Shown in pieces: positions 1-64,000 of a stretch of 64,000 bases of DNA. The stretch covers positions 124,001-188,000 of the forward strand of contig NZ_RBID01000016.1 of NCBI RefSeq assembly GCF_003633895.1. The letters run 5' to 3'. This stretch comes from Vogesella indigofera (GTDB lineage Bacteria > Pseudomonadota > Gammaproteobacteria > Burkholderiales > Chromobacteriaceae). Position 1 is the first letter of the stretch. The number at the start of each line of letters is the position of its first letter. The notes below the pieces were generated by a model that worked only from the letters and a program-made list of their open reading frames with translations, was not told the DNA's origin and did no database searches. A program made the translations under genes and the position numbers.

Positions 1-878
1 TGGGTTTCATCGCCTTCTACGCCGTCGGTGCCTACACCTTCGCGCTGCTGGGCTCGCCGCACTTCGACATTCACCTGCCGTTCTACATCTCGATCCCGCT
101 GGGCGCCGGTCTGGCCGCGATGTTCGGCCTGCTGCTGGGTACTCCGGTACTGAAGCTGAAGGGCGACTATCTGGCGATCGTGACGCTGGGCTTCGGTGAA
201 ATCGTACGGATCTTCATGAACAACCTGAACGCCCCGGTGAACATCACCAACGGGCCGCAGGGTATCAACCTGATCGATCCGATCCAGATCGGCGGCGTGT
301 CGCTGGGCAAGGCCATCGAGGTATTCGGTTTCAGCCTGAACCCGGTGCACATGTACTACTACGTGTTCCTGTTCCTGACCGTGGTGGTGGTGATCATGGT
401 TTACCGCCTGCAGCACTCCCGTATCGGTCGTGCCTGGGTGGCGATGCGTGAAGACTCGATCGCCGCGGCGGCAATGGGTCTCAACATTCGCAACATCAAG
501 CTGCTGGCCTTTGCGCTGGGCGCGCTGTCCGGTGGTGTGGCCGGTGGCCTGTTCGCGACCTTCCAGGGCTTTATCTCGCCGGAATCGTTCGGCCTGCTGG
601 AATCGATCATGATCCTGGCAATGGTGGTACTGGGCGGTATGGGTCACATCCCTGGCGTGATCCTGGGTGCCGTGGTGCTGACCATTGCGCCGGAAGTCCT
701 GCGTGACGTGATCGGTCCGCTGCAGATGCATACCTTCGGCAAAATGATTGTCGACCCGGAAAACGCCCGTATGCTGCTGTTCGGTGCAGCGATGGTGATC
801 ATGATGCTGGTACGTCCTGAAGGTATGTGGCCGTCCAAGCGTCGTGCGGCCGAATTCAAAGATGCGAAGAAAGGTTAA
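1..878 (+). CDS. livM: Branched-chain amino acid ABC transporter permease LivM (5' end missing)
   Basis: Inner-membrane permease subunit of a Liv-type importer for leucine, isoleucine and valine. The reading frame is already open at base 3 and reads GFIAFYAVGAY, a typical LivM transmembrane stretch, so the start lies outside the window; 291 residues are visible. Several long hydrophobic segments follow. The sequence around MGLNIRNIKLLAFALGA matches the permease loop that contacts the ATPases (EAA-like region, family knowledge). It is followed after 3 bases by livG and then livF, giving the usual livHMGF order; livH is presumably upstream. The matching binding protein may be the lipoprotein encoded at 23.9 kb, which is an inference. 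Confidence 0.95.
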   Translation, partial: GFIAFYAVGAYTFALLGSPHFDIHLPFYISIPLGAGLAAMFGLLLGTPVLKLKGDYLAIVTLGFGEIVRIFMNNLNAPVNITNGPQGINLIDPIQIGGVSLGKAIEVFGFSLNPVHMYYYVFLFLTVVVVIMVYRLQHSRIGRAWVAMREDSIAAAAMGLNIRNIKLLAFALGALSGGVAGGLFATFQGFISPESFGLLESIMILAMVVLGGMGHIPGVILGAVVLTIAPEVLRDVIGPLQMHTFGKMIVDPENARMLLFGAAMVIMMLVRPEGMWPSKRRAAEFKDAKKG

Positions 879-881
879 GCC

Positions 882-1652
882 ATGTCTGAAGTTTTGCTGA
901 AAATCGAAGGCATCAACAAGCGTTTTGGCGGCCTTCACGCACTGAGTAATGTCAGCCTGCACATCAACAAGGGCGAGATTTACGGCCTGATCGGTCCTAA
1001 CGGCGCCGGCAAGACCACCATGTTCAACGTGCTGACCGGCCTGTACACCCCGGACGAAGGCTCCTTTACCTTTGACGGCAACGATCTGTTCCGTGCGCCA
1101 CCGCACGTGGTGGTGAATACCGGTATCGCCCGTACCTTCCAGAACATCCGTCTGTTCCACGAGATGACGGCGCTGGAAAACGTGATGGTTGGTCGCCACA
1201 TCCGCTCCAAGGCCAATGCGCTGGGTGCGGTGCTGCGCAACAAGGCCACCCGCGACGAGGAAGCCGAGATCGAGGCCAAGGCCTGGGAACTGCTGCGCTA
1301 TGTCGGCATCGAGGATGTCGCCTACGAGCGTGCCAAGAACCTGTCCTACGGTCACCAGCGTCGTCTGGAAATCGCCCGTGCGCTGGCCACCGAGCCGAAG
1401 CTGCTGGCGCTGGATGAACCGGCCGCCGGCATGAACCCGAGCGAGACCGAATCGCTGAAGGCGTTGATGGAAAAGATCCGCGACGGTGGTGTCACCGTGC
1501 TGCTGATCGAACACGACGTGAAGCTGATGATGGGCCTGTGCGATCGTATCGCCGTGCTCGACTATGGCAAGAAAATTGCGGAAGGTGTGCCCGAAGTGGT
1601 ACGTAAAGATCCGAAAGTGATCGAGGCTTATCTGGGAGTGGCACACGAATGA
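882..1652 (+). CDS. livG: Branched-chain amino acid ABC transporter ATP-binding protein LivG
   Basis: Cytoplasmic ATPase of the Liv importer, 256 residues. Walker A GPNGAGKT is at residues 38-45, the signature LSYGHQR at 154-160 and Walker B LLALDEP at 174-180. The phrase ARTFQNIRLF after Walker A is typical of LivG rather than LivF. The start ATG at 882 follows GAAAGG at a usable distance and lies 3 bases after the livM stop. The gene overlaps livF by 4 bases, which suggests translational coupling. A paralogue from another Liv system lies at 43.5-44.3 kb. Confidence 0.97.
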   Translation: MSEVLLKIEGINKRFGGLHALSNVSLHINKGEIYGLIGPNGAGKTTMFNVLTGLYTPDEGSFTFDGNDLFRAPPHVVVNTGIARTFQNIRLFHEMTALENVMVGRHIRSKANALGAVLRNKATRDEEAEIEAKAWELLRYVGIEDVAYERAKNLSYGHQRRLEIARALATEPKLLALDEPAAGMNPSETESLKALMEKIRDGGVTVLLIEHDVKLMMGLCDRIAVLDYGKKIAEGVPEVVRKDPKVIEAYLGVAHE

Positions 1653-2359
1653 GCATTCTAGACGTCAAGAACCTGCAGGTTTCCTACGGTGGCATTCAGG
1701 CCGTCAAGGGCATCGACTTCCACATCAACAAGGGCGAGCTGGTGACCCTGATCGGTGCCAACGGTGCCGGCAAGACCACCACGCTGAAAACCCTGGTCGG
1801 CATGGTCAAGATCGCCGGCGGCAGCATCAACTTTGATGGCAAGGACACCACCAGCATCGCCACCCACGATTTCGTGCGTAACGGTCTGGTGATGGTGCCG
1901 GAAGGTCGTGGCATCTTCGGCAAGCTGACGGTGGAAGAAAACCTGCAAATGGGTGGTTTCCATCGCAACGACAAGGATGGCATCCAGCGCGACATCGAGC
2001 GCGGCTACGAGCTGTTCCCACGCCTGAAGGAGCGGCAGAAGCAGCTGGCCGGTACCCTGTCCGGCGGTGAGCAGCAGATGGTGGCGATGGCGCGTGCGAT
2101 CATCTCGCAGCCGAAGCTGCTGCTGCTGGACGAACCGTCGATGGGTTTGGCACCGCTGATCGTGGAAAAGATCTTCGAGATCATCCAGATGGTGGCGGCA
2201 GAAGGCGTGACCATGTTGCTGGTGGAACAGAACGCCAAGCTGGCGCTGCAGGTATCGCAGCGCGGCTACGTGATGGAAAGCGGCAAGATCAGCATGAGCG
2301 GCCCAGCGAAGGAACTGCTGGACGACGAGCGCGTGCGTAACGCCTACCTCGGCGGTTAA
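1649..2359 (+). CDS. livF: Branched-chain amino acid ABC transporter ATP-binding protein LivF
   Basis: Second ATPase of the Liv importer, 236 residues. Walker A GANGAGKT is at 36-43, signature LSGGEQQ at 137-143 and Walker B LLLLDEP at 157-163; the phrases MVPEGRGIF and SMGLAP are LivF hallmarks. It starts inside the stop region of livG (ATGA overlap) and is the last gene of this liv operon. The next gene begins about 90 bp downstream. A GC-rich potential hairpin follows the stop, but I see no U-tract and do not call a terminator. Confidence 0.97.
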   Translation: MSILDVKNLQVSYGGIQAVKGIDFHINKGELVTLIGANGAGKTTTLKTLVGMVKIAGGSINFDGKDTTSIATHDFVRNGLVMVPEGRGIFGKLTVEENLQMGGFHRNDKDGIQRDIERGYELFPRLKERQKQLAGTLSGGEQQMVAMARAIISQPKLLLLDEPSMGLAPLIVEKIFEIIQMVAAEGVTMLLVEQNAKLALQVSQRGYVMESGKISMSGPAKELLDDERVRNAYLGG

Positions 2360-2448
2360 TCCCGTCCGGTCACGGGTGCGGCCTGCCGGCCGCCCCGTGT
2401 GTGCTTGCCCGAGGCGGATATTGCCGCCGTGTCGCGAGAACAATCACC

Positions 2449-3231
2449 ATGCTTGACACCCTCAGCCCCGATGTCCTGCTCCGTCAGGCACTCGGGGCTT
2501 TGTTTTTTCCGCCGCTGAACGGGCTGTTGTTGCTGCTGGCCGGCGGCTACTGGCAGCGGCGGGCACCGGCGGCCGGCCGCTTGCTGTTGCTGCTGGCGCT
2601 GCTGTTGAGCTATCTGCAGGCGACGCCATGGCTGGCGATGCGGCTTAACGGCGCGCTGGAAACGTTTGCGCCGGCCACGCTGGCGCAGGTACGCACGACC
2701 GGCGCCATCGTGGTGCTCGGCGGCGGCCAGCGGCCGGCGCCGGAGTATGCGGCCAACGTGCCGTCCGGCGACAGCCTGGCGCGGCTGCGCTATGGCGCCT
2801 ATCTGGCGCGGGCCAGTGGCCTGCCATTGCTGCTGACCGGCGGTGCCCCCAACGGTGGCGAGGCCGAGGCGGTGGTGATGGCGCGCGTGCTGCAGCAGGA
2901 TTACGGCATCACCCCGCGCTGGGTGGAAGCCGCCGCGGAAACCACCGCCGACAATGCCCGCCTGTCTGCCGCGCTGCTGCGCGAGGCCAAGGTTGGCCGC
3001 ATCACGCTGGTGACGCAGGCGTGGCACATGCCGCGCGCGCTGCCGTCGTTCCGTGCCGCCGGCCTGCAGGTGCTGGCGGCGCCGACCGGCTATAGTCGTT
3101 ATGACGGCATCTGGCTGCAGCACTGGCTGCCGAGCGGGCGTGCGATGCAGGAGGTGTATCAGGCGGAGCGCGAATGGCTGGGGCTGCTGTATTATCGCTT
3201 GCGTTCCCTCATCACAGGATTAAGCACATGA
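2449..3231 (+). CDS. DUF218 (YdcF/ElyC-type) membrane-anchored protein
   Basis: A 260-residue protein of the DUF218 family, which in E. coli includes SanA, YdcF and ElyC and is linked to envelope integrity. Two hydrophobic N-terminal segments (roughly residues 18-35 and 43-62) are followed by a DUF218 domain: AIVVLGGG near residue 85, LLTGGAPNGGEAEA, then ETTADNA and the QAWHMPRA motif near the end. I chose the ATG at 2449 because the upstream in-frame codons do not look like this family; the ribosome site is weak. The stop overlaps the next start (ATGA). An exact copy of the 13-bp dispersed repeat at 2989-3001 is read as KVGR. No substrate is known for this subfamily. Confidence 0.85.
   Translation: MLDTLSPDVLLRQALGALFFPPLNGLLLLLAGGYWQRRAPAAGRLLLLLALLLSYLQATPWLAMRLNGALETFAPATLAQVRTTGAIVVLGGGQRPAPEYAANVPSGDSLARLRYGAYLARASGLPLLLTGGAPNGGEAEAVVMARVLQQDYGITPRWVEAAAETTADNARLSAALLREAKVGRITLVTQAWHMPRALPSFRAAGLQVLAAPTGYSRYDGIWLQHWLPSGRAMQEVYQAEREWLGLLYYRLRSLITGLST
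2989..3001 (+). repeat. Dispersed 13-bp repeat, exact copy inside the DUF218 gene
   Basis: AAGGTTGGCCGCA in the sense direction of the gene, read in the phase K-V-G-R. This is the only exact genic copy in the window using this phase. Confidence 0.85.
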
Positions 3232-3986
3232 ACATCGGCGCGCTGATCATCGGAGACGAACTGTTGTCCGGCAAACGCCAGGACAAGCACATGCCGGTGC
3301 TGATCCGCCTGCTGGCGGAACGCGGCATGAAACTGGCCTGGGTCGAGTACCTCGGTGACGATCCGGCGCGCATCGAGGTGGCGCTGCGTCGCGCTTTCGC
3401 CAGCGGCGACCTGGTGTTCAGCTTCGGCGGCATCGGCGCGACGCCGGACGACTACACCCGCGCCTGTGCTGCCCAGGCGCTGGACGAGGCGCTGGAGATC
3501 CACCCCGAGGCGAAGCAGCTGATCGAAGGCCGCTTTGGTGCCGACGCCTATCCGCACCGCATCAATATGGGCCGGCTGCCGGCCAGCGCGCGGCTGATCC
3601 CCAATCCGGTCAACCAGATGCCGGGCTTTTCCTGCCGCGATGTGCACTTCGTGCCCGGCTTTCCCAATATGGCGTGGCCGATGGTGGCGTGGGTGCTGGA
3701 CACGCAGTACCGGGCGCTGTTTTCCGAGCACCCGGACGTGGAGCAGGGCTGCATCGCCATCGAGGCGCGTGAGGGCGACCTGATCACGCTGATGCAGGAA
3801 TTCGTGGCGCGCTATCCGGCGCTGCGTTTCTCCAGCCTGCCCAATTTCGGCACCGACGCCATTCCGCAGATGCACATCGAATTCGGCTTCAGTGGCCAGC
3901 CGGCGCTGGTGGCGATGGCACTGGACGAGTGGCGCAAGGCGCTGCTGGCCAAGGGTTACGAGGTGCGCGACAAGCCGGCGAGCTAG
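3228..3986 (+). CDS. CinA-type competence/damage-inducible protein, molybdopterin-binding (MoCF) domain only
   Basis: A 252-residue protein with the MoCF/CinA N-terminal fold: IGDELLSGKRQD at the start and the nucleotide-loop motif GGIGATPDDYT at residues 67-77. Full-length CinA proteins carry a second nicotinamide-nucleotide amidase domain; that domain is absent here, as is common for the shorter paralogue in betaproteobacteria. A role in competence is therefore only suggested by name. The start ATG at 3228 follows AGGA and overlaps the previous stop (ATGA). The gene ends about 75 bp before a perfect 21-bp hairpin built from two copies of the dispersed repeat. Confidence 0.88.
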   Translation: MNIGALIIGDELLSGKRQDKHMPVLIRLLAERGMKLAWVEYLGDDPARIEVALRRAFASGDLVFSFGGIGATPDDYTRACAAQALDEALEIHPEAKQLIEGRFGADAYPHRINMGRLPASARLIPNPVNQMPGFSCRDVHFVPGFPNMAWPMVAWVLDTQYRALFSEHPDVEQGCIAIEAREGDLITLMQEFVARYPALRFSSLPNFGTDAIPQMHIEFGFSGQPALVAMALDEWRKALLAKGYEVRDKPAS

Positions 3987-4061
3987 CTGCTGCGGTGCTG
4001 GCCGGCTAACGGCCGATGCGGATAACGCGGGGCGGCGCCACTGACCCGTGCGCCGCGACAA

Positions 4062-4109
4062 GACAAAAGGTTGGCCGCAAGCGGTGATGCTTGCGGCCAA
4101 CCTTTTGTC
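4062..4109. terminator. Perfect 21-bp hairpin made of two opposed 13-bp repeats
   Basis: Stem arms 4062-4082 and 4089-4109 pair perfectly around a 6-base loop; each arm contains an exact 13-bp repeat (4067-4079 and 4092-4104). It lies between convergent genes (CinA-like and nadC). The outer AAAA/TTTT pairs give a short U-run in both directions, so it probably acts as a bidirectional terminator. Confidence 0.8.
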
Positions 4110-4143
4110 GTTGTGGCGTAGGGCGCCGGCAGGCGCCGGTAGC

Positions 4144-4983
4144 TTAGTTGACGAAGCGCATCGAGAAGTCGATGGCGCGCACGTCCTTGGTCAGCTTGCC
4201 GATGGAAATGCGGTCGACGCCGGTGTCGGCGATGGCGCGCACGCTGTCCAGATCGACACCGCCGGAGGCTTCCAGCTGCGCACGGCCGGCATTGCGGCGT
4301 ACCGCCTCGCGCATCTCGTCCAGCGACATGTTGTCGAGCAGGATCAGCGGGCAGGTCGCGGCCAGCGCCTCGTCCAGCTCGGCCAGGTTTTCCACTTCCA
4401 CCTGCAGCGTCACATGCGGCGGGGCGATGGCGCGCGCGGCTTTGAGCGCCGCGGTGATGCTGCCGTTGGCGATGATGTGGTTTTCCTTGATCAGGATGCC
4501 GTCGTAGAGGCCGACGCGCTGGTTGGCGCCACCGCCGACGGTGACGGCGTACTTCTGCGCCAGGCGCAGGCCGGGCACCGTCTTGCGGGTGTCGTGGATC
4601 ACGGCGCGGCTACCGGCGACGGCATCGACGTAGCGGCGCGTTTCGGTGGCCACACCGGACAGCGTCTGCAGGAAGTTCAGGCCGCTGCGTTCGGCGGTGA
4701 GCAGCGCTTGCGCCGGGCCGTTGATGGTGCACACCACGTCACCGTTGTCGATGCGGGCGCCTTCGGCGACGTGCCACTGCACCCGGCAGCGCGCGTCGAT
4801 CTGGCGATAGCACTCTTCCAGCCACGCCTGGCCGCACAGCACCGCCGCTTCGCGCGCCACGATGCGCGCTTCACCCGGCTGGTTCGGGCACAGGGCGGCA
4901 GTCCAGTCCTTGTCGCCGATGTCTTCGGCAAGGGCAAGGCTGACGGAGTGGGCGATCAGGTGCTGGGCGGGCAAGGTCGGCAT
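4144..4983 (-). CDS. nadC: Nicotinate-nucleotide pyrophosphorylase (carboxylating), quinolinate phosphoribosyltransferase
   Basis: Converts quinolinate and PRPP to nicotinate mononucleotide in de novo NAD synthesis; cytosolic. Of 279 residues, family motifs are ERSGLNFLQ from residue 98, DTRKTVPGLR at 131-140 and KENHI at 166-170, with ISIGKLTKD near the C-terminus. A longer frame starting from a TTG at 5004 exists, but the ATG at 4983 gives a normal length and N-terminus. It is divergent from the CbiM-like gene. nadE, which finishes the pathway, lies at 15.4 kb but not in the same operon. Confidence 0.95.
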   Translation of the reverse strand: MPTLPAQHLIAHSVSLALAEDIGDKDWTAALCPNQPGEARIVAREAAVLCGQAWLEECYRQIDARCRVQWHVAEGARIDNGDVVCTINGPAQALLTAERSGLNFLQTLSGVATETRRYVDAVAGSRAVIHDTRKTVPGLRLAQKYAVTVGGGANQRVGLYDGILIKENHIIANGSITAALKAARAIAPPHVTLQVEVENLAELDEALAATCPLILLDNMSLDEMREAVRRNAGRAQLEASGGVDLDSVRAIADTGVDRISIGKLTKDVRAIDFSMRFVN

Positions 4984-5050
4984 GATGGTCTGGGTCCGGG
5001 GCAAAGAGCGCGATTTTACCCCGCTTTGGCGTGGCGGTGGGGGGCTCTGC

Positions 5051-5056
5051 TATGAT
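5051..5056 (+). promoter_or_regulatory. Possible -10 box for the CbiM-like gene
   Basis: TATGAT lies 30 bases before the start of the gene at 5086 in the nadC divergent region. The matching -35 is poor (TTTGGC with an overlong spacer), so this is a tentative promoter. Confidence 0.35.
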
Positions 5057-5085
5057 GAGGGTCTGTCGCCCGTCCCGATCCGTCG

Positions 5086-5745
5086 ATGAATTTTCCCGAT
5101 ACGCTGTTTTCTCCGCCACTGCTGTGGGCTGCCACCGGCCTGATGTTGCTGCTGCTGTCACTGGCGGCGTGGCGCGTGCCGTGGCGCACACTGCCATCCG
5201 GCGCGGTCAGTGCCTGGGCGGCGGCCTGTGTGTTGCTGGCCGCGATGTGGCTGGTCAAGGCAGGCTTGCAGCCGGGGCTGTCATTTCACCTGCTGGGGGC
5301 GGCGATCTTCACCCTGCTGATGGGGCCGGCGCTGGCGCTGCTGGCACTGGCGCTGGTGCTGCTGTTGCAGGTGGCGGCAGGGCAGCTGGGCTGGCTGGCG
5401 CTGGGGCTGAATTTCTGCGTCACGCTGTTGCCGGCTGTGGCAGTGACCGCGCTGGCCCTGCGTCTGGCGCAGCGCTATCTGCCGGCACACCTGTTCGTCT
5501 ATGTCTTCGTCAACGCCTTTCTCGCCGGCGGCCTGAGCCTGATAGTCGCCGCCGCCAGCGGCATGGCGCTGCTGTGGCTGCAGGGCGTATACGACTGGCC
5601 CTACCTGCTGGATAACGCGCTGCCGTTCTATTTCTTGCTGTCGTGGTCGGAGGCGTTCACCAGTGGGCTGGTGCTGTCGATCATGGTGGTGTACCGGCCG
5701 CAGTGGGTGCGCAGTTTTGATGACGCGCGCTATCTGGTGCGCTGA
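5086..5745 (+). CDS. CbiM-like energy-coupling permease family membrane protein (orphan)
   Basis: A 219-residue, almost wholly hydrophobic protein with about six transmembrane segments. The segment GLSFHLLGAAIFTLLMGP followed by a conserved asparagine region (LNFCVTLLPA) is characteristic of CbiM/S-component-like permeases that import cobalt or nickel together with ECF ATPases. No ATPase (CbiO), CbiQ or CbiN gene is near, and I see no cobalamin or nickel regulatory element upstream. It may work with distant partners or belong to the stand-alone branch found in proteobacteria. The ATG at 5086 has only a weak ribosome site. Confidence 0.75.
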   Translation: MNFPDTLFSPPLLWAATGLMLLLLSLAAWRVPWRTLPSGAVSAWAAACVLLAAMWLVKAGLQPGLSFHLLGAAIFTLLMGPALALLALALVLLLQVAAGQLGWLALGLNFCVTLLPAVAVTALALRLAQRYLPAHLFVYVFVNAFLAGGLSLIVAAASGMALLWLQGVYDWPYLLDNALPFYFLLSWSEAFTSGLVLSIMVVYRPQWVRSFDDARYLVR

Positions 5746-5761
5746 CTGAAAGGGGAGTGTG

Positions 5762-6142
5762 ATGCAGTTTGCGTTCTGGGCAATCCTGCTGGCCGCGGCG
5801 ATGCCGCTACTGTGGGCGGTGCTGGCCAAAAGCGGGCCGGGTTTCGACAATCATCAGCCGCGGCGCTATCTCGCCGGGCTGCAAGGCTGGCGCCAGCGTG
5901 CACAGTGGGCGCAGCAGAATTCCTGGGAGGCGTTCGCGCCGTTTGCCGCCGCCGTCATCGTCGCCTACCTGATGATGGTGACCCCGCAGCAGCTGGATGC
6001 AGCGGCCGCCGTCTTCATCGTGGCGCGGCTCGGCTACGGCGTGTGCTATGTCGCCGACTGGGCCACGTTGCGCTCGCTGTGCTGGACGGTGGGCTTTGGC
6101 GTGGTGGTGTACCTGTTCCTGGCGGCAGCGCATTTGCTGTGA
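5762..6142 (+). CDS. MAPEG family membrane protein
   Basis: A 126-residue membrane protein of the MAPEG superfamily (membrane-associated proteins in eicosanoid and glutathione metabolism), with four hydrophobic helices. The family pattern is visible as RAQWAQQNSWEAFAPFAAAV in the middle and an arginine/tyrosine-rich helix (ARLGYGVCYVADW) in the second half. Bacterial members are mostly uncharacterised; a glutathione-dependent activity is possible but not shown. The ATG at 5762 follows AGGGGAG by 4-5 bases and was preferred over the adjacent GTG at 5759. It converges on murB across a repeat-built hairpin. Confidence 0.85.
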   Translation: MQFAFWAILLAAAMPLLWAVLAKSGPGFDNHQPRRYLAGLQGWRQRAQWAQQNSWEAFAPFAAAVIVAYLMMVTPQQLDAAAAVFIVARLGYGVCYVADWATLRSLCWTVGFGVVVYLFLAAAHLL

Positions 6143-6155
6143 TGCCGGTGAGTGG

Positions 6156-6199
6156 AAAGCAATGCGGCCAACCTTGTCCAAGGTTGGCCGCATTGCTTT
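6156..6199. terminator. Perfect 20-bp hairpin made of two opposed 13-bp repeats
   Basis: Arms 6156-6175 and 6180-6199 pair perfectly around a 4-base loop (GTCC). Each arm holds an exact 13-bp repeat (6163-6175 and 6180-6192), with loop and repeats oriented opposite to the hairpin at 4.06-4.11 kb. It separates the convergent MAPEG gene and murB, and AAA/TTT ends favour termination in both directions. Confidence 0.8.
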
Positions 6200-6217
6200 G
6201 GCGATGGCTTGTTGCAG

Positions 6218-7234
6218 TTACGGCATGATCGGTTCGGCTTCCAGCGCCACGCCGTAGCGGGCCAGCACCGTGGCCTGTACCTTGGCCGCCAGCGCGGCGA
6301 TTTGCCGGCCGCTGGCCTGGCCGTAGTTGACCAGTACCAGCGCCTGTTTGGCGTGCACGCCGGCGTCGCCGTCGCGGTAGCCCTTCAGTCCGGCCTGGTC
6401 GATCAACCAGCCGGCCGCCAGCTTCACCTTGCCTTCGCCGGCCGGATAGTGCGGCAGCGCCGGGAAGCGCGCCAAGAGCGCGGCGGCCTGCTCGTTGTCG
6501 ACGATCGGATTCTTGAAGAAGCTGCCGGCATTGCCCAGCTGCGCCGGATCCGGCAGCTTGCTCTGGCGGATGGCGATCACCGCGCAGCTGACCTCCTGTG
6601 CAGTCGGCGTGCCGCTGATGCCCATCGCCTGCAGTTGCTGCGCGATGTCGCCATAGCCAGTCTTGCTGTGAGCGTGGCGCGACAGGCGAAAGCGCACCGC
6701 GGTCACCAGATAGCGGCCGGCGTGCTGCTTGAACACGCTGTCGCGGTAGGCAAAGTGGCAGTCGGCATTGGCCAGCGTCACCGCCGCGCCGCCGTGCTGC
6801 AGGTCGGCACACACCACTTCCGTGATGCAGTCCTTCACCTCCACGCCGTAGGCGCCGATGTTCTGGATCGGGCTGGCGCCGACGGTGCCGGGGATCAGGC
6901 TGAGGTTTTCCAGTCCGCACCAGCCCTGCTGCAGGGTGTGGCAGACGAAGTCGTGCCAGTTTTCGCCGGCGGCGGCCTCGATGACCACGCTGTCGCCGTC
7001 GTCGGCCAGCAGGTGGATGCCCTTGAGCAGGATGCGTACCACGGTGCCGGGGTAGTCGTCGCGCAGCAGCAGGTTGCTGCCGCCGCCCAACCACAGCACC
7101 GGTCCGTCCAGCTCGGTCAGCAGGGCCGGCAGCTGGCTCAGTTGCTGCAGCTCGGTGTAGCGGCGTGCACTGGCGGCAATGCCGAAGGTGTTGAACGGTT
7201 GCAGCGAAACGTGTTGCTGGAAGGTGATGGTCAC
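6218..7234 (-). CDS. murB: UDP-N-acetylenolpyruvoylglucosamine reductase
   Basis: Reduces the enolpyruvyl group of UDP-GlcNAc-enolpyruvate to give UDP-MurNAc, an early cytosolic step of peptidoglycan synthesis; FAD enzyme using NADPH. Of 338 residues, the FAD loop GGGSN is at 50-54, the YR pair at 163-164, the motif GNAGSFFKNP with its catalytic serine at 234-243, and a glutamate near the C-terminus. The length fits type I (E. coli-like) MurB. The start is a GTG at 7234 with GAGG upstream. It follows the MATE gene by 10 bp on the same strand, so the two are likely co-transcribed. Confidence 0.95.
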   Translation of the reverse strand: MTITFQQHVSLQPFNTFGIAASARRYTELQQLSQLPALLTELDGPVLWLGGGSNLLLRDDYPGTVVRILLKGIHLLADDGDSVVIEAAAGENWHDFVCHTLQQGWCGLENLSLIPGTVGASPIQNIGAYGVEVKDCITEVVCADLQHGGAAVTLANADCHFAYRDSVFKQHAGRYLVTAVRFRLSRHAHSKTGYGDIAQQLQAMGISGTPTAQEVSCAVIAIRQSKLPDPAQLGNAGSFFKNPIVDNEQAAALLARFPALPHYPAGEGKVKLAAGWLIDQAGLKGYRDGDAGVHAKQALVLVNYGQASGRQIAALAAKVQATVLARYGVALEAEPIMP

Positions 7235-7244
7235 GAAGCGGGCC

Positions 7245-8633
7245 TCACAAGGTTTGACGATGCAGGCGCTGCCTGCTGATATGGGAAAGGTAGCCGACCA
7301 GGGTCAGCCCCGCCACGCTGAGGCTGACCACCAGTGCCGCCCAGAAGCCGTGCACGCCCATGCGCGGCAGCAGCCAGTCGGTCAGTCCCAGCACCATGCC
7401 CAGCCCGAGGCCGAGACCCCAGAACGACACGATGTGGATTGCCATCGGCAGGGTGGTGATCTTGTAGCCGCGCAACGCACCGGAGGCTACCGTTTGCATC
7501 GCGTCGGTCAGCTGGTAAAAGGCGGCGAACAGCATCAGCGTGCTGCCCAGCGCCACCACCGCCGGGTCCGGGCTGTACATGGCGATGATCTGGTGGCGGA
7601 ACAGCAGCACCAGCAGCATGGTCAGCACCGCGGCAGCGATACTGAGCGCGATGCCTAGGCCGCTGATCAGCCGCGCCTGCAGGTAGTCGCCGCTGCCGAT
7701 GCTCTGGCCGACGCGGATGGTCAGCGCGGTGGCGATGCTCTGCGGGATCATGTAGATCAGGCTGGAGAAGTTCAGCACCGCCTGGTGGCTGGCTACCACC
7801 AGGGTGCCCAGTTGCGCGATCAGCAGCGCGATGAAGGAAAACAGGCTGACCTCGACGAAGAACGACAGCCCGATCGGCAGCCCCAGCTTCAGCATCGCCG
7901 GAAAACGCGACCATTGTGGCCAGCTGAATTGCTGTGTCAGGCCGTAGTCGGCCAGTGCCCGGTTGCGGGCGAGGTAGACGAACAGCGTGATGGCGTTGAA
8001 CCACATCACCATGCCGGTGGCCCAGCCGCAGCCGGCGCCGCCCAGTTGCGGCAGGCCGAACAGGCCGTGGATCAGCATGTAGTTGAGCGGAATGTTCAGC
8101 AGCAGCGCGATCAGGCTCACCACCATGATCGGGCGCGGTCGGTTGAGGCTGGAGGCAAAGGCGTGCAGCGCACGGTGCATCATCGCCGCCGGCATGCCGA
8201 TGGCGGTGCCGCTGATGAACAGCATTACCTTGTCCTCCACCGTGTCCGGCAGGCTCAGCCACTGGCGCAACAGAGGCTGGATCGCCAGCATCAGCAGCGC
8301 GCCGAGGCAGCCGAGCAGCAGCCCGAACCACAGGCCCTGGCGCGCGGTTTCGCCGATGCTGCGGGTTTCGCCGGCACCGAACTGGTGCGACAGGATCGGG
8401 TTCAGCGCGCTGACGATGCCCATCAGCGTGACATAGACGGTGATGAAGATGCTGGCGCCCAGCGACACCGCCGCCAGATCGTCGGTGCTGACGCGGCCGG
8501 CCATTACCGTGTCGACAAAACCGGTCGCGACCTGGGCGATCTGCGCCACCATCATCGGCAGCGCCAGATGGCTCAGGGTGCGGGTTTCTTCGCGGATGCG
8601 CGGCCAGCCGGCCTTATCAAGGTGAAACAGCAT
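7245..8633 (-). CDS. MATE family (NorM/MdtK-type) multidrug or cation-coupled exporter
   Basis: A 462-residue inner-membrane exporter with about 12 hydrophobic segments. The N-terminal half carries LALPMMVAQIAQVATGFVDTVMAG, the classic NorM signature, and the second half repeats the fold. Members export cationic drugs and dyes in exchange for sodium or protons; the natural substrate is unknown. I chose ATG 8633 over an upstream TTG at 8654 since MLFHLDK begins like other NorM proteins. It is the first gene of a probable two-gene unit with murB. Confidence 0.92.
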   Translation of the reverse strand: MLFHLDKAGWPRIREETRTLSHLALPMMVAQIAQVATGFVDTVMAGRVSTDDLAAVSLGASIFITVYVTLMGIVSALNPILSHQFGAGETRSIGETARQGLWFGLLLGCLGALLMLAIQPLLRQWLSLPDTVEDKVMLFISGTAIGMPAAMMHRALHAFASSLNRPRPIMVVSLIALLLNIPLNYMLIHGLFGLPQLGGAGCGWATGMVMWFNAITLFVYLARNRALADYGLTQQFSWPQWSRFPAMLKLGLPIGLSFFVEVSLFSFIALLIAQLGTLVVASHQAVLNFSSLIYMIPQSIATALTIRVGQSIGSGDYLQARLISGLGIALSIAAAVLTMLLVLLFRHQIIAMYSPDPAVVALGSTLMLFAAFYQLTDAMQTVASGALRGYKITTLPMAIHIVSFWGLGLGLGMVLGLTDWLLPRMGVHGFWAALVVSLSVAGLTLVGYLSHISRQRLHRQTL

Positions 8634-8706
8634 GTCAATCCAGCTCGGGAGCAAACCGCCGATTATAGCCGGATCGGCCGCGCGGCGTCCGTGCCGCGCA
8701 GCGGAC

Positions 8707-8994
8707 TCAGGCGACGCCCGGGCGGCGCAGGTGGCAGCTGATGATCAGCGCGTTGCCGAACAGGCGGTTGATCTGCAGCGCCTGGTCGACATCGACATCC
8801 TGCAGTAGTAGTTTGCCCTGTTGCAGGCTGGCGGCCAGGCCGCGTTCGCTGGCCCAGGCCAGCAGTGTGGTCAGCTGGCGGGCGCCGGCATTGTCGCCGA
8901 GGTGGATGGCGCGCAGCTCGCCGCGCAGCGATGGGGTGGAACGGGCAGGGGTGGTGGCAAACTCGGTGTAACGGTCTTGTTCGCAGTCGTACAT
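8707..8994 (-). CDS. Small hypothetical protein (95 aa)
   Basis: I do not recognise this protein. It is soluble, with an acidic middle, and begins MYDCEQDRYTEF; a central stretch LTTLLAWASERGLAASLQQ looks helical and is followed by LLLQDVDVDQALQIN. The ATG at 8994 is preceded by a good ribosome site (AAGGAAG), and codon use looks like that of its neighbours, which supports a real gene. It lies about 70 bp upstream of the MATE gene on the same strand, so it may be the first gene of that transcript. Confidence 0.65.
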   Translation of the reverse strand: MYDCEQDRYTEFATTPARSTPSLRGELRAIHLGDNAGARQLTTLLAWASERGLAASLQQGKLLLQDVDVDQALQINRLFGNALIISCHLRRPGVA

Positions 8995-9394
8995 GGTCTC
9001 GGTCTTCCTTGTCGGTCGCCCGGACTATCCGAGCGACGCTTTAGCAGAGTTGGTTTAACGGCGCCCTGCAAGTTGTCGATTAACTCGGCGCCATGCGTTT
9101 TCACGCGGGGTACGGCTTTGCGGCAGCAGAAAACAAAAAATCCGCTGGCCAGTGGCTGCAGCGGATCGCTTGATCTGACGCTTTAGCTGGCATTTATAAT
9201 GCGCCCGCAAGCTGATATCAAATCGGCGCAGAGACAACGTTACGACAGGGCACTGCCGCTTGTCAAGCCGCGGCGGCGCGCGGCTGCCGGCGGCGGTATT
9301 GGCAGGCAGGTGGAGCCAGTTTTGCGAATCGCGCTATAATCCGCCGCCTGAACGCGGACTTTGTGTCCTTTTTTTCTTTCTCAGTGTAGCCCCG
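8995..9394. other. 400-bp intergenic region upstream of pcnB
   Basis: No protein gene is evident. On the plus strand there are two TATAAT boxes (about 9195-9200 and 9333-9338) that could serve pcnB, both with poor -35 partners. On the minus strand there is a perfect TTGACA, a weak -10 and, about 100 bp further on, a hairpin with a long U-tract, listed separately as a possible small RNA. Confidence 0.6.
9131..9231 (-). ncRNA. Candidate intergenic small RNA with its own terminator
   Basis: On the minus strand TTGACA (9266-9261) and TAACGT (9242-9237) are separated by 18 bp, predicting a start near 9231. About 65-90 nt later a hairpin (arms 9160-9166 and 9140-9146, inner GGC/GCC pairing) is followed by TTTTTTGTTTT, a strong intrinsic terminator shape. 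No open frame of useful length is present. The hairpin cannot terminate pcnB, which runs the other way, so it needs a minus-strand transcript. This is an inference from sequence only. Confidence 0.35.
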
Positions 9395-10753
9395 ATGATC
9401 CGTAAACTCATCAGTCGAATCTTCGACTTGCCTGCCAGCCTGGCCGGCAACAAGAGCAAGCCGCGTGTGCTTGCCCTGGCCCAGCACGGCGTGCGCCGTG
9501 ACGCACTCAGCCATGCCGCCCTGCGTGTGGTATCGCGGCTGCAGGACGCCGGTTTCGCCGCCTATGTCGTCGGTGGCGCGGTGCGGGATCTGCTGCTGGG
9601 TGTCACGCCCAAGGATTTCGACGTGGCCACCAGCGCCACGCCGGAGCAGGTGCACCACCTGTTCCGCCGCTCGCGCATCATCGGCCGGCGCTTTCGCATC
9701 GTGCACGTGATGATGGGGCCGGAAACCATCGAGGTGACCACCTTCCGTGGCGGCGAAGTCGCCAACAAGAACGAAACCGGTCGCGTGATGGCGGACAACA
9801 CCTACGGCAACCAGGTCGAGGACGCGCTGCGTCGCGACTTCACCGTCAATGCGCTGTTCTACAACCCGACCGATGAAACCATCATCGACTATCACCATGG
9901 CGTGAAGGACCTGCGCGCGAGGAAGCTGGTGATGATCGGCCAGCCGGCGCGCCGTTACCAGGAAGACCCGGTGCGCATGCTGCGTGCGGTCCGTCTGGCC
10001 GCCAAGCTGGATTTCACCATCGACGAACATACCCGCAAGCCGATTGCGGCCAACGCCGCGCTGCTGCGCAACGAGCCGCCGGCGCGGCTGTTCGACGAGC
10101 TGCTGAAGCTGCTGCACTCCGGCCACGCCTACGCCTGCCTGAAGATGCTGCGCGACGAAGGCCTGTCGCAGGGGACCTTCCCGCTGCTGGATGCGGTGAT
10201 GGACGAGCCGGGTGGCGAGACCTTCCTCAAGAACGCGCTGGCCAATACCGACGAGCGCGTGCGCGCCGACAAGCCGGTTTCGGTCGGCTTCATGCTGGCG
10301 GCGATGCTGTGGGCGCAGGTGCGCAACCGCTGGCAGCAGCGCCTGCAGCAGGGTGAGCGCGACATCGCGGCACTGGTCGAGGCGATGGCGGAAGTGGAAA
10401 CGCTGCAGGACAACGACTTTGCCATCCCGAAGCGCTTCTCGGCCACCATGCGCGAGATCTGGTTCCTGCAGCCGCGCTTCGAGAGCCGTGCCGGGCAGCG
10501 CCCGTTCCGCTTTGTCGAACAGCCGCGCTTCCGCGCTGCCTATGACTTCTTCTGCCTGCGCGCCGATGCCGGCGAGGTGCCGCGCGAGCTGCAGCAGTGG
10601 TGGGAAGACTTTCAGAACGGCGATACCGCCGAGCGCCAGCAGCTGGTCGACGACGTGCGCAACAGCGGTGGCGAAGCCGCCAATCCGGAGCGCAAGAAGC
10701 GCCGTCGCCGGCGCAAGCCGGCTGCCGCCGCGGGTGGCGGGGAGCCGGCGTGA
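9395..10753 (+). CDS. pcnB: Poly(A) polymerase I
   Basis: Adds poly(A) tails to RNA 3' ends, promoting decay; class II nucleotidyltransferase related to CCA-adding enzymes. Of 452 residues, the nucleotide-binding GGAVRD is at 60-65, catalytic DFD at 74-76 and RRDFTVNALFY at 146-156. The C-terminus is a basic tail (ERKKRRRRRKP), common in PcnB and thought to bind RNA. ATG 9395 was chosen because residues encoded upstream do not fit the family, although the ribosome site is weak. Its stop overlaps the folK start. The neighbourhood pcnB-folK-kinase-panB is conserved in betaproteobacteria. Confidence 0.95.
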   Translation: MIRKLISRIFDLPASLAGNKSKPRVLALAQHGVRRDALSHAALRVVSRLQDAGFAAYVVGGAVRDLLLGVTPKDFDVATSATPEQVHHLFRRSRIIGRRFRIVHVMMGPETIEVTTFRGGEVANKNETGRVMADNTYGNQVEDALRRDFTVNALFYNPTDETIIDYHHGVKDLRARKLVMIGQPARRYQEDPVRMLRAVRLAAKLDFTIDEHTRKPIAANAALLRNEPPARLFDELLKLLHSGHAYACLKMLRDEGLSQGTFPLLDAVMDEPGGETFLKNALANTDERVRADKPVSVGFMLAAMLWAQVRNRWQQRLQQGERDIAALVEAMAEVETLQDNDFAIPKRFSATMREIWFLQPRFESRAGQRPFRFVEQPRFRAAYDFFCLRADAGEVPRELQQWWEDFQNGDTAERQQLVDDVRNSGGEAANPERKKRRRRRKPAAAAGGGEPA

Positions 10754-11235
10754 CCCTGGCGGTGATTGCGCTGGGCAGCAATCTGGAAAATCCGGTGCAA
10801 CAGGTGGAGGCGGCGCTGCAAAGGTTGGCCGCATTGCCGGCCACGCGGCTGGTGCGCCGTTCCGCCTGCTACCGCACCGCCCCGGTCGGTTTCGCCGATC
10901 AACCCGATTTCATCAACGCGGTGTGCGAAGTCGACACCTCGCTGGATGCCGAAGCGCTGCTGGCGCAGCTGCTGCAGCTGGAACAGGACTTCGGCCGCGT
11001 GCGCAGCTTCCGCAACGCACCGCGGGTGCTGGACCTCGACCTGCTGCTGATGGACGGCGTCACGCGCGACAGCGAGTTTTTGACGCTGCCACACCCGCGC
11101 ATGCACGAGCGTGCCTTTGTGATGCTGCCGCTGGCGGAAATGGCGCCCGAGCGGCAGTTGCCGCAGGGCCGGGTCAGCGACATCGCCGCTGCGCTCGACG
11201 GCAGCGGTGTCAGCCGCCTGCCACGCAGTAAATAA
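10750..11235 (+). CDS. folK: 6-hydroxymethyl-dihydropterin pyrophosphokinase (HPPK)
   Basis: Transfers pyrophosphate from ATP to 6-hydroxymethyl-dihydropterin in folate synthesis. Of 161 residues, GSNL is at 9-12, PRVLDLDLL with the magnesium-binding aspartates D95 and D97 at 91-99, and HPRMHERAFV from 115. The start is a GTG at 10750 overlapping the pcnB stop by 3 bases. A dispersed-repeat copy (10821-10833) encodes RLAA inside helix 1. It sits in a run with the deoxynucleoside kinase and panBCD, linking folate and pantothenate genes as in many relatives. Confidence 0.95.
   Translation: MTLAVIALGSNLENPVQQVEAALQRLAALPATRLVRRSACYRTAPVGFADQPDFINAVCEVDTSLDAEALLAQLLQLEQDFGRVRSFRNAPRVLDLDLLLMDGVTRDSEFLTLPHPRMHERAFVMLPLAEMAPERQLPQGRVSDIAAALDGSGVSRLPRSK
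10821..10833 (+). repeat. Dispersed 13-bp repeat, exact copy in folK
   Basis: AAGGTTGGCCGCA read as R-L-A-A (codons AGG TTG GCC GCA), giving the uncommon arginine codon AGG in a high-GC gene that otherwise uses CGN. Confidence 0.85.
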
Positions 11236-11272
11236 CCCCCGGCAGCAGCGGCTGCCTCCCAAGGAGTACGTG

Positions 11273-11911
11273 ATGACGCAACTGCGCTATGTCGTGGTGG
11301 AAGGCCCCATTGCTTCCGGCAAGGCCGCCCTGGCGCGCCGGCTGGCGGATCACTGGGCGGTGCGGCTGCTGGCGGAAGCCGCGGAGCAGAACCCGTTTCT
11401 CGAGCGTTTCTACCGCAATCCCCCGTATCACGGCCTGGCCACCCAGTTGTCCTTCCTGTTGCAGCGTGCCGACGCCGCGCGCGCGATGCTGGAAGGCGAG
11501 CTGCTGGCGACGCCGCTGGTGTCTGACTTCCTGTTCGAGAAGGACGCGCTGTTTGCCGAGCTGGCGCTGGAAGACGACGAGCTGGCGCTGTACCGCCGTA
11601 TCGCGCCGGCGGTGTTGCGCGCCCACCCAGTGCCGGACCTGGTGATCTACCTGCAGGCGTCGCCGGAAACGGTGCAGCAGCGGCTGGAGCGGGGGGTGGC
11701 CAGTGGCGCGATGTCGCCGCTGCCGGCTGGCTATGTCCAGCGGGTACACGCCGCCTACAGCACGTTTTTCCACGCCTACGCGGGCGCGCCGCTGTTGATC
11801 GTCAACACCGATCATCTTGATTTGGTTGAAGGTGATGATGATTTCGGGCTATTGTTGCGCTGCATCAGCGAGATGCGAGGCCAACGCAGTTACTTCAACA
11901 AGGGTATCTGA
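11273..11911 (+). CDS. Deoxynucleoside kinase family protein with altered P-loop
   Basis: A 212-residue member of the dNK/thymidylate-kinase-like family that phosphorylates deoxynucleosides in salvage. Family features are ENPFLERFY-like [11 protein letters not shown] near residue 42, [18 protein letters not shown] and DLVIYLQA. The phosphate-binding loop at residues 11-18 reads GPIASGKA; the serine or threonine that normally follows GK and binds magnesium is replaced by alanine (codon GCC). The fold is intact but activity may be reduced or changed. ATG 11273 follows AAGGAG by 6 bases. Gene order folK-kinase-panB is conserved in betaproteobacteria. Confidence 0.85.
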
Positions 11912-12024
11912 ACCCTGCCCGGCCGGAAGGCGGAGCCATCAGTTCCGCACCGCGGCCGCCCCTGCGTATCCGGGTGGTCACCCGCACCCCGGTCGCAGCT
12001 GCACGCAACGAGGAAATACAGAAT

Positions 12025-12816
12025 ATGAAAATAACCGTTAATACTTTGCAGACCATGGCCGCCGAAGGCCGCAAGATCAGCATGCTGACCTGTTACGACG
12101 CCAGCTTCGCCAGCCTGCTGGATGGCGCCGGTGTCGACATCCTGCTGATCGGCGATTCGCTGGGCATGGTGATGCAGGGGCGGGATTCGACGCTGCCGGT
12201 GACCATGGAACAGATGGAATACCATACCCGCTGTGTCGCGCAGGGCAGCAAGAACGCGATGGTGCTCGGCGACATGCCGTTCGGCAGCTACCAGGAAAGC
12301 CCGGCACAGGCGTTTGCCAATGCCGCGCGCCTGATGCAGGCCGGCGCGCACATGGTCAAGATCGAGGGTGGCGCCTTCATGGCGGAAACCGTGCGCTTTC
12401 TGGTGCAGCGCGGCGTGCCGGTGTGCGCCCATATCGGCCTCACCCCGCAGTTCGTCAACACTTTCGGCGGCTACAAGGTACAGGGCAAGAGCGAATCCGA
12501 TGCCGAGCGCATCATGGCCGACGCCCGCGCGCTGGCCGACGCCGGTGCCAGCATGGTGCTGATGGAGTGCGTGCCGGCGGTGCTGGCAAAGAAGATCACC
12601 GAAGCGATCAGCGTGCCGACCATCGGCATCGGCGCCGGTCTTGATGTCTCCGGCCAGGTGCTGGTGCTATATGATGTGCTCGGCGTGTATCCGGGCAAGA
12701 AAGCGCGTTTCGTCAAGGACTTCATGGCCGAGGCGCAAAGCATCCAGGGCGCGGTCAGCGCCTACGTCGCAGCGGTGAAAGCACAGACTTTCCCGGCGCC
12801 CGAACACTGTTTCTGA
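12025..12816 (+). CDS. panB: 3-methyl-2-oxobutanoate hydroxymethyltransferase (ketopantoate synthesis)
   Basis: Transfers a hydroxymethyl group from 5,10-methylene-THF to ketoisovalerate, the first committed step to pantothenate. Of 263 residues, the metal ligands lie in GDS (43-45) and DMPF (83-86), E114 follows, and E181 in LMECVPA is the catalytic base as in the E. coli enzyme. ATG 12025 follows GAGGAAA; a longer frame upstream lacks family similarity. It begins the panB-panC-panD run, with 9 bp before panC. Confidence 0.97.
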
Positions 12817-12825
12817 GTCCGTCCC

Positions 12826-13659
12826 ATGCAAATCATCCGTAGCATTGCCGAGCTGCGCGCCTGGCGCAAAACCGCCGGCCGCGTCGCCTTCGTCCCGACC
12901 ATGGGCAACCTGCACGAAGGCCATCTGGCGCTGGTCGCCGCCGCGCGGCAGCACGCCGAACAGGTGGTGGTCAGCATCTTCGTCAACCGTCTGCAGTTCG
13001 GCCAGGGCGAGGATTTCGACGCCTACCCGCGCACCTTCGAGGCCGATGGCGACAAGCTGCGTGCCGCCGGCGTCGCGGTGCTGTTCTTCCCCGACGAGCG
13101 CGAGCTGTATCCGCGCATCAAGCAGGACTTCAACGTCGAGCCGCCGCATATCCAGAACGAGCTGTGCGGTGCCTTCCGCCCCGGCCACTTCCGCGGTGTG
13201 GCCACCGTGGTCGCCAAGCTGTTCAATATCGTGCAGCCGGACGTCGCCTGCTTCGGCAAGAAGGACTTCCAGCAACTGCACGTGATCCGCGCCATGGTCG
13301 ACGACCTCAACATGCCGATCGAGATCGTGCCGGTGGATACCGGCCGTGCCGATGACGGCCTGGCGCTGTCGTCGCGCAATGGCTACCTCAGCAGCGACGA
13401 ACGCGCCGAGGCGCCGCGGCTGTACCGCCAGCTGTCCGCCATCCGCGCGGCGCTGCAGGCAGGTGACAGCAATTATGCGGCGCTGGAAAAGGCCGCCTGT
13501 GACGAGCTGAACGGCCACGGCTGGCGCGTGGACTATGTCGAGATCCGTCAGGCCGACACGCTGGAGATCGCCCACGTCGGCGAGGCGCGGTTGGTGGTGC
13601 TGGCGGCGGCGCGTCTGGGTCGTACCCGGCTGATTGACAATATCGAAGTGGCGCGCTGA
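12826..13659 (+). CDS. panC: Pantothenate synthetase
   Basis: ATP-dependent condensation of pantoate and beta-alanine through a pantoyl-adenylate; cytosolic homodimer. Of 277 residues, the nucleotidyl-transferase HxGH motif appears as MGNLHEGH at 26-33, the pantoate/ATP loop GKKDFQQ at 144-150, and the KMSKS-equivalent SSRN at 182-185. Length is normal. It lies between panB and panD in one probable operon and is the step that uses the product of PanD. Confidence 0.97.
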
Positions 13660-13696
13660 CCCGCCGCGCCGCAAGCAACAACAGGAAGACCGAACC

Positions 13697-14077
13697 ATGC
13701 AGCGTTCCATGCTGAAATCCAAGCTTCACCGCGTCACCACCACCCACGCCGAACTGCACTACATCGGCTCCTGCGCCATTGATGAAAACCTGCTGGAAGC
13801 GGCCGACATCAAGGAATACGAAGAAGTGCAGATCTGGAACGTGACCAACGGCGAGCGTTTCGCCACCTACGCCATCCGCGCCGAGCGCGGTTCCGGCGTG
13901 ATCTCGGTCAACGGTTCCGCCGCGCGTCGCGCCGCCCCCGGCGACCTGCTGATCATCGCCTCGTTCGCCGCCTACGAAGACAGCGAGCTGGCGAATCACA
14001 CGCCGAAGCTGGTGTTCGTCGACGAGCGCAACCAGATGACCGAGCTGGCGTCGCTGACGCCGGTGCAGCCGGCCTGA
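13697..14077 (+). CDS. panD: Aspartate 1-decarboxylase (pyruvoyl enzyme proenzyme)
   Basis: Makes beta-alanine for pantothenate. The 126-residue proenzyme cleaves itself between Gly24 and Ser25 (seen as YIGSCAID at 22-29) to create the pyruvoyl group on Ser25; numbering with the ATG at 13697 places the site exactly as in E. coli, which supports this start. GGAAG precedes the start. It is last in the pan operon and followed by a good intrinsic terminator. No PanM maturation factor gene is seen nearby. Confidence 0.97.
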
Positions 14078-14103
14078 TGCTGCCGTCGTGATCCGTTCGA
14101 ACC

Positions 14104-14131
14104 AAGCCGCCCGCAGAGGCGGCTTTTTATT
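14104..14131 (+). terminator. Intrinsic terminator after panD
   Basis: Stem of 8 bp (14104-14111 with 14118-14125), 6-base loop CGCAGA, followed by TTTTTATTG. It ends the panBCD transcript 27 bp after panD and separates it from rraA. Confidence 0.85.
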
Positions 14132-14161
14132 GTCTGAACACAAACGAGAAAAGGAGAAAGC

Positions 14162-14641
14162 ATGAGTTTCCTGACAACCGATCTCTACGATGCCAACGAG
14201 GGCCGCGTGGCGGTGGTGGAGCCGATGTTCCGCGCCTACGGCGGCCGCGCCCGCTTTGCCGGGCAGGTGGTGACGCTGAAGGTGTACGAGGACAACACCC
14301 GCGTGCGCGAAGTGCTGGCCGAGCCGGGGCAGGGCAGGATCCTGGTGGTCGATGGTGGCGGCTCCAAACGCTGCGCGCTGCTGGGTGACCAGATTGCCGA
14401 GCTGGGGGTGAAGAACGGCTGGGAGGGCGTGGTGATTTACGGCTGCATCCGCGACTCGGTGGCCATCAATGCACTCGATATCGGCGTGCGTGCGCTGGAT
14501 ACCAACCCGAAGAAAACGGTGAAGCGCAACGAGGGGCAGCGCGACCTGGTGCTGGCCTTCGGTGCGGTGGAATTCGTGCCTGGCCACTGGCTGTACGTCG
14601 ACGAGGACGGGCTGCTGCTGTCGGCGACGCCGCTGCTGTAA
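14162..14641 (+). CDS. rraA: RraA family protein (RNase E activity regulator / HMG aldolase-like)
   Basis: A 159-residue RraA-fold protein. It carries VVDGGGSKRCALLGDQ (phosphate-binding loop GGxxxxAxxGD) near residue 63-77 and GCIRDS near 98. In enterobacteria RraA inhibits RNase E; the same fold acts as 4-hydroxy-4-methyl-2-oxoglutarate aldolase in others, and the retained RD pair leaves both roles open. The start follows AAGGAGAAAGC, a strong ribosome site. It is transcribed alone between the panD terminator and a bidirectional terminator. Confidence 0.9.
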   Translation: MSFLTTDLYDANEGRVAVVEPMFRAYGGRARFAGQVVTLKVYEDNTRVREVLAEPGQGRILVVDGGGSKRCALLGDQIAELGVKNGWEGVVIYGCIRDSVAINALDIGVRALDTNPKKTVKRNEGQRDLVLAFGAVEFVPGHWLYVDEDGLLLSATPLL

Positions 14642-14643
14642 GC

Positions 14644-14669
14644 CCTTGCGGCCAACGTTGGCCGCAAGG
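14644..14669. repeat. 26-bp perfect palindrome of two overlapping repeat variants
   Basis: Two copies of the 13-bp word with AACGTT at the centre overlap head to head (14647-14659 and 14654-14666), giving a perfect palindrome extended by CC/GG. It begins 3 bases after the rraA stop and precedes the conventional terminator. Confidence 0.8.
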
Positions 14670-14672
14670 CGT

Positions 14673-14704
14673 AAAAAAGCCGGCCCCGCGGGTCCGGCTT
14701 TTTT
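14673..14704. terminator. Bidirectional terminator between rraA and lolA
   Basis: Stem of 11 bp (14673-14683 with 14694-14704) around a 10-base loop, with AAAAAA on one side and TTTTTT on the other, so a U-tract forms on either strand. It serves the convergent rraA and lolA genes. Confidence 0.9.
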
Positions 14705-14716
14705 GCAATGGGCGAC

Positions 14717-15319
14717 TTATTCGCCGACCACGTCGACGCCGGCGGGCGGGGTGAAGCGGAACTGCGCCGGGTTGACCTTGACGTTGCGCTGCAGGTTCTT
14801 GAACTGGATGCGGGTGACGTTGCCGAAGCTGTCGGCCAGCTCCATTTCCACCAGCTGGTTGGCGCTGAAGCCCATCTTGATCGATTCAAACGTGTTGTCG
14901 GCTTTTTTCGGGCTGGCGGCCAGCCATTCCACCTTGCCGGTCTTGCCGACTTCGCGCAGCTGGTAGTCGCGTTCGATGGCATTGCTGCCGGCCAGCAGCG
15001 CCGCCGGCGAATTACCCAGCGCGCCGGCCTGGTCACGGCGGGTGACCTGGGCCAGCTCCTTGTCGTACAGCCACAGCGTCTTGCCGTCGCCGACGATCAG
15101 CTGCTCGAATGGCTGGGCGTAGGTCCAGCGCAGCTTGCCGGGGCGCTGGATCTGCATGGTGCCGTGCGCGGTTTCCTGGCGCTGCTTGCCGCTCACCGTC
15201 TGGGTGAAATCGGCGGCCAGGGTCCTGGTGCCGGCGATAAAGGCCTTGAACTGGGGCAACGCGGCGGCGTGTACCGGCAGCGTGGCAGCCAGCAGCAGGC
15301 CGAGTAGGGCTTTCTTCAT
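14717..15319 (-). CDS. lolA: Outer-membrane lipoprotein carrier protein LolA
   Basis: Periplasmic chaperone that takes lipoproteins from LolCDE in the inner membrane to LolB in the outer membrane. Of 200 residues, 1-18 form a cleavable signal peptide ending in VHA. The mature part shows the Lol fold pattern: TLAADFTQTV, then GTMQIQRPGKLRWTY near residue 55 and a C-terminal VTRIQFKNLQRNVKV region. Length matches the family. It stands downstream of nadE by 64 bp on the same strand. Confidence 0.93.
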   Translation of the reverse strand: MKKALLGLLLAATLPVHAAALPQFKAFIAGTRTLAADFTQTVSGKQRQETAHGTMQIQRPGKLRWTYAQPFEQLIVGDGKTLWLYDKELAQVTRRDQAGALGNSPAALLAGSNAIERDYQLREVGKTGKVEWLAASPKKADNTFESIKMGFSANQLVEMELADSFGNVTRIQFKNLQRNVKVNPAQFRFTPPAGVDVVGE

Positions 15320-15383
15320 GTGATTCCTTTGACTGGCGCGGACGGTCGTCAGCAGTGCTACGACTGTCGCGCCGTGGCCGCGT

Positions 15384-16976
15384 TCAGCTGAAGCGGTTGG
15401 TAATCGGGTAGCGCCAGTCCTTGCCGAAGCCGCGATGGGTGATGCGTGGGCCGACCGGCGCCTGGCGACGCTTGTATTCGTTGATCTTCAGCAGGCGCAC
15501 CACCTTGGCCACGTCGGCCTCGGCAAAGCCGGCCTTGACGATGTCGGCGGCGGACTGGTTGTGCTCGACGTAGCGTTCCATGATCGCGTCCAGCACGTCG
15601 TACGGGGGCAGACTGTCTTGGTCTTTCTGGTCGGGGCGAAGTTCCGCCGACGGCGGTCGGGTGATGATGCGTTCCGGAATGATCTCGCCCTGGGTGTTGC
15701 GCCAGCGGCACAGCGCGAATACCAGCGTCTTGGCCACGTCCTTCAGCACCGCGAAGCCGCCGGCCATGTCGCCGTACAGCGTGCAGTAGCCGGTGGCCAT
15801 CTCCGACTTGTTGCCGGTGGTCAGCACCAGCTTGCCGGACTTGTTGGACAGCGCCATCAGCAGCGTACCGCGGATGCGTGCCTGCAGGTTTTCCTCGGTG
15901 GTGTCGGCCGGGAGGCCGGCAAACGACGGCGCCAGCGCGTTCATGAAGCTTTCGTACATCGGCCAGATTTCGATCTCGTCGTACTTCACGCCGACGCGCT
16001 GCACCATGTCGCGGCTGTCGTCGACGCTGATGTCGGCGGTGTAGCGTGACGGCATCATTACCGCGTGCACCTTGTCGGCGCCCAGCGCATCGACCGCGAT
16101 GGCCAGCGTCAGCGCGGAGTCGATGCCACCGGACAGACCCAGCAGCACGCCGGGGAAGCTGTTCTTGACTATGTAGTCGCGCACGCCGACCACCAGTGCG
16201 CGGTACGCGCTCTCCAGTTCGTCCGGCAGCGGTGCAAGGTTGGCCGCAACGATGTCGCCATCCACCACATCCAGCAGCAGCAGTTCGTCGTCGTAGGCGG
16301 CGGCCTGCGCCACCACTTCGCCGGCCTTGTTCAGCGCGAACGAGGCGCCGTCGAACACCAGTTCGTCCTGGCCGCCGGTGAGGTTAACGTAGGCCATCGG
16401 CAGACCGGTTTCCTGCACCCGGTAGCGCATCACCTCATGGCGGGTGGCGATCTTGTTGAGGTGGAACGGCGACGCGTTCAGCGACACGATGACCTCGGCG
16501 CCGGCATCGGCGGCTTCGGCAGCCGGCTCCACCGACCAGCCGTCCTCGCAGATGATAATGCCGACCTTGACGCCGTTCTGCTCGAACACCAGTGGCGCGG
16601 CGCCGGGAGTGAAGTAGCGGCACTCGTCGAACACTTCGTTATTGGGCAGCAGCATCTTGTGGTACTGGCCCAATCTATGGCCATCCCGCAGCACGGTGGC
16701 GGCGTTGAAGCGCTCGTGGCCGAGGCGGGCAGGGTGGCCGATCACCAGCGTGATGCCGTCCAGCATTTCCAGTTCGTCGAGGCCGGCGTAGATGGCGCGG
16801 TAGAAGTGTTCGCGCAGCAGCAGGTCTTCCGGGCTGTAGCCGGTCAGTGCCAGCTCCGGCGTGACCAGTACGTCGGCACCCTGTGCCATGGCCGTCTTGG
16901 CCAGCTCGAGGATTTTGCGGGTGTTGCCGGCGATGTCGCCGACAACCGGGTTGAACTGGGCAAGTGCAATGCGCAT
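15384..16976 (-). CDS. nadE: Glutamine-dependent NAD+ synthetase
   Basis: Last step of NAD synthesis: amidates deamido-NAD using glutamine and ATP. The 530-residue two-domain form is present: an N-terminal glutaminase (nitrilase fold) with the E41, K107, C143 triad (C143 in IICEDGW), then a synthetase domain with the P-loop LSGGIDSA at 281-288. The ATG at 16976 gives the usual MRIALAQFNP start; a GTG four codons earlier is possible. A dispersed repeat at 16236-16248 encodes AANL in the linker between the domains. Confidence 0.96.
   Translation of the reverse strand: MRIALAQFNPVVGDIAGNTRKILELAKTAMAQGADVLVTPELALTGYSPEDLLLREHFYRAIYAGLDELEMLDGITLVIGHPARLGHERFNAATVLRDGHRLGQYHKMLLPNNEVFDECRYFTPGAAPLVFEQNGVKVGIIICEDGWSVEPAAEAADAGAEVIVSLNASPFHLNKIATRHEVMRYRVQETGLPMAYVNLTGGQDELVFDGASFALNKAGEVVAQAAAYDDELLLLDVVDGDIVAANLAPLPDELESAYRALVVGVRDYIVKNSFPGVLLGLSGGIDSALTLAIAVDALGADKVHAVMMPSRYTADISVDDSRDMVQRVGVKYDEIEIWPMYESFMNALAPSFAGLPADTTEENLQARIRGTLLMALSNKSGKLVLTTGNKSEMATGYCTLYGDMAGGFAVLKDVAKTLVFALCRWRNTQGEIIPERIITRPPSAELRPDQKDQDSLPPYDVLDAIMERYVEHNQSAADIVKAGFAEADVAKVVRLLKINEYKRRQAPVGPRITHRGFGKDWRYPITNRFS
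16236..16248 (+). repeat. Dispersed 13-bp repeat, exact copy in nadE
   Basis: AAGGTTGGCCGCA on the plus strand, antisense to nadE, which reads it as A-A-N-L in the linker (IVAANLAPLP) between the glutaminase and synthetase domains. Confidence 0.85.
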
Positions 16977-17045
16977 CGGGAGAACCACCAGTAGAGAATC
17001 GATCGGCCAATTTTAGCGTTGTCTCGCCCGTACCGCATAAAAAAC

Positions 17046-17074
17046 TTGCGCAACGGCCGACTCGCTTATACAAT
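17046..17074 (+). promoter_or_regulatory. Sigma-70-type promoter of the tRNA-Ser genes
   Basis: TTGCGC (17046-17051), 17-bp spacer and TACAAT (17069-17074). Transcription would start near 17082, 40 nt before the first tRNA. A GCGC-rich stretch follows the -10, which may be the GC discriminator of stringently controlled stable RNA promoters. Confidence 0.65.
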
Positions 17075-17121
17075 GCGCCTCCTCTGTTGCTTGAGCGGAA
17101 ACGCCGGTGATAGGCCATCTA

Positions 17122-17212
17122 GGAGAGGTGGATGAGTGGTTGAAGTCGCACGCCTGGAAAGCGTGTTCAGGGTAATACCCTGACGGGGGTTCGAATCCCC
17201 CTCTCTCCGCCA
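17122..17212 (+). tRNA. tRNA-Ser(GGA), copy 1
   Basis: Class II tRNA with a long variable arm, 91 nt including the encoded CCA (17210-17212). Acceptor stem GGAGAGG pairs with TCTCTCC (one G-U), discriminator G73, anticodon GGA at 17156-17158 within CTGGAAA, variable arm TTCAGGGTAATACCCTGA, T-loop TTCGAAT. Reads UCC and UCU. Confidence 0.97.
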
Positions 17213-17260
17213 GATTTCCATCGTGCCGCTGTGGCGGTGCGATATTGCAGTACGCCTCAC

Positions 17261-17351
17261 GGAGAGGTGGATGAGTGGTTGAAGTCGCACGCCTGGAAAG
17301 CGTGTTCAGGGTAATACCCTGACGGGGGTTCGAATCCCCCTCTCTCCGCCA
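17261..17351 (+). tRNA. tRNA-Ser(GGA), copy 2
   Basis: Identical over all 91 nt to the copy at 17122-17212, including the CCA end (17349-17351) and anticodon GGA. A 48-nt spacer separates the two, so they are probably cut from one precursor ending at the hairpin just downstream. The spacer shows no promoter of its own. Confidence 0.97.
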
Positions 17352-17357
17352 GTATTG

Positions 17358-17388
17358 AAAAAGCCAGCTGCCTGCAGCTGGCTTTTTT
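17358..17388. terminator. Terminator of the tRNA-Ser transcript
   Basis: A 13-bp stem (17358-17370 with 17375-17387) and a 4-base loop CCTG, flanked by AAAAA and TTTTTT. It is 6 nt after the second tRNA and can also stop the convergent lipoprotein gene. Confidence 0.9.
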
Positions 17389-17397
17389 GCGTTTGCG

Positions 17398-17847
17398 CTA
17401 CTGCCCCGGTAGCTGCCAGTCGCCCTTGCTGCGGAACGGCATGTCCCCTAGTCCGCCGACGCCGAACACGGTGCCGTCAATCTCGTAGCGCAGCGCCGTA
17501 TGGTTGCTCGCCAGTTTGCCCAGCTGCTTCAGCCAGCCGGAGAGCGAGGTGTGCAGCAGCACCTTGACGGTATCGTTGCCCAGCGGCGGGATGCTGAACG
17601 GCTGGTTGCTGGCGCCGCGGGCAAAGTTATCGCCGTCGAGGCTGACATTGAAACGCAGTCCCTGCGCGCTGAGCGGCTGCTGGTTCGGGTTGCTGATGCG
17701 CAGCGTGACCTCGAACTCCTGCTCGAACAGCGTGGCCTTGGCGGTGGGCTGGATGTCGGCCAGTTGCACTTCCGGCTGTAGTCGCGACAGGCTGGCGCAG
17801 CCGCTGAGCAGTGCCGCCAGCAGTAGCGGAGTCAGATATTTCAGCAT
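17398..17847 (-). CDS. LEA type 2 (WHy domain) family lipoprotein
   Basis: A 149-residue predicted lipoprotein. The signal peptide ends in a lipobox LLSGC with the lipidated cysteine at residue 17. The rest matches the LEA2/WHy beta-sandwich family: VQLADIQPTAKATLFEQEFEVTLRISNPN and a final strand after NHTALRYEIDGTVF. Bacterial members are periplasm-facing proteins of unknown role, sometimes linked to stress. ATG 17847 follows GGAGA by 7 bases; two upstream ATG codons lack such a site. Confidence 0.85.
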   Translation of the reverse strand: MLKYLTPLLLAALLSGCASLSRLQPEVQLADIQPTAKATLFEQEFEVTLRISNPNQQPLSAQGLRFNVSLDGDNFARGASNQPFSIPPLGNDTVKVLLHTSLSGWLKQLGKLASNHTALRYEIDGTVFGVGGLGDMPFRSKGDWQLPGQ

Positions 17848-18052
17848 CGGTGTCTCCATTAATGGCGTGGTGGACAATACTCAGTGTATCTGCCCGCTTG
17901 TGACCGTGCGTTGCTGTTTTATCGATATCTGTTGCGCCACGGTTGCATGTGGTGACGCTTTGTTTCATATTGATGTGCTATTCGTTCAGGATATATGACG
18001 GTTCATGTTGCGCTGGCGCGGGTGGGCGGTCATGGTGGTGGCGAGGAGCAAG

Positions 18053-18340
18053 ATGAACGCAGCAAAGAAAATCCGTTTGTACCTGCAGTCCGGGCAGGAT
18101 GCGGCCCAGGTCGAAATCCTGCTGCAGCTGGCGTTCAGCCTGCAGACTGGCAAGCCGTTCCAGTTGCAGCCGCTGCATGACCTGGACGAACCATATTTCG
18201 ATACCGCGCTGCAGCTGATCCGCGAGTGGCATCTGGATCACCACATCGCCTCGCGCAGCAAGTTGCTGGAAATGATCTACGCCCGCGGCCAACGTGTGGC
18301 CGCGCGCAATGCGCCGTCACCGGTTGTCACGGAACATTAA
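18053..18340 (+). CDS. Small hypothetical protein (95 aa)
   Basis: I do not recognise a family. The product is soluble and mostly helical in appearance: KIRLYLQSGQDAAQVEILLQLAFSLQTGKPFQLQPLHDLDEPYFDTALQLIREWHLD. The leucine spacing suggests a packed helical domain. ATG 18053 follows GCGAGGAGCAAG, a strong ribosome site, and was chosen over an in-frame ATG at 18005 that lacks one. It is monocistronic and ends before a clear intrinsic terminator. Confidence 0.7.
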   Translation: MNAAKKIRLYLQSGQDAAQVEILLQLAFSLQTGKPFQLQPLHDLDEPYFDTALQLIREWHLDHHIASRSKLLEMIYARGQRVAARNAPSPVVTEH

Positions 18341-18409
18341 CCTTGCGGGACTAAGCTTGCCTTGTTGCATCCTGTTTCGCTGATAGTCCCTGCAATCCTG
18401 TCGCAATTT

Positions 18410-18437
18410 GGCCCGCCACTGCGGGCCGTTTTCTTTT
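18410..18437 (+). terminator. Intrinsic terminator after the 95-aa hypothetical gene
   Basis: GGCCCGC (18410-18416) pairs with GCGGGCC (18421-18427) around CACT, followed by GTTTTCTTTTC. It lies directly at the end of the convergent yigZ gene. Confidence 0.8.
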
Positions 18438-19027
18438 CAGTCCGCGCTCGGCCACTGCAGCTGGCCATGACAGGCCTCGTTGAGGCTGGCGATCAGTGCC
18501 GCGCCCTGCGATTCGGCAATGCTGAAGCTGAGCAGCACCGCCGCGCCGTGCTCCACCGCCAGCAGTTGCGCGTCAGCCGCCTGCAGCAGGCGGCGCAGCC
18601 TGCCTTCCAGCGGGTAGGGCGCGAGGCATTGCAGCTGCTGCTGGCGGATCAGTGGCAGCCGCACCGCCTGTTCCAGCGCGCTGGCGACGCTGTCGGTGTA
18701 GGCTCGCACCAGGCCGCCGGCGCCGAGCTTCACGCCGCCGTAGTGGCGCACCACGCTGGCCAGCACGCCCTCCAGCTGCTGGTGGCGCAGCACCTCCAGC
18801 ATCGGGCGACCGGCGGTGCCGGACGGTTCGCCGTCGTCGTTGGCCGCAGAGTGGCCGCCGGCCATTAGCGCCCAGCAGACATGCGCCGCCGCCGGGTGTG
18901 CCGCTTTCAGCGCCGCGATGCGTGCCAGTGCGGCCTCACGGTCCGCCATGGGTTCGACACAGCCGAGGAAGCGGCTTTTCTTGATCTCGATCTCGCTATG
19001 GACCGCGTGTTGCAGGGTGAAGGGCAT
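18437..19027 (-). CDS. yigZ: YigZ/IMPACT family protein (UPF0029)
   Basis: A 196-residue protein with the IMPACT N-terminal domain: SRFLGCVEPM, AHVCWAL, the signature DDGEPSGTAGRPML near residue 65-78 and VVRHYGGVKLGAGGLVRAY near 92-110, plus a short ferredoxin-like C-terminal domain. E. coli YigZ is a conserved protein of unsettled function; eukaryotic IMPACT modulates Gcn2. The start ATG is at 19027. A pair of opposed dispersed repeats lies just upstream. Confidence 0.9.
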   Translation of the reverse strand: MPFTLQHAVHSEIEIKKSRFLGCVEPMADREAALARIAALKAAHPAAAHVCWALMAGGHSAANDDGEPSGTAGRPMLEVLRHQQLEGVLASVVRHYGGVKLGAGGLVRAYTDSVASALEQAVRLPLIRQQQLQCLAPYPLEGRLRRLLQAADAQLLAVEHGAAVLLSFSIAESQGAALIASLNEACHGQLQWPSAD

Positions 19028-19340
19028 GCTGGTTCGACAGGTAAGGATCGGATGGTTGCGGCCAACCTTGATGCGCTGGCGGCAAGGTTGACCGCAAGTG
19101 GAGAGCTTGCTTCAGTTGCAGAACATGAAATCGTTCGGTTGGTCATGCAGCAGCCGACCCGGGCAGGACGCCACTTGCATGGCTACTCCATATATAGGGT
19201 GGCAAACGCTGCGAACAGTGACAGCGAGGTCGCCTGCGGGACGGCTGCAGTTGCGCCACGCACATCACGCAGGGCCGATGCGCTTGGCAGACGGGCGCGG
19301 CCACGATTGTCGCAGTTTTGCCGGCTGCGGACGAGGGCGG
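19028..19340. other. 313-bp intergenic region with an imperfect repeat pair
   Basis: No gene is supported here. The region holds one exact 13-bp repeat (19057-19069) and an opposed copy with one mismatch (19084-19096, GACC for GGCC), which could form a hairpin. The rest is unassigned. It presumably contains the yigZ promoter, but I cannot point to convincing boxes. Confidence 0.6.
19057..19096. repeat. Opposed pair of 13-bp repeats (one imperfect)
   Basis: Exact copy TGCGGCCAACCTT at 19057-19069 and AAGGTTGACCGCA at 19084-19096, separated by 14 bases. Arms pair over 13 bp with one mismatch. Unlike the hairpins at 4.1 and 6.2 kb, this one is upstream of yigZ rather than between convergent gene ends. 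Confidence 0.7.
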
Positions 19341-19958
19341 CTAGCGGTTCAGCGCCAGACGCAGGCCAAAGCCGACGAAGGCGAGGCCGAGCACGCGGTC
19401 GAGCAGGCGCTGCAGTCGTGGCGAGCGCAGCCAGGCGCCGGCACGTGCAGCCACCAGCGCCAGCACGCCGAACCACAGTATTCCCATCAATGCGTGGATC
19501 AGTGTCATCAGTACGCTGAGGGTAAACACGTCCTCGCCGGGGGCGATGAACTGCGGCAGAAAGGTAACGTAGAACAGCCCGACCTTGGGGTTGAGCAGGT
19601 TGGTCAGCACGCCGCGCCACAGCCATTGCCAGCCGCTGGCCGCCGTGCGCTGCGCGTCCGGCTCGCCCAGTGAGGAGGTGCGGCCACGTAGCAGTTGCCA
19701 GCCCAGCCACAGTAGCCACAGCGCGCCGCCAATGCGTAGCGCGGTATAGGCGGTTTCCGATGCTGCCAGCAGTGCACCGAGGCCAATGGCCACCAGCAGC
19801 CCCCACAACAGCACGCCGCCGCAGATGCCGATGCCGGCCAGCCAGGCGGTGCGCCGCCCTTCGTTGATCGCGGTGCGCAACACCAGTGCGGTATCGAGGC
19901 CGGGAGTGACGGTGAGGACGGCGGCGGCGAGGCTGAATAGCAGCAGGGCGTTGCTCAT
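19341..19958 (-). CDS. LysE/RhtB family amino acid exporter
   Basis: A 205-residue inner-membrane protein with about six hydrophobic segments. It opens with LFSLAAAVLTVTPGLDTALVLRTAINEGRR, the family signature (TPGP/LD followed by a charged loop), and contains LTNLLNPKVGLFYVTFLPQF in the second half. Members export amino acids such as homoserine, threonine or lysine; the substrate cannot be told from sequence. ATG 19958 follows GGAAAA. It is divergent from putA. Confidence 0.9.
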   Translation of the reverse strand: MSNALLLFSLAAAVLTVTPGLDTALVLRTAINEGRRTAWLAGIGICGGVLLWGLLVAIGLGALLAASETAYTALRIGGALWLLWLGWQLLRGRTSSLGEPDAQRTAASGWQWLWRGVLTNLLNPKVGLFYVTFLPQFIAPGEDVFTLSVLMTLIHALMGILWFGVLALVAARAGAWLRSPRLQRLLDRVLGLAFVGFGLRLALNR

Positions 19959-20009
19959 GGCGGGGTTTTCCGGACGGGTGCGGGATGATGATCTTGCCAT
20001 GAATGGGTA

Positions 20010-20190
20010 AGGGCAGGGAGGGGCAGTGTTGCGTTGCTGTTGCGGTCGCCGAAGGGTGGGCTATATTTTTGTTGCGTTTCGATCGCAGGCGAAAACGTTC
20101 TTGCGTTATATTTTATATTGTCCAACAAGTTAATTTTAGATTGTATACAATAGGCAAGTTGGCAAATAAAATTGATAGAGGTGAGTTCTC
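20010..20190 (+). promoter_or_regulatory. AT-rich putA promoter region
   Basis: About 180 bp that becomes strikingly AT-rich from 20080, with several overlapping TATATT/TACAAT-like hexamers (for example in TTGCGTTATATTTTATATTG and GTATACAATAGG) before a GAGGTGAG ribosome site. I cannot pick one start. Because PutA here lacks its own DNA-binding domain, this region is likely read by a separate regulator. Confidence 0.4.
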
Positions 20191-23100
20191 ATGCAGTTTC
20201 AGGCATTCGCGCGCAAACAAACCGCACTCCGTGACGCCATTACGGCAGCCTATCGCCGTGACGAGCAGGCTTGCGTCAAGACACTGACCGCCGAGGCGCA
20301 GATGTCGTCCGAGCAGGTGACCTCGGTCAAGACCCTGGCCGCCAAACTGGTTTCGAAAGTGCGCAGCGAGCGCACCAAATCCAGCGGTGTTGATGCGCTG
20401 ATGCATGAGTTCTCTCTCTCCAGCCAGGAAGGCGTGGCGCTGATGTGCCTGGCCGAAGCGCTGCTGCGCATCCCGGACCGCGTTACCGCCGATCGCCTGA
20501 TCCGCGACAAGATTTCCGGCGGCGACTGGAAGTCCCATCTGGGCAACAGTTCCTCGCTGTTCGTCAACGCCGCCGCCTGGGGCCTGCTGGTCACCGGCAA
20601 GCTGGTGTCGTCGCACAGTGCGCACGGCCTGTCCTCGGCCCTGACCCGCCTGATCGCCAAGGGCGGCGAGCCGCTGATCCGCAAGGGTGTCGATCTGGCG
20701 ATGCGTATGCTGGGCAAGCAGTTCGTGACCGGCGAGACCATCGACGAGGCACTGGTCAACGGCCGCGAGCGCGAAGCCAAGGGCTACCGCTTCAGCTACG
20801 ACATGCTGGGCGAAGCGGCGATGACCGAGGCCGACGCACAGCGTTACCTGCGTGACTACGAAGTCGCCATCCACGCCATCGGCAAGGAATCCAATGGCCG
20901 CGGCATTTACCAGGGCCCCGGCATCTCGGTGAAGCTGTCGGCAATCCACCCGCGTTACGTGCGCATGAAACACGAGCGGATGATGGCGGAACTGCTGCCA
21001 CGTCTGAAACAGCTGTTCCTGCTGGCCAAGCAGTACGACATCGGCCTTAACATCGACGCCGAAGAAGCCGATCGTCTGGAGATCTCGCTGGACCTGATCG
21101 AAGCGCTGGCCAATGATCCGGATCTGGACGGTTTCGAAGGTATCGGCATCGTGGTGCAGGCCTACCAGAAGCGTTGTCCGTACGTGATCGACTACCTGAT
21201 CGACCTCGCCCGCCGCAGCAAGCACCGCTTCATGGTGCGGCTGGTGAAGGGTGCCTACTGGGATGCCGAGATCAAGCGCGCCCAGGTCGACGGCCTCGAC
21301 GGCTACCCGGTGTACACCCGCAAGGTCTACACCGACGTGTCCTACCTCGCCTGCGCCAAGCGCCTGCTGGCGGCACAGGACGCGATCTATCCGCAGTTTG
21401 CCTCGCACAACGCCTACACCCTGTCCGCGGTGTACCACCTTGCCGCCGGCAAGGACTACGAATTCCAGTGCCTGCACGGCATGGGCGAGAGCCTGTACGA
21501 CCAGGTGGTCGGTGCCGACAACCTCGACAAGCCGTGCCGCATCTACGCGCCGGTCGGTTCGCACGAAACCCTGCTCGCTTACCTGGTGCGCCGTCTGCTG
21601 GAGAACGGGGCCAACTCCTCGTTCGTGAACCGCATCGTTGACGAGAGCGTGTCCATCGACGAGCTGGTGGAAGACCCGGTCGCCGAAGCACTGCGCCAGG
21701 GCGGTGAGCCGCATCGCAAGATCACCCTGCCACGAACCCTGTACGGTGCCGAACGTCTCAACTCGCTGGGCATGGACCTGTCCAACGAGCATGTGCTGCA
21801 ACAACTGAACGACGCGCTGAATGCCGGTGCCGCGCAGAGCCTGCACCTGAAGCCGATGTTGGCCGCAGGCCCGCTGAGCGAAGGCGTGGCGCAGAACGTG
21901 CTGAACCCGGCCAACCTGCAGGACGTGGTCGGCACCATCCAGGAAGCCAGCGCCGCCGATGTCGAGCTGGCCTTGCAGCAGGCAGTATTGGCTGCGCCGC
22001 AATGGGCCGCCACCGCGCCGGCCGAGCGCGCCGCCTGCCTGGAACGCATGGCTGACCTGATGGAACAGCATATGGCCACCCTGATGGGGCTGGCCGTGCG
22101 CGAAGCGGGCAAGACCTTTGCCAACGCCATCGCCGAAGTGCGTGAGGCGGTCGACTTCTGCCGTTACTACGCGGCACAGGTGCGTCGTGAGTTCGACAAC
22201 CAGACTCACCCGGCACTGGGTCCGGTGGTGTGTATCAGTCCGTGGAACTTCCCGCTGGCGATCTTCATCGGCGAAGTGGTGGCCTCGCTGGCCGCCGGTA
22301 ACGTGGTGCTGGCCAAACCGGCCGAGCAGACCGCGCTGATCGCCGGTTTTGCCGTGCAGCTGCTGCATCAGGCTGGCGTGCCGGCCGGTGCGCTGCAGTT
22401 CCTGCCGGGCCGTGGCGAAGTGGTCGGCGCCGCGCTGACCCGCGACGAGCGCGTCAAGGGTGTGATCTTTACCGGCTCCACCGAGGTGGCACAGCTGATC
22501 AACCGTACCCTGGCCAAGCGCAGCGGCGAAGTGCCGCTGGTAGCCGAAACCGGCGGCCAGAATGCGATGATCGTCGACAGCTCGGCGCTGCCGGAGCAGG
22601 TGGTGGCCGACGTGATGTCGTCCGCCTTCGATTCCGCCGGCCAGCGCTGCTCGGCGCTGCGCGTGCTGTACCTGCAGCAGGACATCGCCGACAAGGTCAT
22701 CACCATGATCAAGGGCGCGATGGACGAGCTGCGTGTCGGCAACCCGGCGCTGCTGGAAACCGATATCGGCCCGGTGATCGACGCCGAAGCGCAGCAGGGC
22801 CTGCTGCGTCACATCGACAGCATGAAAACCAAGGCGCGCGACTGCTACCAGGCGCGGCTGACGCCAGAGTGTGCCGACGGCACCTTCGTGGCGCCGACCC
22901 TGTTCGAGATCGACAGCGTCAGCCTGCTGCAACGCGAGGTGTTCGGTCCGGTGCTGCACGTGATCCGCTTCTCGGCGCAGGATATCGACCGCGTGGTGGA
23001 TGAAATCAATGCCACCGGCTACGGCCTGACCCACGGCATCCACAGCCGCATCGACGAATCCATCGACAACATCGTCGCCCGCATCAAGGTCGGTAACGTC

Positions 23101-23805
23101 TACGTCAACCGCAACATCGTTGGCGCCGTGGTCGGCGTGCAGCCGTTCGGTGGTGAAGGCAAGTCCGGTACCGGTCCGAAGGCCGGCGGCCCGTTCTATG
23201 TCTACCGCCTCAGCGGCGCCAGCTGGAATCCGGAACTGGCGGCCAACCCGGTGGTGCCGGCGCTGTCCGAACTGGATCGCCTGCAGGGCGTGTTGGCGCA
23301 GTTGCTGCCGGATGCCACCGCCCAGACCCGTCTGCGTGAAGCCATCGCCTATGCCCGCCGCCACACGCCGCTGGCGAACATGGTGACGCTGCCAGGCCCG
23401 ACCGGCGAGCGCAACAGCCTGCACTTCGCTGCCCGTGGCCGCGTCGGTTGCCTGGCGCTGACGCTGGAAGGCCTGCTGCAGCAACTGGTGGCGGTGTTTG
23501 CCACTGGCAACAGCGCGGTGTTGCTGGACGGCGCGCTGACCGCCGCCTTGCCGGCGACGCTGGCCGGCTTCTTCGTGGCCAAGGGCGGCGATGTCGCCAG
23601 CGCCGACGTGACGGCCGTGCTGTACGAGGGCGATGCCGCCGACCGCCTGCGCCAGACCCTGGCGCAGCGTGACGGTGCGCTGATCCCGTTGCTGACCGCG
23701 GATGAGGACGGCTACAACCTGCATCGCCTGGTTGTGGAGCGCGCAGTGAGCGTAAACACCACAGCTGCAGGCGGTAATGCCAGCCTGATGAGCATTGGTG
23801 ACTAA
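20191..23805 (+). CDS. putA: Bifunctional proline dehydrogenase / L-glutamate-gamma-semialdehyde dehydrogenase
   Basis: Oxidises proline to glutamate in two steps with internal channelling. Of 1204 residues, about 1-190 form the arm/alpha domain, 190-480 the FAD proline dehydrogenase barrel (ISVKLSAIHPRY, VRLVKGAYWD), and 555-1010 the NAD-dependent aldehyde dehydrogenase with E786 (AETGGQNAM) and nucleophile C820 (GQRCSAL). The last 170 residues match the extra aldehyde-dehydrogenase-like domain of long PutA proteins. The N-terminus lacks the ribbon-helix-helix repressor domain of enterobacterial PutA. GAGGTGAG precedes the ATG. A long antisense frame opposite it is an artefact of GC-rich codon use. 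Confidence 0.97.
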   Translation: MQFQAFARKQTALRDAITAAYRRDEQACVKTLTAEAQMSSEQVTSVKTLAAKLVSKVRSERTKSSGVDALMHEFSLSSQEGVALMCLAEALLRIPDRVTADRLIRDKISGGDWKSHLGNSSSLFVNAAAWGLLVTGKLVSSHSAHGLSSALTRLIAKGGEPLIRKGVDLAMRMLGKQFVTGETIDEALVNGREREAKGYRFSYDMLGEAAMTEADAQRYLRDYEVAIHAIGKESNGRGIYQGPGISVKLSAIHPRYVRMKHERMMAELLPRLKQLFLLAKQYDIGLNIDAEEADRLEISLDLIEALANDPDLDGFEGIGIVVQAYQKRCPYVIDYLIDLARRSKHRFMVRLVKGAYWDAEIKRAQVDGLDGYPVYTRKVYTDVSYLACAKRLLAAQDAIYPQFASHNAYTLSAVYHLAAGKDYEFQCLHGMGESLYDQVVGADNLDKPCRIYAPVGSHETLLAYLVRRLLENGANSSFVNRIVDESVSIDELVEDPVAEALRQGGEPHRKITLPRTLYGAERLNSLGMDLSNEHVLQQLNDALNAGAAQSLHLKPMLAAGPLSEGVAQNVLNPANLQDVVGTIQEASAADVELALQQAVLAAPQWAATAPAERAACLERMADLMEQHMATLMGLAVREAGKTFANAIAEVREAVDFCRYYAAQVRREFDNQTHPALGPVVCISPWNFPLAIFIGEVVASLAAGNVVLAKPAEQTALIAGFAVQLLHQAGVPAGALQFLPGRGEVVGAALTRDERVKGVIFTGSTEVAQLINRTLAKRSGEVPLVAETGGQNAMIVDSSALPEQVVADVMSSAFDSAGQRCSALRVLYLQQDIADKVITMIKGAMDELRVGNPALLETDIGPVIDAEAQQGLLRHIDSMKTKARDCYQARLTPECADGTFVAPTLFEIDSVSLLQREVFGPVLHVIRFSAQDIDRVVDEINATGYGLTHGIHSRIDESIDNIVARIKVGNVYVNRNIVGAVVGVQPFGGEGKSGTGPKAGGPFYVYRLSGASWNPELAANPVVPALSELDRLQGVLAQLLPDATAQTRLREAIAYARRHTPLANMVTLPGPTGERNSLHFAARGRVGCLALTLEGLLQQLVAVFATGNSAVLLDGALTAALPATLAGFFVAKGGDVASADVTAVLYEGDAADRLRQTLAQRDGALIPLLTADEDGYNLHRLVVERAVSVNTTAAGGNASLMSIGD

Positions 23806-23818
23806 TCAGACTTGCCTG

Positions 23819-23851
23819 AGGTTGGCCGCATTGGAATAATGCGGCCAACCT
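23819..23851. terminator. Repeat-built 13-bp hairpin after putA
   Basis: Arms 23819-23831 and 23839-23851 pair perfectly around TGGAATA. The right arm is an exact repeat (23840-23852); the left differs by one base outside the stem (GAGG for AAGG). It lies 13 bp after the putA stop. No U-tract follows, so its terminator function is uncertain. Confidence 0.6.
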
Positions 23852-23878
23852 TGGCATTTTGCCTTGGAGCGGCACAAT
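23851..23878 (+). promoter_or_regulatory. Possible promoter of the amino-acid-binding lipoprotein gene
   Basis: TTGGCA (23851-23856), 16-bp spacer, CACAAT (23873-23878), placing the start about 35 nt before the ATG at 23920. The -35 overlaps the last base pairs of the preceding repeat hairpin. Confidence 0.4.
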
Positions 23879-23919
23879 CGTTCCGATGTCTTTCCCTGAC
23901 ATAACTAGAGAAGAGAAAC

Positions 23920-25146
23920 ATGCAACTGACCAAAATGACCCGCCTTTCCCTCGCTGTTGCTGCTGCGCTGACTTTGGCTGCGTGCGGCAATAAAGAAGAA
24001 GCCCCGGCCGACGCATCTGCCGCTCAATCCGGCGCCGCTGCTGGTGAAGTCGTGAAGCTCGGCTTTGCCGCGCCACTGACCGGCCCACAGTCGCACTACG
24101 GTGAAGAGTACAAAAACGGCGTGACCCTGGCGATCGAAGATGCTAACGCCGAGAAGCCAACCATCGGCGGCAAGCCGGTGACCTTCGAACTGGTGGCAGA
24201 AGACGACCAGGCAGACCCGAAAACTGCGACCCAGCTGGCGCAGAAATTCGTCGACAACCAGGTAAGCGGCATTGTTGGTCACTTCAACTCCGGCACCTCG
24301 ATCCCGGCTTCGAAGATCTACTCCGACGCAGGCCTGCCACAAGTGGCCATGGCGACTGCCCCGGCTTTCACCCAGCAAGGTTACAAGACCACTTTCCGCT
24401 CCATGACCTCCGATACCCAGCAGGGTTCGGTAATGGGCAAGTTCGTGGTTGAGAAGCTGGCCGCCAAGAAGATCGTCATCGTTGACGACCGTACCGCTTA
24501 CGGCCAGGGTCTGGCTGACGAATTCGAGAAGGCAGTCAAGGCCGCCGGTGGCGAAGTCGTGAAGCGCGAGTTCACCAACGACAAGGCAACCGACTTTGCC
24601 GCCATCATCACCTCGATCAAGGGCACTGCACCTGACGTGGTGTTCTTCGGTGGCGCCGATGCGCAGTCCGCCCCGATGGCCAAGCAGATGAAGCGTCTGG
24701 GCCTGAAGGCACCGCTGGTATCCGGCGAAATGACCAAGACCCCGACCTTCCTGAAGCTGGCTGGCAAGGAAGCCGAAGGCACCATCGCCTCGCTGGCTGG
24801 CCTGCCGCTGGAAAAAATGCCTAAAGGCGGTGACTACGCCACCCGTTACAAGGCTCGCTTCAACGCTGACGTGGCGACCTACTCGCCATACGGCTACGAC
24901 GCGACTCGCGTGATCATTGCTGCGATGAAAGAAGCGGATTCGGTCAAGCCGGCTGACTACCTGCCGAAACTGGCCGCGATCAACTACTCCGGCGTGACTT
25001 CCGCAGCCTGGTCCTACGACCAGAACGGCGACCTGAAAGACGGTGGTATCACCGTGTACAAGGTTGAAGGCGGTGAGTGGAAGGTTATGGAAACTATTGG
25101 TGGTGCCGGCGCTGCCGCAGCCCCTGCTGCTTCCGCTGCCCAGTAA
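23920..25146 (+). CDS. Branched-chain amino acid ABC transporter substrate-binding protein (lipoprotein)
   Basis: Periplasmic-binding protein of the LivJ/LivK (type 1) fold, 408 residues. The N-terminus is a lipoprotein signal with lipobox LAAC and lipidated C22, unlike the secreted LivJ of E. coli. Then follow VKLGFAAPLTGPQSHYGEEYKNGV, VAEDDQADPKTATQLAQKFV and GIVGHFNSGTS, the ligand-pocket region. It ends in an alanine/proline tail. The gene is monocistronic with its own terminator; the nearest Liv permease and ATPases without a visible binding protein are those at the left edge of the window, so it may serve them. That link is an inference. Confidence 0.92.
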   Translation: MQLTKMTRLSLAVAAALTLAACGNKEEAPADASAAQSGAAAGEVVKLGFAAPLTGPQSHYGEEYKNGVTLAIEDANAEKPTIGGKPVTFELVAEDDQADPKTATQLAQKFVDNQVSGIVGHFNSGTSIPASKIYSDAGLPQVAMATAPAFTQQGYKTTFRSMTSDTQQGSVMGKFVVEKLAAKKIVIVDDRTAYGQGLADEFEKAVKAAGGEVVKREFTNDKATDFAAIITSIKGTAPDVVFFGGADAQSAPMAKQMKRLGLKAPLVSGEMTKTPTFLKLAGKEAEGTIASLAGLPLEKMPKGGDYATRYKARFNADVATYSPYGYDATRVIIAAMKEADSVKPADYLPKLAAINYSGVTSAAWSYDQNGDLKDGGITVYKVEGGEWKVMETIGGAGAAAAPAASAAQ

Positions 25147-25163
25147 GTTTCAGGTGGCAGGAC

Positions 25164-25199
25164 AAAAAACCGGCACAGGTTTCTGTGCCGGTTTTTTTT
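25164..25199 (+). terminator. Strong intrinsic terminator after the binding-protein gene
   Basis: A 15-bp stem (25164-25178 with 25183-25197), loop GTTT, ending in a run of eight Ts. It begins 17 bp after the stop codon. The A-run on the other side means it could also act on the opposite strand. Confidence 0.92.
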
Positions 25200-25565
25200 A
25201 TGGCTGTTATTCAGCTGCTAGCGGCAGCTGCCGCCGCTGTTGTGTCGTTGCAAGGTGGGGGTGACTGAATGGCGTTGGCGGCAGGCACGGAGGCGAGAGC
25301 GGGTACGGGCTGCGGCGGGTTCGCTGCCCGCCGGCGATGCTCCGCAGGCGTGTTGCTGTGGGTATTGCGAGGGCTGGCTGGATACGACAAGAGGCATCAC
25401 TACCGGGGTAGTTGATGCCTCCTGTTTTTCGCGCGTGTCCTTGAAAAGCGTAATGCTCTGCAAGGCGGGGCGATGACGCTGCGCTGCTGCGACGCTCATC
25501 GCGCCATTGACTGCGATTTCATTGCCGGCGAGCAGTGCTGTAGCGCGCCGCCTGCCGGCGTCTGC
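25200..25565. other. 366-bp region between two convergent genes, no protein gene seen
   Basis: Apart from an orphan hairpin with U-tract at 25391-25429, nothing is recognisable. Open frames here use codons unlike the neighbours and lack ribosome sites. The GC-rich triplet-like stretch 25210-25350 does not resemble any gene I know. Confidence 0.5.
25391..25429 (+). terminator. Orphan terminator-like hairpin
   Basis: GAGGCATCACTAC pairs with GTAGTTGATGCCTC (one bulged T) around CGGG, followed by CTGTTTTTC. On the plus strand it has no gene to terminate, since the preceding gene already has a terminator 200 bp upstream; it could end an unrecognised short transcript. Confidence 0.45.
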
Positions 25566-26354
25566 TTATGCGTCCGGTACGTTCAGCGAGTTGATGCTGA
25601 AACCGCCATCGACATAGGTGATTTCACCGGTGATGCCCGACGCCAGGTCGGACAGCATGAAGGCGGCGGTGTTGCCGACTTCTTCGGTGGTCACGTTGCG
25701 GCGCAGGCAGGACTGGTTGGCCGCCATCGACAGCAGCTTGCCGAAGCCGGAGATGCCGGCTGCGGCCAAGGTCTTGATCGGACCGGCGGAAATGGCGTTC
25801 ACGCGGATGCCGTCCTTGCCCAGGCTGGCTGCCATGAAGCGAACCGAAGCTTCCAGGCTGGCCTTGGCCAGACCCATCACGTTGTAGTTCGGGATCGCGC
25901 GCACCGCGCCGAGGTAAGACAAGGTCAGTAGCGCGCCGTTGCGGCCCTGCATCATCGGACGGGCGGCCTTGGCCAGCGCCGGGAAGCTGTAGGCCGACAC
26001 GTCGTGTGCGGTCTGGAATGCTTCGCGGGTCAGCGCGTCGAGGAAGTCGCCTTCCAGCGACTCGCGCGGGGCGAATGCAATGGCGTGTACCAGGCCGTCG
26101 AGGCCGTCCCATTCCTTGCCAAGGTCAGCAAACAGCTGCTCGATTTCCTGATCGTTCTGTACGTCGCAGCGGAAGACCTGTGTGCTGCCGAAGTCGGCGG
26201 CCATTTCGCGGACGCGGTCTTCCAGTTTGTCTACGACATAAGTGAACGCCAGTTCTGCGCCCTCGCGGTGACAGGCCTGCGCGATACCGTAGGCAATCGA
26301 CCGGTTAGAAATCATGCCGGTAATCAGGATCTTTTTACCCTGCAAGAAACCCAT
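25566..26354 (-). CDS. fabI: Enoyl-[acyl-carrier-protein] reductase (NADH) FabI
   Basis: Reduces enoyl-ACP in the last step of each fatty acid elongation cycle. The 262-residue short-chain dehydrogenase has the Rossmann start [19 protein letters not shown] and the FabI active site with Y147, Y157 and K164 (spacing Tyr-x6-Lys, distinct from other short-chain dehydrogenases). ATG 26354 follows AAGGA; a longer frame to 26381 lacks support. It is divergent from trxA; a TATAAT on the minus strand (26393-26388) could be its -10. Confidence 0.96.
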
Positions 26355-26540
26355 GTTGAATCCTTCGTTATTTTCAAGCAAGCGCGCATTATAACCGCCT
26401 ATTGTCCGACAGTGTTTGTTCTCTCTGCGCTTGTCGTGTGCGGTGTGTTGAAACAGCCCCTGTCAAGGCTTGCTGCCCGTGCCGGGTATTGCTACCATCG
26501 CCCATCAAACCTGAAATTGACAGACTTCGAGAGGAAGACG

Positions 26541-26870
26541 ATGAGCGACCTGATCCTGCATGTGACTGATGATTCTTTCGAACAAGAAGTACTTAAGTCC
26601 GAGCAGCCGGTGCTGGTGGATTACTGGGCCGAGTGGTGCGGTCCCTGCAAGATGATTGCACCGATCCTGGATGATGTTGCCAAGGAATATCAGGGCCGTC
26701 TGACCGTTGCCAAGCTGAATATCGACCAGAACGAAGCCACTCCGCCGAAGTTCGGCATCCGTGGCATCCCGACGCTGATGCTGTTCAAGGGCGGCGAAGT
26801 GGCCGCAACCAAGGTTGGCGCTTTGTCCAAAACGCAACTGGTTGAATTCCTGAACAATAACCTGGCCTGA
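26541..26870 (+). CDS. trxA: Thioredoxin 1
   Basis: Cytosolic dithiol reductant, 109 residues. The active site WCGPCK has C33 and C36, and the cis-proline loop appears as [10 protein letters not shown]. Length and motif spacing match E. coli TrxA. GAGGAAGACG precedes the ATG at 26541. It is followed by rho, the same gene order as in E. coli and many proteobacteria, with a hairpin in the 157-bp gap. Confidence 0.98.
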
Positions 26871-26923
26871 TTGAATTGACACGCCTGTACTGATCGGCTA
26901 TCTTCAAGCCAGATCTTCAAAAG

Positions 26924-26949
26924 TCGAGCGACCTGACACGGTCGCTCGA
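26924..26949 (+). terminator. Hairpin between trxA and rho
   Basis: Perfect 10-bp stem (26924-26933 with 26940-26949) around TGACAC. The following bases TTCTCATCTGATTTCC are only weakly U-rich, so this may be a leaky terminator or part of a rho leader; rho is autogenously attenuated in E. coli. Confidence 0.55.
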
Positions 26950-27027
26950 TTCTCATCTGATTTCCCCCGTACTCATTAGCAGCGCATCCCGTTTTTTGTC
27001 CCGTTACCGGTCGACGCCACACATACC

Positions 27028-28284
27028 ATGCATTTATCCGATCTCAAGCATCAGCACGTCAGCGAACTCGTAGAAATGGCCATCGCCAACGAGATCGACG
27101 GTGCCAACCGCCTGCGCAAGCAGGATCTCATCTTTGCCATCCTGAAGCATCAGGCCAAAAAAGGCGAAAGCATCTTCGGTGAGGGCACCCTGGAAGTGCT
27201 GCCTGACGGTTTCGGCTTTCTGCGCAGCCCGGAAGCATCCTATCTGGCCGGTCCTGACGACATCTACGTCAGCCCGTCGCAGATCCGCCGTTTCAACCTG
27301 CATACCGGCGACACCATCGACGGCGAAATCCGCACCCCGAAAGAGGGTGAGCGTTACTTTGCCCTGGTCAAGGTCGACAAGGTCAACGGTGGCCCGCCGG
27401 AAGCGGCCAAGCACAAGATCCTGTTCGAAAACCTGACGCCGCTGTTTCCGACTGAACGTCTGGTGCTGGAACGCGACATCAAGGCCGAAGAAAACATCAC
27501 CAGCCGCATCATCGACCTGATCGCGCCGATCGGCAAAGGCCAGCGTGCCTTGCTGGTGGCGCCGCCCAAGTCGGGCAAGACGGTGATGCTGACCCACATT
27601 GCGCACGCCATTACCACCAACCATCCGGAAGTGGAAATGATCGTGCTGCTGATCGACGAGCGTCCGGAAGAAGTGACCGAGATGCAGCGTTCGGTGAAGG
27701 GCGAAGTGGTGTCCTCGACCTTCGACGAACCGGCCACACGTCACGTGCAGGTTGCCGAAATGGTGATCGAGAAGGCGAAACGTCTGGTCGAGCACAAGAA
27801 GGACGTGGTGATCCTGCTGGACTCCATTACCCGTTTGGCCCGCGCCTACAACACCGTGATCCCGTCCTCCGGCAAGGTGCTGACCGGTGGTGTCGACGCC
27901 AACGCGCTGCAGCGTCCGAAGCGTTTCTTCGGTGCGGCACGTAATATCGAAGAAGGCGGCTCGCTGACCATCATCGCCACCGCGCTGGTCGATACCGGTT
28001 CGCGGATGGACGACGTGATCTTCGAGGAGTTCAAGGGTACCGGCAACATGGAACTGCACCTCGACCGCCGCATGGCGGAGAAGCGCACCTTCCCGGCGAT
28101 CAACATCAACCGCTCCGGCACCCGCCGCGAAGAGCTGCTGATCCAGCAGGACCAGTTGCAGCGCATCTGGGTATTGCGCAAGTTGCTGTACCCGATGGAC
28201 GATCTGGAGGCGATGGAGTTCTTGCTGGGCAAGATCAAGGCCACCAAGACCAACCTGGCTTTCTTTGATTCGATGCGTCGCTAA
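27028..28284 (+). CDS. rho: Transcription termination factor Rho
   Basis: Hexameric RNA-dependent ATPase that ends transcription. Of 418 residues, 1-45 are the N-terminal helical domain, about 50-118 the cold-shock-like RNA-binding domain ([13 protein letters not shown]), and the rest the ATPase core with Walker A PPKSGKT at 179-185, [12 protein letters not shown] and the Q-loop/R-loop region. Length matches E. coli Rho (419). No extra N-terminal insertion is present. A terminator follows the stop. Confidence 0.98.
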
Positions 28285-28304
28285 GACGCCAGGCATGACT
28301 GTTC

Positions 28305-28330
28305 AAACGCCAGGTTCCCCTGGCGTTTTT
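28305..28330 (+). terminator. Intrinsic terminator after rho
   Basis: Stem of 10 bp (28305-28314 with 28319-28328), loop TTCC, followed by Ts and CTTTG. It lies 20 bp after rho and only 19 bp before the next start. Confidence 0.85.
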
Positions 28331-28348
28331 CTTTGCAGAAGCGAAATA

Positions 28349-28999
28349 ATGAACTGGATGGATTTACTGCTGGATCTGGACGGCTATTCGATCATCGGCA
28401 CGGTGGCGTTTGCGGTTTCCGGCTACCTGCTTGGGGTGCGCAAGCATCTCGACCTGCTGGGGGTGGTGATTGTCACGCTGCTGACCGCGATAGGCGGTGG
28501 CATCATCCGCGACATGCTGGTTGGCCGCATGCCGATGGTGTTCCTCGATAACACCAATCTGGTGGTGATCGCGCTGACCGTGCTGCTGGCGTGGCTGGTG
28601 CGGCTGCACAAGCGCGAGAACGAGGTGCTGACCACGCTGTTCATCATCGCCGACTCCATCGGCCTGGTGGCGTTCAGCCTGGCCGGGGCCAAGCTGGGAG
28701 TGGAGTTCCATCTCAATGCTTTCGGCGTGATCCTGCTCGGCTTTGTGACCGCGGTCGGTGGTGGCATCGTGCGCGACATGATGGTCAACGATGTGCCGTT
28801 CATCCTGCACAAGGATTTTTACGGCACGGTGTCGATCGTGGTGGCGGCGCTGCTGTTCGTGCTCAGCCGCTTCGGCTGGGATCATCTGCTGGCGGTACAA
28901 CTGGTATTCGTCGCCGGCGTGGCGCTGCGCCTGCTGGCGCACTGGGGCGAGCTGTCGCTGCCAAAGCTGGCGGCACAGCGGAAAGGACGGGATAACTGA
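28349..28999 (+). CDS. TRIC-family (UPF0126) membrane cation channel-like protein
   Basis: A 216-residue membrane protein made of two repeats of the UPF0126/TRIC fold. Each repeat has three helices and a kinked glycine motif: GGGIIRDM at 49-56 and GGGIVRDM at 137-144. Prokaryotic TRIC channels form potassium-permeable trimers; physiological role here is unknown. ATG 28349 has only a weak ribosome site, with the rho terminator directly upstream. The stop shares one base with the following Nudix gene (TGATG), so the two are translationally coupled. Confidence 0.88.
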   Translation: MNWMDLLLDLDGYSIIGTVAFAVSGYLLGVRKHLDLLGVVIVTLLTAIGGGIIRDMLVGRMPMVFLDNTNLVVIALTVLLAWLVRLHKRENEVLTTLFIIADSIGLVAFSLAGAKLGVEFHLNAFGVILLGFVTAVGGGIVRDMMVNDVPFILHKDFYGTVSIVVAALLFVLSRFGWDHLLAVQLVFVAGVALRLLAHWGELSLPKLAAQRKGRDN

Positions 29000-29604
29000 T
29001 GTGGCCTGCCGAGTTCGAGCGTGCCCACGCCTGGTTTGCCGCGGCACTGGTGCAGATGCCGGCGGCGGCGGACGACGAGGGTCTGTTGCCGCGGCCGCAG
29101 GCGCGCAGCCAGGCGGCGGTATTGCTGGCCATCGTCTGGCAGCAGGGCGAGCCCAGCGTGTTGCTGACGCGGCGTACCGCGCACCTGCGCAGTCATGGCG
29201 GCCAGATCAGCCTGCCCGGCGGCAAACTGGAGCCGCAGGACGCGGACGCGGCCAGTGCCGCCTTGCGCGAGGCGGAGGAGGAGGTCGGCCTCTCGCCGGC
29301 GCTGGTGCAGCTGGCCGGGGTGATGCCGCCCTACATCACCATTACCGGCTACGAGGTGACGCCGGTACTGGGCCTGCTGGCGCAGCCGTTCCAGCCGGTG
29401 CCGGCACCGGACGAGGTCGACGAGGTATTCTTTGTGCCGCTGGCGCACCTGATGGATGTCGCCGCCTACCAGCGCCACGCGGTGCAGCGCGATGGCTTCA
29501 GCGGCCACTACTATGCGATCAGCTACGGTGACTACTTCATCTGGGGGGCCACGGCGGCGATGTTGCGGCGGCTGGCGCTGCACCTGGCGGCGTGGTCGCG
29601 CTGA
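28999..29604 (+). CDS. Nudix CoA pyrophosphatase (NudL-type)
   Basis: A 201-residue Nudix hydrolase. The Nudix box spans about 74-98 (PGGK ... REAEEEVGL) and is preceded by LLTRRTAHLRSHGGQISLPGG, the UPF0035 motif that marks coenzyme A pyrophosphatases, which split CoA and derivatives to 4'-phosphopantetheine and adenosine 3',5'-bisphosphate. The start overlaps the TRIC gene stop. A strong hairpin follows the gene. Confidence 0.9.
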   Translation: MWPAEFERAHAWFAAALVQMPAAADDEGLLPRPQARSQAAVLLAIVWQQGEPSVLLTRRTAHLRSHGGQISLPGGKLEPQDADAASAALREAEEEVGLSPALVQLAGVMPPYITITGYEVTPVLGLLAQPFQPVPAPDEVDEVFFVPLAHLMDVAAYQRHAVQRDGFSGHYYAISYGDYFIWGATAAMLRRLALHLAAWSR

Positions 29605-29626
29605 GGCTGTCGGCCGTCGCGAAACG

Positions 29627-29656
29627 AAAAAACCACCGCATTGCGGTGGTTTTTTG
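29627..29656. terminator. Bidirectional terminator between the Nudix gene and rhlE
   Basis: AAAAAACCACCGCA (29627-29640) faces TGCGGTGGTTTTTT (29642-29655), giving a stem of about 12 bp and U-tracts on both strands for the convergent genes. Confidence 0.9.
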
Positions 29657-29658
29657 TT

Positions 29659-29671
29659 TGCGGCCAACCTT
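29659..29671 (-). repeat. Dispersed 13-bp repeat, single intergenic copy
   Basis: TGCGGCCAACCTT on the plus strand directly after the terminator and 6 bp before the rhlE stop. It is unpaired, showing that intergenic copies are not all hairpin arms. Confidence 0.85.
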
Positions 29672-29676
29672 GTCGC

Positions 29677-31407
29677 TTAGCGCTTTGGTGGGCTGAACAG
29701 CGCCGAGGTTTGGCGCGGCTTGCCGCTGCCGCCCTGGCGTGGCTTGCCACCACCGCCGGCCGGTTTGCCGCTGCCGCCGTTGCGCGGCTGGCCCGCCGGC
29801 TTGCGCAGCGGGGCATCTTCGGTCGGCGAAATGCCCAGTGCGTGCAGTGTCAGCGTTGGCTGGCGCGGGCCGTCGTCGTGGAAGTAGTTGCCGTTCGGCT
29901 CCTGCTGCGGATTGCGCTTGGGCGCGTTGTTGCGCGACTCGTTGCGGCGCGGCTCGGCGGCGGCCTGTGGCTGGCGCGGCTTGCCGGCTGCCGGCTTGGC
30001 GCTGCCGTTGGCCGCTTTGGCGGCGGCGGGCTTGCCGTTGCTGCGTGCGGCAGCCGGACGGGCGGCGTCATCACGCGGCTCGTTGCGACGGCCGTTGCTG
30101 TCGCCCTGACGCGGTTTGGCTTGTGCCGCCGGCTGGCGGCGCTGGTTGCTGCCAGCGCTGCCTTCGCGACGCTTGCTGCTGCCTTTTGGCGGCGTGGCGG
30201 TCGGGGTCAGTGCGCCGTGGATGTAGCGGCCAAGGCCGATCTCGATGGCCTGCGGTTCTTCGTTGGGGTTGGCCTCGAAGCCGGGCACGGTGAAGCGGTC
30301 CACGGTCTGCTTGGTCAGTTTTTCGATGTCGCGCAGGAAGCCCAGCTCGTCCACGCAAACCAGCGAGATCGCCTCGCCGACGCAGCCGGCACGGCCGGTA
30401 CGGCCGATGCGGTGCACGTAGTCTTCCGGTACGTTCGGCAGCTCGTAGTTGACCACGTGCGGCAGTTCTTCGATGTCTAGGCCGCGGGCGGCGATGTCGG
30501 TGGCAACCAGTACCGGCAGGCTGCCGTCCTTGAAGCCGGCCAGCGCCTTGGTGCGCGCGCCCTGGCTCTTGTTGCCGTGGATCGCCATCGAGGCGATGCC
30601 GGCTTTTTCGAGTTTTTCCGCCAGGCGGTTGGCGCCGTGCTTGGTGCGGGTGAACACCAGTACCTGGTGCCAGTCGCCGCCCTTGATCATCTCGATCAGC
30701 AGCTCGGTCTTGCGGTCGCGGTCGACCAGATGCACTTTCTGGGTGATCTGGGCGTTGGTCTGGTTCGGGCGCGCCACTTCCACCAGCTTAGGCTGGTTCA
30801 GCAGCTTGTCGGCCAGGGTCTTGATCTCGTTGGAGAAGGTGGCCGAGAACAGCAGCGTCTGGCGCTCCTTCGGCAGCATCGCCAGCACTTTCTTGATGTC
30901 GTGGATGAAGCCCATGTCCAGCATGCGGTCGGCTTCGTCCAGTACCAGGATCTCGACGCCGGACAGGTCGACGGTCTTCTGGCCGGCGTGGTCCAGCAGG
31001 CGGCCCGGTGTCGCCACCAGGATATCGACCGGCTTGCGCAGCTGGGCGATCTGCGGGTTGATGCCGACACCGCCGAACATCACCATCGATTTCAGCGGCA
31101 GGTATTTGCCGTACTCGCGCACGGATTCTTCCACCTGGGCGGCCAGTTCGCGGGTCGGGGTCAGCACCAGTGCGCGCGGACGGCCCTTCTGCTTGGACGG
31201 CTGGTCCATCAGGCGGTGCAGCAGCGGCAGGGTGAAACCGGCGGTTTTACCGGTACCGGTCTGCGCTGCGGCCAGCAGGTCGCCGCCTTGCAATACTTGA
31301 GGAATGGCCTGCGCCTGGATAGGGGTAGGCTGGGTGTAGCCGGTATCGGCTACGGCACGCAACAGTGGCTCGGCAAGGCCTAGTGCGGCAAAAGTCAGTT
31401 CGGACAT
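29677..31407 (-). CDS. rhlE: DEAD-box RNA helicase RhlE
   Basis: ATP-dependent RNA helicase of ribosome assembly and RNA decay, 576 residues. Motif I AQTGTGKT is at 48-55, DEAD at 157-160 and SAT at 188-190, with the HRIGRTGR motif in the second RecA domain. Residues from about 390 to the end are low-complexity, rich in R, G, P, K, N and A, ending [18 protein letters not shown]; such tails bind RNA and help condensate formation in relatives. ATG 31407. It is monocistronic and ends at a shared terminator. Confidence 0.95.
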
Positions 31408-31617
31408 TTATTGTGCAATCAGGATGTCTGCCCATTGCAAAGACAATACCAATCCGGGCGGACAAAAATAGTGTTTTCAATGGAGGACCCGGCGGGAGAG
31501 TGCGGGTCTGAAGAAAAGGTCGCGGTGATTGGTGGCACGCGATTCGCTAGTGTACTCCGATTGCCGCCGTTGTGCAGCGAATCATTGACAATAAATTGCT
31601 GGTATGCGGTTTGGGTG

Positions 31618-31648
31618 GGGCGGGGTGCTGCATTGCAACACCCCGCCC
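31618..31648 (-). terminator. GC-rich hairpin after the valine operon
   Basis: GGGCGGGGTG (31618-31627) pairs with CACCCCGCCC (31639-31648); the loop itself has TGCA/TGCA pairing. It sits 8 bp past the mmsB stop on the minus strand. No U-tract follows, so it may act as an RNA-end stabiliser or a Rho-assisted end. Confidence 0.5.
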
Positions 31649-31655
31649 GGTGCCG

Positions 31656-32540
31656 TCAGTGGCGGAAGTGGTTCACGATGCTGGAGAAATCCAGCTTGCC
31701 GTTGCCGTCGGCGACGTGGCTTTCGTACAGGTTGCGCGCCAGCGCGCCCAGCGGGTTGGCGGCGTGGCTTTGCAGTGCGGTTTCCTCGGCGAGGCCGAGA
31801 TCCTTCAGCATCAGCTCCGACATGAAGCCGCCGCTGTAGCCGCGGCTGGCCGGGCTGTTCTCCATCACGCCTGGCCACGGGTTGTACAGCTCCAGCGCCC
31901 AGTTGCGGCCGGAGCTTTTGCTCATGATCTCGGACAGCACTGCCGGATCGAGGCCGTTTTTCACCCCCAGTGCCAGCGCCTCGGCGGTGCCGGCCATCAG
32001 GATGCCGAGCAGCATGTTGTTGCACACCTTGGCGGTCTGGCCGGCGCCGATGTCGCCGGCGTGGAAGATGTTCTTGCCCATTGCCGCCAACAGAGGTCGC
32101 GCCGCCTCAAGGTTGGCCGCATCGCCGCCGACCATGAAGGTGAGGGTGCCGGCGGCGGCGCCCGCGGTGCCGCCGGATACCGGCGCATCGAGAAAGCGCA
32201 GGCCGGCGTCGCTGGCGGCGTGGCCGACGCCGCGTGCGGTGTGCGCGGCGATGGTGCTGCAGTCGATCACCAGCGTGCCGGCGGGCAGGCGGGCGATCAG
32301 GCCGTCGTCACCGAGGTAGAGCCCTTCGACATGGCGCCCGGCCGGCAGCATCGAGATCACCGCGTCGGCGTTCTGGATCGCCTCGGCGACGCTGGCAGCC
32401 GCGCGGCCGCCGTTGTCGCTGAAGTGCTGCAGCGCCTCGGCGGAGAGGTCGACCCCGCTGACGCTGAAACCGGCGCGCACCAGATTGATGGCCATCGGGC
32501 CGCCCATATTCCCCAGGCCGATAAAGGCGATGTGTTGCAT
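31656..32540 (-). CDS. mmsB: 3-hydroxyisobutyrate dehydrogenase
   Basis: Oxidises 3-hydroxyisobutyrate to methylmalonate semialdehyde in valine breakdown. Of 294 residues, the NAD-binding GLGNMG is at 8-13, the substrate loop DAPVSGGTAGA near 120, and the catalytic lysine in QTAKVCNNML near 170. GAGGAGC precedes the ATG at 32540. It is the last gene of a five-gene operon starting at mmsA. A dispersed repeat at 32109-32121 encodes AANL. Confidence 0.95.
   Translation of the reverse strand: MQHIAFIGLGNMGGPMAINLVRAGFSVSGVDLSAEALQHFSDNGGRAAASVAEAIQNADAVISMLPAGRHVEGLYLGDDGLIARLPAGTLVIDCSTIAAHTARGVGHAASDAGLRFLDAPVSGGTAGAAAGTLTFMVGGDAANLEAARPLLAAMGKNIFHAGDIGAGQTAKVCNNMLLGILMAGTAEALALGVKNGLDPAVLSEIMSKSSGRNWALELYNPWPGVMENSPASRGYSGGFMSELMLKDLGLAEETALQSHAANPLGALARNLYESHVADGNGKLDFSSIVNHFRH
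32109..32121 (+). repeat. Dispersed 13-bp repeat, exact copy in mmsB
   Basis: Plus-strand AAGGTTGGCCGCA, antisense to mmsB, which reads it as A-A-N-L (GGDAANLEAAR) on a surface helix of the NAD domain, judging by family alignment from memory. Confidence 0.85.
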
Positions 32541-32562
32541 GTGTTGCTCCTCTTGCGTGTGT

Positions 32563-33690
32563 TCAGTGCAGGGCGGCCAGCGGGTGATCCTGCTCGCGCC
32601 ACGGCGAGCGGAAGTGCTGCGCCACCCAGTGTTGGTCAACTGCGGCCAGCGTCGGGTGCGACCACTGCGGGTTGCGGTCCTTGTCGACCAGCAGCGCGCG
32701 CACGCCTTCGCGGAAATCCGGCGCGGCGCAGAAATTCAGCGACAGCACCAGCTCCATGCGCAACACCTCGGCCAGCGACAGATGTTTGGCGCGGCGGAAA
32801 ATCTCCCAGGTGACGGCGGCGCTGCTCGGGCTGCCGGCGGCGTAGCTCCTGGCGGCGGCAGCCAGCCAAGCGTCCTCGAAGGCGGTGTGGCGCAGTGTCT
32901 GGTCCACCGCCGCCAGCGAGCCCTTGTTCATCAGCTGATGGATCAGCGGCAGGCAACGCATCACGTTGCTGTCGGCCAGCGCATCGCCGTTGCCGGCCTC
33001 CAGCTCGCCCAGCAGCGCGGTGAGCTGGCTGTGGTTGGCCGCACTGTCGGCGTGCCAGCCGGCGGCGGCGAGTCTCGCCAGCAGCGGCGACCAGCCGTCC
33101 TGCGGCAGGATGTGGTCGGCGAGATTGCACAGCAGCGCGTCGCGCGCGTTTAGCGGCGCGCCGGTCAGGCCGAGGAACAGGCCGGCCTTGGCCGGCATCC
33201 GCTGCAGGAACCAGCTGCCGGCGACATCGGGATACAGGCCGATGCTGATTTCCGGCATCGCGATGCGGGTGCTGGCGGTGGCGACGCGGTGGCTGGCGCC
33301 GGCCATCAGGCCGAGACCGCCGCCCATCACGATGCCGCTGCCCCACAGCAGGATAGGCTTGGCATAGGTGTGGATGCGGTAATCCAGCGTGTATTCGGCG
33401 GTGAAAAACGCCTCGGCCTGCGGGTTGGGCCACTGCTGCTCGGGGTCGCTCACCAGTGCCTCGCGCAGTGCGCGCACGTCGCCGCCGGCGCAGAAGGCCT
33501 TGTCGCCGGCTCCACGCAACAGCACGGCAGCGATGCCGTCATCCTGATCCCAGATCGACAGCCGCGCGTCGAGCAGGCGGATCATGTCGCCGTTGAGTGC
33601 GTTGAGCGCCTTTTCCGCGTTCAGTGTCGCCACGCCGAGGCGGTGGCCGCTGGCGGTGGGGATTTCGTCAAACAGTACGACGTCGTTCAT
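32563..33690 (-). CDS. 3-hydroxyisobutyryl-CoA hydrolase (enoyl-CoA hydratase/isomerase family 2)
   Basis: Hydrolyses 3-hydroxyisobutyryl-CoA to the free acid, the CoA-releasing step peculiar to valine catabolism. The 375-residue length and the crotonase motifs AFCAGGDVRALRE, GIVMGGGLGLM and MPEISIGLYPDVAGSWFL identify family 2, rather than a simple hydratase (about 260 residues). The C-terminal helical extension contains LVDKDRNPQW, also typical. It lies between the enoyl-CoA hydratase and mmsB, exactly where the pathway needs it. Confidence 0.92.
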   Translation of the reverse strand: MNDVVLFDEIPTASGHRLGVATLNAEKALNALNGDMIRLLDARLSIWDQDDGIAAVLLRGAGDKAFCAGGDVRALREALVSDPEQQWPNPQAEAFFTAEYTLDYRIHTYAKPILLWGSGIVMGGGLGLMAGASHRVATASTRIAMPEISIGLYPDVAGSWFLQRMPAKAGLFLGLTGAPLNARDALLCNLADHILPQDGWSPLLARLAAAGWHADSAANHSQLTALLGELEAGNGDALADSNVMRCLPLIHQLMNKGSLAAVDQTLRHTAFEDAWLAAAARSYAAGSPSSAAVTWEIFRRAKHLSLAEVLRMELVLSLNFCAAPDFREGVRALLVDKDRNPQWSHPTLAAVDQHWVAQHFRSPWREQDHPLAALH

Positions 33691-33820
33691 GGTTTTCCTT
33701 CTTTGTTGTCGCCACGCAATCCACGGAAAAACACAGACAGGCGGGTCAAGAAAGCATGCTGGTGCGGCTGGCTATCCGCTTTGTTGTCGTGTTTTTCGCG
33801 GGTTCAGTGGCTAACAGGGT

Positions 33821-34603
33821 TTAGCGGTTTTGCCACTGCGGCGTGCGCTTCTGCAGGAAGGCCTGCACCCCTTCGCGCTGGTCTTCGGTGTCGAACAGCT
33901 TGATGAACAGTTCGCGCTCGTGGATCAGGTTGGCCGCAGGCGGAGCGTGGCGCGCGGCTTGTACCAGCGTCTTGCAGGCGGTGACCGCCACCGGGGACTG
34001 GCGGCCAACCTTTTCCGCCAGCGCCAGTGCGCTATCGCGCGCGCTGCCTTTGGCCACCACTTCTTCCACCAGCCCGATGCGCAGCGCGGTGGCGGCATCG
34101 ACGCGCTCGCCGCACAGGATCATGCGCTTGGCCCAGCCTTCGCCGACCAGGTGCGGCAGGTTCTGCGTGCCGCCGGCGCAGGGCAGCAGGCCGACGGCGG
34201 CCTCCGGCAGCGCCATCACCACCTGTTCCTCGGCGATGCGGATGTCGCAGGCCAGCGCGCACTCCAGCCCGCCGCCCATCGCGTAGCCGTTGATGGCGGC
34301 GATGCTGACGCCGCGGAACGCCGACAGCGCCTCGAAGGCCTCGCCGAACAGGATGGTCATGCTGGCGGCGACGCCCTTGTCGCCGTCGGCGAACAGCTTG
34401 AGGTCGGCGCCGGCGGAGAAGAATTTGTCGCCGTCGCCGGTGATCACCAGTGCGTAGATGTCGCGGTCGGCGTTGAGATCGGCCACCAGCCGCTTCAGCG
34501 CCTGCAAGCTGTCGTAGGTCCAGGTATTGGCCGGCGGGTTGGCAATGGTGATCAGGGCGGTGTGGCCGCGTTTTTCAACGATCAGGTTGGCGTAGTCTTG
34601 CAT
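33821..34603 (-). CDS. Enoyl-CoA hydratase (probable methacrylyl-CoA hydratase)
   Basis: A 260-residue crotonase-family enzyme. Visible motifs are FSAGADLK (oxyanion-hole glycine/alanine region), AINGYAMGGGLECALACDIRIA and LPEAAVGLLPCAGGTQ, with the two catalytic-glutamate positions retained (E in GGGLE context and PEAAVG). In this operon it would hydrate methacrylyl-CoA to 3-hydroxyisobutyryl-CoA. ATG 34603 follows AGGAACC. A gap of 130 bp separates it from the hydrolase gene, larger than elsewhere in the operon. Two imperfect dispersed repeats lie inside. Confidence 0.92.
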   Translation of the reverse strand: MQDYANLIVEKRGHTALITIANPPANTWTYDSLQALKRLVADLNADRDIYALVITGDGDKFFSAGADLKLFADGDKGVAASMTILFGEAFEALSAFRGVSIAAINGYAMGGGLECALACDIRIAEEQVVMALPEAAVGLLPCAGGTQNLPHLVGEGWAKRMILCGERVDAATALRIGLVEEVVAKGSARDSALALAEKVGRQSPVAVTACKTLVQAARHAPPAANLIHERELFIKLFDTEDQREGVQAFLQKRTPQWQNR

Positions 34604-34706
34604 GTTCGGTTCCTGTGTTTGCCACCTCAGTCCAGGCGTGGCTGGCAACGGCGGCCTGGTGCGGTGGTGGCGGGTGGGGCGGGCAAAGTCTCTATTTCAA
34701 TCGCGG

Positions 34707-35867
34707 TCAGCGCAGGTTTTCCAGCGCGCCTTCCTGCAGCAGCTTGCGCGCGATGATCACGCGCATGATCTCGTTGGTGCCTTCCAGGATCTGGTGCACA
34801 CGGTTGTCGCGCACGTAGCGCTCCAGCGGGTATTCCTTGATATAACCGTAGCCGCCAAACAGCTGCAGCGCCTCGTTGGAGACCTTGAAGCCGACGTCGC
34901 TGGCGAAGCGTTTCGCCATCGCGCAGTAGGCGCTGGCATCGGCGCTGCCCTTGTCCAGCTGCCAGGCGGCGAGGCGCACCATCTGCCGCGCGGCGACCAG
35001 CTCGGTGACCATGTCGGCGAGGCGGAACTGCACGCTCTGGAACTCGGCCAGCGGCTGGCCGAACTGCTGTCGTTCCTGCACGTAGCGGGTGGCGGCGTCC
35101 AGCGCCGCCTGCGCGGTGCCGACCGAGCAGCTGGCGATGTTGATGCGGCCGCCGTCCAGTCCCTTCATCGCGAAGCTGAAGCCCTGGCCTTCCTCGCCCA
35201 GCAGGTTGGCCGCCGGCACCACCACGTTATCAAAGGTGATGGCGCGCGTGGGCTGGCTGTTCCAGCCCATCTTCTTTTCCTTCTTGCCGTAGACGATGCC
35301 GGGCAGGTCGGCCGGTACCAGCAGTGCGGAGATGCCGCGTGCGCCGGCGCCGCCGGTGCGCGCCATCACCACCAGCACGTCGCTGCTGCCGGCGCCGGAG
35401 ATGAAGGCCTTGCTGCCGTTGAGGATGTAGTGCTCGCCGTCACGCTCGGCGCGGGTGCGCAGGTTGGCCGCATCGGAGCCGGCGCCCGGCTCGGTCAGGC
35501 AGTAGCTGCCGAGCAGCTCGCCGCTGGCCAGTTGCGGCACCCACTGCGCCGCCACTTCCGGGCGGGCAAAGCTGCCGATCATCCAGCTGACCATATTGTG
35601 GATGGTGAGGTAGGCGGTGGTGGAGGTGCAGCCGCCGGCCAGCGCCTCGAACACGATGGCGGCGTCCTGGCGCGTCAGGCCCAGCCCGCCGTACTGCTCC
35701 GGTGTGTACAGGCCGCAGAAGCCCATCTCGCCGGCGCGGCGGATCACGTCCACCGGGAAGATTTCCGCCTCGTCCCAGTGCGCGGCATGCGGCGCCAGTT
35801 CGTTGTCGGCGAAAGCGCGTGCGCTGTCACGAAAGGCGATTTGTTCGTCGCTGAGTGCGAAGTCCAT
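34707..35867 (-). CDS. Acyl-CoA dehydrogenase (probable isobutyryl-CoA dehydrogenase)
   Basis: FAD enzyme of 386 residues that would oxidise isobutyryl-CoA to methacrylyl-CoA. It begins MDFALSDEQIAFRDSARAFA, contains YCLTEPGAGSDAANLRTRAE (FAD/substrate region) and ends with LEGTNEIMRVIIARKLL, where the glutamate of EGTNEI is the catalytic base position of short-chain enzymes. Assignment to isobutyryl-CoA comes from its place between mmsA and the valine-pathway hydratase. AAGGAATC precedes the ATG at 35867. Confidence 0.92.
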   Translation of the reverse strand: MDFALSDEQIAFRDSARAFADNELAPHAAHWDEAEIFPVDVIRRAGEMGFCGLYTPEQYGGLGLTRQDAAIVFEALAGGCTSTTAYLTIHNMVSWMIGSFARPEVAAQWVPQLASGELLGSYCLTEPGAGSDAANLRTRAERDGEHYILNGSKAFISGAGSSDVLVVMARTGGAGARGISALLVPADLPGIVYGKKEKKMGWNSQPTRAITFDNVVVPAANLLGEEGQGFSFAMKGLDGGRINIASCSVGTAQAALDAATRYVQERQQFGQPLAEFQSVQFRLADMVTELVAARQMVRLAAWQLDKGSADASAYCAMAKRFASDVGFKVSNEALQLFGGYGYIKEYPLERYVRDNRVHQILEGTNEIMRVIIARKLLQEGALENLR

Positions 35868-35936
35868 GCTTGATTCCTTTTCTGCTTCGCCGGCCGCCGC
35901 GCTTGTGGCGCGGGCTGGCCGCGGCCAACGTTGCTC

Positions 35937-37436
35937 TTACTTCAGCGCGATGGTGGTATGCACTTTGCCGCTGCTGGCGTCGTCGTCGAACCAGCGGCTG
36001 GTGACAGTCTTGGTCTGGGTATAGAACAGCACCACCTGCTTGCCGTAGGGGCCGAGATCGCCAAGCTTGGACGCGCGCGAGCCGGTGAACGAGAACAGCG
36101 GCACCGGTACCGGGATCGGCACGTTGATGCCGACCTGGCCGACGTCGATCTCCTCCTGGAAGTGGCGCGCCGCCGCGCCGCTCTGGGTGAAGATGGCGGT
36201 GCCGTTACCGTTGGGATTGGCATTGATGATGTCGATGGCCTCATCCAGCGTGTCGGCGGCCATCAGGCACAGCACCGGGCCGAAGATTTCCTGGTCGTAG
36301 ATCGCCATCCCCGGCTTGACGCCGCTGAAGATGGTGGGGCCGACGAAGTTGCCGTGCTCGAAGCCGGCCACGCTGACGCTGCGGCCGTCCAGCTCCAGCG
36401 TGGCGCCTTGCTCGACGCCCTTGGCGATCAGCGTGGCGACGCGGTCCTTGGCAGCGCAGGAAATCAGCGGGCCGATGTCGGGGTTGGTATTGCCGGGGCC
36501 GACCTGCAGCGTTCTGGCCTTGGCCACCAGATCGGGGATCCACTGTTGCGCGTCGCCGACCAGTACCGCCACCGTCAGCGCCATGCAGCGCTGGCCGGCG
36601 GCACCGAAGGCCGCACCGGTGAGCTGGTTCAGCGCCTGTTCCTTGTTGGCGTCCGGCAGCACGATGGCGTGGTTCTTGGCGCCCATCATGCACTGCACGC
36701 GCTTGCCGTTCAGGCTGGCGCGATTGTAGACGTGGGTGCCGACCTTGCTGGAGCCGACGAAGGAGATCGCCTTGATGTCGGGGTGGTCGCAGATGGCGTT
36801 CACCACTTCCGGCCCGCCGTGCACCACGTTCAGCACGCCCGGCGGTACGCCGGCTTCCAGTGCCAGCTCGACCAGGCGCATGGTCACCATCGGGTCCTGC
36901 TCCGACGGCTTCAGCACGAAGGTGTTGCCGGTGGCGATGGCCATCGGGAACATCCACAGCGGGATCATCGCCGGGAAATTGAACGGGGTGATGCCGGCGC
37001 AGACGCCCAGCGGCTGCATCACGCTGTAGGTATCGACGCCGCCGGCGACGTTCTCGGCGTAGTCGCCCAGCTGCAGGCTGCCGATGTTGGCCGCATGCTC
37101 GACCACCTCCAGGCCGCGGAACACGTCGCCTTCGGCGTCGGCCAGCGTCTTGCCCTGCTCGGCGGTGAGGATGGCGGCCAGCTCCTTCATGTGTTCGCGG
37201 ATCAGCTGCTGCAGCTTGAGGAAGATACGGGCGCGGGTGCCGATCGGGGTTTTCTTCCAGCTCTTGAACGCGGCCTTGCCGGCGGCGACGGCGGCGGCCA
37301 CCTCGGCGGCGGTGGCCATCGGCACGCGCGCCAGCACTTGCTGGGTGGCCGGGTTGATCACGTCACGCCATTCGCTGGTGGTCGATTCGACGAATTCGCC
37401 GTTGATCAGCAGCTTGACGGTGGGCAGGTGCGACAT
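35937..37436 (-). CDS. mmsA: Methylmalonate-semialdehyde dehydrogenase (CoA-acylating)
   Basis: Converts methylmalonate semialdehyde to propionyl-CoA and CO2 with NAD and CoA, the last step of the valine branch. Of 499 residues, the nucleophile is C284 in [29 protein letters not shown] and [12 protein letters not shown] (NAD site) are MmsA hallmarks. It is the first gene of the operon, 70 bp downstream of a LiuR-type palindrome and a second operator-like site. Following genes supply the preceding steps. Confidence 0.96.
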
Positions 37437-37505
37437 GGTGTTTCTCCTTTGCGGGCGGCGTGGCGCGTGCGGCTGGTAGCCGTGGTGTTAGATAATTAGT
37501 GCACG

Positions 37506-37521
37506 TTGACGTAAACGTCAA
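37506..37521. promoter_or_regulatory. LiuR-type operator upstream of mmsA
   Basis: TTGACGT-AA-ACGTCAA, a perfect 7+2+7 palindrome 70 bp before mmsA. It is the same pattern as at 46.37, 47.42 and 48.07 kb and matches the operator type reported for LiuR, a MerR-family regulator of branched-chain acid catabolism. Confidence 0.75.
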
Positions 37522-37536
37522 TTTAATCTCAATTTA

Positions 37537-37556
37537 GAGCAAGCGCTTGGTTTTTT
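37537..37556. promoter_or_regulatory. Second operator-like palindrome upstream of mmsA
   Basis: GAGCAAGCGCTTGGTTTTTT with the perfect core CAAGCGCTTG, centred 31 bp from the LiuR site. A near copy lies the same way next to the LiuR site at 46.4 kb. It resembles a TetR-family operator; the binding protein is not identified. On the minus strand TTGCTC could double as a -35. Confidence 0.5.
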
Positions 37557-37702
37557 GAAGGGCGCACTACAAGCAGCGCAAACCGTGCTGCCAGGCTGTT
37601 GCGTGGCGGGTACAGGCGGCGGTTGGTATTGCCTGTTATCTGTCTGCATAGACCGCTGCCAGCGGCGAAAGTGCGGCCGCCGGCAGCGGCCCGGTACGGC
37701 AT

Positions 37703-38938
37703 TCAGGCTAGGCTGCGCGCGTCGTCGATGACCTTGCCGTCGGCGGGCAGGCTGCCGGGCGCGCACAGCACCACCTCGCCGCGCAGTTTGCACACCTCGC
37801 GCAGGCTGGCGGCAAGGTTGGCCGCAAGGCTGCTGTCGTGCTGATCGCCAACCTCGGCGTGCAGCGTCATCACGTCGAGCTGCTCATGCTGCGTCACCAC
37901 CAGCCGCGCGCGCCGCACCGCCGGGTGGCGCTGCGTCACCGCGTGCACCTGTTCCGGGTGCACGAACATGCCCTTGATCTTGGTGCTCTGGTCGGCGCGG
38001 CCGAGCCAGCCCCGGATGCGCTGGTTGCTGCGGCCGCACGGCGACGGGGTGTCGATCAGCGCCGACAGGTCGCCGGTGGCAAAGCGCAGCAGCGGGTAGT
38101 CGCGGTTGAAGCTGGTGACCACCACCTCGCCGATCTCGCCGGCCGGCAGCGGCTCGCCGCTGCCGGGGCGTACGATCTCCAGCAGCACGCCCTCGTCGAT
38201 GACCATGCCCTGGTCCGGTGCGGTTTCGTAGGCGATCAGGCCGAGGTCGGCGGTGGCGTAGCACTGCAGCACGGCGATGCCGCGTGCGGCGAACCAGGCA
38301 CGCAGGCTGGCCGGCAGCGCCTCGCCGCTGACCAGCGCCTTGTTCAGACGCGGCAGCGCGACGCCGAGCTGGTCGGCCTTTTCCAGGATCAGTTTCAGGA
38401 ACGAGGGCGTGCCGGTGTAGGTGCTGGCGCCGAGGTCGCGCAGCGCCGCCACCTGCAGCTCGGTCTGGCCGGGGCCTGCGGGGAACACGGCGCAGCCCAG
38501 CGCGCGGGCGCCGGCGTCGAGCATGAAGCCGCCGGGGGTGAAGTGGTAGGAAAAGGCGTTGTGCACCAGCTCGCCGGCACGCACGCCGGCTGCGTACAGC
38601 GCGCGGCTGAGGCGCCAGAAGTCGTCGCCGTGGCCTTGCGGCTCGTAGATCGGGCCGGGCGAGGCGAACAGCCGTGCCGCCTGTCCCGGCGCCAGCGCGG
38701 CGAAGCCGCCGAACGGCGGCGCCGCCTGCTGCGCGGCGATCAGCGCCGACTTGCGTGTCAGCGGCAGGTCGGCCAGCGCGGCTAGGCTGGTGATGCCGGC
38801 CGGCTCGATGTCGGCGAGCAGCGCGGCGTAGGCGGGGCTGTGCGCCTTGGCGTGGGCGATCTGCGCCGGCAGCGCGGCCAGCTGTGCGGCCAACCTTGCG
38901 GCGGGGGCGCGGGTTTCCAGTGTGTCGAGATAGGGCAT
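37703..38938 (-). CDS. Phenylacetate-CoA ligase-like AMP-forming enzyme
   Basis: A 411-residue member of the PaaK-type adenylate-forming family. It has YTGTPSFLKLILEKA, a CYATADLGLIAYE region in the middle, and FATGDLSALI with GRADQSTKIKGMFVHPEQV near the C-terminus, the PaaK-style hinge. The typical N-terminal glycine-rich P-loop is poorly preserved (ARLFASPGPIYEPQG), which also occurs in some relatives. It is the last gene of an ABC-importer operon that also begins with a CoA ligase, so it probably activates an imported acid; the substrate is unknown. ACAGGAG precedes the ATG at 38938. Confidence 0.85.
   Translation of the reverse strand: MPYLDTLETRAPAARLAAQLAALPAQIAHAKAHSPAYAALLADIEPAGITSLAALADLPLTRKSALIAAQQAAPPFGGFAALAPGQAARLFASPGPIYEPQGHGDDFWRLSRALYAAGVRAGELVHNAFSYHFTPGGFMLDAGARALGCAVFPAGPGQTELQVAALRDLGASTYTGTPSFLKLILEKADQLGVALPRLNKALVSGEALPASLRAWFAARGIAVLQCYATADLGLIAYETAPDQGMVIDEGVLLEIVRPGSGEPLPAGEIGEVVVTSFNRDYPLLRFATGDLSALIDTPSPCGRSNQRIRGWLGRADQSTKIKGMFVHPEQVHAVTQRHPAVRRARLVVTQHEQLDVMTLHAEVGDQHDSSLAANLAASLREVCKLRGEVVLCAPGSLPADGKVIDDARSLA
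37814..37826 (+). repeat. Dispersed 13-bp repeat, exact copy in the PaaK-like gene
   Basis: Antisense to the gene, which reads it as A-A-N-L (SLAANLAASL) near the C-terminus. A second exact copy in the opposite orientation lies at the other end of the same gene. Confidence 0.85.
38885..38897 (-). repeat. Dispersed 13-bp repeat, exact copy near the start of the PaaK-like gene
   Basis: Sense to the minus-strand gene, read R-L-A-A (AARLAAQLAAL) in the N-terminal helix. The same gene therefore carries one RLAA and one AANL copy. Confidence 0.85.
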
Positions 38939-38973
38939 GGTGACTCCTGTCGGGGGCGGCGAGGGCGGGCGCG

Positions 38974-39792
38974 TCACGCCAGCCAGCGTTTGCGGCGGCG
39001 GTAGTGCTTCACCTCGCGGAAGCTCTTGCGGCCTTCGCCGCCGAGGCCGAGGTAGAACTCCTTGACGTCCTCGTTGCTGCGCAGCTCATCGGCGCTGCCG
39101 TCCATCACCACGCGGCCGTTTTCCAGGATGTAGCCGTAGTGGGCGTAGCGCAGCGCGACGTTGGTGTTCTGTTCCGCCAGCAGGAAGCTGACGTTTTCCT
39201 GCTGGTTCAGTTCGCGCACGATCTCGAAGATCTCCTCGACGATCTGCGGTGCCAGTCCCATTGACGGCTCGTCGAGCAGGATCATCTTCGGGTCGGCCAT
39301 CATCGCGCGGCCGATGGCCACCATCTGCTGCTCGCCGCCGCTGGTGTAGCCGGCCTGGCTCTGGCGGCGCGTCTTCAGCCGCGGGAAGTAGTGGTAGATG
39401 CGCTCCAGCGCCAGCTTGATCTCGCTGCGGCTGATGGCGCGGGTGTAGGCGCCGGTGAGCAGGTTTTCCTCGACGGTGAGGTGGCCGAAGCAGTGGCGGC
39501 CTTCCATCACCTGGATCACGCCCTGTTTCACCAGCTGGTCCGGCGTGCCGTGGTCGATGCGCTGGCCGCGGTATTCGATGGTGCCCTTGGTGATGTCGCC
39601 GCGCTCGGAGCGCAGCAGGCTGGAGATCGCCTTCAGCGTGGTGCTCTTGCCGGCGCCGTTGGCGCCGAGCAGGGCGACGATCTGGCCTTCCGGCACGTCC
39701 AGCGACACGCCCTTGAGCACCAGAATGACGTGGTTGTAGATCACTTCGATGTTGTTGACCGACAGCAGGTAAGGCGTTGCGGTGGCTTGCAT
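38974..39792 (-). CDS. livF: Liv-type ABC transporter ATP-binding protein (LivF family)
   Basis: A 272-residue ATPase. Walker A LLGANGAGKST is near residues 42-52, signature TSGGEQQ (first residue T rather than the usual L) near 150, and Walker B ILLDEPSMGLAP follows. It contains VMEGRHCFGHLTVEENLL where LivF normally has PEGR, a known variation in importers for other carboxylates. The C-terminus is extended by a basic tail (KSFREVKHYRRRKRWLA). It is sixth in the operon and pairs with the LivG-type ATPase at 43.5 kb. Confidence 0.93.
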   Translation of the reverse strand: MQATATPYLLSVNNIEVIYNHVILVLKGVSLDVPEGQIVALLGANGAGKSTTLKAISSLLRSERGDITKGTIEYRGQRIDHGTPDQLVKQGVIQVMEGRHCFGHLTVEENLLTGAYTRAISRSEIKLALERIYHYFPRLKTRRQSQAGYTSGGEQQMVAIGRAMMADPKMILLDEPSMGLAPQIVEEIFEIVRELNQQENVSFLLAEQNTNVALRYAHYGYILENGRVVMDGSADELRSNEDVKEFYLGLGGEGRKSFREVKHYRRRKRWLA

Positions 39793-39895
39793 GGGCGTAG
39801 GCTCCGTGAGGGCCGGGGCGGGGCCCCGGCCGGGTCAGCAGTGAGGTCGGCAGGCGCCGGCGCGCGCCAGGGCGGCGCGGCCGGTGCCGGCGGCA

Positions 39896-41203
39896 TTACT
39901 TCTCGGCGGCGCAGTCACGCAGCTTCATGCTCTTTTCCTGGCTGTACTTGTCGACCGAGGCCTTGATCAGCGGCAGGGTGACGCCGGTGTCGGCCTTGAT
40001 CCAGCCGGAGACCGGCTTCCAGTCCTTGCCGTCCCACTGCATGAAGCGGGTGTAGCCGCTGCCTTCGTGGTTCTGGCAGCTGGTTTTCACCTGCGGGAAC
40101 ATGTCGGTCACGCCCAGTTCCTGCTGCCGCTTGGCGTCGATGTTGAGGTTTTCCATGCCCCAGCGGATCTGGTCGCCGTTGAGGGTCTTGGCGCCGTATT
40201 TCTTCTGTGCCGCGCGGATCGCCTCCACCATCAGGATGCCGCTGACCACGCCGCGGTTGTAGTTGACGGTGCCGATGAAGCCCTTGTCGGAGAGATTGCC
40301 CTTGCCGGCGCCGTACACGGTCTTCTCGATGTTCTGGATCACCGGGAACTGCCTGCCGTCCAGCGCGAAGCTGCCGGCGATATAGCCCTTGGCGGCATCG
40401 CCGGCGGCGATGGCGTCTTCTTCCGAGCCGCCCCACCAGTTGGCGACGATGTTTTCACGCGGGAAGCCGACCTTCTGCGCCGATTTCAGCGCCGCCGGCG
40501 TCATCACCCCCCAGCTGCGCAGCAGCACGAAGTCCGGGCGTGCGCGGCGGATTTCCAGCCACTGCGACTGCTGCTCGGTGCCCGGTGCCGGCACTTCCAC
40601 GTGCTGCAGTTCGAAGCCGTACTTCTTCGCCATCGCGTCCAGCACCGGGATGGTTTCCTTGCCGTAGGCGGAGCCGTGGTACAGGTTGACGATCTTCTTG
40701 CCCTTCAGGTTCTGCATGCCGCCGACGCGCTGGCCGAGGAACTGCACCTTGGCGGTGGCCTGGCTCCAGTAGCTGGTGATCAGCGGGAACACGTACTTGA
40801 AGGCGCGGCCGTCCTGCGCATCGGCGCGGCCGAAGCCCATGGTCATCAGCGGAATCTTGTCCTTCTCGGCGCGGTCCATGGTGGCGTAGGTGATGCCGGT
40901 GGACATGAAGTTGAACGCCGAGGCGCCGCCGTTCTTCGCCTTCAGGCGTTCGTAGCACTCCACGCCGCGGTCGTTCTTGTACTCGGTCTCGCACTCCTCG
41001 TAGGTGAGCTTGACGCCGCCGACGCCGCCTTCCTTCATGTTGACGTAGTTGAGGTAGTCGATCATGCCGCCGTAGAACTTGGCCCCGCCGGAGGCGTAGG
41101 CGCCGACACGGTAGCTGGGGATCGGAATGAACTGGTCGGCGGCCTGGGCCACACCGGCAACGGTCAACAGGGCGAGCGATACGGCAACAGCGGTTTTGTT
41201 CAT
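39896..41203 (-). CDS. ABC transporter substrate-binding protein (Liv-type fold)
   Basis: A 435-residue periplasmic-binding protein. The signal peptide ends AQA near residue 21. The mature part has YRVGAYASGGAKFYGGMIDYLNYVN and AFNFMSTGITYATMDRA, features of the branch whose neighbours import aromatic or branched acids rather than amino acids. Two cysteines at each end (YEECETEYKNDRGVECYE; CQN, RDCAAEK) could form disulfides. The ligand is unknown; neighbouring CoA ligases suggest a carboxylic acid. AGGAGAC precedes the ATG at 41203. Confidence 0.9.
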   Translation of the reverse strand: MNKTAVAVSLALLTVAGVAQAADQFIPIPSYRVGAYASGGAKFYGGMIDYLNYVNMKEGGVGGVKLTYEECETEYKNDRGVECYERLKAKNGGASAFNFMSTGITYATMDRAEKDKIPLMTMGFGRADAQDGRAFKYVFPLITSYWSQATAKVQFLGQRVGGMQNLKGKKIVNLYHGSAYGKETIPVLDAMAKKYGFELQHVEVPAPGTEQQSQWLEIRRARPDFVLLRSWGVMTPAALKSAQKVGFPRENIVANWWGGSEEDAIAAGDAAKGYIAGSFALDGRQFPVIQNIEKTVYGAGKGNLSDKGFIGTVNYNRGVVSGILMVEAIRAAQKKYGAKTLNGDQIRWGMENLNIDAKRQQELGVTDMFPQVKTSCQNHEGSGYTRFMQWDGKDWKPVSGWIKADTGVTLPLIKASVDKYSQEKSMKLRDCAAEK

Positions 41204-41255
41204 GGTGATGTCTCCTGGTCTTTCTCTGTTGTGGTGCTGCTTGGGGTCATGCATC

Positions 41256-41281
41256 GGTTGGCCGCGACCTTGCGGCCAACC
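41256..41281. repeat. Opposed repeat copies between binding-protein and permease genes
   Basis: GGTTGGCCGC (41256-41265) and GCGGCCAACC (41272-41281) pair over 10 bp around GACCTT; the second is part of an exact 13-bp copy (41271-41283). It lies inside the operon, so any termination would be partial and could adjust the ratio of permease to downstream genes. Confidence 0.7.
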
Positions 41282-41301
41282 TTCAGGTCGTTGCAGGCGC
41301 G

Positions 41302-42366
41302 TCAGTGCGGGAACGGCCACACGCGCAGTTTTTCCTTGGCGATCTGCCACAGCCGGGCGAGGCCGTGTGGCTCGACGATCAGGAAGAAGATGATCAGGCC
41401 ACCGAACAGCATCATTTCCAGGTTGGCGAGGAACTGGGTGCTGATGGTGTCGTGGAAGGCCTGACCCAGCAGGTTGAGGCAGATCGGCAGCAGCACGATG
41501 AAGGCGGCGCCGAGGAAGGAGCCGAGAATGCTGCCGACGCCACCGACGATGATCATGAACAGCACCTGGAAGGAGCGGTGCAGATCGAAGGCCTGCGCAT
41601 CAACGGTGCCCAGCAGCACGAAGGCGTACAGTGCGCCGGCGACGCCGCAGTAGAACGAGCTGATGGCAAAGGCGAGCAGCTTGGTGCGCAGCATCGGGAT
41701 GCCGATCACCTCGGCGGCGACGTCCATGTCGCGGATCGCCATCCAGGCGCGGCCGATGCTGGCGCGGGCCATGTTCTTCGCCGCCAGCGCCATCAGCGCC
41801 ACGATGGACAGCGTCAGCAGGTACTTGCTGGCCGGGGTGTCGATGGCGATGCCGAACACCTGCATCGGCGGTGCCGAGATCACGCCGGAGCTGCTGTAGT
41901 TGGTGAACCAGCCGAACTTGGTGAACACCCACTCGATGAAGAACTGTGCGGCCAGCGTCGCCACCGCCAGGTAGAAGCCCTTGATGCGCAAGGACGGCAG
42001 GCCGAAGGCGACGCCGACCAGTGCCGCCATCAGGCCGCCGAGGAAGATGGCGAGCAGCAGCGGCATGCCCGGCATGCGCAGCATGAAGTTGTAGGTGGCA
42101 AACGCGCCCACCGCCATGAACGCCGCCGAGCCCAGCGACAACTGCCCGGCGTAGCCGGTGAGGATGTTCAGCCCCAGTGCCGCCAGCGACAGGATCAGGA
42201 AGGGGATCAGGATGCCGGACAGCAGGTAGTCGCTGCCAAGGCCCGGCAGCACCACGAAGGCGAGCGCGAGCAGGGCGGCGATAAACAGCCGGTCCTGGGC
42301 GATGGTGAGGATGGCGGAATCCGCCGCGTAGGAACTCTTGAACTGACCCGATTCACGGTAGAACAT
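41302..42366 (-). CDS. livM: Liv-type ABC transporter permease (LivM family)
   Basis: A 354-residue inner-membrane permease with about nine hydrophobic segments. Visible family features are LNILTGYAGQLSLGSAAFMAVGAFATY, GLPSLRIKGFYLAVATLAAQFF and the ATPase-contact loop VIGIPMLRTKLLAFAISSFYCGVAGAL. The N-terminus MFYRESGQFKSSYAADSAI is typical of the carboxylate-import subgroup. It starts 3 bp after the livH stop. Confidence 0.93.
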   Translation of the reverse strand: MFYRESGQFKSSYAADSAILTIAQDRLFIAALLALAFVVLPGLGSDYLLSGILIPFLILSLAALGLNILTGYAGQLSLGSAAFMAVGAFATYNFMLRMPGMPLLLAIFLGGLMAALVGVAFGLPSLRIKGFYLAVATLAAQFFIEWVFTKFGWFTNYSSSGVISAPPMQVFGIAIDTPASKYLLTLSIVALMALAAKNMARASIGRAWMAIRDMDVAAEVIGIPMLRTKLLAFAISSFYCGVAGALYAFVLLGTVDAQAFDLHRSFQVLFMIIVGGVGSILGSFLGAAFIVLLPICLNLLGQAFHDTISTQFLANLEMMLFGGLIIFFLIVEPHGLARLWQIAKEKLRVWPFPH

Positions 42367-42369
42367 GGT

Positions 42370-43257
42370 TTACACCCTCTCGATATGTTTTTCGCCGAAC
42401 AGGCCTTCCGGACGCACCAGCAGGAACAGCAGTGCCAGCATGTAGGGGAACCAGTTCTCGATGCCGCCACCGACGAACGGCCCCAGGTACACCTCGGCCA
42501 GCTTCTCGCCGGCGCCGATGATCAGGCCGCCGATGATGGCGCCCGGCACCGAGGTGAAGCCGCCGAGGATCAGCACCGGCAAGGCCTTCAGTACCACCAG
42601 CGTCAGCGCGAACTGCACGCCAAGGCGCGAGCCCCACAACAGGCCGGCGACCAGCGCCACGAAACCGGCGACGCCCCACACGATGGCCCAGATGTGCTTC
42701 AGCGGAATGCCGACCGACATCGCCGCCTGGTGGTCGTCCGCCACCGCGCGCAGTGCGCGCCCCAGCTTGGTCTTGCTGAAGAACAGCGCCAGCGCCGCCA
42801 CCAGCGTGCCGCCGACCGCGGCGGCGAACAGGTCGAACTTGGAGATGAATACGCCGCCGACATCGAACGGCTCGTCGGCGATGCCCAGCTCCAGGCCGTG
42901 CACGTCGGTGCCCCACACCATCTGCGCCAGCCCTTCGAGGAAGAAGGACAGGCCGATGGTGGCCATGAACAGCGTGATCGGCGGCTGGTTGACCAGCGGC
43001 CGCAGCACCACCCGCTCAATGCCGACGCCGAGCAGCACCATCAGCGCCAGCGTCAGCAGCAGCGCCAGCCAGAACGGCACGCCCATCGCCTGGATCGAGA
43101 CAAAGGACAGCGCGGCAAACAGCACCATCGCGCCCTGCGCAAAGTTGAACACGCCGGAGGCCTTGTAGATCAGCACGAAGCCCAGCGCCACCAGCGAATA
43201 CATCACGCCGGCGAGCAGGCCGCCCACCAGCACCTCAAGGAAAAACTGCCATTCCAT
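42370..43257 (-). CDS. livH: Liv-type ABC transporter permease (LivH family)
   Basis: A 295-residue inner-membrane permease partner of LivM. Features are GLLAGVMYSLVALGFVLIYKASGVFNFAQGAM at the N-terminus, the ATPase-contact loop GRALRAVADDHQAAMSVGIPLKHIWAIVWG, and GGFTSVPGAIIGGLIIGAGEKL. AAGGAGC precedes the ATG at 43257. A 205-bp gap with a palindrome and an inverted-repeat element separates it from the upstream livG, whereas other gaps in the operon are much shorter. Confidence 0.93.
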   Translation of the reverse strand: MEWQFFLEVLVGGLLAGVMYSLVALGFVLIYKASGVFNFAQGAMVLFAALSFVSIQAMGVPFWLALLLTLALMVLLGVGIERVVLRPLVNQPPITLFMATIGLSFFLEGLAQMVWGTDVHGLELGIADEPFDVGGVFISKFDLFAAAVGGTLVAALALFFSKTKLGRALRAVADDHQAAMSVGIPLKHIWAIVWGVAGFVALVAGLLWGSRLGVQFALTLVVLKALPVLILGGFTSVPGAIIGGLIIGAGEKLAEVYLGPFVGGGIENWFPYMLALLFLLVRPEGLFGEKHIERV

Positions 43258-43278
43258 GTCTTGCTCCTTGCCTGATAT

Positions 43279-43298
43279 TGCGGCCAACGTTGGCCGCA
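43279..43298. repeat. 20-bp palindrome of two overlapping repeat variants
   Basis: TGCGGCCAACGTTGGCCGCA, perfect, identical to the palindromes at 61426-61445 and 62793-62812 and to the core of 14644-14669. It lies between livH and the inverted-repeat element. Confidence 0.8.
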
Positions 43299-43306
43299 CG
43301 CGGCGT

Positions 43307-43457
43307 TAACGGGTACCTCGAAAAACCTGCTGCGCCAGCCGATTGCTGCGTTGCATCGTCCTCGCTCCCTCGCTGTACGCCTTGTACTAACTCGGTCGCT
43401 GCGGGCGCTGCGCCTTGCGCTCGACTGGCTCGCGACGGTTTTTCGAAGTGCCCTAAC
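43307..43457. mobile_element. MITE-like inverted-repeat element inside the ABC operon
   Basis: A 143-bp element (43311-43453) bounded by inverted repeats GGGTACCTCGAAAAACC and GGTTTTTCGAAGTGCCC (15 of 17 paired) and flanked by the direct repeat TAAC on both sides (43307-43310, 43454-43457), as expected of a target-site duplication. It encodes no protein. The core holds GTAC-N5-GTAC and CTGCGTTGC, shared with the element at 61.28-61.39 kb. It sits between livG and livH without breaking either. Confidence 0.65.
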
Positions 43458-43462
43458 GGCGA

Positions 43463-44251
43463 TTAGTGGGAGGTGCCGAGGTAGGCGGCGATCACGTCGG
43501 CATTGCCGCGGATCTCGTCCGGGGTGCCGTCGCCGATCTTCTTGCCGTAGTCGAGCACCACCACGCGGTCGGAGATGTCCATCACCACCCCCATGTCGTG
43601 CTCGATCAGCACGATGGTGGTGCCGAACTCGTCGTTGACGTCGAGGATGAAGCGGCACATGTCCTGCTTTTCCTCCACGTTCATGCCGGCCATCGGCTCG
43701 TCCAGCAGTAGCAGCGTCGGCTCGGCGGCCAGCGCCCGCGCCAGCTCGACGCGCTTTTGCAGGCCGTAGGGCAGGCGCCCGACCGGGGTCTTGCGGATGT
43801 GCTGGATTTCGAGGAAGTCGATGATCTTTTCCACCTGCTCGCGGTTGGCGATCTCCTCGCGCTGGGTGCGGCCCCAGTACAGCGCCTGCTGGATGAAGTT
43901 GGAACGCATCTTCAGGTTGCGGCCGGTCATGATGTTGTCCAGCACGCTCATGCCCTTGAACAGCGCGATGTTCTGGAAGGTGCGCGCGATGCCCTGGCGT
44001 GCCGCCTCGTGCGGCCGCATCTTGCTGCGGGCCTCGCCGCGGTAGATCACGCGGCCCTGCTGCGGGTGGTAGACGCCGTTGATCACGTTCAGCATCGAGC
44101 TCTTGCCGGCGCCGTTGGGGCCGATGATGGACAGCACTTCGTGCTCGCGCACTTCCAGGCTGATGTTGGTCAGCGCCTTCACGCCGCCGAAGGACAGCGA
44201 GATGGCTTCGGCTTGCAGGATGACGTCGCCGATTTTGCGGTGCGGGTTCAT
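43463..44251 (-). CDS. livG: Liv-type ABC transporter ATP-binding protein (LivG family)
   Basis: A 262-residue ATPase. Walker A IIGPNGAGKSS is near residues 42-52; GIARTFQNIALFKGM marks LivG; the signature position reads LPYGLQKRVELARAL and Walker B LLLLDEPMAGMN. It begins with MNPHRKIGDVILQAEAISLSFGG. Start and the stop of the upstream CoA ligase overlap (ATGA). The stop is only 6 bp from the inserted repeat element. Confidence 0.94.
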   Translation of the reverse strand: MNPHRKIGDVILQAEAISLSFGGVKALTNISLEVREHEVLSIIGPNGAGKSSMLNVINGVYHPQQGRVIYRGEARSKMRPHEAARQGIARTFQNIALFKGMSVLDNIMTGRNLKMRSNFIQQALYWGRTQREEIANREQVEKIIDFLEIQHIRKTPVGRLPYGLQKRVELARALAAEPTLLLLDEPMAGMNVEEKQDMCRFILDVNDEFGTTIVLIEHDMGVVMDISDRVVVLDYGKKIGDGTPDEIRGNADVIAAYLGTSH

Positions 44252-46230
44252 GCGGCCTCCTTGGCGGTGGCGGGGAAGGTCTTGGCGTCGCGGATTTTCA
44301 CCGTAGCGCGGATGTTGCCGCTGCGGCCGTCCTCGAACTTCACCTGTGCGTCGATGGTGCAGTCGCGCGCGTCGCTGTTGAGAGCCGCGATCAGCGGCGC
44401 GTAGCGTTCGGCGATGAACTTGCGGCGTACCTTGCGGGTGCGGGTCAGCTCGCCGTCGTCGGCGTCCAGCTCCTTGTGCAGGATCAGGAAGCGCTTGATC
44501 TGGCTGCCGGCCAGCCGCGGGTCGGTGGCGAGGTCGGCGTTCATCTTCTCGATGCACTCGCGGATCAGCTCGTACACCGGCTCCTGGCCGGCGAGGTCGG
44601 TGTAGCCGGTGTAGGCGAGGCCGCGTTTTTCCGCCCAGTTGCCGACCGCGATCAGGTCGATGTTGATGAAGGCGGTGGCGTAGTCGCAGCCGTCGCCGAA
44701 GGCGACCACTTCCTTGATCTGCTGGAAGAATTTCAGCTTGTTTTCCAGGTATTTCGGCGCGAACAGGCTGCCGCAGTTCATGCGGCCAACGTCCTTGGCG
44801 CGGTCGATGATCTTGAGATGGCCGTCCTCGTCGAAGAAGCCGGCGTCGCCGCTGTGTACCCAGCCTTCGCTGTTGCGCGTCTCGGCGGTGGCGTCGTCGC
44901 GCTTCCAGTAGCTGTGGAAGGTGCCCGGGCCGCGGAACAGCACCTCGCCGCTGTCGGCGATCTTGACTTCCACCCCCGGCACCGGCACGCCGACGGTGTC
45001 GGGCTTGACCTTGTCGTTAGGGTGCACGCACACCATCACGTAGGCTTCGGTCTGGCCGTACAGCTGCTTGATGTTGACGCCGATGGCGCGGTAGAAGTCG
45101 AACAGCTCGGGGCCGATGGCCTCTCCGGCGGTGTAGGCGAGCTTGAGGCGGGTGAAGCCGAGCACGTTCTTCACCGGGCCGTAGACCAGCAGTTCGCCGA
45201 GCTTGTAGCCGATGCGGTCCCAGAAGCCGACCGGCTTGCCTTCCAGGATGGCGGTGCCGACGCGGCGGGCGTGATCCATGAAGTAGTGGAACATCCGGTA
45301 CTTGAGGCGGCCGGCGTCCTCCATGCGGATCATCACCTGGGTCAGCAGGTTCTCGTACACGCGTGGCGGGGCGAAGTAGTAGGTCGGCCCGATCTCGCGC
45401 ATGTCGGTCATCACCGTGTCGCTGGACTCGGGGCAGGACACGCAGAAACCGGTGACCATCGATTGTGCGTAGGAGAACAGGTTGTCGCCGACCCACGCCA
45501 TCGGCAGGTAGGCCAGCACCTCCTCGTGCTCGGTGAGGCCCTCAAGGTTGGCCGCATTGCGCGCGGTGATGATCATGCTGTCATTGGTGTGCAGCACGCC
45601 CTTGGGGTGGCCGGTGGTACCGGAGGTGTACAGCATGATGGCCGGATCGCTGCCGCGGCCGAGGTCAACCATGTTCTGGAACAGCTGCGGGTGCTCGTCG
45701 TGCTGCACGCGGCCGGCGCCGAGGATTTCGGCGATGTCGTAGAGGCCGCTGTGCTGGTAGTGACGCAGGCCGCGCGCATCGTCGTAGACGATGGCCTGCA
45801 GTGTTGGCAGGCGGTCGCGAATTTCCAGCAGCTTGTCGACCTGTTCCTGGTCCTCGACCACCGCCATCGCCACTTCGGCATCGGACAGCACGAACACCAT
45901 TTCCTCCGCCGCCGAGTCCTGGTACAGCGGCACCGGCACGCCGCCCAGACACTGCGCCGCCATGATCGCCATGTACAGGCGCGGGCGGTTGTCGCCGATC
46001 ACGGCCAGACGGTCGCCGCGCTTGAAGCCTTTGCTGGCAAGGCCGAGGGCGAGGGCGCGCACTTCGGCCGCCACTTGCTGCCAGCTCCAGGTCTGCCAGA
46101 TGCCGAGGTCTTTCTCACGCATTGCCGGGCGCGCGCCACGTTGCTGGGCATGCGCCAGCAGCAGCTTGGGGAACGTGTCTGCCGTGTGGCCATGCGCGAT
46201 GGCGGGGCGGACAGTTTCAGGCTTGGCCAT
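44248..46230 (-). CDS. Long-chain-type acyl-CoA synthetase (AMP-forming)
   Basis: A 660-residue adenylate-forming enzyme that makes an acyl-CoA from an acid, ATP and CoA. The P-loop YTSGTTGHPKGVLHTN is near residue 200, followed by AYLPMAWVGD, YGQTEAYVMV and HSGDAGFFDEDGHLKIIDRAKDVG. The length and central insert match FadD15-type enzymes found next to Liv-type importers. It is the first gene of a seven-gene operon (this gene, livG, livH, livM, binding protein, livF, PaaK-like). A LiuR site lies about 140 bp upstream. AGGAGAC precedes the ATG at 46230. Confidence 0.92.
   Translation of the reverse strand: MAKPETVRPAIAHGHTADTFPKLLLAHAQQRGARPAMREKDLGIWQTWSWQQVAAEVRALALGLASKGFKRGDRLAVIGDNRPRLYMAIMAAQCLGGVPVPLYQDSAAEEMVFVLSDAEVAMAVVEDQEQVDKLLEIRDRLPTLQAIVYDDARGLRHYQHSGLYDIAEILGAGRVQHDEHPQLFQNMVDLGRGSDPAIMLYTSGTTGHPKGVLHTNDSMIITARNAANLEGLTEHEEVLAYLPMAWVGDNLFSYAQSMVTGFCVSCPESSDTVMTDMREIGPTYYFAPPRVYENLLTQVMIRMEDAGRLKYRMFHYFMDHARRVGTAILEGKPVGFWDRIGYKLGELLVYGPVKNVLGFTRLKLAYTAGEAIGPELFDFYRAIGVNIKQLYGQTEAYVMVCVHPNDKVKPDTVGVPVPGVEVKIADSGEVLFRGPGTFHSYWKRDDATAETRNSEGWVHSGDAGFFDEDGHLKIIDRAKDVGRMNCGSLFAPKYLENKLKFFQQIKEVVAFGDGCDYATAFINIDLIAVGNWAEKRGLAYTGYTDLAGQEPVYELIRECIEKMNADLATDPRLAGSQIKRFLILHKELDADDGELTRTRKVRRKFIAERYAPLIAALNSDARDCTIDAQVKFEDGRSGNIRATVKIRDAKTFPATAKEAA
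45544..45556 (+). repeat. Dispersed 13-bp repeat, exact copy in the acyl-CoA synthetase gene
   Basis: Antisense to the gene, which reads it as A-A-N-L (ARNAANLEGLTEHE) between conserved adenylation motifs. Confidence 0.85.
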
Positions 46231-46371
46231 TCTCGTGTCTCCTCTTGTATTTTTGGGGCGGCAGCAGGCTGCCACGGGTGGTGCGTGGCCCGGGAACGGG
46301 CGGGGGTGATGCCGGGTAAAATCAGACAGGCTTGTGGCCAGTGGGAATGCGGAAGGCTTGTGGCCTTTGCG

Positions 46372-46387
46372 TTGACGTAAACGTTAA
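46372..46387. promoter_or_regulatory. LiuR-type operator upstream of the ABC/CoA-ligase operon
   Basis: TTGACGT-AA-ACGTTAA, one change from the mmsA site, extended to GTTGACGTAAACGTTAAC. It is about 142 bp before the acyl-CoA synthetase start. Confidence 0.7.
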
Positions 46388-46403
46388 CTTGGTGTGACTA
46401 AGC

Positions 46404-46424
46404 TAAAGCAAGCGCTCGGTTTTA
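46404..46424. promoter_or_regulatory. Second operator-like site next to the LiuR site
   Basis: Shares AAGCAAGCGCTcGGTTTT with the mmsA upstream region (37537-37556 differs at the lower-case base and the leading bases). Its centre is 34 bp from the LiuR centre, compared with 31 bp at mmsA. Same order and orientation relative to the genes. Confidence 0.5.
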
Positions 46425-46474
46425 TGCAAAGGGTTTTTATGAAAGGCGGGTTTACTGCGTTGCGTCATGTTGTG

Positions 46475-46509
46475 CTTCCGTCACAGCGGTGGACGCCGCG
46501 TGACGGAAG
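46475..46509 (-). terminator. Hairpin after the 3-hydroxyacyl-CoA dehydrogenase gene
   Basis: CTTCCGTCAC (46475-46484) pairs with GTGACGGAAG (46500-46509), with inner GCGG/CCGC pairing. It lacks a U-tract on either side, so it is only a possible transcript end. Confidence 0.45.
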
Positions 46510-46534
46510 TTGCTGATTTTGCAGTAGAAAATGC

Positions 46535-47383
<849 letters not shown>

Positions 47384-47423
47384 CGCTGTTCTCCTGGTTG
47401 GGGTGCTCTAAAATTATTTCCAG

Positions 47424-47439
47424 TTTACGTTAACGTCAA
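47424..47439. promoter_or_regulatory. LiuR-type operator between the dehydrogenase and regulator genes
   Basis: TTTACGT-TA-ACGTCAA within GTTTACGTTAACGTCAAC. It lies 40 bp from the dehydrogenase start and about 155 bp from the regulator start, so it may control both directions. Confidence 0.7.
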
Positions 47440-47594
47440 CTAAAGTGATAGCAAGGGCGCAGAATTGTGGCGCAGGCGGCGTGCTTTGTTGCCGGCGCAG
47501 GGCGTTGCCGGATGTCCGGCAGGGGCCGGCCGTATTACAATTGCGGGTGGCCGACAAGAGCCGATTATCTGGACAGTTAAGCAAGGGGGTTGCC

Positions 47595-48002
47595 GTGGTT
47601 GTCACTGCTGATCGTACATTCAGCATTTCCGAGTTGGCGCAGGAGTTCGATGTCACCACCCGGGCGATCCGATTTTACGAGGCCGAGGGCCTGCTGACGC
47701 CGGAGCGCAAGGGGCAGCGCCGCATCTATTCGCGGCGCGATCGGGTGCGGCTGATGCTGACGCTGCGCGGCAAGCGCATCGGGCTGTCTTTGCAGGAGAT
47801 CCGCGAGTTGTTCGAGCTGTACGATGCGGCCAACACCGACGAGCCGCAGCTGATGAAATTCGTCGACATCCTGTCGCGGCGCGAGCGGCAGCTGTTGCAG
47901 CAGCTGGACGACATCCAGCTGGTGCTGAAGGAAATCGGCCAGCTGCGCGGCCAGTGCGAGCAGTGGATGGAAAAGCGCACCGGCGGGTTGCCCGATCTGT
48001 AG
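47595..48002 (+). CDS. liuR: MerR-family regulator, probable LiuR
   Basis: A 135-residue DNA-binding protein. FSISELAQEFDVTTRAIRFYEAEGLLTPERKGQRRIYSRRDRVRL is a MerR winged-helix domain at about residues 9-52, followed by a long dimerisation helix (DEPQLMKFVDILSRRERQLLQQLDDIQ). No cysteine metal site is present. Size, context and the four TTKACGTNNACGTMAA sites match LiuR, which represses leucine/valine degradation genes in proteobacteria. The start is a GTG at 47595 placed 6 bases after AAGGGGG; the frame runs further upstream but without similarity. Thiolase and acyl-CoA dehydrogenase follow. Confidence 0.85.
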   Translation: MVVTADRTFSISELAQEFDVTTRAIRFYEAEGLLTPERKGQRRIYSRRDRVRLMLTLRGKRIGLSLQEIRELFELYDAANTDEPQLMKFVDILSRRERQLLQQLDDIQLVLKEIGQLRGQCEQWMEKRTGGLPDL

Positions 48003-48068
48003 CCGGCGCAGGCCGGTTTTTGTGTTTGTGCCACAGCCGCTGCGATGCGGCTTGTTTTTTGTGGTTGG

Positions 48069-48084
48069 TTTACGTTAACGTAAA
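48069..48084. promoter_or_regulatory. LiuR-type operator upstream of the thiolase
   Basis: TTTACGT-TA-ACGTAAA, a fully symmetrical site within GTTTACGTTAACGTAAAC, 27 bp before the thiolase start. It is followed by an overlapping half site (ACGTATA). Confidence 0.75.
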
Positions 48085-48110
48085 CGTATATTTCACCGCA
48101 GAGGAACCGG

Positions 48111-49298
48111 ATGATGCAGAACGATGCAATTGTGATTGTCGGAATGGCGCGCACCGCGATGGGCGGTTTTCAGGGCAGCCTGTCCGGCCACAGCGCCAGC
48201 GAGCTGGGTGCGGTGGCGATCCGGGCCGCGGTGGAGCGCGCCGGTGTGGCGCCGGAAGCGGTGGAAGAGGTGATCATGGGCTGCGTGCTGCCGGCCGGCC
48301 AGGGCCAGGCCCCGGCGCGGCAGGCGGCGATCAAGGGCGGCCTGTCGCTGGCGGCGGGTGCCACCACCATCAACAAGATGTGCGGCTCCGGCATGAAGGC
48401 ACTGATGCTGGCGCACGACCTGCTCAAGGCGGGCAGTAACACGGTGATGGTGGCCGGCGGCATGGAAAGCATGAGCAACGCGCCGTACATCATCCCGAAA
48501 GCACGCGGCGGCCTGCGCCTGGGCCACGGCGAGCTGAAGGACCACATGTTCCTCGACGGCCTGGAAGACGCCTACGACAAGGGCAAGCTGATGGGCGTGT
48601 TCGCCGAGCTGTGCGCGGAAAAGTACGGCTTCAGCCGCGCGGCACAGGATGAATTCGCCATCGCCTCGCTGACCCGTGCCCAGCACGCGATCACCAGCGG
48701 TGCGTTCAGCAGCGAGATCGCGGCGGTGACCGTGCTTGGCCGCAAGGGCGAGGAAGTGGTGGCCGAGGACGAGCAGCCGCTGAAAGCCAATCTCGACAAG
48801 ATCCCGACGCTGAAACCGGCGTTCAAGAAGGACGGCACGGTGACCCCGGCCAACGCCAGCTCCATTTCCGATGGCGCCGCCGCGCTGGTGCTGATGCGCG
48901 AGAGCGAAGCCGCCGCCCGCGGCCTGACGCCGCTGGCACGCATCATCGGCCACAGCACCCACGCCCACGAGCCGGCGTGGTTCTCCACCGCGCCGGTGGG
49001 TGCAATGCAGAAGCTGCTGGCCAAAACCGGCTGGACGGTGGACGACGTCGACCTGTTCGAGATCAACGAGGCGTTCGCGGTGGTGACCATGGCGGCGATG
49101 CACGATCTGGGCCTGCCGCACGCCAAGGTCAATGTCAACGGCGGCGCCTGCGCGCTGGGGCATCCGATCGGCGCCAGCGGTGCGCGTATCGTGGTGACGC
49201 TGATCGCGGCGCTGCAGGCGCGCGGGTTGAAGCGTGGCGTCGCCAGCCTGTGCATCGGCGGCGGCGAAGCCACCGCGCTGGCGCTGGAACTGGTGTAA
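48111..49298 (+). CDS. Acetyl-CoA C-acyltransferase (thiolase)
   Basis: A 395-residue thiolase that joins or splits acetyl-CoA and acyl-CoA. The nucleophile is C91 in NKMCGSGMKAL; the second-site motifs are NVNGGACALGHPIGASGAR and SLCIGGGEATAL near the C-terminus. This looks like a degradative/biosynthetic acetoacetyl-CoA-size thiolase (AtoB/PhaA class). Two ATG codons are adjacent (48111, 48114) after GAGGAACCGG. A LiuR-type site is directly upstream, and the acyl-CoA dehydrogenase follows after 10 bp. Confidence 0.94.
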   Translation: MMQNDAIVIVGMARTAMGGFQGSLSGHSASELGAVAIRAAVERAGVAPEAVEEVIMGCVLPAGQGQAPARQAAIKGGLSLAAGATTINKMCGSGMKALMLAHDLLKAGSNTVMVAGGMESMSNAPYIIPKARGGLRLGHGELKDHMFLDGLEDAYDKGKLMGVFAELCAEKYGFSRAAQDEFAIASLTRAQHAITSGAFSSEIAAVTVLGRKGEEVVAEDEQPLKANLDKIPTLKPAFKKDGTVTPANASSISDGAAALVLMRESEAAARGLTPLARIIGHSTHAHEPAWFSTAPVGAMQKLLAKTGWTVDDVDLFEINEAFAVVTMAAMHDLGLPHAKVNVNGGACALGHPIGASGARIVVTLIAALQARGLKRGVASLCIGGGEATALALELV

Positions 49299-49308
49299 GG
49301 GGCGGACC

Positions 49309-50451
49309 ATGCTGCTGACGACAGAACAGGAACAGGTGGTCGATGCGGTGCGCGACTTCGTGCAGGGCGAAATCGCCCCGCACGCCGCCGCCTGGGACAA
49401 GGCGCACAGCTTTCCGCGCCAGGCACTGCAGGGCCTGGGCGAGCTGGGCTGCTTCGGCCTGACCGTGGCGCCGCAGTGGGAGGGCGCCGGTTTCGACTAC
49501 GTGACCCTCGCCGCGGTGATCGAGGAGATTGCCGCCGGTGACGGCGCGCTGTCCACCATCATCTCGGTGATCAACTCGGTGGGCTGCGGCCCGATCGAGC
49601 GCTTCGGCAACGACTGGCAGAAGGACACCTTCCTGCGTCCGATCGCGCGCGGCGAGTGGATCTCGGCCTTCTGCCTCACCGAGCCGGATGCCGGCTCCGA
49701 TGCCGCCGCGCTGCGCAGCCGCGCGCTGCGTGATGGCGACGACTACGTGATCAACGGCGTCAAGCAGTTCATCACCAACGGCAAGCATGCCGATGTCGCC
49801 ATCGTGTTCGCGGTCACCGATCCGGCCGCCGGCAAGAAGGGCATCAGCGCCTTCCTGGTACCGACCACGGCCGCCGGCTACACCGTGGCCAAGGTGGAAG
49901 ACAAAATGGGCCAGCATGCGTCCGACACCTGCCAGATCGTGTTCGACAACGTGCGCGTGCCGGCCAGTCATTTGCTGGGCAAGGAAGGCGAGGGCTACAG
50001 GATCGCGCTGGCCAATCTGGAATCCGGCCGCATCGGCATCGCCGCGCAGTGCCTGGGCATGGCGCGCGCGGCGCTGGAGTTTGCCACCCGCTACGCCACC
50101 GAGCGCCAGACGTTTGGCCAGGCCATCATCCGCCATCAGGCGGTCGGTTTCCGCCTGGCTGAAGCGGCGGCGCGGCTGGAAGCGGCGCGGCAGCTGGTGC
50201 GGCACGCGGCGGCGCTGAAGGATGCCGGCAAGCCGTGCCTGAAGGAGTCGAGCATGGCCAAGCTGGTGGCCTCCGAGATGGCCGAGGCGGTGTGCTCGGC
50301 GGCGATCCAGACGCTGGGTGGTTACGGTTACCTGTCCGACTACCCGCTGGAGCGCATCTACCGCGACGTGCGCGTGGCGCAGATCTATGAAGGGACTTCC
50401 GACGTGCAGAAGCTGGTGATCGCCCGCGCGCTGGAGGACGAAGTCCGCTGA
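49309..50451 (+). CDS. Acyl-CoA dehydrogenase
   Basis: FAD-dependent enzyme of 380 residues. AFCLTEPDAGSDAAALRSRA and the C-terminal QTLGGYGYLSDYPLERIYRDVRVAQIYEGTSDVQKLVIARAL identify the family; the glutamate of YEGTSD is the short-chain catalytic base position. It would oxidise a short or branched acyl-CoA; substrate is not determinable. It is about 36% similar by eye to the valine-operon enzyme in its motifs but differs elsewhere, so the two are not recent copies. It ends the regulator-thiolase-dehydrogenase run at a strong terminator. Confidence 0.92.
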   Translation: MLLTTEQEQVVDAVRDFVQGEIAPHAAAWDKAHSFPRQALQGLGELGCFGLTVAPQWEGAGFDYVTLAAVIEEIAAGDGALSTIISVINSVGCGPIERFGNDWQKDTFLRPIARGEWISAFCLTEPDAGSDAAALRSRALRDGDDYVINGVKQFITNGKHADVAIVFAVTDPAAGKKGISAFLVPTTAAGYTVAKVEDKMGQHASDTCQIVFDNVRVPASHLLGKEGEGYRIALANLESGRIGIAAQCLGMARAALEFATRYATERQTFGQAIIRHQAVGFRLAEAAARLEAARQLVRHAAALKDAGKPCLKESSMAKLVASEMAEAVCSAAIQTLGGYGYLSDYPLERIYRDVRVAQIYEGTSDVQKLVIARALEDEVR

Positions 50452-50478
50452 TTTTTTGAGTGGGTCGTTGTTAGGGTT

Positions 50479-50506
50479 GGCCGCAGCGCATGCTGCGGCC
50501 TTTTTT
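50479..50506 (+). terminator. Intrinsic terminator after the acyl-CoA dehydrogenase
   Basis: GGCCGCAG (50479-50486) pairs with CTGCGGCC (50493-50500), loop CGCATG, followed by TTTTTT. The left arm lies inside a one-mismatch copy of the 13-bp repeat (50473-50485), so the repeat has been incorporated into a classical terminator. Confidence 0.88.
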
Positions 50507-50520
50507 ATGGCTCAGCCGCT

Positions 50521-50533
50521 TGCGGCCAACCTT
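50521..50533 (-). repeat. Dispersed 13-bp repeat, exact intergenic copy
   Basis: TGCGGCCAACCTT 14 bp after the terminator, followed at once by another GCGGCC. It lies between convergent gene ends (acyl-CoA dehydrogenase and lrp). Confidence 0.85.
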
Positions 50534-50559
50534 GCGGCCGCCGCCGCGCGCCGCCGGGG

Positions 50560-51057
50560 TTAGGGCGTGATCGGCAGGATGCCGGTTTCCTTCACTTCTT
50601 CCATCACCACATAGCTGCGCGATTCGTTGGCCTGCGGCAGCTTCAGCAGGATGTCGCCGAGGATGTTGCGGTACATCGACATGTCCGGCAGCCGTACCTT
50701 CAGCAGGTAGTCGTACTCGCCGGATACCAGATGGCACTCCAGTACGTCCGGCAGCTTCTGCACTTCGCGGCGGAAGGCGTCGAAAATGTCGCCGGACTTG
50801 GCCGACAGCTTGATCTCGACAAATACCAGCAGGCTGGCTCCCAGCGCTTGCGGGTTCAGTTTCGCGTGATAGCCTTCAATGACCCCTTCGCGCTCCAGCC
50901 GGCGCACGCGCTCGGTGCACGGGGTGGTGGAGAGGCCGACTTTTTCCGCCAGCTCGGTCATGGCGATGCGGCCGTTTTCCTGCAGGTGCAACAGGATCTT
51001 GCGGTCGATGCGGTCCAGCTGGCGGGACAGGTTCAAATTGCTGCGCTGCGTTTTCAC
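50560..51057 (-). CDS. lrp: Lrp/AsnC-family regulator (Lrp type)
   Basis: A 165-residue feast/famine regulator. The N-terminal HTH reads LDRIDRKILLHLQENGRIAMTELAEKVGLSTTPCTERVRRLEREG and the C-terminal RAM domain ends with ECHLVSGEYDYLLKVRLPD and YVVMEEVK, very close to E. coli Lrp. The GTG at 51057 gives the normal Lrp length; longer frames from TTG are unlikely. It is divergent from dadA-alr, the arrangement of an alanine-responsive local activator (DadR-like), so control of that operon is likely. Confidence 0.9.
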   Translation of the reverse strand: MKTQRSNLNLSRQLDRIDRKILLHLQENGRIAMTELAEKVGLSTTPCTERVRRLEREGVIEGYHAKLNPQALGASLLVFVEIKLSAKSGDIFDAFRREVQKLPDVLECHLVSGEYDYLLKVRLPDMSMYRNILGDILLKLPQANESRSYVVMEEVKETGILPITP

Positions 51058-51109
51058 TAAATAACCACCGATTAACAGGTAAGTTGACTTCCGTTTAGCT
51101 GTAACTAAG

Positions 51110-51139
51110 TTGAAAAAACTGTCTTGCAATCAATATACT
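51110..51139 (+). promoter_or_regulatory. Sigma-70-type promoter of dadA-alr
   Basis: TTGAAA (51110-51115), 18-bp spacer, TATACT (51134-51139). The start would be near 51147, leaving an 83-nt leader. The AT-rich region around it is a plausible Lrp-binding zone, but no single consensus site stands out. Confidence 0.6.
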
Positions 51140-51229
51140 ACGCAAATTCACTGAAAGTGCAAATGCGCTTTTGGATCCCGGAAAAACAGGCTCCGGCCTG
51201 ATGAGACAGCATAACTGGCAGGAGAGATC

Positions 51230-52537
51230 ATGAAAGTAATCGTGCTTGGCGGCGGCGTTATCGGTATTTCGACCGCATGGTATTTGGCAAAGGCAGGCGT
51301 GGAGGTGACGGTGATCGAGCGTCAGCCCGGCCCGGCGCTGGAAACCAGCTTTGCCAACGCCGGCCAGATCTCTCCGGGCTATGCCGCACCGTGGGCGGCG
51401 CCGGGCATCCCGATGAAGGCGGCCAAATGGCTGTTCCAGAAGCACGCGCCGCTGGCGATCCGCGTTGACGGCAGCACCTACCAGTGGGAGTGGATGGCGC
51501 GCATGTTCGCCAACTGCAACTATCAGGACTACAACATCAACAAGGGCCGCATGATGCGCCTGGCCGAGTACAGCCGCGACAAGATCCGCGAGCTTACGGC
51601 CGAGACCGGCCTCAACTTCGAAGGCCGCACCGGTGGCACGCTGCAGCTGTTCCGCAGCCAGCAGCAGGTGGACGCGATGGGCAAGGACATCGAGGTGCTG
51701 AAGGAGTGCGGTGTGGAGTACCAGGTGCTGGATGCCGACGGTTGCGCCCGCGTCGAGCCGGCGCTGAAAAAGACCAAGCACAAGCTGAAGGGCGGCCTGC
51801 GCCTGCCCAACGACGACACCGGTGATTGCCAGCTGTTCACCTCGCACCTGGCGGAGATGGCGGCGGCGATCGGCGTCAAGTTCCTGTGGGGCAAGAGCAT
51901 CGAGGCCATCGAGCACTACGGTGACAAGGTCACCGCCGTGCGCGTCGACGGCGAGCGCCTGACCGCCGACCACTACGTGGTCGCCACTGGCAGCTACTCG
52001 CGCGAGATGGTGAAGGCGCTGGGCATCGACATCCCGGTGTACCCGGTGAAGGGCTACTCGCTGACGGTGCCGATCACCAACGCCAAGGGCGCACCGGTGT
52101 CCACCGTGCTGGACGAGACCTACAAGATCGCCATCACCCGCTTTGACGACCGCATCCGCGTCGGCGGTATGGCCGAACTGGCCGGCTTCGACCTGAGCCT
52201 GAACCCGAAACGTCGTGCCACGCTGGAAATGGTGGTCACCGACCTGTATCCAGACGGCGGCGACGTGTCGCGTGCCGAATTCTGGACCGGCCTGCGTCCG
52301 ATGACGCCGGACGGCACGCCGATTATCGGCGGCACCCGCTTTGCCAACCTGTCGCTGAACACCGGCCACGGCACGCTGGGCTGGACCATGAGCGCCGGCT
52401 CCGGCAAGGTGCTGGCCGACCTGATCACCGGCACGCAGCCGGAAATCCTGATCGACGGCCTGTCGATGCAGCGTTACGCCAAAGGCGGCGAGACGCTGGT
52501 GGTGCCGATGGCACGCCCGCTTGCGGCCAACGTATAA
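51230..52537 (+). CDS. dadA: D-amino acid dehydrogenase
   Basis: FAD-dependent membrane-associated oxidase of D-alanine and other D-amino acids, passing electrons to the respiratory chain. Of 435 residues, the FAD fingerprint [18 protein letters not shown] is at 6-23, [22 protein letters not shown] follows (a DadA hallmark), and [16 protein letters not shown] with [38 protein letters not shown] closes the protein. The last residues LAANV come from an imperfect dispersed repeat at 52522-52534. GGAGAG precedes the ATG; alr follows after 8 bp. Confidence 0.96.
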
Positions 52538-52545
52538 GGATCATC

Positions 52546-53616
52546 ATGCGTCCGTTGATTGCAAGCATCCGTCTCGATCATTTTCGTCACAATTACCTGC
52601 TGGCGCGCCAGCAGCACGGCGGCCGCGCGCTGGCGGTGGTGAAGGCCAATGCCTACGGCCACGGCGCGGTGCGCTGTGCGCAGGCGGTGGCCGATGTTGC
52701 CGACGGCTTTGCCGTGGCCTGCCTGGAAGAGGCGCTGCAGCTGCGTGCAGGCGGCATTAGCGGCCCGATCCTGCTGCTGGAAGGCGTGTTCGAGCCAGCC
52801 GAGCTGGCCGAGGTGCTGGCGCACGGGCTGTGGCTGGTGGTGCAGAACCGCGAGCAGCTGGACATGCTGCTGGCGACGCCGGCCGACAAGCCGTACCGCG
52901 TGTGGCTGAAGATGGATTCCGGCATGCACCGCGCCGGTTTCTTCCCCGCCGACTACGCCGCCGCCTATCAAAGGTTGGCGGCAAGCGGCAAGGCTGACGC
53001 CATCGTCAAGATGACGCACTTTGCCCGCGCCGACGAGCCCGGCTGCGACGCCACCGCCCTGCAGCTGGCCGCTTTCGATGCCGCCACCGCCGGCCTGCCC
53101 GGCGACAGCAGTGTCGCCAACTCCGCCGGCATCATGATCCACCCGCACGCGCACCGCGACTGGGGGCGCCCCGGCATCATGCTGTACGGCTCGACGCCGC
53201 TGCCGGACGGCCATGCGGCCAACGTTGGCCTCAAGCCGGTAATGCGGCTCGCCAGCCGCGTGTTCGGCGTGCGCGAGCTGGCCGCCGGCGAGCCGGTCGG
53301 CTACGGCGCCAGCTTTGTCACCACGCGACCGACCCGTGTCGGCCTGATCGCCGGCGGTTATGCCGACGGTTATCCGCGGCTGGCGTCCACCGGCAGCCCG
53401 GTGGCGGTCGACGGCCAGCTCAGCCGCATCATCGGCCGCGTGTCGATGGACATGATCACCATCGACCTGACCGACCTGCCGCAGGCCGGCATCGGCAGCG
53501 AGGTGGAATTGTGGGGCGAGCAGATCAGCGTCAATGCCGTGGCCGCCCATGCCGGCACCATCAGCTACGAGTTGCTGTGCAATGTGAAACGGGCACACTT
53601 GCAGTATCTGGACTGA
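52546..53616 (+). CDS. alr: Alanine racemase (catabolic DadX type)
   Basis: Pyridoxal-phosphate enzyme interconverting L- and D-alanine. Of 356 residues, PLP binds K33 in VVKANAYGHG, and the second catalytic base is Y253 in GYGASF. Its position directly after dadA makes it the catabolic racemase: L-alanine becomes D-alanine, which DadA oxidises to pyruvate. It may also supply D-alanine for the wall; no other racemase gene is in the window. Imperfect dispersed repeats at 52971-52983 (RLAA) and 53214-53226 (AANV) lie inside. Confidence 0.96.
   Translation: MRPLIASIRLDHFRHNYLLARQQHGGRALAVVKANAYGHGAVRCAQAVADVADGFAVACLEEALQLRAGGISGPILLLEGVFEPAELAEVLAHGLWLVVQNREQLDMLLATPADKPYRVWLKMDSGMHRAGFFPADYAAAYQRLAASGKADAIVKMTHFARADEPGCDATALQLAAFDAATAGLPGDSSVANSAGIMIHPHAHRDWGRPGIMLYGSTPLPDGHAANVGLKPVMRLASRVFGVRELAAGEPVGYGASFVTTRPTRVGLIAGGYADGYPRLASTGSPVAVDGQLSRIIGRVSMDMITIDLTDLPQAGIGSEVELWGEQISVNAVAAHAGTISYELLCNVKRAHLQYLD
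53214..53226. repeat. Repeat variant with AACGTT in alr
   Basis: TGCGGCCAACGTT, followed by GGCC but not completing the palindrome. Read as A-A-N-V (GHAANVGLKP). Confidence 0.7.
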
Positions 53617-53643
53617 GCGCGACCGGCCACGGTGGTTGCACTG

Positions 53644-53674
53644 AAAAATGCCCGGCTTCGTGCCGGGCATTTTT
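53644..53674 (+). terminator. Intrinsic terminator after alr
   Basis: A 13-bp stem (53644-53656 with 53662-53674), loop TTCGT, flanked by AAAAA and TTTTT. It lies 27 bp after the stop. Confidence 0.92.
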
Positions 53675-53795
53675 GCTGGCGACAATGTCGCGAAATGTAA
53701 CGGAAATCTGGCGGCGGCTTGATATTTGGCAAACGAGTGCACCGCCTGTGTCATGATAATGGCTTCTCGACGTCTTCTGCCTGCTTGCGGAGCCC

Positions 53796-54983
53796 ATGAC
53801 CATTTTCCATTCCACGACCTGGGTCAAACTGCTGGGCTTGTTGCCCGGCGAGCTGAACCCGAACGAAGCCAGCTGGCTGGTGACGCCGCAGCATCACATG
53901 CCGCTGATGAGCAATCGTCGCGCGCAGATGATCCTGAACCGGGTGCGCCTGTTTGCCAGCCTGTTTGCGGTGCTGACCCCGCTGTGGATGTTCGTCGATC
54001 TGCTGGTGCTGCCCAATCCGCTGGCGTGGCAACTGGCGCTGCTGCGGCTGGGCGCCACCGGCTGTTTCGCCTTCATCGTCTACTGCTACCGGCCGGAGGT
54101 GACGCTGTTCAACGCCTGGCGCGGCATGGCGATGCTGTTTGCCATCCCCACGTTGTTCTACGTGGTGTCCTACGTGCTGCTGACGCACTACCAGCTCACC
54201 GGCGCCTCGGCCGCGGTCGGCACCGGTTACGCCTTCCTGCCGTTCATCCTGCTGGCCGGCTTCGCCATTTTCCCGCTGACGCTGCTGGAGAGCGTGATCT
54301 TTGCCGCGCCGATCCTGGTGGCGCACGTCACCGCCGGCTATTTCCAGTTCTCGGTGGTGGACTGGCCGTCGTTCTGGGGCGCGTTCTGGCTGCAGGGGCT
54401 GATCGCCGGCGTGGCGGCACTGGCCGGCGTCTGCCAGCTGGCGTTCATGATCGCGCTGGTGCAGCAGGCGGTGCGCGATCCGCTGACCGGTGCCTTTTCG
54501 CGCCGCAGTGGCGAGGAGGTGCTGGAGCTGCAGTTCATCCTGGCCAGCCGCAGCGGCAGCCCGTTCTCGGTGGCCTTCATCGACATCGACCATTTCAAGG
54601 CGATCAACGACCAGTTCGGCCACCAGCAGGGCGATGTCATGTTGAAGCAGTTTGCGCAGACGCTGACCCAGGGCCTGCGCAAGGGCGACGTGCTGGTACG
54701 CTGGGGCGGCGAGGAGTTCCTGCTGTTGCTGCCGAACATCGATTGCCGCCAGGCGATGCACGCCTTGCAGCGCCTGCGTCGCAACGGCTTCGGCCTGCGG
54801 CCGGACCAGACACCGCTGACCGCCAGCATCGGCGTCGCCGACATGCTGGAGGAGGGTTGCAACGACTGGCGCCAGCTGATCGAGATTGCCGACCAGCGCA
54901 TGTACGCCGCCAAGCAGCAGGGCCGCAACCGCGTCATCGCCGGTAGCGAGCCGGTGGCTAGCCTGCAGCCGGCCCTGGCCTGA
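53796..54983 (+). CDS. Diguanylate cyclase with membrane sensor domain
   Basis: Makes the second messenger cyclic di-GMP. Of 395 residues, about 45-235 hold six hydrophobic helices (an integral membrane sensor), and 240-385 the GGDEF domain: DPLTGAFSRR, IDIDHFKAINDQFGHQQGD, and the active site GGEEF at 304-308. An inhibitory-site motif RKGD lies five residues before it, implying product feedback. No EAL domain. The N-terminal 40 residues are soluble and unassigned. ATG 53796; the gene stands alone. Confidence 0.92.
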   Translation: MTIFHSTTWVKLLGLLPGELNPNEASWLVTPQHHMPLMSNRRAQMILNRVRLFASLFAVLTPLWMFVDLLVLPNPLAWQLALLRLGATGCFAFIVYCYRPEVTLFNAWRGMAMLFAIPTLFYVVSYVLLTHYQLTGASAAVGTGYAFLPFILLAGFAIFPLTLLESVIFAAPILVAHVTAGYFQFSVVDWPSFWGAFWLQGLIAGVAALAGVCQLAFMIALVQQAVRDPLTGAFSRRSGEEVLELQFILASRSGSPFSVAFIDIDHFKAINDQFGHQQGDVMLKQFAQTLTQGLRKGDVLVRWGGEEFLLLLPNIDCRQAMHALQRLRRNGFGLRPDQTPLTASIGVADMLEEGCNDWRQLIEIADQRMYAAKQQGRNRVIAGSEPVASLQPALA

Positions 54984-55001
54984 GTCGCCGGCTGTCACGA
55001 C

Positions 55002-55025
55002 AACGCCCCCGCATGCGGGGGCGTT
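55002..55025. terminator. Palindromic terminator between convergent genes
   Basis: AACGCCCCCGCATGCGGGGGCGTT is a 24-bp perfect palindrome; TTTGCTTT follows on the plus side. It separates the diguanylate cyclase gene from sbcB. Confidence 0.75.
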
Positions 55026-55048
55026 TGCTTTGGGGCCGCCGTATCAGA

Positions 55049-56491
55049 TCAGGCCGGTGGCGGGAGCTGGGCGCCAAGCTGCTCGCCCCACTGTTGCAGT
55101 TGTTCCAGAATCAGCAGCTGCTGCGCATCGGCGCCATCACGCAGGGTGGCGATTTCCTGCTGGAAAGCGGCAAAGGTGCGCCCCGGCGGCGTACCCAGAT
55201 GCAGCTTGCGCGCGCACCACTGCTGCCAGTGTTGACGTTCTTCCGCGCTGAGGCTGTCGGGGAAGTTGCGCGCGCGATAGCGGTACAGCAGGCGTTGCAG
55301 CTGCGGGTCGTCGAAGCTTTCGCGCGCCGCGGCCAGCGCCGGGGCCGACAGGCCGCGCAGGCGGTTGAGGGTGCGCCGGTCCTGGTTGGAGACAAAGCCG
55401 CCGTACAGGTTTTCATCGACATCCGGTGTCTCGCCCGGCTCGCGGCGGAACACCTCGCGCCACAGCGGCGCGAAATCGGGCAACGCCTGCGCGTGGGCGG
55501 CATGGCGCTGCACCGCCGCCATGTCGATGCCCAGCTGCTGCGCCCGTTCCGCGCGCAGCACGCGCAGATCGCTGATCACGAACGGCGACTTGTTGATGTG
55601 GATGCTCTTGATCGGCAGCCGGCTTTCCCCCTCCGCCAGTTCGCTGCTCTTGGTGAACAGCCGGCGGCGAACGTTGGCCGCATCCAGCGCCAGCAGTTCG
55701 CGCGGATCGTGCGCCAGATCCCAGACCAGCACCTCGTTCTTGTTGCTCGGGTGTTCCGCCAGCGGCCACACCAGCGCCAGATTGCCGCGCTCGCCACCGA
55801 ACATGCCGGAGACGTGAATCAGCGGCACCGGCTGGTGCAGCTGCAGCTGGTGGCGCACCGCATCCTTTTGCCGCAGGCTGAGGCAGAACGCGAACAGCCG
55901 CGGCTGTTTGTCACGGATCAGCCGTGCCAGTGCGATGGTGGCGCGCACGTCGGACAGCGCATCGTGGGCGGCATCGTGGGCGAGGCCGTTGGCGGCGGTC
56001 AGGTGTTGCAGCTTGAAGCTGGGCAGGCCGTTGTCGTGGCGCGGCCAGTTGATGCCTTCCGGGCGCAGCGCGTAGGTGGCGCGTACCACGTCCAGCAGGT
56101 CCCAGCGGCCGCAGCGGTTTTGCCACTCGCGGGCGTAGGGGTCGATCAGGTTGCGCCAGAACAGGAAGCGAGTGACTTCGTCGTCGAAACGGATCGAGTT
56201 GTAGCCGACGCCGATGGTGCCGGGCTCAGCCAGCTCGCGTTCGATGGCGGCGGCAAACTGCTGCTCCGGTACTCCGAGCTCGGCACAGCGCTGTGGCGTG
56301 ATGCCGGTGAGCAGGCAGGCTTCCGGCGCCGGCAGGTAGTCGCGGGCCGGCTGGCAGTACAGCATCACCGGCTCGCCGATTTCGTTGAGCTCGGCATCGG
56401 TGCGGATGCCGGCAAACTGCGCCGGGCGGTCGCTGCGCGGCACCGCGCCAAAGGTTTCGTAGTCGTGCCAGAAGAAGGTCGGGGCTGACAT
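55049..56491 (-). CDS. sbcB: Exodeoxyribonuclease I
   Basis: 3'-5' single-strand DNA exonuclease in mismatch repair and recombination. Of 480 residues, the DEDDh nuclease site starts with D10 and E12 (WHDYETFG), continues with GYNSIRFDDEVTRFLFWRN and ends with AHDALSDV; the C-terminal SH3-like and helical region has ELLALDAANVRRRLF and GGFVSNQDRRTLNRLRG. Length matches E. coli ExoI (475). GGAACC precedes the ATG. A dispersed-repeat variant at 55670-55682 encodes AANV. Confidence 0.95.
   Translation of the reverse strand: MSAPTFFWHDYETFGAVPRSDRPAQFAGIRTDAELNEIGEPVMLYCQPARDYLPAPEACLLTGITPQRCAELGVPEQQFAAAIERELAEPGTIGVGYNSIRFDDEVTRFLFWRNLIDPYAREWQNRCGRWDLLDVVRATYALRPEGINWPRHDNGLPSFKLQHLTAANGLAHDAAHDALSDVRATIALARLIRDKQPRLFAFCLSLRQKDAVRHQLQLHQPVPLIHVSGMFGGERGNLALVWPLAEHPSNKNEVLVWDLAHDPRELLALDAANVRRRLFTKSSELAEGESRLPIKSIHINKSPFVISDLRVLRAERAQQLGIDMAAVQRHAAHAQALPDFAPLWREVFRREPGETPDVDENLYGGFVSNQDRRTLNRLRGLSAPALAAARESFDDPQLQRLLYRYRARNFPDSLSAEERQHWQQWCARKLHLGTPPGRTFAAFQQEIATLRDGADAQQLLILEQLQQWGEQLGAQLPPPA
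55670..55682. repeat. Repeat variant with AACGTT in sbcB
   Basis: AACGTTGGCCGCA on the plus strand, read in sbcB as A-A-N-V (LDAANVRRRL), the same phase as the AANL copies. Confidence 0.75.
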
Positions 56492-56538
56492 GCTGGTTCC
56501 GCATCCACTAAAAGCGTGATTGTCGCACTGCAGCTGTT

Positions 56539-56551
56539 TGCGGCCAACCTT
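56539..56551 (-). repeat. Dispersed 13-bp repeat, exact copy between divergent genes
   Basis: TGCGGCCAACCTT in the promoter region between sbcB and the PAS-GGDEF gene. It is unpaired, so terminator function is not expected here. Confidence 0.85.
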
Positions 56552-56662
56552 GCGCCGCTCGGGCGCATGGCACTATGACGATTTCCCTCCTATTCTGAAT
56601 GGCGGCTCATGCTGCTGTGCAGTCATGGCCCGCGTCGATCAACCCCGCGCTGTCGGTGACCT

Positions 56663-58381
56663 ATGACGCAGATACCGGACAAGTTGGCCACGGCGGACAT
56701 CCAGTTGCTGTTGTCGCGGCAGCAGGGGCTGCTGTGGCTGGTGCAACAGCTGCCGGACATGGCCTGGCTGAAGGATGCCACCGGGCGTTACCTGGCCTGC
56801 AATCGCCGCTTCGAGGCCTTTGCCGGCGTCAGCCGCCAGGCCATCATCGGCCAGAGCGATACCATGGTGCTGGGGCCGCAACAGGCGGCGGCACTGAGCC
56901 AGGCCGACATCGCCGCGCTGGCGGCGGAAGAGCCGTTGTCCAGCCAGCAGTGGCTGGTGTCCGCGGAAGACGGACAGCGGATCCTGCTGGAGATCGTGAC
57001 CACGCCGCTGCAGGCCGAGGACGGCGTGTTCGGCGTGCTCGGCACCGCGCGCGACATTACCCGCCAATACCTCAGCGATCTGGCCTTGCGCGCCAGCCAG
57101 GACCGTTTCCGTGCCATTTTCGAAAATACCGACGCGCTGGCGATCCAGGGCTACGCGCCGGATGGCACCGTGCTGTACTGGAATCACGCCTCGGAAGCGT
57201 TGTACGGCTATAGCGCCGCCGAGGCGCTGGGGCGCACCCTGTTCGAGCTGATCATCCCGCCGCCGGCCAGGACGCACGTCGAGGCCGAGGTGGCGTGGAT
57301 GTTCCGAGAGCGGCGCGGCGTGCCTGCCGCCCGCCTCGGGCTGCAGCACAAGGATGGCCATATCGTGCAGGTCTATTCCAGCCACGCGATGGTGGAGTCG
57401 CCGCAGAGCGGGCTGACTCTGTTCTGCCTCGATATCGACCTGACCGCGCTGGTCCGCGCCGAGGCGGCGTGGCGCGACAGCGAGCGGCGCTATCGTGTGC
57501 TGTTCGACGCGTCCGGCGACGGCATCTTCGTGCTGCACGGGCAGATCATCGTCGACTGCAACCAGGCGGCGGCGGAGATCTTTCACTGCGAGCAGGCCGA
57601 CCTGACCGGGCTGTCGCTGGAGGCGCTGTCGCCGTTGCGGCAGGATGGCGGCGTGTCGTCGCGGCAATTGCTGGGCAGCTATCTGCATCCCGACAGCGAT
57701 AGCCCGGCGCGCCGTTTCGAGTGGCGCCACCTGCGCCGCGACGGCAGCGAGTTCGACGCCGAATGGATCGTGACGGCGGTGGAAATTGCCGCAGTGCCGC
57801 ATTGCCTGGTGTCGTTCCGCGATATCACCGAAAAGAAGAAATCGGCGCAGCTGATCTGGGAGCAGGCCAACTTTGACTCGCTGACCGGCTTGCCCAACCG
57901 TCACCGCTTTCTCGACCGTTTCGCGCTGGAGTTGCGCAAGAGCGAGCGCAGCAACGGCCAGCTCGCCCTGTTGTTCATCGACCTCGACCACTTCAAGGAG
58001 GTCAACGATACCTTGGGGCACCGCGCCGGCGACCTGCTGCTGAAAGAGGCGGCACTGCGGCTGCTGGGCTGCCTGCGCGAGACCGACACCGTGGCCCGCC
58101 TCGGCGGCGACGAGTTCACCATCGTGATCAGCGACATGGACTCGGAGCAGTCGCTGGAGCGGGTGACGCAGCAGGTGCTGCAAAGGTTGGCCGCACCGTT
58201 TTGCCTTGGTGACGAGCAGGTGTACGTGTCGGCCAGCATCGGCATCACGCTGTTTCCGCAGGACGGCGACAATATCGACGTGTTGCAGCGCAATGCCGAC
58301 CAGGCGATGTACGCGGCGAAGAAGGCGGGGCGCAACGGCTACTGCTATTACGCGGCGATGCCCAGGGCCTCGCTGGCCTGA
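56663..58381 (+). CDS. PAS-PAS-PAS-GGDEF diguanylate cyclase
   Basis: Soluble sensor cyclase of 572 residues. Three PAS-like domains are visible: about 20-145 (LPDMAWLKDATGRYLACNRRF), 145-270 (FRAIFENTDALAIQGYAPDGTVLYWNHASE) and 275-400 (YRVLFDASGDGIFVLHGQIIVDCNQAA, followed by a PAC segment). The GGDEF domain follows from about 410, with DSLTGLPNRHRFLDRF and the intact active site GGDEF at 481-485. RETD five residues before it is a product-inhibition site. No EAL domain or transmembrane segment. ATG 56663 has a weak ribosome site. An exact dispersed repeat at 58183-58195 encodes RLAA. Confidence 0.92.
   Translation: MTQIPDKLATADIQLLLSRQQGLLWLVQQLPDMAWLKDATGRYLACNRRFEAFAGVSRQAIIGQSDTMVLGPQQAAALSQADIAALAAEEPLSSQQWLVSAEDGQRILLEIVTTPLQAEDGVFGVLGTARDITRQYLSDLALRASQDRFRAIFENTDALAIQGYAPDGTVLYWNHASEALYGYSAAEALGRTLFELIIPPPARTHVEAEVAWMFRERRGVPAARLGLQHKDGHIVQVYSSHAMVESPQSGLTLFCLDIDLTALVRAEAAWRDSERRYRVLFDASGDGIFVLHGQIIVDCNQAAAEIFHCEQADLTGLSLEALSPLRQDGGVSSRQLLGSYLHPDSDSPARRFEWRHLRRDGSEFDAEWIVTAVEIAAVPHCLVSFRDITEKKKSAQLIWEQANFDSLTGLPNRHRFLDRFALELRKSERSNGQLALLFIDLDHFKEVNDTLGHRAGDLLLKEAALRLLGCLRETDTVARLGGDEFTIVISDMDSEQSLERVTQQVLQRLAAPFCLGDEQVYVSASIGITLFPQDGDNIDVLQRNADQAMYAAKKAGRNGYCYYAAMPRASLA
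58183..58195 (+). repeat. Dispersed 13-bp repeat, exact copy in the PAS-GGDEF gene
   Basis: Sense, read R-L-A-A (VLQRLAAPF), again using the rare AGG arginine codon, in the GGDEF domain after the active site. Confidence 0.85.
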
Positions 58382-58415
58382 TCCGTCGTGCGGCCGGCTC
58401 TGCCGCGGCAGATGG

Positions 58416-58450
58416 CAAAACGCCCGTCACAATCTGTGACGGGCGTTTTG
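58416..58450. terminator. Bidirectional terminator after the PAS-GGDEF gene
   Basis: A 16-bp perfect stem (58416-58431 with 58435-58450), 3-base loop ATC, with AAAA and TTTT ends. It separates convergent genes. Confidence 0.88.
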
Positions 58451-58492
58451 TTGTCGGGTGCCGGCTGAGGCTTCAGCTCAGGTCAGGGCTGG

Positions 58493-59188
58493 TCAGGTCA
58501 AGTCCTGGCGCAGCGCCTCGGTAAAGCTGAGCCCGGCCAGCTCGCGCATGCCGCGCGAGATGTAGTACAGCACCGCCATCATCATCACCAGCGACGGGAT
58601 GGCGATCATCGGGTAGCTCAGCAGTGTCATGCGCCCCAGCTCCTCGTTGAAGGCTTCGGTGCCGGACGGGCTGGTGACGATCCACTTCGCCAGCACGTAG
58701 TTCATCACCGAGGAAAAGAAGAAGGTGGCGCTGAGCAGGTAGGTCGCCTTTAGCAGGCGCGCCTCGAACTGGCGGGTGTTGCCGCGCTGTTCCAGGTGCT
58801 GCTGTACCTTGGCGACGTCGATCACCGCCGGGGTGTAGAGCACGGTCTTGATCAGCGGGTAGCGGGTGCGTGTCGAGGCCAGCACCGCGATGCCGATCAG
58901 GCCGGGAATGGCGGCTTCCTTCACCGCCAGCCACTGCGCATCCAGATGCAGCAGGCCGATACCGCCGGTGAGCAGAATGCTGACCAGGCCTAGGATGGCA
59001 ATGAAGTTGGTCTTGCGGTTGCGCAGCAGGTCGTACAGCCCCCAGCCCAGCGGAAAGACCAAGGCCAAGAGCAGCGCATTGGCGGTGCCAAGGTACTGTT
59101 CCGCGCTGAGCTTCATCAGGATCAGCGAGGGAATCACGATGTTGATGATCAGCTCGAGGAACTGATTGTTTTTCTTTGCTGCGGCCAT
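58493..59188 (-). CDS. VC0807-like integral membrane protein
   Basis: A 231-residue membrane protein with about six hydrophobic segments. The pattern NIVIPSLILMKLS, LVFPLGWGLYDLLRNRKTNFIAILGLVSILLTGGIGLL and a C-terminal helix pair (YPMIAIPSLVMMMAVLYYI) matches a conserved family often named VC0807, related in shape to septation protein A. No function is known. A basic N-terminus (MAAAKKNN) and a loop after helix 4 with HLEQRGNTRQFEARLLKATYLLS are other visible features. It is monocistronic. Confidence 0.75.
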   Translation of the reverse strand: MAAAKKNNQFLELIINIVIPSLILMKLSAEQYLGTANALLLALVFPLGWGLYDLLRNRKTNFIAILGLVSILLTGGIGLLHLDAQWLAVKEAAIPGLIGIAVLASTRTRYPLIKTVLYTPAVIDVAKVQQHLEQRGNTRQFEARLLKATYLLSATFFFSSVMNYVLAKWIVTSPSGTEAFNEELGRMTLLSYPMIAIPSLVMMMAVLYYISRGMRELAGLSFTEALRQDLT

Positions 59189-59343
59189 GGTCGTCCTGTG
59201 GCAATGGGCAAGCCTGCGACCGTTATCTGGCGCAGGGCTGGGTTTATTCGGCTACAAGGGAGTTAGAGCGCGTGCGGTGGCGATGGTTCGCGCGGCCGCC
59301 GGGCACGGTGGTGACATTCTAGCGGTTGTTGATGGCGCGGGCC

Positions 59344-59390
59344 AAAAAAACAGGCCCTGCCTGCCACCGTTGTCGGTGGCGGGCAGGGCC
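59344..59390 (-). terminator. Intrinsic terminator of the bacterioferritin genes
   Basis: A 16-bp stem (59353-59368 with 59375-59390, one G-U pair) and loop GTTGTC; on the minus strand it is followed by TG and seven Ts. It is 17 bp after the stop of the first bacterioferritin gene. Confidence 0.88.
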
Positions 59391-59406
59391 GTGTTGCGTC
59401 GTGCGA

Positions 59407-59877
59407 TCAGCTGGCTTGCGATTGCAGGTAGTTGTTGATGCCCATGGCCTTGATCAGGCCCAGCTGCTGCTCCAGCCAGTGGGCGTGGTCGACTTCGGTG
59501 TCGTCCAGCAGCTTGGTCAGGATGCTGCGGGTGACGAAGTCGTGTTCCTTCTCTGCCAGCACGATGGCCTTTTTCAGGGCGGCGGCAACTTCGTATTCCG
59601 TTTCCAGATCGTTGGCCAGCATCGACGGCACGTCCTTGCCAATGCGCAGCTTGCCGCGCGGGGCGATGTCCGGCACGCCGTCGAGGAACAGGATGCGTTC
59701 GATCAGCATCTTGGCGTGGCTCATTTCCTCGTCGCGCTCGTGGTGCAGACGCTCGTACAGCTTGCTGTAGCCCCAGTTGCCGTACATTTCGCTGTGGATG
59801 AAGTACTGGTCAACCGAGGTCATTTCTGCGGTCAGCAGGGTGTTCAGGGCTTCGATGATTTTCTTGCTGCCTTGCAT
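59407..59877 (-). CDS. bfr: Bacterioferritin, subunit with complete ferroxidase centre
   Basis: Iron-storage cage protein, 156 residues. Ferroxidase ligands E18, E51, H54, E94, E128 and H131 are all visible, as is the haem-ligand M52 (EEMSHAKMLIERIL). Length and helices match E. coli Bfr. It follows the second bfr gene by 11 bp on the same strand, so the two subunits are probably made together and may form mixed 24-mers, as reported for the BfrA/BfrB pair of pathogenic Neisseria (family knowledge). Confidence 0.95.
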   Translation of the reverse strand: MQGSKKIIEALNTLLTAEMTSVDQYFIHSEMYGNWGYSKLYERLHHERDEEMSHAKMLIERILFLDGVPDIAPRGKLRIGKDVPSMLANDLETEYEVAAALKKAIVLAEKEHDFVTRSILTKLLDDTEVDHAHWLEQQLGLIKAMGINNYLQSQAS

Positions 59878-59888
59878 GGTGCCGCTCC

Positions 59889-60359
59889 TCAGTCTTCCAT
59901 TTGCGATTGCAGGTAGTTGGCGAGGCCAACGTCCTTGATCAGGGTCTGCTGGGTTTCCAGCCAGTCCACGTATTCTTCTTCCGCTTCCAGCAGCTCGGTC
60001 AGCTCTTCGCGGGTAACGTAGTCTTCCGCTTTTTCGCTGAGGGTGATGCTCTTGCGCAGGTCGCCGATATGGCCGCTGACCAGGTCGATGTCACAGGCCA
60101 GCATTTCCTCGACATTCTCGCCGATCATCAGCTTGCCCAGTTGCTGCAGGTTGGGCAGGCCTTCCAGGAACAGGATGCGCTCGATCAGCTCGTCGGCGCG
60201 TTTCATCGCCTTGATCGACTGCTGGTAGAAATGCTTGTTGAGGCCGTTCAGTCCCCAGTTCTTGCACATGCGGGCGTGCAGGAAGAACTGGTTGATGGCG
60301 GTCAGTTCGTTGCACAGCACGGTGTTGAGCGCCTTGATTACGGCTTTGTCGCCTTGCAT
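59889..60359 (-). CDS. bfr: Bacterioferritin, haem-binding subunit lacking the ferroxidase centre
   Basis: A 156-residue bacterioferritin paralogue, aligned without gaps to its neighbour. E18 and the haem ligand M52 are kept, but the other di-iron ligands are changed: A51 for E51, R54 for H54, V94 for E94, and V131 for H131. It should bind haem at subunit pairs but not oxidise iron by itself. It is the first gene of the two-gene operon; ATG 60359 was chosen, with AAGGAG upstream. A longer frame to 60422 has no similarity. Confidence 0.93.
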   Translation of the reverse strand: MQGDKAVIKALNTVLCNELTAINQFFLHARMCKNWGLNGLNKHFYQQSIKAMKRADELIERILFLEGLPNLQQLGKLMIGENVEEMLACDIDLVSGHIGDLRKSITLSEKAEDYVTREELTELLEAEEEYVDWLETQQTLIKDVGLANYLQSQMED

Positions 60360-60394
60360 GGGAGGGACTCCTTCATCATAAATCGTATTGATAT

Positions 60395-60422
60395 ATTTTA
60401 ATTCAATATCTGATAAGGGCAA
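60395..60422 (-). promoter_or_regulatory. Probable bacterioferritin promoter
   Basis: Minus strand: TTGCCC (60422-60417), 16-bp spacer, TAAAAT (60400-60395). The start would be near 60388, 29 nt before the ATG. Confidence 0.5.
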
Positions 60423-60564
60423 GGTATTAATCGTCTTTGAAAACGGCGGATTATTTTCTGACGGATATTTCTTTTAATAATCAAGCCTTGCCGTGGTTAT
60501 TTATTTTATGGGTTCAATTAACCATTTTACCGGTAGGTGCAAATCAACTGAAAATCAGTTTTAT

Positions 60565-60593
60565 TTGACTATCGTTAATGGCAAGTGTTAATC
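60565..60593 (+). promoter_or_regulatory. Probable promoter of the flavin reductase gene
   Basis: TTGACT (60565-60570), 17-bp spacer, TTAATC (60588-60593), leaving a leader of about 110 nt before the ATG at 60712. Confidence 0.5.
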
Positions 60594-60711
60594 CGTCAGG
60601 GGGCAGCAAGCGCCAGCATGGCAGCCGGTCATGACATGCAGAAGTCGCAATTTCATGGCGCGACGCCTATACCGGTAAAACCATGTCCAATTCTTGCCGG
60701 GGAGTGACCAG

Positions 60712-61257
60712 ATGAGCCTCAATGTGCTTGCCGTTTGCGGCAGTTTGCGCCAGAAATCCACCAACAAGGGCCTGATGCGTTATGCAGTGGCCAACGCACC
60801 GCAGGGCATGCAGATCGTGGTCGCCGATCTGTCGGAGGTGCCGTTCTACAATGCCGACATCACGGTCAAGCCGGCGACGGTGGTGACGCTGTTGCAGCAG
60901 TTTGCCGCGGCCGATGCCTTGCTGCTGGTGTGCCCGGAGTACAACTACTCGATGGCGCCGGCGCTGAAAAACGCGCTGGACTGGGCATCGCGCGAGCCGG
61001 ACAACGCGCTGCTCAGCGGCAAGCCGGCGGCGATCATGGGCGCGGCCGGCGGCATGGGCAGTTCGCGCGCGCAGCACCACCTGCGCCAGAGCGCCGTGTT
61101 CCTCAATCTGCATATCCTGAACCAGCCGGAGGTGTTCGCCAACGCGTTCAGCGCCTCCTTCGACGGCGACGGCAATCTGGTGGACGCCGCGATCCAGGAG
61201 AAGATCCGCAAACAGCTGGCGGCGTTGCAGGCCTGGCACCGGCAGCTGAAGGGTTGA
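60712..61257 (+). CDS. NADPH-dependent FMN reductase family protein
   Basis: A 181-residue flavodoxin-fold reductase. LAVCGSLRQKSTNKGLMRYA (FMN phosphate loop GSLRxxSxN) is at residues 7-22, the flavin-contact CPEYNYSMAPALKNALDWASR near 75-95, and MGAAGGMGSSRAQHHLRQ near 110-127. Close relatives reduce quinones, azo dyes or chromate with NAD(P)H. GGGGAG precedes the ATG at 60712. The gene is monocistronic and divergent from bacterioferritin; whether it helps reduce stored iron is only a guess. Confidence 0.9.
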   Translation: MSLNVLAVCGSLRQKSTNKGLMRYAVANAPQGMQIVVADLSEVPFYNADITVKPATVVTLLQQFAAADALLLVCPEYNYSMAPALKNALDWASREPDNALLSGKPAAIMGAAGGMGSSRAQHHLRQSAVFLNLHILNQPEVFANAFSASFDGDGNLVDAAIQEKIRKQLAALQAWHRQLKG

Positions 61258-61274
61258 GCCGGGCGACGGCCATA

Positions 61275-61388
61275 AGAGCCACTAACAAAACCTCGCAGCG
61301 CACCTGAGCCAAGGCGCGCCGACGCAGACAGTACAAGTCGTACGGCAAGGAGGCGCAACGCAGGATCAGGGATTTTGTTAGCGGCTCT
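61275..61388. mobile_element. Inverted-repeat element, 114 bp, related core to the 43.3-kb element
   Basis: Ends AGAGCCACTAACAAAA (61275-61290) and TTTTGTTAGCGGCTCT (61373-61388) pair at 15 of 16 positions. The interior holds GTAC-N5-GTAC and GCAACGCAG, the same core as the 43.3-kb element but in the opposite orientation and with different ends. No target duplication is clear. It encodes nothing and lies 17 bp after the flavin reductase gene. Confidence 0.65.
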
Positions 61389-61420
61389 AAAAGCAAAACA
61401 CCCCGCCGCGGCGGGGTGTT
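61389..61420 (-). terminator. Intrinsic terminator of the mnmA transcript
   Basis: AACACCCCGCCGCGGCGGGGTGTT (61397-61420) is a perfect palindrome; on the minus strand TTGCTTTTA follows directly. It abuts the 114-bp element. Confidence 0.8.
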
Positions 61421-61425
61421 GGCGT

Positions 61426-61445
61426 TGCGGCCAACGTTGGCCGCA
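61426..61445. repeat. 20-bp palindrome of two overlapping repeat variants
   Basis: TGCGGCCAACGTTGGCCGCA, intergenic, between the terminator and the mnmA stop. Confidence 0.8.
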
Positions 61446-61468
61446 GGCATGGGGGGTGTTAGTGGCGC

Positions 61469-62545
61469 TTACTGGATGATGCCGCCGCCGAGGCAGATAT
61501 CGCCGTCGTACAGCACGGCGGACTGACCGGGGGTGACCGCCCACTGCTTGTCGCGGAAGGTCAGCGTGGCACGGCCGTCGACGATCGGCGACAGGCTGCA
61601 CGGCGCGTCGGCCATGCGGTAGCGGTTCTTGGCGGCGTAGTCGCCGGCGGCCGGTGGCTGCGGCAGCGTCCACGACAGGTCGTCCATCGCCAGCGTCGAC
61701 TTCAGCAGCAGCGGGTGGTCATGCCCTTGCACCACGATCAGCTTGTTGCCGGGAATGTCCTTGCCGGCGACGAACCACGGCTCGCCGTTGCCATCCTTGT
61801 TGCCGCCGATATTGAGGCCCTTGCGCTGGCCGAGGGTGTAGAACATCAGCCCGACGTGCTCGCCGACGGTCTTGCCGTCCGGGGTGATCATCTCGCCCGG
61901 CTTGGTCGGCAGGTAGCGCTGCAGGAATTCGCGGAACGGGCGCTCGCCGATGAAGCAGATGCCGGTGGAGTCCTTCTTGGCGGCGGTCGGCAGCCCGGCT
62001 TCCTCGGCCAGGCGGCGCACCTCGGTCTTGCGGATGTCGCCAAGCGGAAACAGCGCCTTCGCCAGCTGGTGCTGCTGCAGGCGGTACAGGAAGTAGCTCT
62101 GGTCCTTGGTGTGGTCGACGCCCTTCATCAGGTAGTGCACGCCGTCCTGTTCCAGCTTGCGCGCGTAATGGCCGGTGGCGATGCAGTCGGCACCCAGCTC
62201 CAGCGCGTAATCGAGAAAGGCCTTGAACTTGATCTCGGCATTGCACAGCACGTCCGGATTGGGGGTGCGGCCGGCGGAGTACTCCTTCAGGAAGTAGGAG
62301 AACACGCGGTCCTTGTACTCCTTGGCGAAGTTGACGATCTCCATGTCGATGCCGACGATGTCGGCCACGCTCATCGCGTCCAGCGCGTCCTGCTTGATGG
62401 AGCAGTATTCGTCGTCGTTGTCGTCTTCCCAGTTCTGCATGAACACGCCGATCACCTCATGCCCCTGCTGCTTCAGCAGCCAGGCGGTGACCGACGAATC
62501 CACGCCGCCGGACATGCCGACGACAATACGTTTTTTACCCGTCAC
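61469..62545 (-). CDS. mnmA: tRNA-specific 2-thiouridylase MnmA
   Basis: Puts sulfur on U34 of tRNA-Lys, -Glu and -Gln. Of 358 residues, the PP-loop GMSGGVDSS is at 10-18, catalytic C101 is in [12 protein letters not shown], and C197 in STGICFIG. Length matches E. coli MnmA. The start is a GTG at 62545 that overlaps the stop of the upstream gene (GTGA), so translation is coupled. It is the last gene of a three-gene unit with a periplasmic protein and a Nudix gene; in E. coli the nudJ-mnmA pairing also occurs. Confidence 0.96.
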
Positions 62546-63093
62546 GGAGAAAATCCTTCCTTCCAAATAGCAAGAGGCACCACCACCGGCGGTGCCCCGA
62601 AATCCCGGAACCAGCTGTCGATCACCCAATCCTGGCCTGATGTCACGTCGCGCACGGCCACCGCCGCGTGATGGTCGAACAACAGTGGCGCACGGTGCAC
62701 CTGGCCCAGCAGCTGGTGGTGGCGCAGCCAGCCCTTGCCGGCCAGCAACTGCAGCAGCACCAGCACATTATGGCTGTGATCGAGACAATCCATGCGGCCA
62801 ACGTTGGCCGCATCCTCGTGATTGCCGCCGCGGTCGCTGGCAATCGGCGCCTCGCGCGCCGCGCGCTGGTAATAGGACAACACAATGTCCTGTAGTGCTG
62901 CGCGCTCATCGGCGGCTTCGGCGGCCTCGTCCAGCCGCTGTTTAAACCAGATCAGGGCAGAGTCGTCCACTTCAATGCGCTGCGTGCGATCGCAGCCGTA
63001 ATGGTAACAGAGCGTCAGCACCTCCGCATCGGCGGCCACGGCCGGCAGCGCCGCGAGCAGCGCAATCGACAGCCAGCGCATGAGGGGTGGCAT
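62542..63093 (-). CDS. Conserved periplasmic protein of unknown function, coupled to mnmA
   Basis: A 183-residue secreted protein. The signal peptide ([19 protein letters not shown]) implies export, and ATG 63081 is an alternative start to 63093. The mature part has [37 protein letters not shown] and [20 protein letters not shown]; the conserved Cys and His followed by a WxxDSWF element look like a papain/transglutaminase-type fold, which is an inference. AANVGR comes from a 20-bp repeat palindrome inside the gene. No function is known. Confidence 0.8.
62793..62812. repeat. 20-bp repeat palindrome inside a coding region
   Basis: TGCGGCCAACGTTGGCCGCA within the periplasmic-protein gene, read as A-A-N-V-G-R. 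It is the only full palindrome of this type inside a gene in the window. Confidence 0.8.
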
Positions 63094-63097
63094 CGGC

Positions 63098-63559
63098 TCA
63101 GCCTGGCAAGTGGTGGTGGATCAGATCGAGGCTGGCGCGCTGGCCGGCAAGGTAGTCCTGCAGGCAGCGTCCGACCAGCGGGCTGCGCCACAGCGCCGCG
63201 CTGGCCATGATCTCGTCCGCGCTCAGCCATTCGGCGGCGAGGATGCCGTCGTCCAGCCGCTGCGCCGGATCGTGCGCGCCGGCGTCACCGCAGAAGGCGA
63301 AGCGCAGATAGGTGATGTCGCTGCCGGTCTTGTCCGCCAGATAGATGCCGACCAGTGCCCGCGGCGTGAAGGCGTGGGCGGTTTCCTCGCGCGCTTCGCG
63401 CACCACCGCCTGCAGCAGGGTTTCGCCGTATTCCAGATGGCCGGCCGGCTGGTTGAGGCGGACGCCGTCGTCGGTCTGCTCGCGCACCATCAGGAAGCGG
63501 CCGTCGCGCTCGATGATGGCGGCGACTGTGGTATTCGGTTTCCATTGCGTGCTGCTCAT
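63098..63559 (-). CDS. nudJ: Nudix hydrolase NudJ (phosphatase)
   Basis: A 153-residue Nudix enzyme. PAGHLEYGETLLQAVVREAREETAHAF spans the Nudix box at about 39-65; the glycine that usually follows EET is alanine, as in other NudJ proteins of this group. E. coli NudJ removes phosphates from nucleoside triphosphates and from hydroxymethylpyrimidine pyrophosphate. ATG 63559. It leads the operon nudJ, periplasmic protein, mnmA with a 4-bp gap to the next gene. Confidence 0.92.
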   Translation of the reverse strand: MSSTQWKPNTTVAAIIERDGRFLMVREQTDDGVRLNQPAGHLEYGETLLQAVVREAREETAHAFTPRALVGIYLADKTGSDITYLRFAFCGDAGAHDPAQRLDDGILAAEWLSADEIMASAALWRSPLVGRCLQDYLAGQRASLDLIHHHLPG

Positions 63560-63581
63560 CGCGGATTTGCCTTCCTCTTAA

Positions 63582-63611
63582 TTGACAATCGTTATCATTG
63601 TCTTCTAGTAT
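63582..63611 (+). promoter_or_regulatory. bfd promoter
   Basis: TTGACA (63582-63587), 18-bp spacer, TAGTAT (63606-63611), giving a start near 63618 and a 30-nt leader. The spacer is filled by a Fur-box-like sequence. Confidence 0.65.
63584..63602. promoter_or_regulatory. Fur box over the bfd promoter
   Basis: GACAATCGTTATCATTGTC matches the 19-bp Fur consensus at 14 positions and has perfect outer arms GACAAT/ATTGTC. It overlaps the -35 and spacer, so iron-loaded Fur would block transcription. Confidence 0.75.
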
Positions 63612-63647
63612 GGATATCAAGATCAATTCTTATTCAGGATTCATGCC

Positions 63648-63842
63648 ATGTACGTCTGCCTTTGCCACGGAGTAACCGATCGCGATATCCGCGCCGCCGT
63701 TTGCAATGGTGCCACGCGCATGAGCGATCTGGCGCGCGAACTGAAGGTCGCCACCGAGTGCGGCAGCTGTGCCTGCCAGGCCAACCAGATCCGCAAGCAG
63801 ACACTGCTGCAGATCAGCGAGCCGGAACTGGCCGCCGCCTGA
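63648..63842 (+). CDS. bfd: Bacterioferritin-associated ferredoxin
   Basis: Small [2Fe-2S] protein, 64 residues, that docks on bacterioferritin and passes electrons through its haem to release iron. The cluster ligands C4, C6, C38 and C41 (CLCHGVTD and ECGSC) are all present, plus extra cysteines at 19 and 43. The Fur box upstream predicts expression in iron shortage, the opposite condition to storage in the Bfr cages encoded about 3.3 kb away. A terminator follows. Confidence 0.96.
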   Translation: MYVCLCHGVTDRDIRAAVCNGATRMSDLARELKVATECGSCACQANQIRKQTLLQISEPELAAA

Positions 63843-63869
63843 ACCCGGCAATCTCCCGCAGTCACCACA

Positions 63870-63898
63870 GCCCGTCAAGCACCTGACGGGCTTTTTGC
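63870..63898 (+). terminator. Intrinsic terminator after bfd
   Basis: AGCCCGTCA (63870-63878) pairs with TGACGGGCT (63885-63893), loop AGCACC, followed by Ts. Confidence 0.88.
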
Positions 63899-63920
63899 TA
63901 TCCTGAAAACAGCACGCCTG

Positions 63921-63949
63921 CTGCCAGTACCGGGGAACACGCGTACAAT
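63921..63949 (+). promoter_or_regulatory. Possible promoter of the gene at the right edge
   Basis: CTGCCA (63921-63926), 17-bp spacer, TACAAT (63944-63949), 28 bp before the ATG at 63977. Confidence 0.45.
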
Positions 63950-63976
63950 GCGCGCCAAACCTTACGGAGAACGAAC

Positions 63977-64000
63977 ATGACCGAATTCAACGAAGTAGAT
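63977..64000 (+). CDS. Start of a gene cut by the window edge
   Basis: Only eight codons are visible (MTEFNEVD), preceded by ACGGAGAACGAAC, a good ribosome site, and a plausible promoter. Betaproteobacterial PpnP (pyrimidine/purine nucleoside phosphorylase) proteins often start similarly, but eight residues are too few to name it. Confidence 0.5.

What the first reader, a model, noticed from the sequence alone, without database searches (positions are those of the whole stretch)
2989..62812. A 13-bp word dispersed through the window behaves like an uptake-type signal sequence
AAGGTTGGCCGCA (or its complement) occurs exactly 18 times: 2989, 4067, 4092, 6163, 6180, 10821, 16236, 19057, 23840, 29659, 32109, 37814, 38885, 41271, 45544, 50521, 56539 and 58183. 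At equal base use about 0.002 copies are expected in 64 kb on both strands, and GC bias raises that only a little. A variant with AACGTT adds six loci, and many one-mismatch copies exist. Orientation is 9:9, which argues against strand-biased signals such as Chi or KOPS. Ten exact copies are intergenic although genes fill about nine tenths of the sequence. DNA uptake sequences of Neisseriaceae (a related family, with a different word) show the same density class, lack of strand bias and habit of pairing as terminators. This word is not one I know as a described uptake dialect.
Basis: partly seen in the sequence, partly recalled or inferred. Interest (0 to 1): 0.88.

Follow-up and report, generated by a model that had tools for sequence, protein, structure and literature searches.

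The report
A new family of DNA-uptake words
A short DNA word sprinkled about a thousand times through this bacterium's genome looks like a self-recognition tag for taking up related DNA, and sister genera carry their own spellings of it, which would extend a system known from Neisseria to a second bacterial family with a different core spelling.

Summary
All 18 exact copies of AAGGTTGGCCGCA are where stated, 9 per strand, 10 intergenic. The genome has 960 copies; the word read backwards has 0. The rigid unit is the 10-mer GTTGGCCGCA (42 in the window) behind a soft A-A-G/C flank. Sampled sister genera use the same core with endings AA or AG. In the family, 23 of 61 genomes carry such words (88-1173 copies), the other 38 at most 22; of 386 sampled genomes of the order outside the family none exceeds 20. 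Words favour convergent gene ends, form inverted hairpin pairs, show no significant replication-strand bias overall, and are kept at orthologous sites (34/37, 29/34) more than control 10-mers. The genome encodes an ortholog of ComP, the neisserial DUS receptor, plus ComEC and DprA. Best reading: a DUS-like uptake signal of Chromobacteriaceae. It breaks two rules stated for neisserial DUS/ComP: the core is CCG, not CTG, and ComP lacks the four-cysteine DD region. I found no report in print. Uptake is untested.

The parts
4067..4104 (.). Inverted pair of words between convergent genes (+ gene ending 3986, molybdopterin-binding domain; - gene from 4144, quinolinate phosphoribosyltransferase); hairpin on both strands ending in TTTTGTC, a bidirectional terminator-like pair
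   Evidence: (MFE -55.5 and -50.4 kcal/mol, z -10.7 and -10.5)
6163..6192 (.). Inverted pair of words between convergent genes (MAPEG + ending 6142; MurB domains - from 6218)
   Evidence: (z -5.5)
14647..14666 (.). Back-to-back palindromic pair TGCGGCCAACGTTGGCCGCA between convergent genes (RraA-like + ending 14641; LolA - from 14717)
   Evidence: (z -4.2)
61426..61445 (.). Back-to-back palindromic pair between convergent genes (+ gene ending 61257, FMN reductase; - gene from 61469, tRNA methyl transferase domains)
   Evidence: local fold not exceptional (z -1.3)
43279..43298 (.). Back-to-back palindromic pair at a junction of two minus-strand genes, one word reaching into the upstream edge of a predicted gene
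62793..62812 (.). Back-to-back palindromic pair inside a predicted gene (62542-63081 -)
23818..23852 (.). Inverted pair (one copy GAGGTTGGCCGCA) downstream of putA (20191-23805 +)
50473..50533 (.). Inverted pair (one copy AGGGTTGGCCGCA) between convergent genes
19057..19096 (.). Inverted pair, one exact word and one single-mismatch word (AAGGTTGACCGCA)
2989..3001 (+). exact word, coding
10821..10833 (+). exact word, coding
16236..16248 (+). exact word inside NAD+ synthase gene (15384-16976 -)
29659..29671 (-). exact word between convergent genes
32109..32121 (+). exact word, coding
37814..37826 (+). exact word, coding
38885..38897 (-). exact word, coding
41271..41283 (-). exact word, intergenic (tandem genes)
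45544..45556 (+). exact word, coding
53214..53226 (-). word with AAC flank, coding
55670..55682 (+). word with AAC flank, coding
56539..56551 (-). exact word, intergenic (divergent genes)
58183..58195 (+). exact word, coding

Best explanation
GTTGGCCGCA, with its soft A-A-G/C flank, is a DNA uptake sequence: a self-tag on DNA that a type IV pilus carrying a ComP-like minor pilin recognises at the cell surface before the DNA is drawn in (PilQ/PilT, ComEC) and recombined (DprA, RecA). The word builds up and persists because DNA that carries it is taken up and recombined more often. In Chromobacteriaceae the word has lineage dialects: GTTGGCCGCA in the window's genus, GTTGGCCGAA and GTTGGCCGAG in sister genera. 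Inverted pairs at convergent gene ends also serve as transcription terminators. Shown here: abundance, dialects, placement, conservation, and presence of the ComP ortholog, ComEC and DprA. Inferred: that ComP reads the word, that the word promotes uptake, and that the pairs terminate transcription. The roles of PilQ, PilT and RecA are from established knowledge; these genes were not looked for.
For: 960 copies, control 0. All 13 genomes of the genus have 379-960 copies, the other 48 of 61 family genomes 0-7. Same core with other endings in four further sampled genera, one genome and 200 kb each: G034 AG; G037, G038, G046 AA. 23 of 61 family genomes carry AGGTTGGCCGMR at 88-1173 copies, the other 38 at 22 or fewer; 386 sampled genomes of the order outside the family have 20 or fewer. 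Permuted 10-mers of the same letters reach 49, 6 and 6 copies at most in G000, G034, G038, against 244, 128 and 93. Rigid 10-mer with soft 5' flank, the same layout as the 10-mer neisserial DUS with two flanking bases. Words per kb of intergenic DNA, pooled over seven genomes: 3.03 convergent, 1.15 tandem, 0.29 divergent. Inverted pairs with strong hairpins. Orthologous sites: 34 of 37 and 29 of 34 kept, against 51-66% of control and flanking 10-mers (binomial p 4e-5 and 4e-4 against assumed rates 0.62 and 0.57). ComP ortholog: the soluble-domain profile's top PDB hits are 2nba 4e-19, 2m3k 3e-18 and 5hz7 3e-17, next 1.5e-6 over a short stretch; the last two are labelled ComP, 2nba as N. subflava ComP is recalled. 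All 23 word-bearing genomes have a ComP hit over at least 126 of 142 residues. ComEC and DprA present.
Against: No uptake or binding data. ComP is not sufficient: in the (truncated) listing, 27 of the 38 word-less genomes (9 g2, 14 of 19 g3, 4 of 6 g8) also have a hit over at least 126 residues. ComP lacks the DD-region cysteines and the word lacks the CTG core. Similarity of GTTGGCCGAA to known DUS 10-mers (best 7 of 10) is only suggestive: permutation p 0.02 in fixed register, 0.086 over any register or strand. G038 shows little intergenic enrichment (x1.2), and in G037 coding words follow the gene strand (45 to 15; G034 48 to 29) for reasons I did not test. Long word-free gaps are not all mobile DNA: the longest (12.8 kb) holds lon, clpX and tig. 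Conservation of coding words against G049 taken alone is modest (17 of 21 against 0.63).
Confidence: 0.84

Rival explanations
1. The words are primarily intrinsic transcription terminators that spread as hairpin modules; uptake plays no part.
For: Inverted pairs sit at convergent gene ends and most of those folded are very stable.
Against: In the 464 kb sample of the window's genome only 32 inverted pairs within 60 bp were found among 244 words, and 144 of the 244 words lie inside genes. Terminators have no reason to keep one exact 10-mer, and one ending per genus, in coding copies.
Confidence: 0.04
2. A recombination or segregation signal (Chi-, KOPS- or matS-like).
For: Short, abundant, exact; one of seven genomes, G038, leans with GC skew (57 to 36, p 0.04).
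Against: Over seven genomes orientation is not significantly tied to GC skew, a proxy for the leading strand: 461 co-oriented, 410 opposed, p 0.09. That Chi and KOPS do not prefer convergent intergenic spots or form inverted pairs is recalled. No match to a known Chi was tested.
Confidence: 0.04
3. A dispersed repeat (REP/MITE-like element) or regulator-binding site.
For: Some copies are palindromic.
Against: Flanks beyond a few bases approach background composition, so copies are not parts of a longer unit; Rfam at gathering thresholds finds only two tRNAs in the window; divergent, promoter-bearing regions are the poorest in words (0.29 per kb).
Confidence: 0.03
4. An uptake signal, but read by a receptor other than the ComP ortholog.
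For: 27 of 38 word-less genomes have a ComP-like pilin without the word; the DD region used by neisserial ComP is absent here.
Against: All 23 word-bearing genomes have a long ComP hit. In 30 family ComPs the loop before WPxLP keeps a lysine in 21 of 22 word-bearing and 0 of 8 word-less rows (the rows are related and are 22 of 23 and 8 of 38 genomes, so this is a lead only).
Confidence: 0.12

Closest known systems
DNA uptake sequence (DUS) dialects of Neisseriaceae (Frye et al. 2013, PMC3630211, passages read)
   Same: 10-mer unit with two extra 5' bases, hundreds to thousands of copies, lineage dialects that differ at a few positions including +9 A/C, presence of ComP; both orientations and inverted pairs as terminators (recalled)
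   Different: Core at +6 to +8 is CCG, not the CTG said to be in all dialects; one dialect has G instead of the conserved A at +10; other family; lower density (10-mer 244 in 464 kb, about 0.5 per kb, against about 1900 per meningococcal genome in the paper)
ComP minor pilin (Berry et al. 2016, PMC4906244, passages read; PDB 2nba, 2m3k, 5hz7)
   Same: Type IV prepilin N-terminus; soluble domain matched over about 100 positions; shared K-x-(S/T)-x-x-x-WPxLP loop in most rows
   Different: Only two cysteines in the C-terminal part and none aligned to the first neisserial one, so the two-disulfide DD region is absent
Uptake signal sequence (USS) of Pasteurellaceae
   Same: Abundant short exact self-tag
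   Different: Unrelated word and other lineage (recalled); PMC4906244 (passage) states that no ComP homolog is present there and that USS does not resemble DUS
Chi, KOPS and similar strand-biased motifs
   Same: Short and abundant
   Different: No significant co-orientation with GC skew over seven genomes here

Membership tests
Neisserial DUS | Strong genome-wide over-representation of a 10-12-mer, both strands | tested here: met
   960 exact 13-mers, 489 and 471, reversed control 0 and 0; 12-mer AGGTTGGCCGCA 130 seen, 0.18 expected in 464 kb
Neisserial DUS | CTG core at positions +6 to +8 | tested here: not met
   CCG in the dialects of all seven word-bearing genomes sampled; substitutions there are near zero; rule as stated in PMC3630211
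Neisserial DUS | A at position +10 | tested here: inconclusive
   Met by GTTGGCCGCA and GTTGGCCGAA, not by GTTGGCCGAG of G034
Neisserial DUS | Dialects that follow phylogeny | tested here: met
   CA ending abundant in all 13 genomes of g1 and in none of the other 48; AG in G034, AA in G037, G038, G046; AA in nearly all listed G010 places. One genome each outside g1
Neisserial DUS | Intergenic bias and inverted pairs at gene ends | tested here: met
   enrichment x1.6-3.1 in six of seven genomes, x1.2 in G038; 17 of 32 pairs in G000 lie between convergent genes
Neisserial DUS | Raises DNA uptake or transformation | not testable with these tools
   needs experiment
ComP | Sequence homology of the soluble domain to ComP | tested here: met
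   a PilE-type minor pilin of the same genome does not match ComP chains at E 0.001
ComP | DD region: four cysteines, two disulfides | tested here: not met
   Two cysteines in the C-terminal part in all 22 word-bearing ComPs examined; definition from PMC4906244
ComP | Binds DNA with preference for the cognate word | not testable with these tools
   needs experiment
Chi / KOPS | Orientation bias along replication | tested here: not met
   461 vs 410 relative to GC skew, p 0.09; G038 alone 57 vs 36, p 0.04

The most novel reading that the evidence does not exclude
ComP-based self-DNA recognition is older than the split of Neisseriaceae and Chromobacteriaceae. The Chromobacteriaceae branch kept a CCG-core word and a single-disulfide ComP, evolved its own dialects, and lost the words in at least two lineages. 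The CTG core and the DD region, treated as hallmarks, would then be Neisseriaceae-specific, and the family offers natural pairs of receptor and word with which to solve how a pilin reads DNA.
Probability: 0.6. Interest if true: 0.86.

Novelty: new variant of a known kind. Interest (0 to 1): 0.8.

Why it matters
Only Neisseriaceae (DUS) and Pasteurellaceae (USS) are, as far as I recall, established to tag their own DNA with uptake words. A second branch of the ComP system, in Chromobacteriaceae with G+C-rich genomes, would change what counts as essential in the word (CTG) and in the receptor (DD region). It makes the open question of how ComP reads DNA testable by comparing matched receptor-word pairs: endings that differ at one or two bases, and word-less lineages whose sampled ComPs lack a loop lysine. 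It also suggests (inference) that the window's genus is naturally transformable by word-bearing DNA, which would be a practical genetic tool.

Tried and rejected

The first ComP candidate by the Pfam model ComP_DUS (C5:200979-201236, 71 bits) was rejected: its neighbours look like fimT, pilW and pilX (read by eye) and it matches PilE in the PDB, not ComP. The lower-scoring hit at C11:94160-94585 is the ComP ortholog.

CTGGCCGAG, weakly enriched in word-less g2 and g3, was set aside: it reads Leu-Ala-Glu in frame and may be protein-driven (not tested further). Samples of word-less genera g2, g3, g4, g8 (G002, G022, G031+G033, G039) showed no other strong word; about 20 kb of the g4 sample reads N.

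Depletion of the word in foreign DNA: mixed. Counts per 20 kb in G000 are near-Poisson (mean 10.1, variance 11.5). Of the five longest gaps (9.9-12.8 kb, some cut by stretch ends), one is prophage, two hold RT/Toprim- or KAP-type genes, the longest is core lon-clpX-tig, and the fifth (L096) was not scanned.

Family f44 is taken as Neisseriaceae because three of its four sampled genomes carry 2443-3313 CTG-type words.

Full report
What is there. The 18 exact copies of AAGGTTGGCCGCA are at the listed coordinates, nine per strand; 35 sites match with at most one mismatch, against a shuffle mean of 0.13. The window is C5:124001-188000 of a 3.62 Mb, 20-contig genome (G000) with 489 plus and 471 minus exact copies and none of the word read backwards. 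In a 464 kb sample (window included) the 12-mer AGGTTGGCCGCA occurs 130 times against 0.18 expected from an order-3 Markov model.

The true unit. A one-mismatch profile of the 12-mer shows GTTGGCCGCA to be rigid: inside the 10-mer every substitution has 0-3 copies against 130, except the last position with 2-6; the bases in front are soft: A 77%, A 86%, then G 63% or C 33%. The window has 42 such 10-mers. In the window four of six loci of the AACGTT variant are two 10-mers back to back; in the 464 kb sample there are 10 such pairs against 74 copies of ACGTTGGCCGCA, so C is mainly the second choice at the flank.

Distribution over genomes. AAGGTTGGCCGCA: all 13 genomes of the genus have 379-960 copies; the other 48 of 61 family genomes have 0-7. 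AGGTTGGCCGMR: 23 of 61 family genomes have 88-1173 copies (g1 13 of 13, g5 2 of 2, g6 2 of 2, g7 1 of 1, g9 1 of 1, g10 3 of 3, and 1 of 10 in g2); the other 38 have 22 or fewer. Of 399 sampled genomes of the order, the 386 outside the family have 20 or fewer.

Dialects. In 200 kb samples the top words are GTTGGCCGCA in G056 and G059 (g1), GTTGGCCGAG in G034 (g5), and GTTGGCCGAA in G037 (g6), G038 (g7) and G046 (g10); G002 (g2) and G022 (g3) have no comparable word, nor do G039 (g8) and G031+G033 (g4). Within g1 the 5' flank is stricter in G000 than in G056 and G059, and the ComPs of G056 and G059 are only 47% and 40% identical to that of G000.

Placement. With a home-made gene finder, 41% of the 244 words of the G000 sample are intergenic, against 15.7% of bases; the enrichment is 1.6-3.1 in six of seven word-bearing samples and 1.2 in G038; permuted 10-mers in G000 have 10% intergenic, a mean of 1.9 copies and at most 49. 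Pooled densities per intergenic kb are 3.03 (convergent), 1.15 (tandem) and 0.29 (divergent). The G000 sample has 32 inverted pairs within 60 bp, 17 of them between convergent genes. Of five folds made at four window pairs, four are exceptionally stable (z -4.2 to -10.7) and the fifth is not (z -1.3). Inside genes the words lie on the gene's strand or against it 73 to 71 in G000, 43 to 39 in G056, 59 to 43 in G059, 48 to 29 in G034, 38 to 38 in G038, 17 to 18 in G046 and 45 to 15 in G037; the bias in G037 and G034 is unexplained and may reflect codon constraint (not tested). Orientation against GC skew is 461 to 410 over seven genomes, p 0.09; G038 alone gives 57 to 36, p 0.04.

Maintenance. 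Against two genus members with 95.3% and 94.3% identity over the aligned window, 34 of 37 and 29 of 34 aligned words are exactly kept (coding 21 of 23 and 17 of 21; intergenic 13 of 14 and 12 of 13). Control 10-mers are kept at 0.66 and 0.60 (coding, intergenic) and 0.63 and 0.56; flanking 10-mers at 0.64 and 0.60, and 0.59 and 0.51. Binomial p is 4e-5 and 4e-4 against assumed rates of 0.62 and 0.57. In the other direction 34 of 39 and 29 of 33 aligned words of those genomes are present in the window. Window sites that could not be aligned (5 and 8 of 42) are left out.

Receptor and machinery. The genome encodes a 142-aa prepilin at C11:94160-94585 (minus), just after a frame that looks like another small prepilin (by eye). 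It matches ComP chains over residues 40-137 (2nba) and less (2m3k, 5hz7). A soluble-domain profile of 17 family members has as its top PDB hits 2nba, 2m3k and 5hz7 (4e-19 to 3e-17); the next is 1.5e-6 over 37 positions. The tool labels 2m3k and 5hz7 as ComP; 2nba as N. subflava ComP is recalled. Of 200 sampled genomes of the order, 27 have a profile hit at 1e-8: 6 of the family, 4 of f44, 3 of f41, and 14 weaker ones in eight other families. Three of the four f44 genomes carry 2443-3313 CTG-type words, which marks f44 as Neisseriaceae; f41 carries none in excess. All 23 word-bearing genomes have a ComP hit over at least 126 residues; so do 27 of the 38 word-less ones in the listing (9 g2, 14 of 19 g3, 4 of 6 g8, one of these with a TGA in frame), while the four g4 genomes show none; the listing was cut short at weak E-values. 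ComEC (3e-55) and DprA (1e-75) are present; the same families match in 10 and 11 of 14 control genomes, E. coli included, so they permit and do not prove competence.

ComP and the word. In a tree of 30 family ComPs (22 of the 23 word-bearing genomes, 8 of the 38 word-less ones), lack of the word needs two changes, which points to losses rather than separate gains, with a midpoint root only. The loop before WPxLP keeps a lysine in 21 of 22 word-bearing rows and in 0 of 8 word-less rows; the rows are related, so this is a lead. The word-bearing ComPs have two C-terminal cysteines and none aligned to the first neisserial one, so the two-disulfide DD region defined for neisserial ComP is missing.

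Comparison with DUS. The neisserial DUS is a 10-mer with two extra 5' bases; all eight dialects keep CTG at +6 to +8 and A at +10, and five genomes (Laribacter, Lutiella, Pseudogulbenkiania, two Chromobacterium) had no obvious DUS (PMC3630211, passages read); Chromobacterium and Pseudogulbenkiania now stand in Chromobacteriaceae. A 2024 paper still counts eight dialects, with seven candidate new ones characterised by CTG (PMC11316581, passages). Here AG+GTTGGCCGAA aligns without gaps to AG+GCTGCCTGAA (AG-SimDUS, spelled in PMC10715097, passage) with 7 of 10 identities in the 10-mer, with CCG for CTG. The similarity alone is only suggestive (permutation p 0.02 fixed register, 0.086 any). The words therefore work like DUS on the genome-level tests made but fail the CTG criterion, and I file them as a new variant, not as a ninth dialect.

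Literature. Searches for the word and its parts (30 of 76 listed, no listed paper with the 13-mer and none on uptake by title), for uptake sequence with Chromobacteriaceae (3 papers), with genus names (15 of 19 listed), with ComP and Chromobacterium (2 papers) and a last one (10 of 26 listed) showed no report of an uptake word in this family, in a library that lacks most subscription papers; the supplement of Frye et al. was not seen.

Limits. No uptake, binding or competence data; organism unnamed in the tools; gene calls home-made; genome samples of 200 kb for dialects; the order search is a sample. On rechecking, the count of word-less genomes with ComP rose (g8 added), so I moved the best explanation from 0.86 to 0.84 and the other-receptor rival from 0.10 to 0.12.

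Noticed in passing
L102:11917-19323 (G000:C1:371917-379323): An open frame of 2469 codons in low-GC, word-free DNA; its first 1361 residues show Toprim matches and a reverse-transcriptase match below Pfam's cut-off. Possibly a defence-type gene.
   Followed up: partly
L095:4213-6546 (G000:C1:84213-86546): KAP-family P-loop NTPase gene in a 12 kb word-free stretch.
   Followed up: partly
L106:4567-7828 (G000:C1:524567-527828): Prophage genes (terminase large subunit, SU10-type portal) in a 9.9 kb word-free stretch.
   Followed up: partly
G000:C5:200979-201236 and C11:94256-94504: The Pfam model ComP_DUS (PF16732) scores a PilE-type minor pilin (71 bits) above the ComP ortholog (46 bits), and it has a match in all 61 family genomes; automatic ComP annotation by this model would mislead.
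   Followed up: yes
G184, G221, G254 (family f41, genus g50): ComP-profile hits (three in each of two genomes) but neither CTG-type nor GTTGGCCG-type words in excess; may hold yet another word.
   Followed up: partly
G045:C3:1518675-1519600: Two ComP-like frames in tandem in the only g9 genome, which has 602 words.
   Followed up: no
window 17122-17209 and 17261-17348 (+): Two tRNA genes in tandem with identical Rfam scores.
   Followed up: no
genus g1, G000/G049/G051/G052/G053 versus the other eight: The first five have close ComPs (85-100% identity to G000) and 905-960 copies of the 13-mer; the other eight have ComPs at 40-50% and 379-601 copies, with a softer flank in the two sampled: a sub-dialect that may follow ComP divergence.
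   Followed up: partly
G037 and G034 samples: Coding words follow the gene strand (45 to 15 and 48 to 29), unlike the other five genomes sampled.
   Followed up: no
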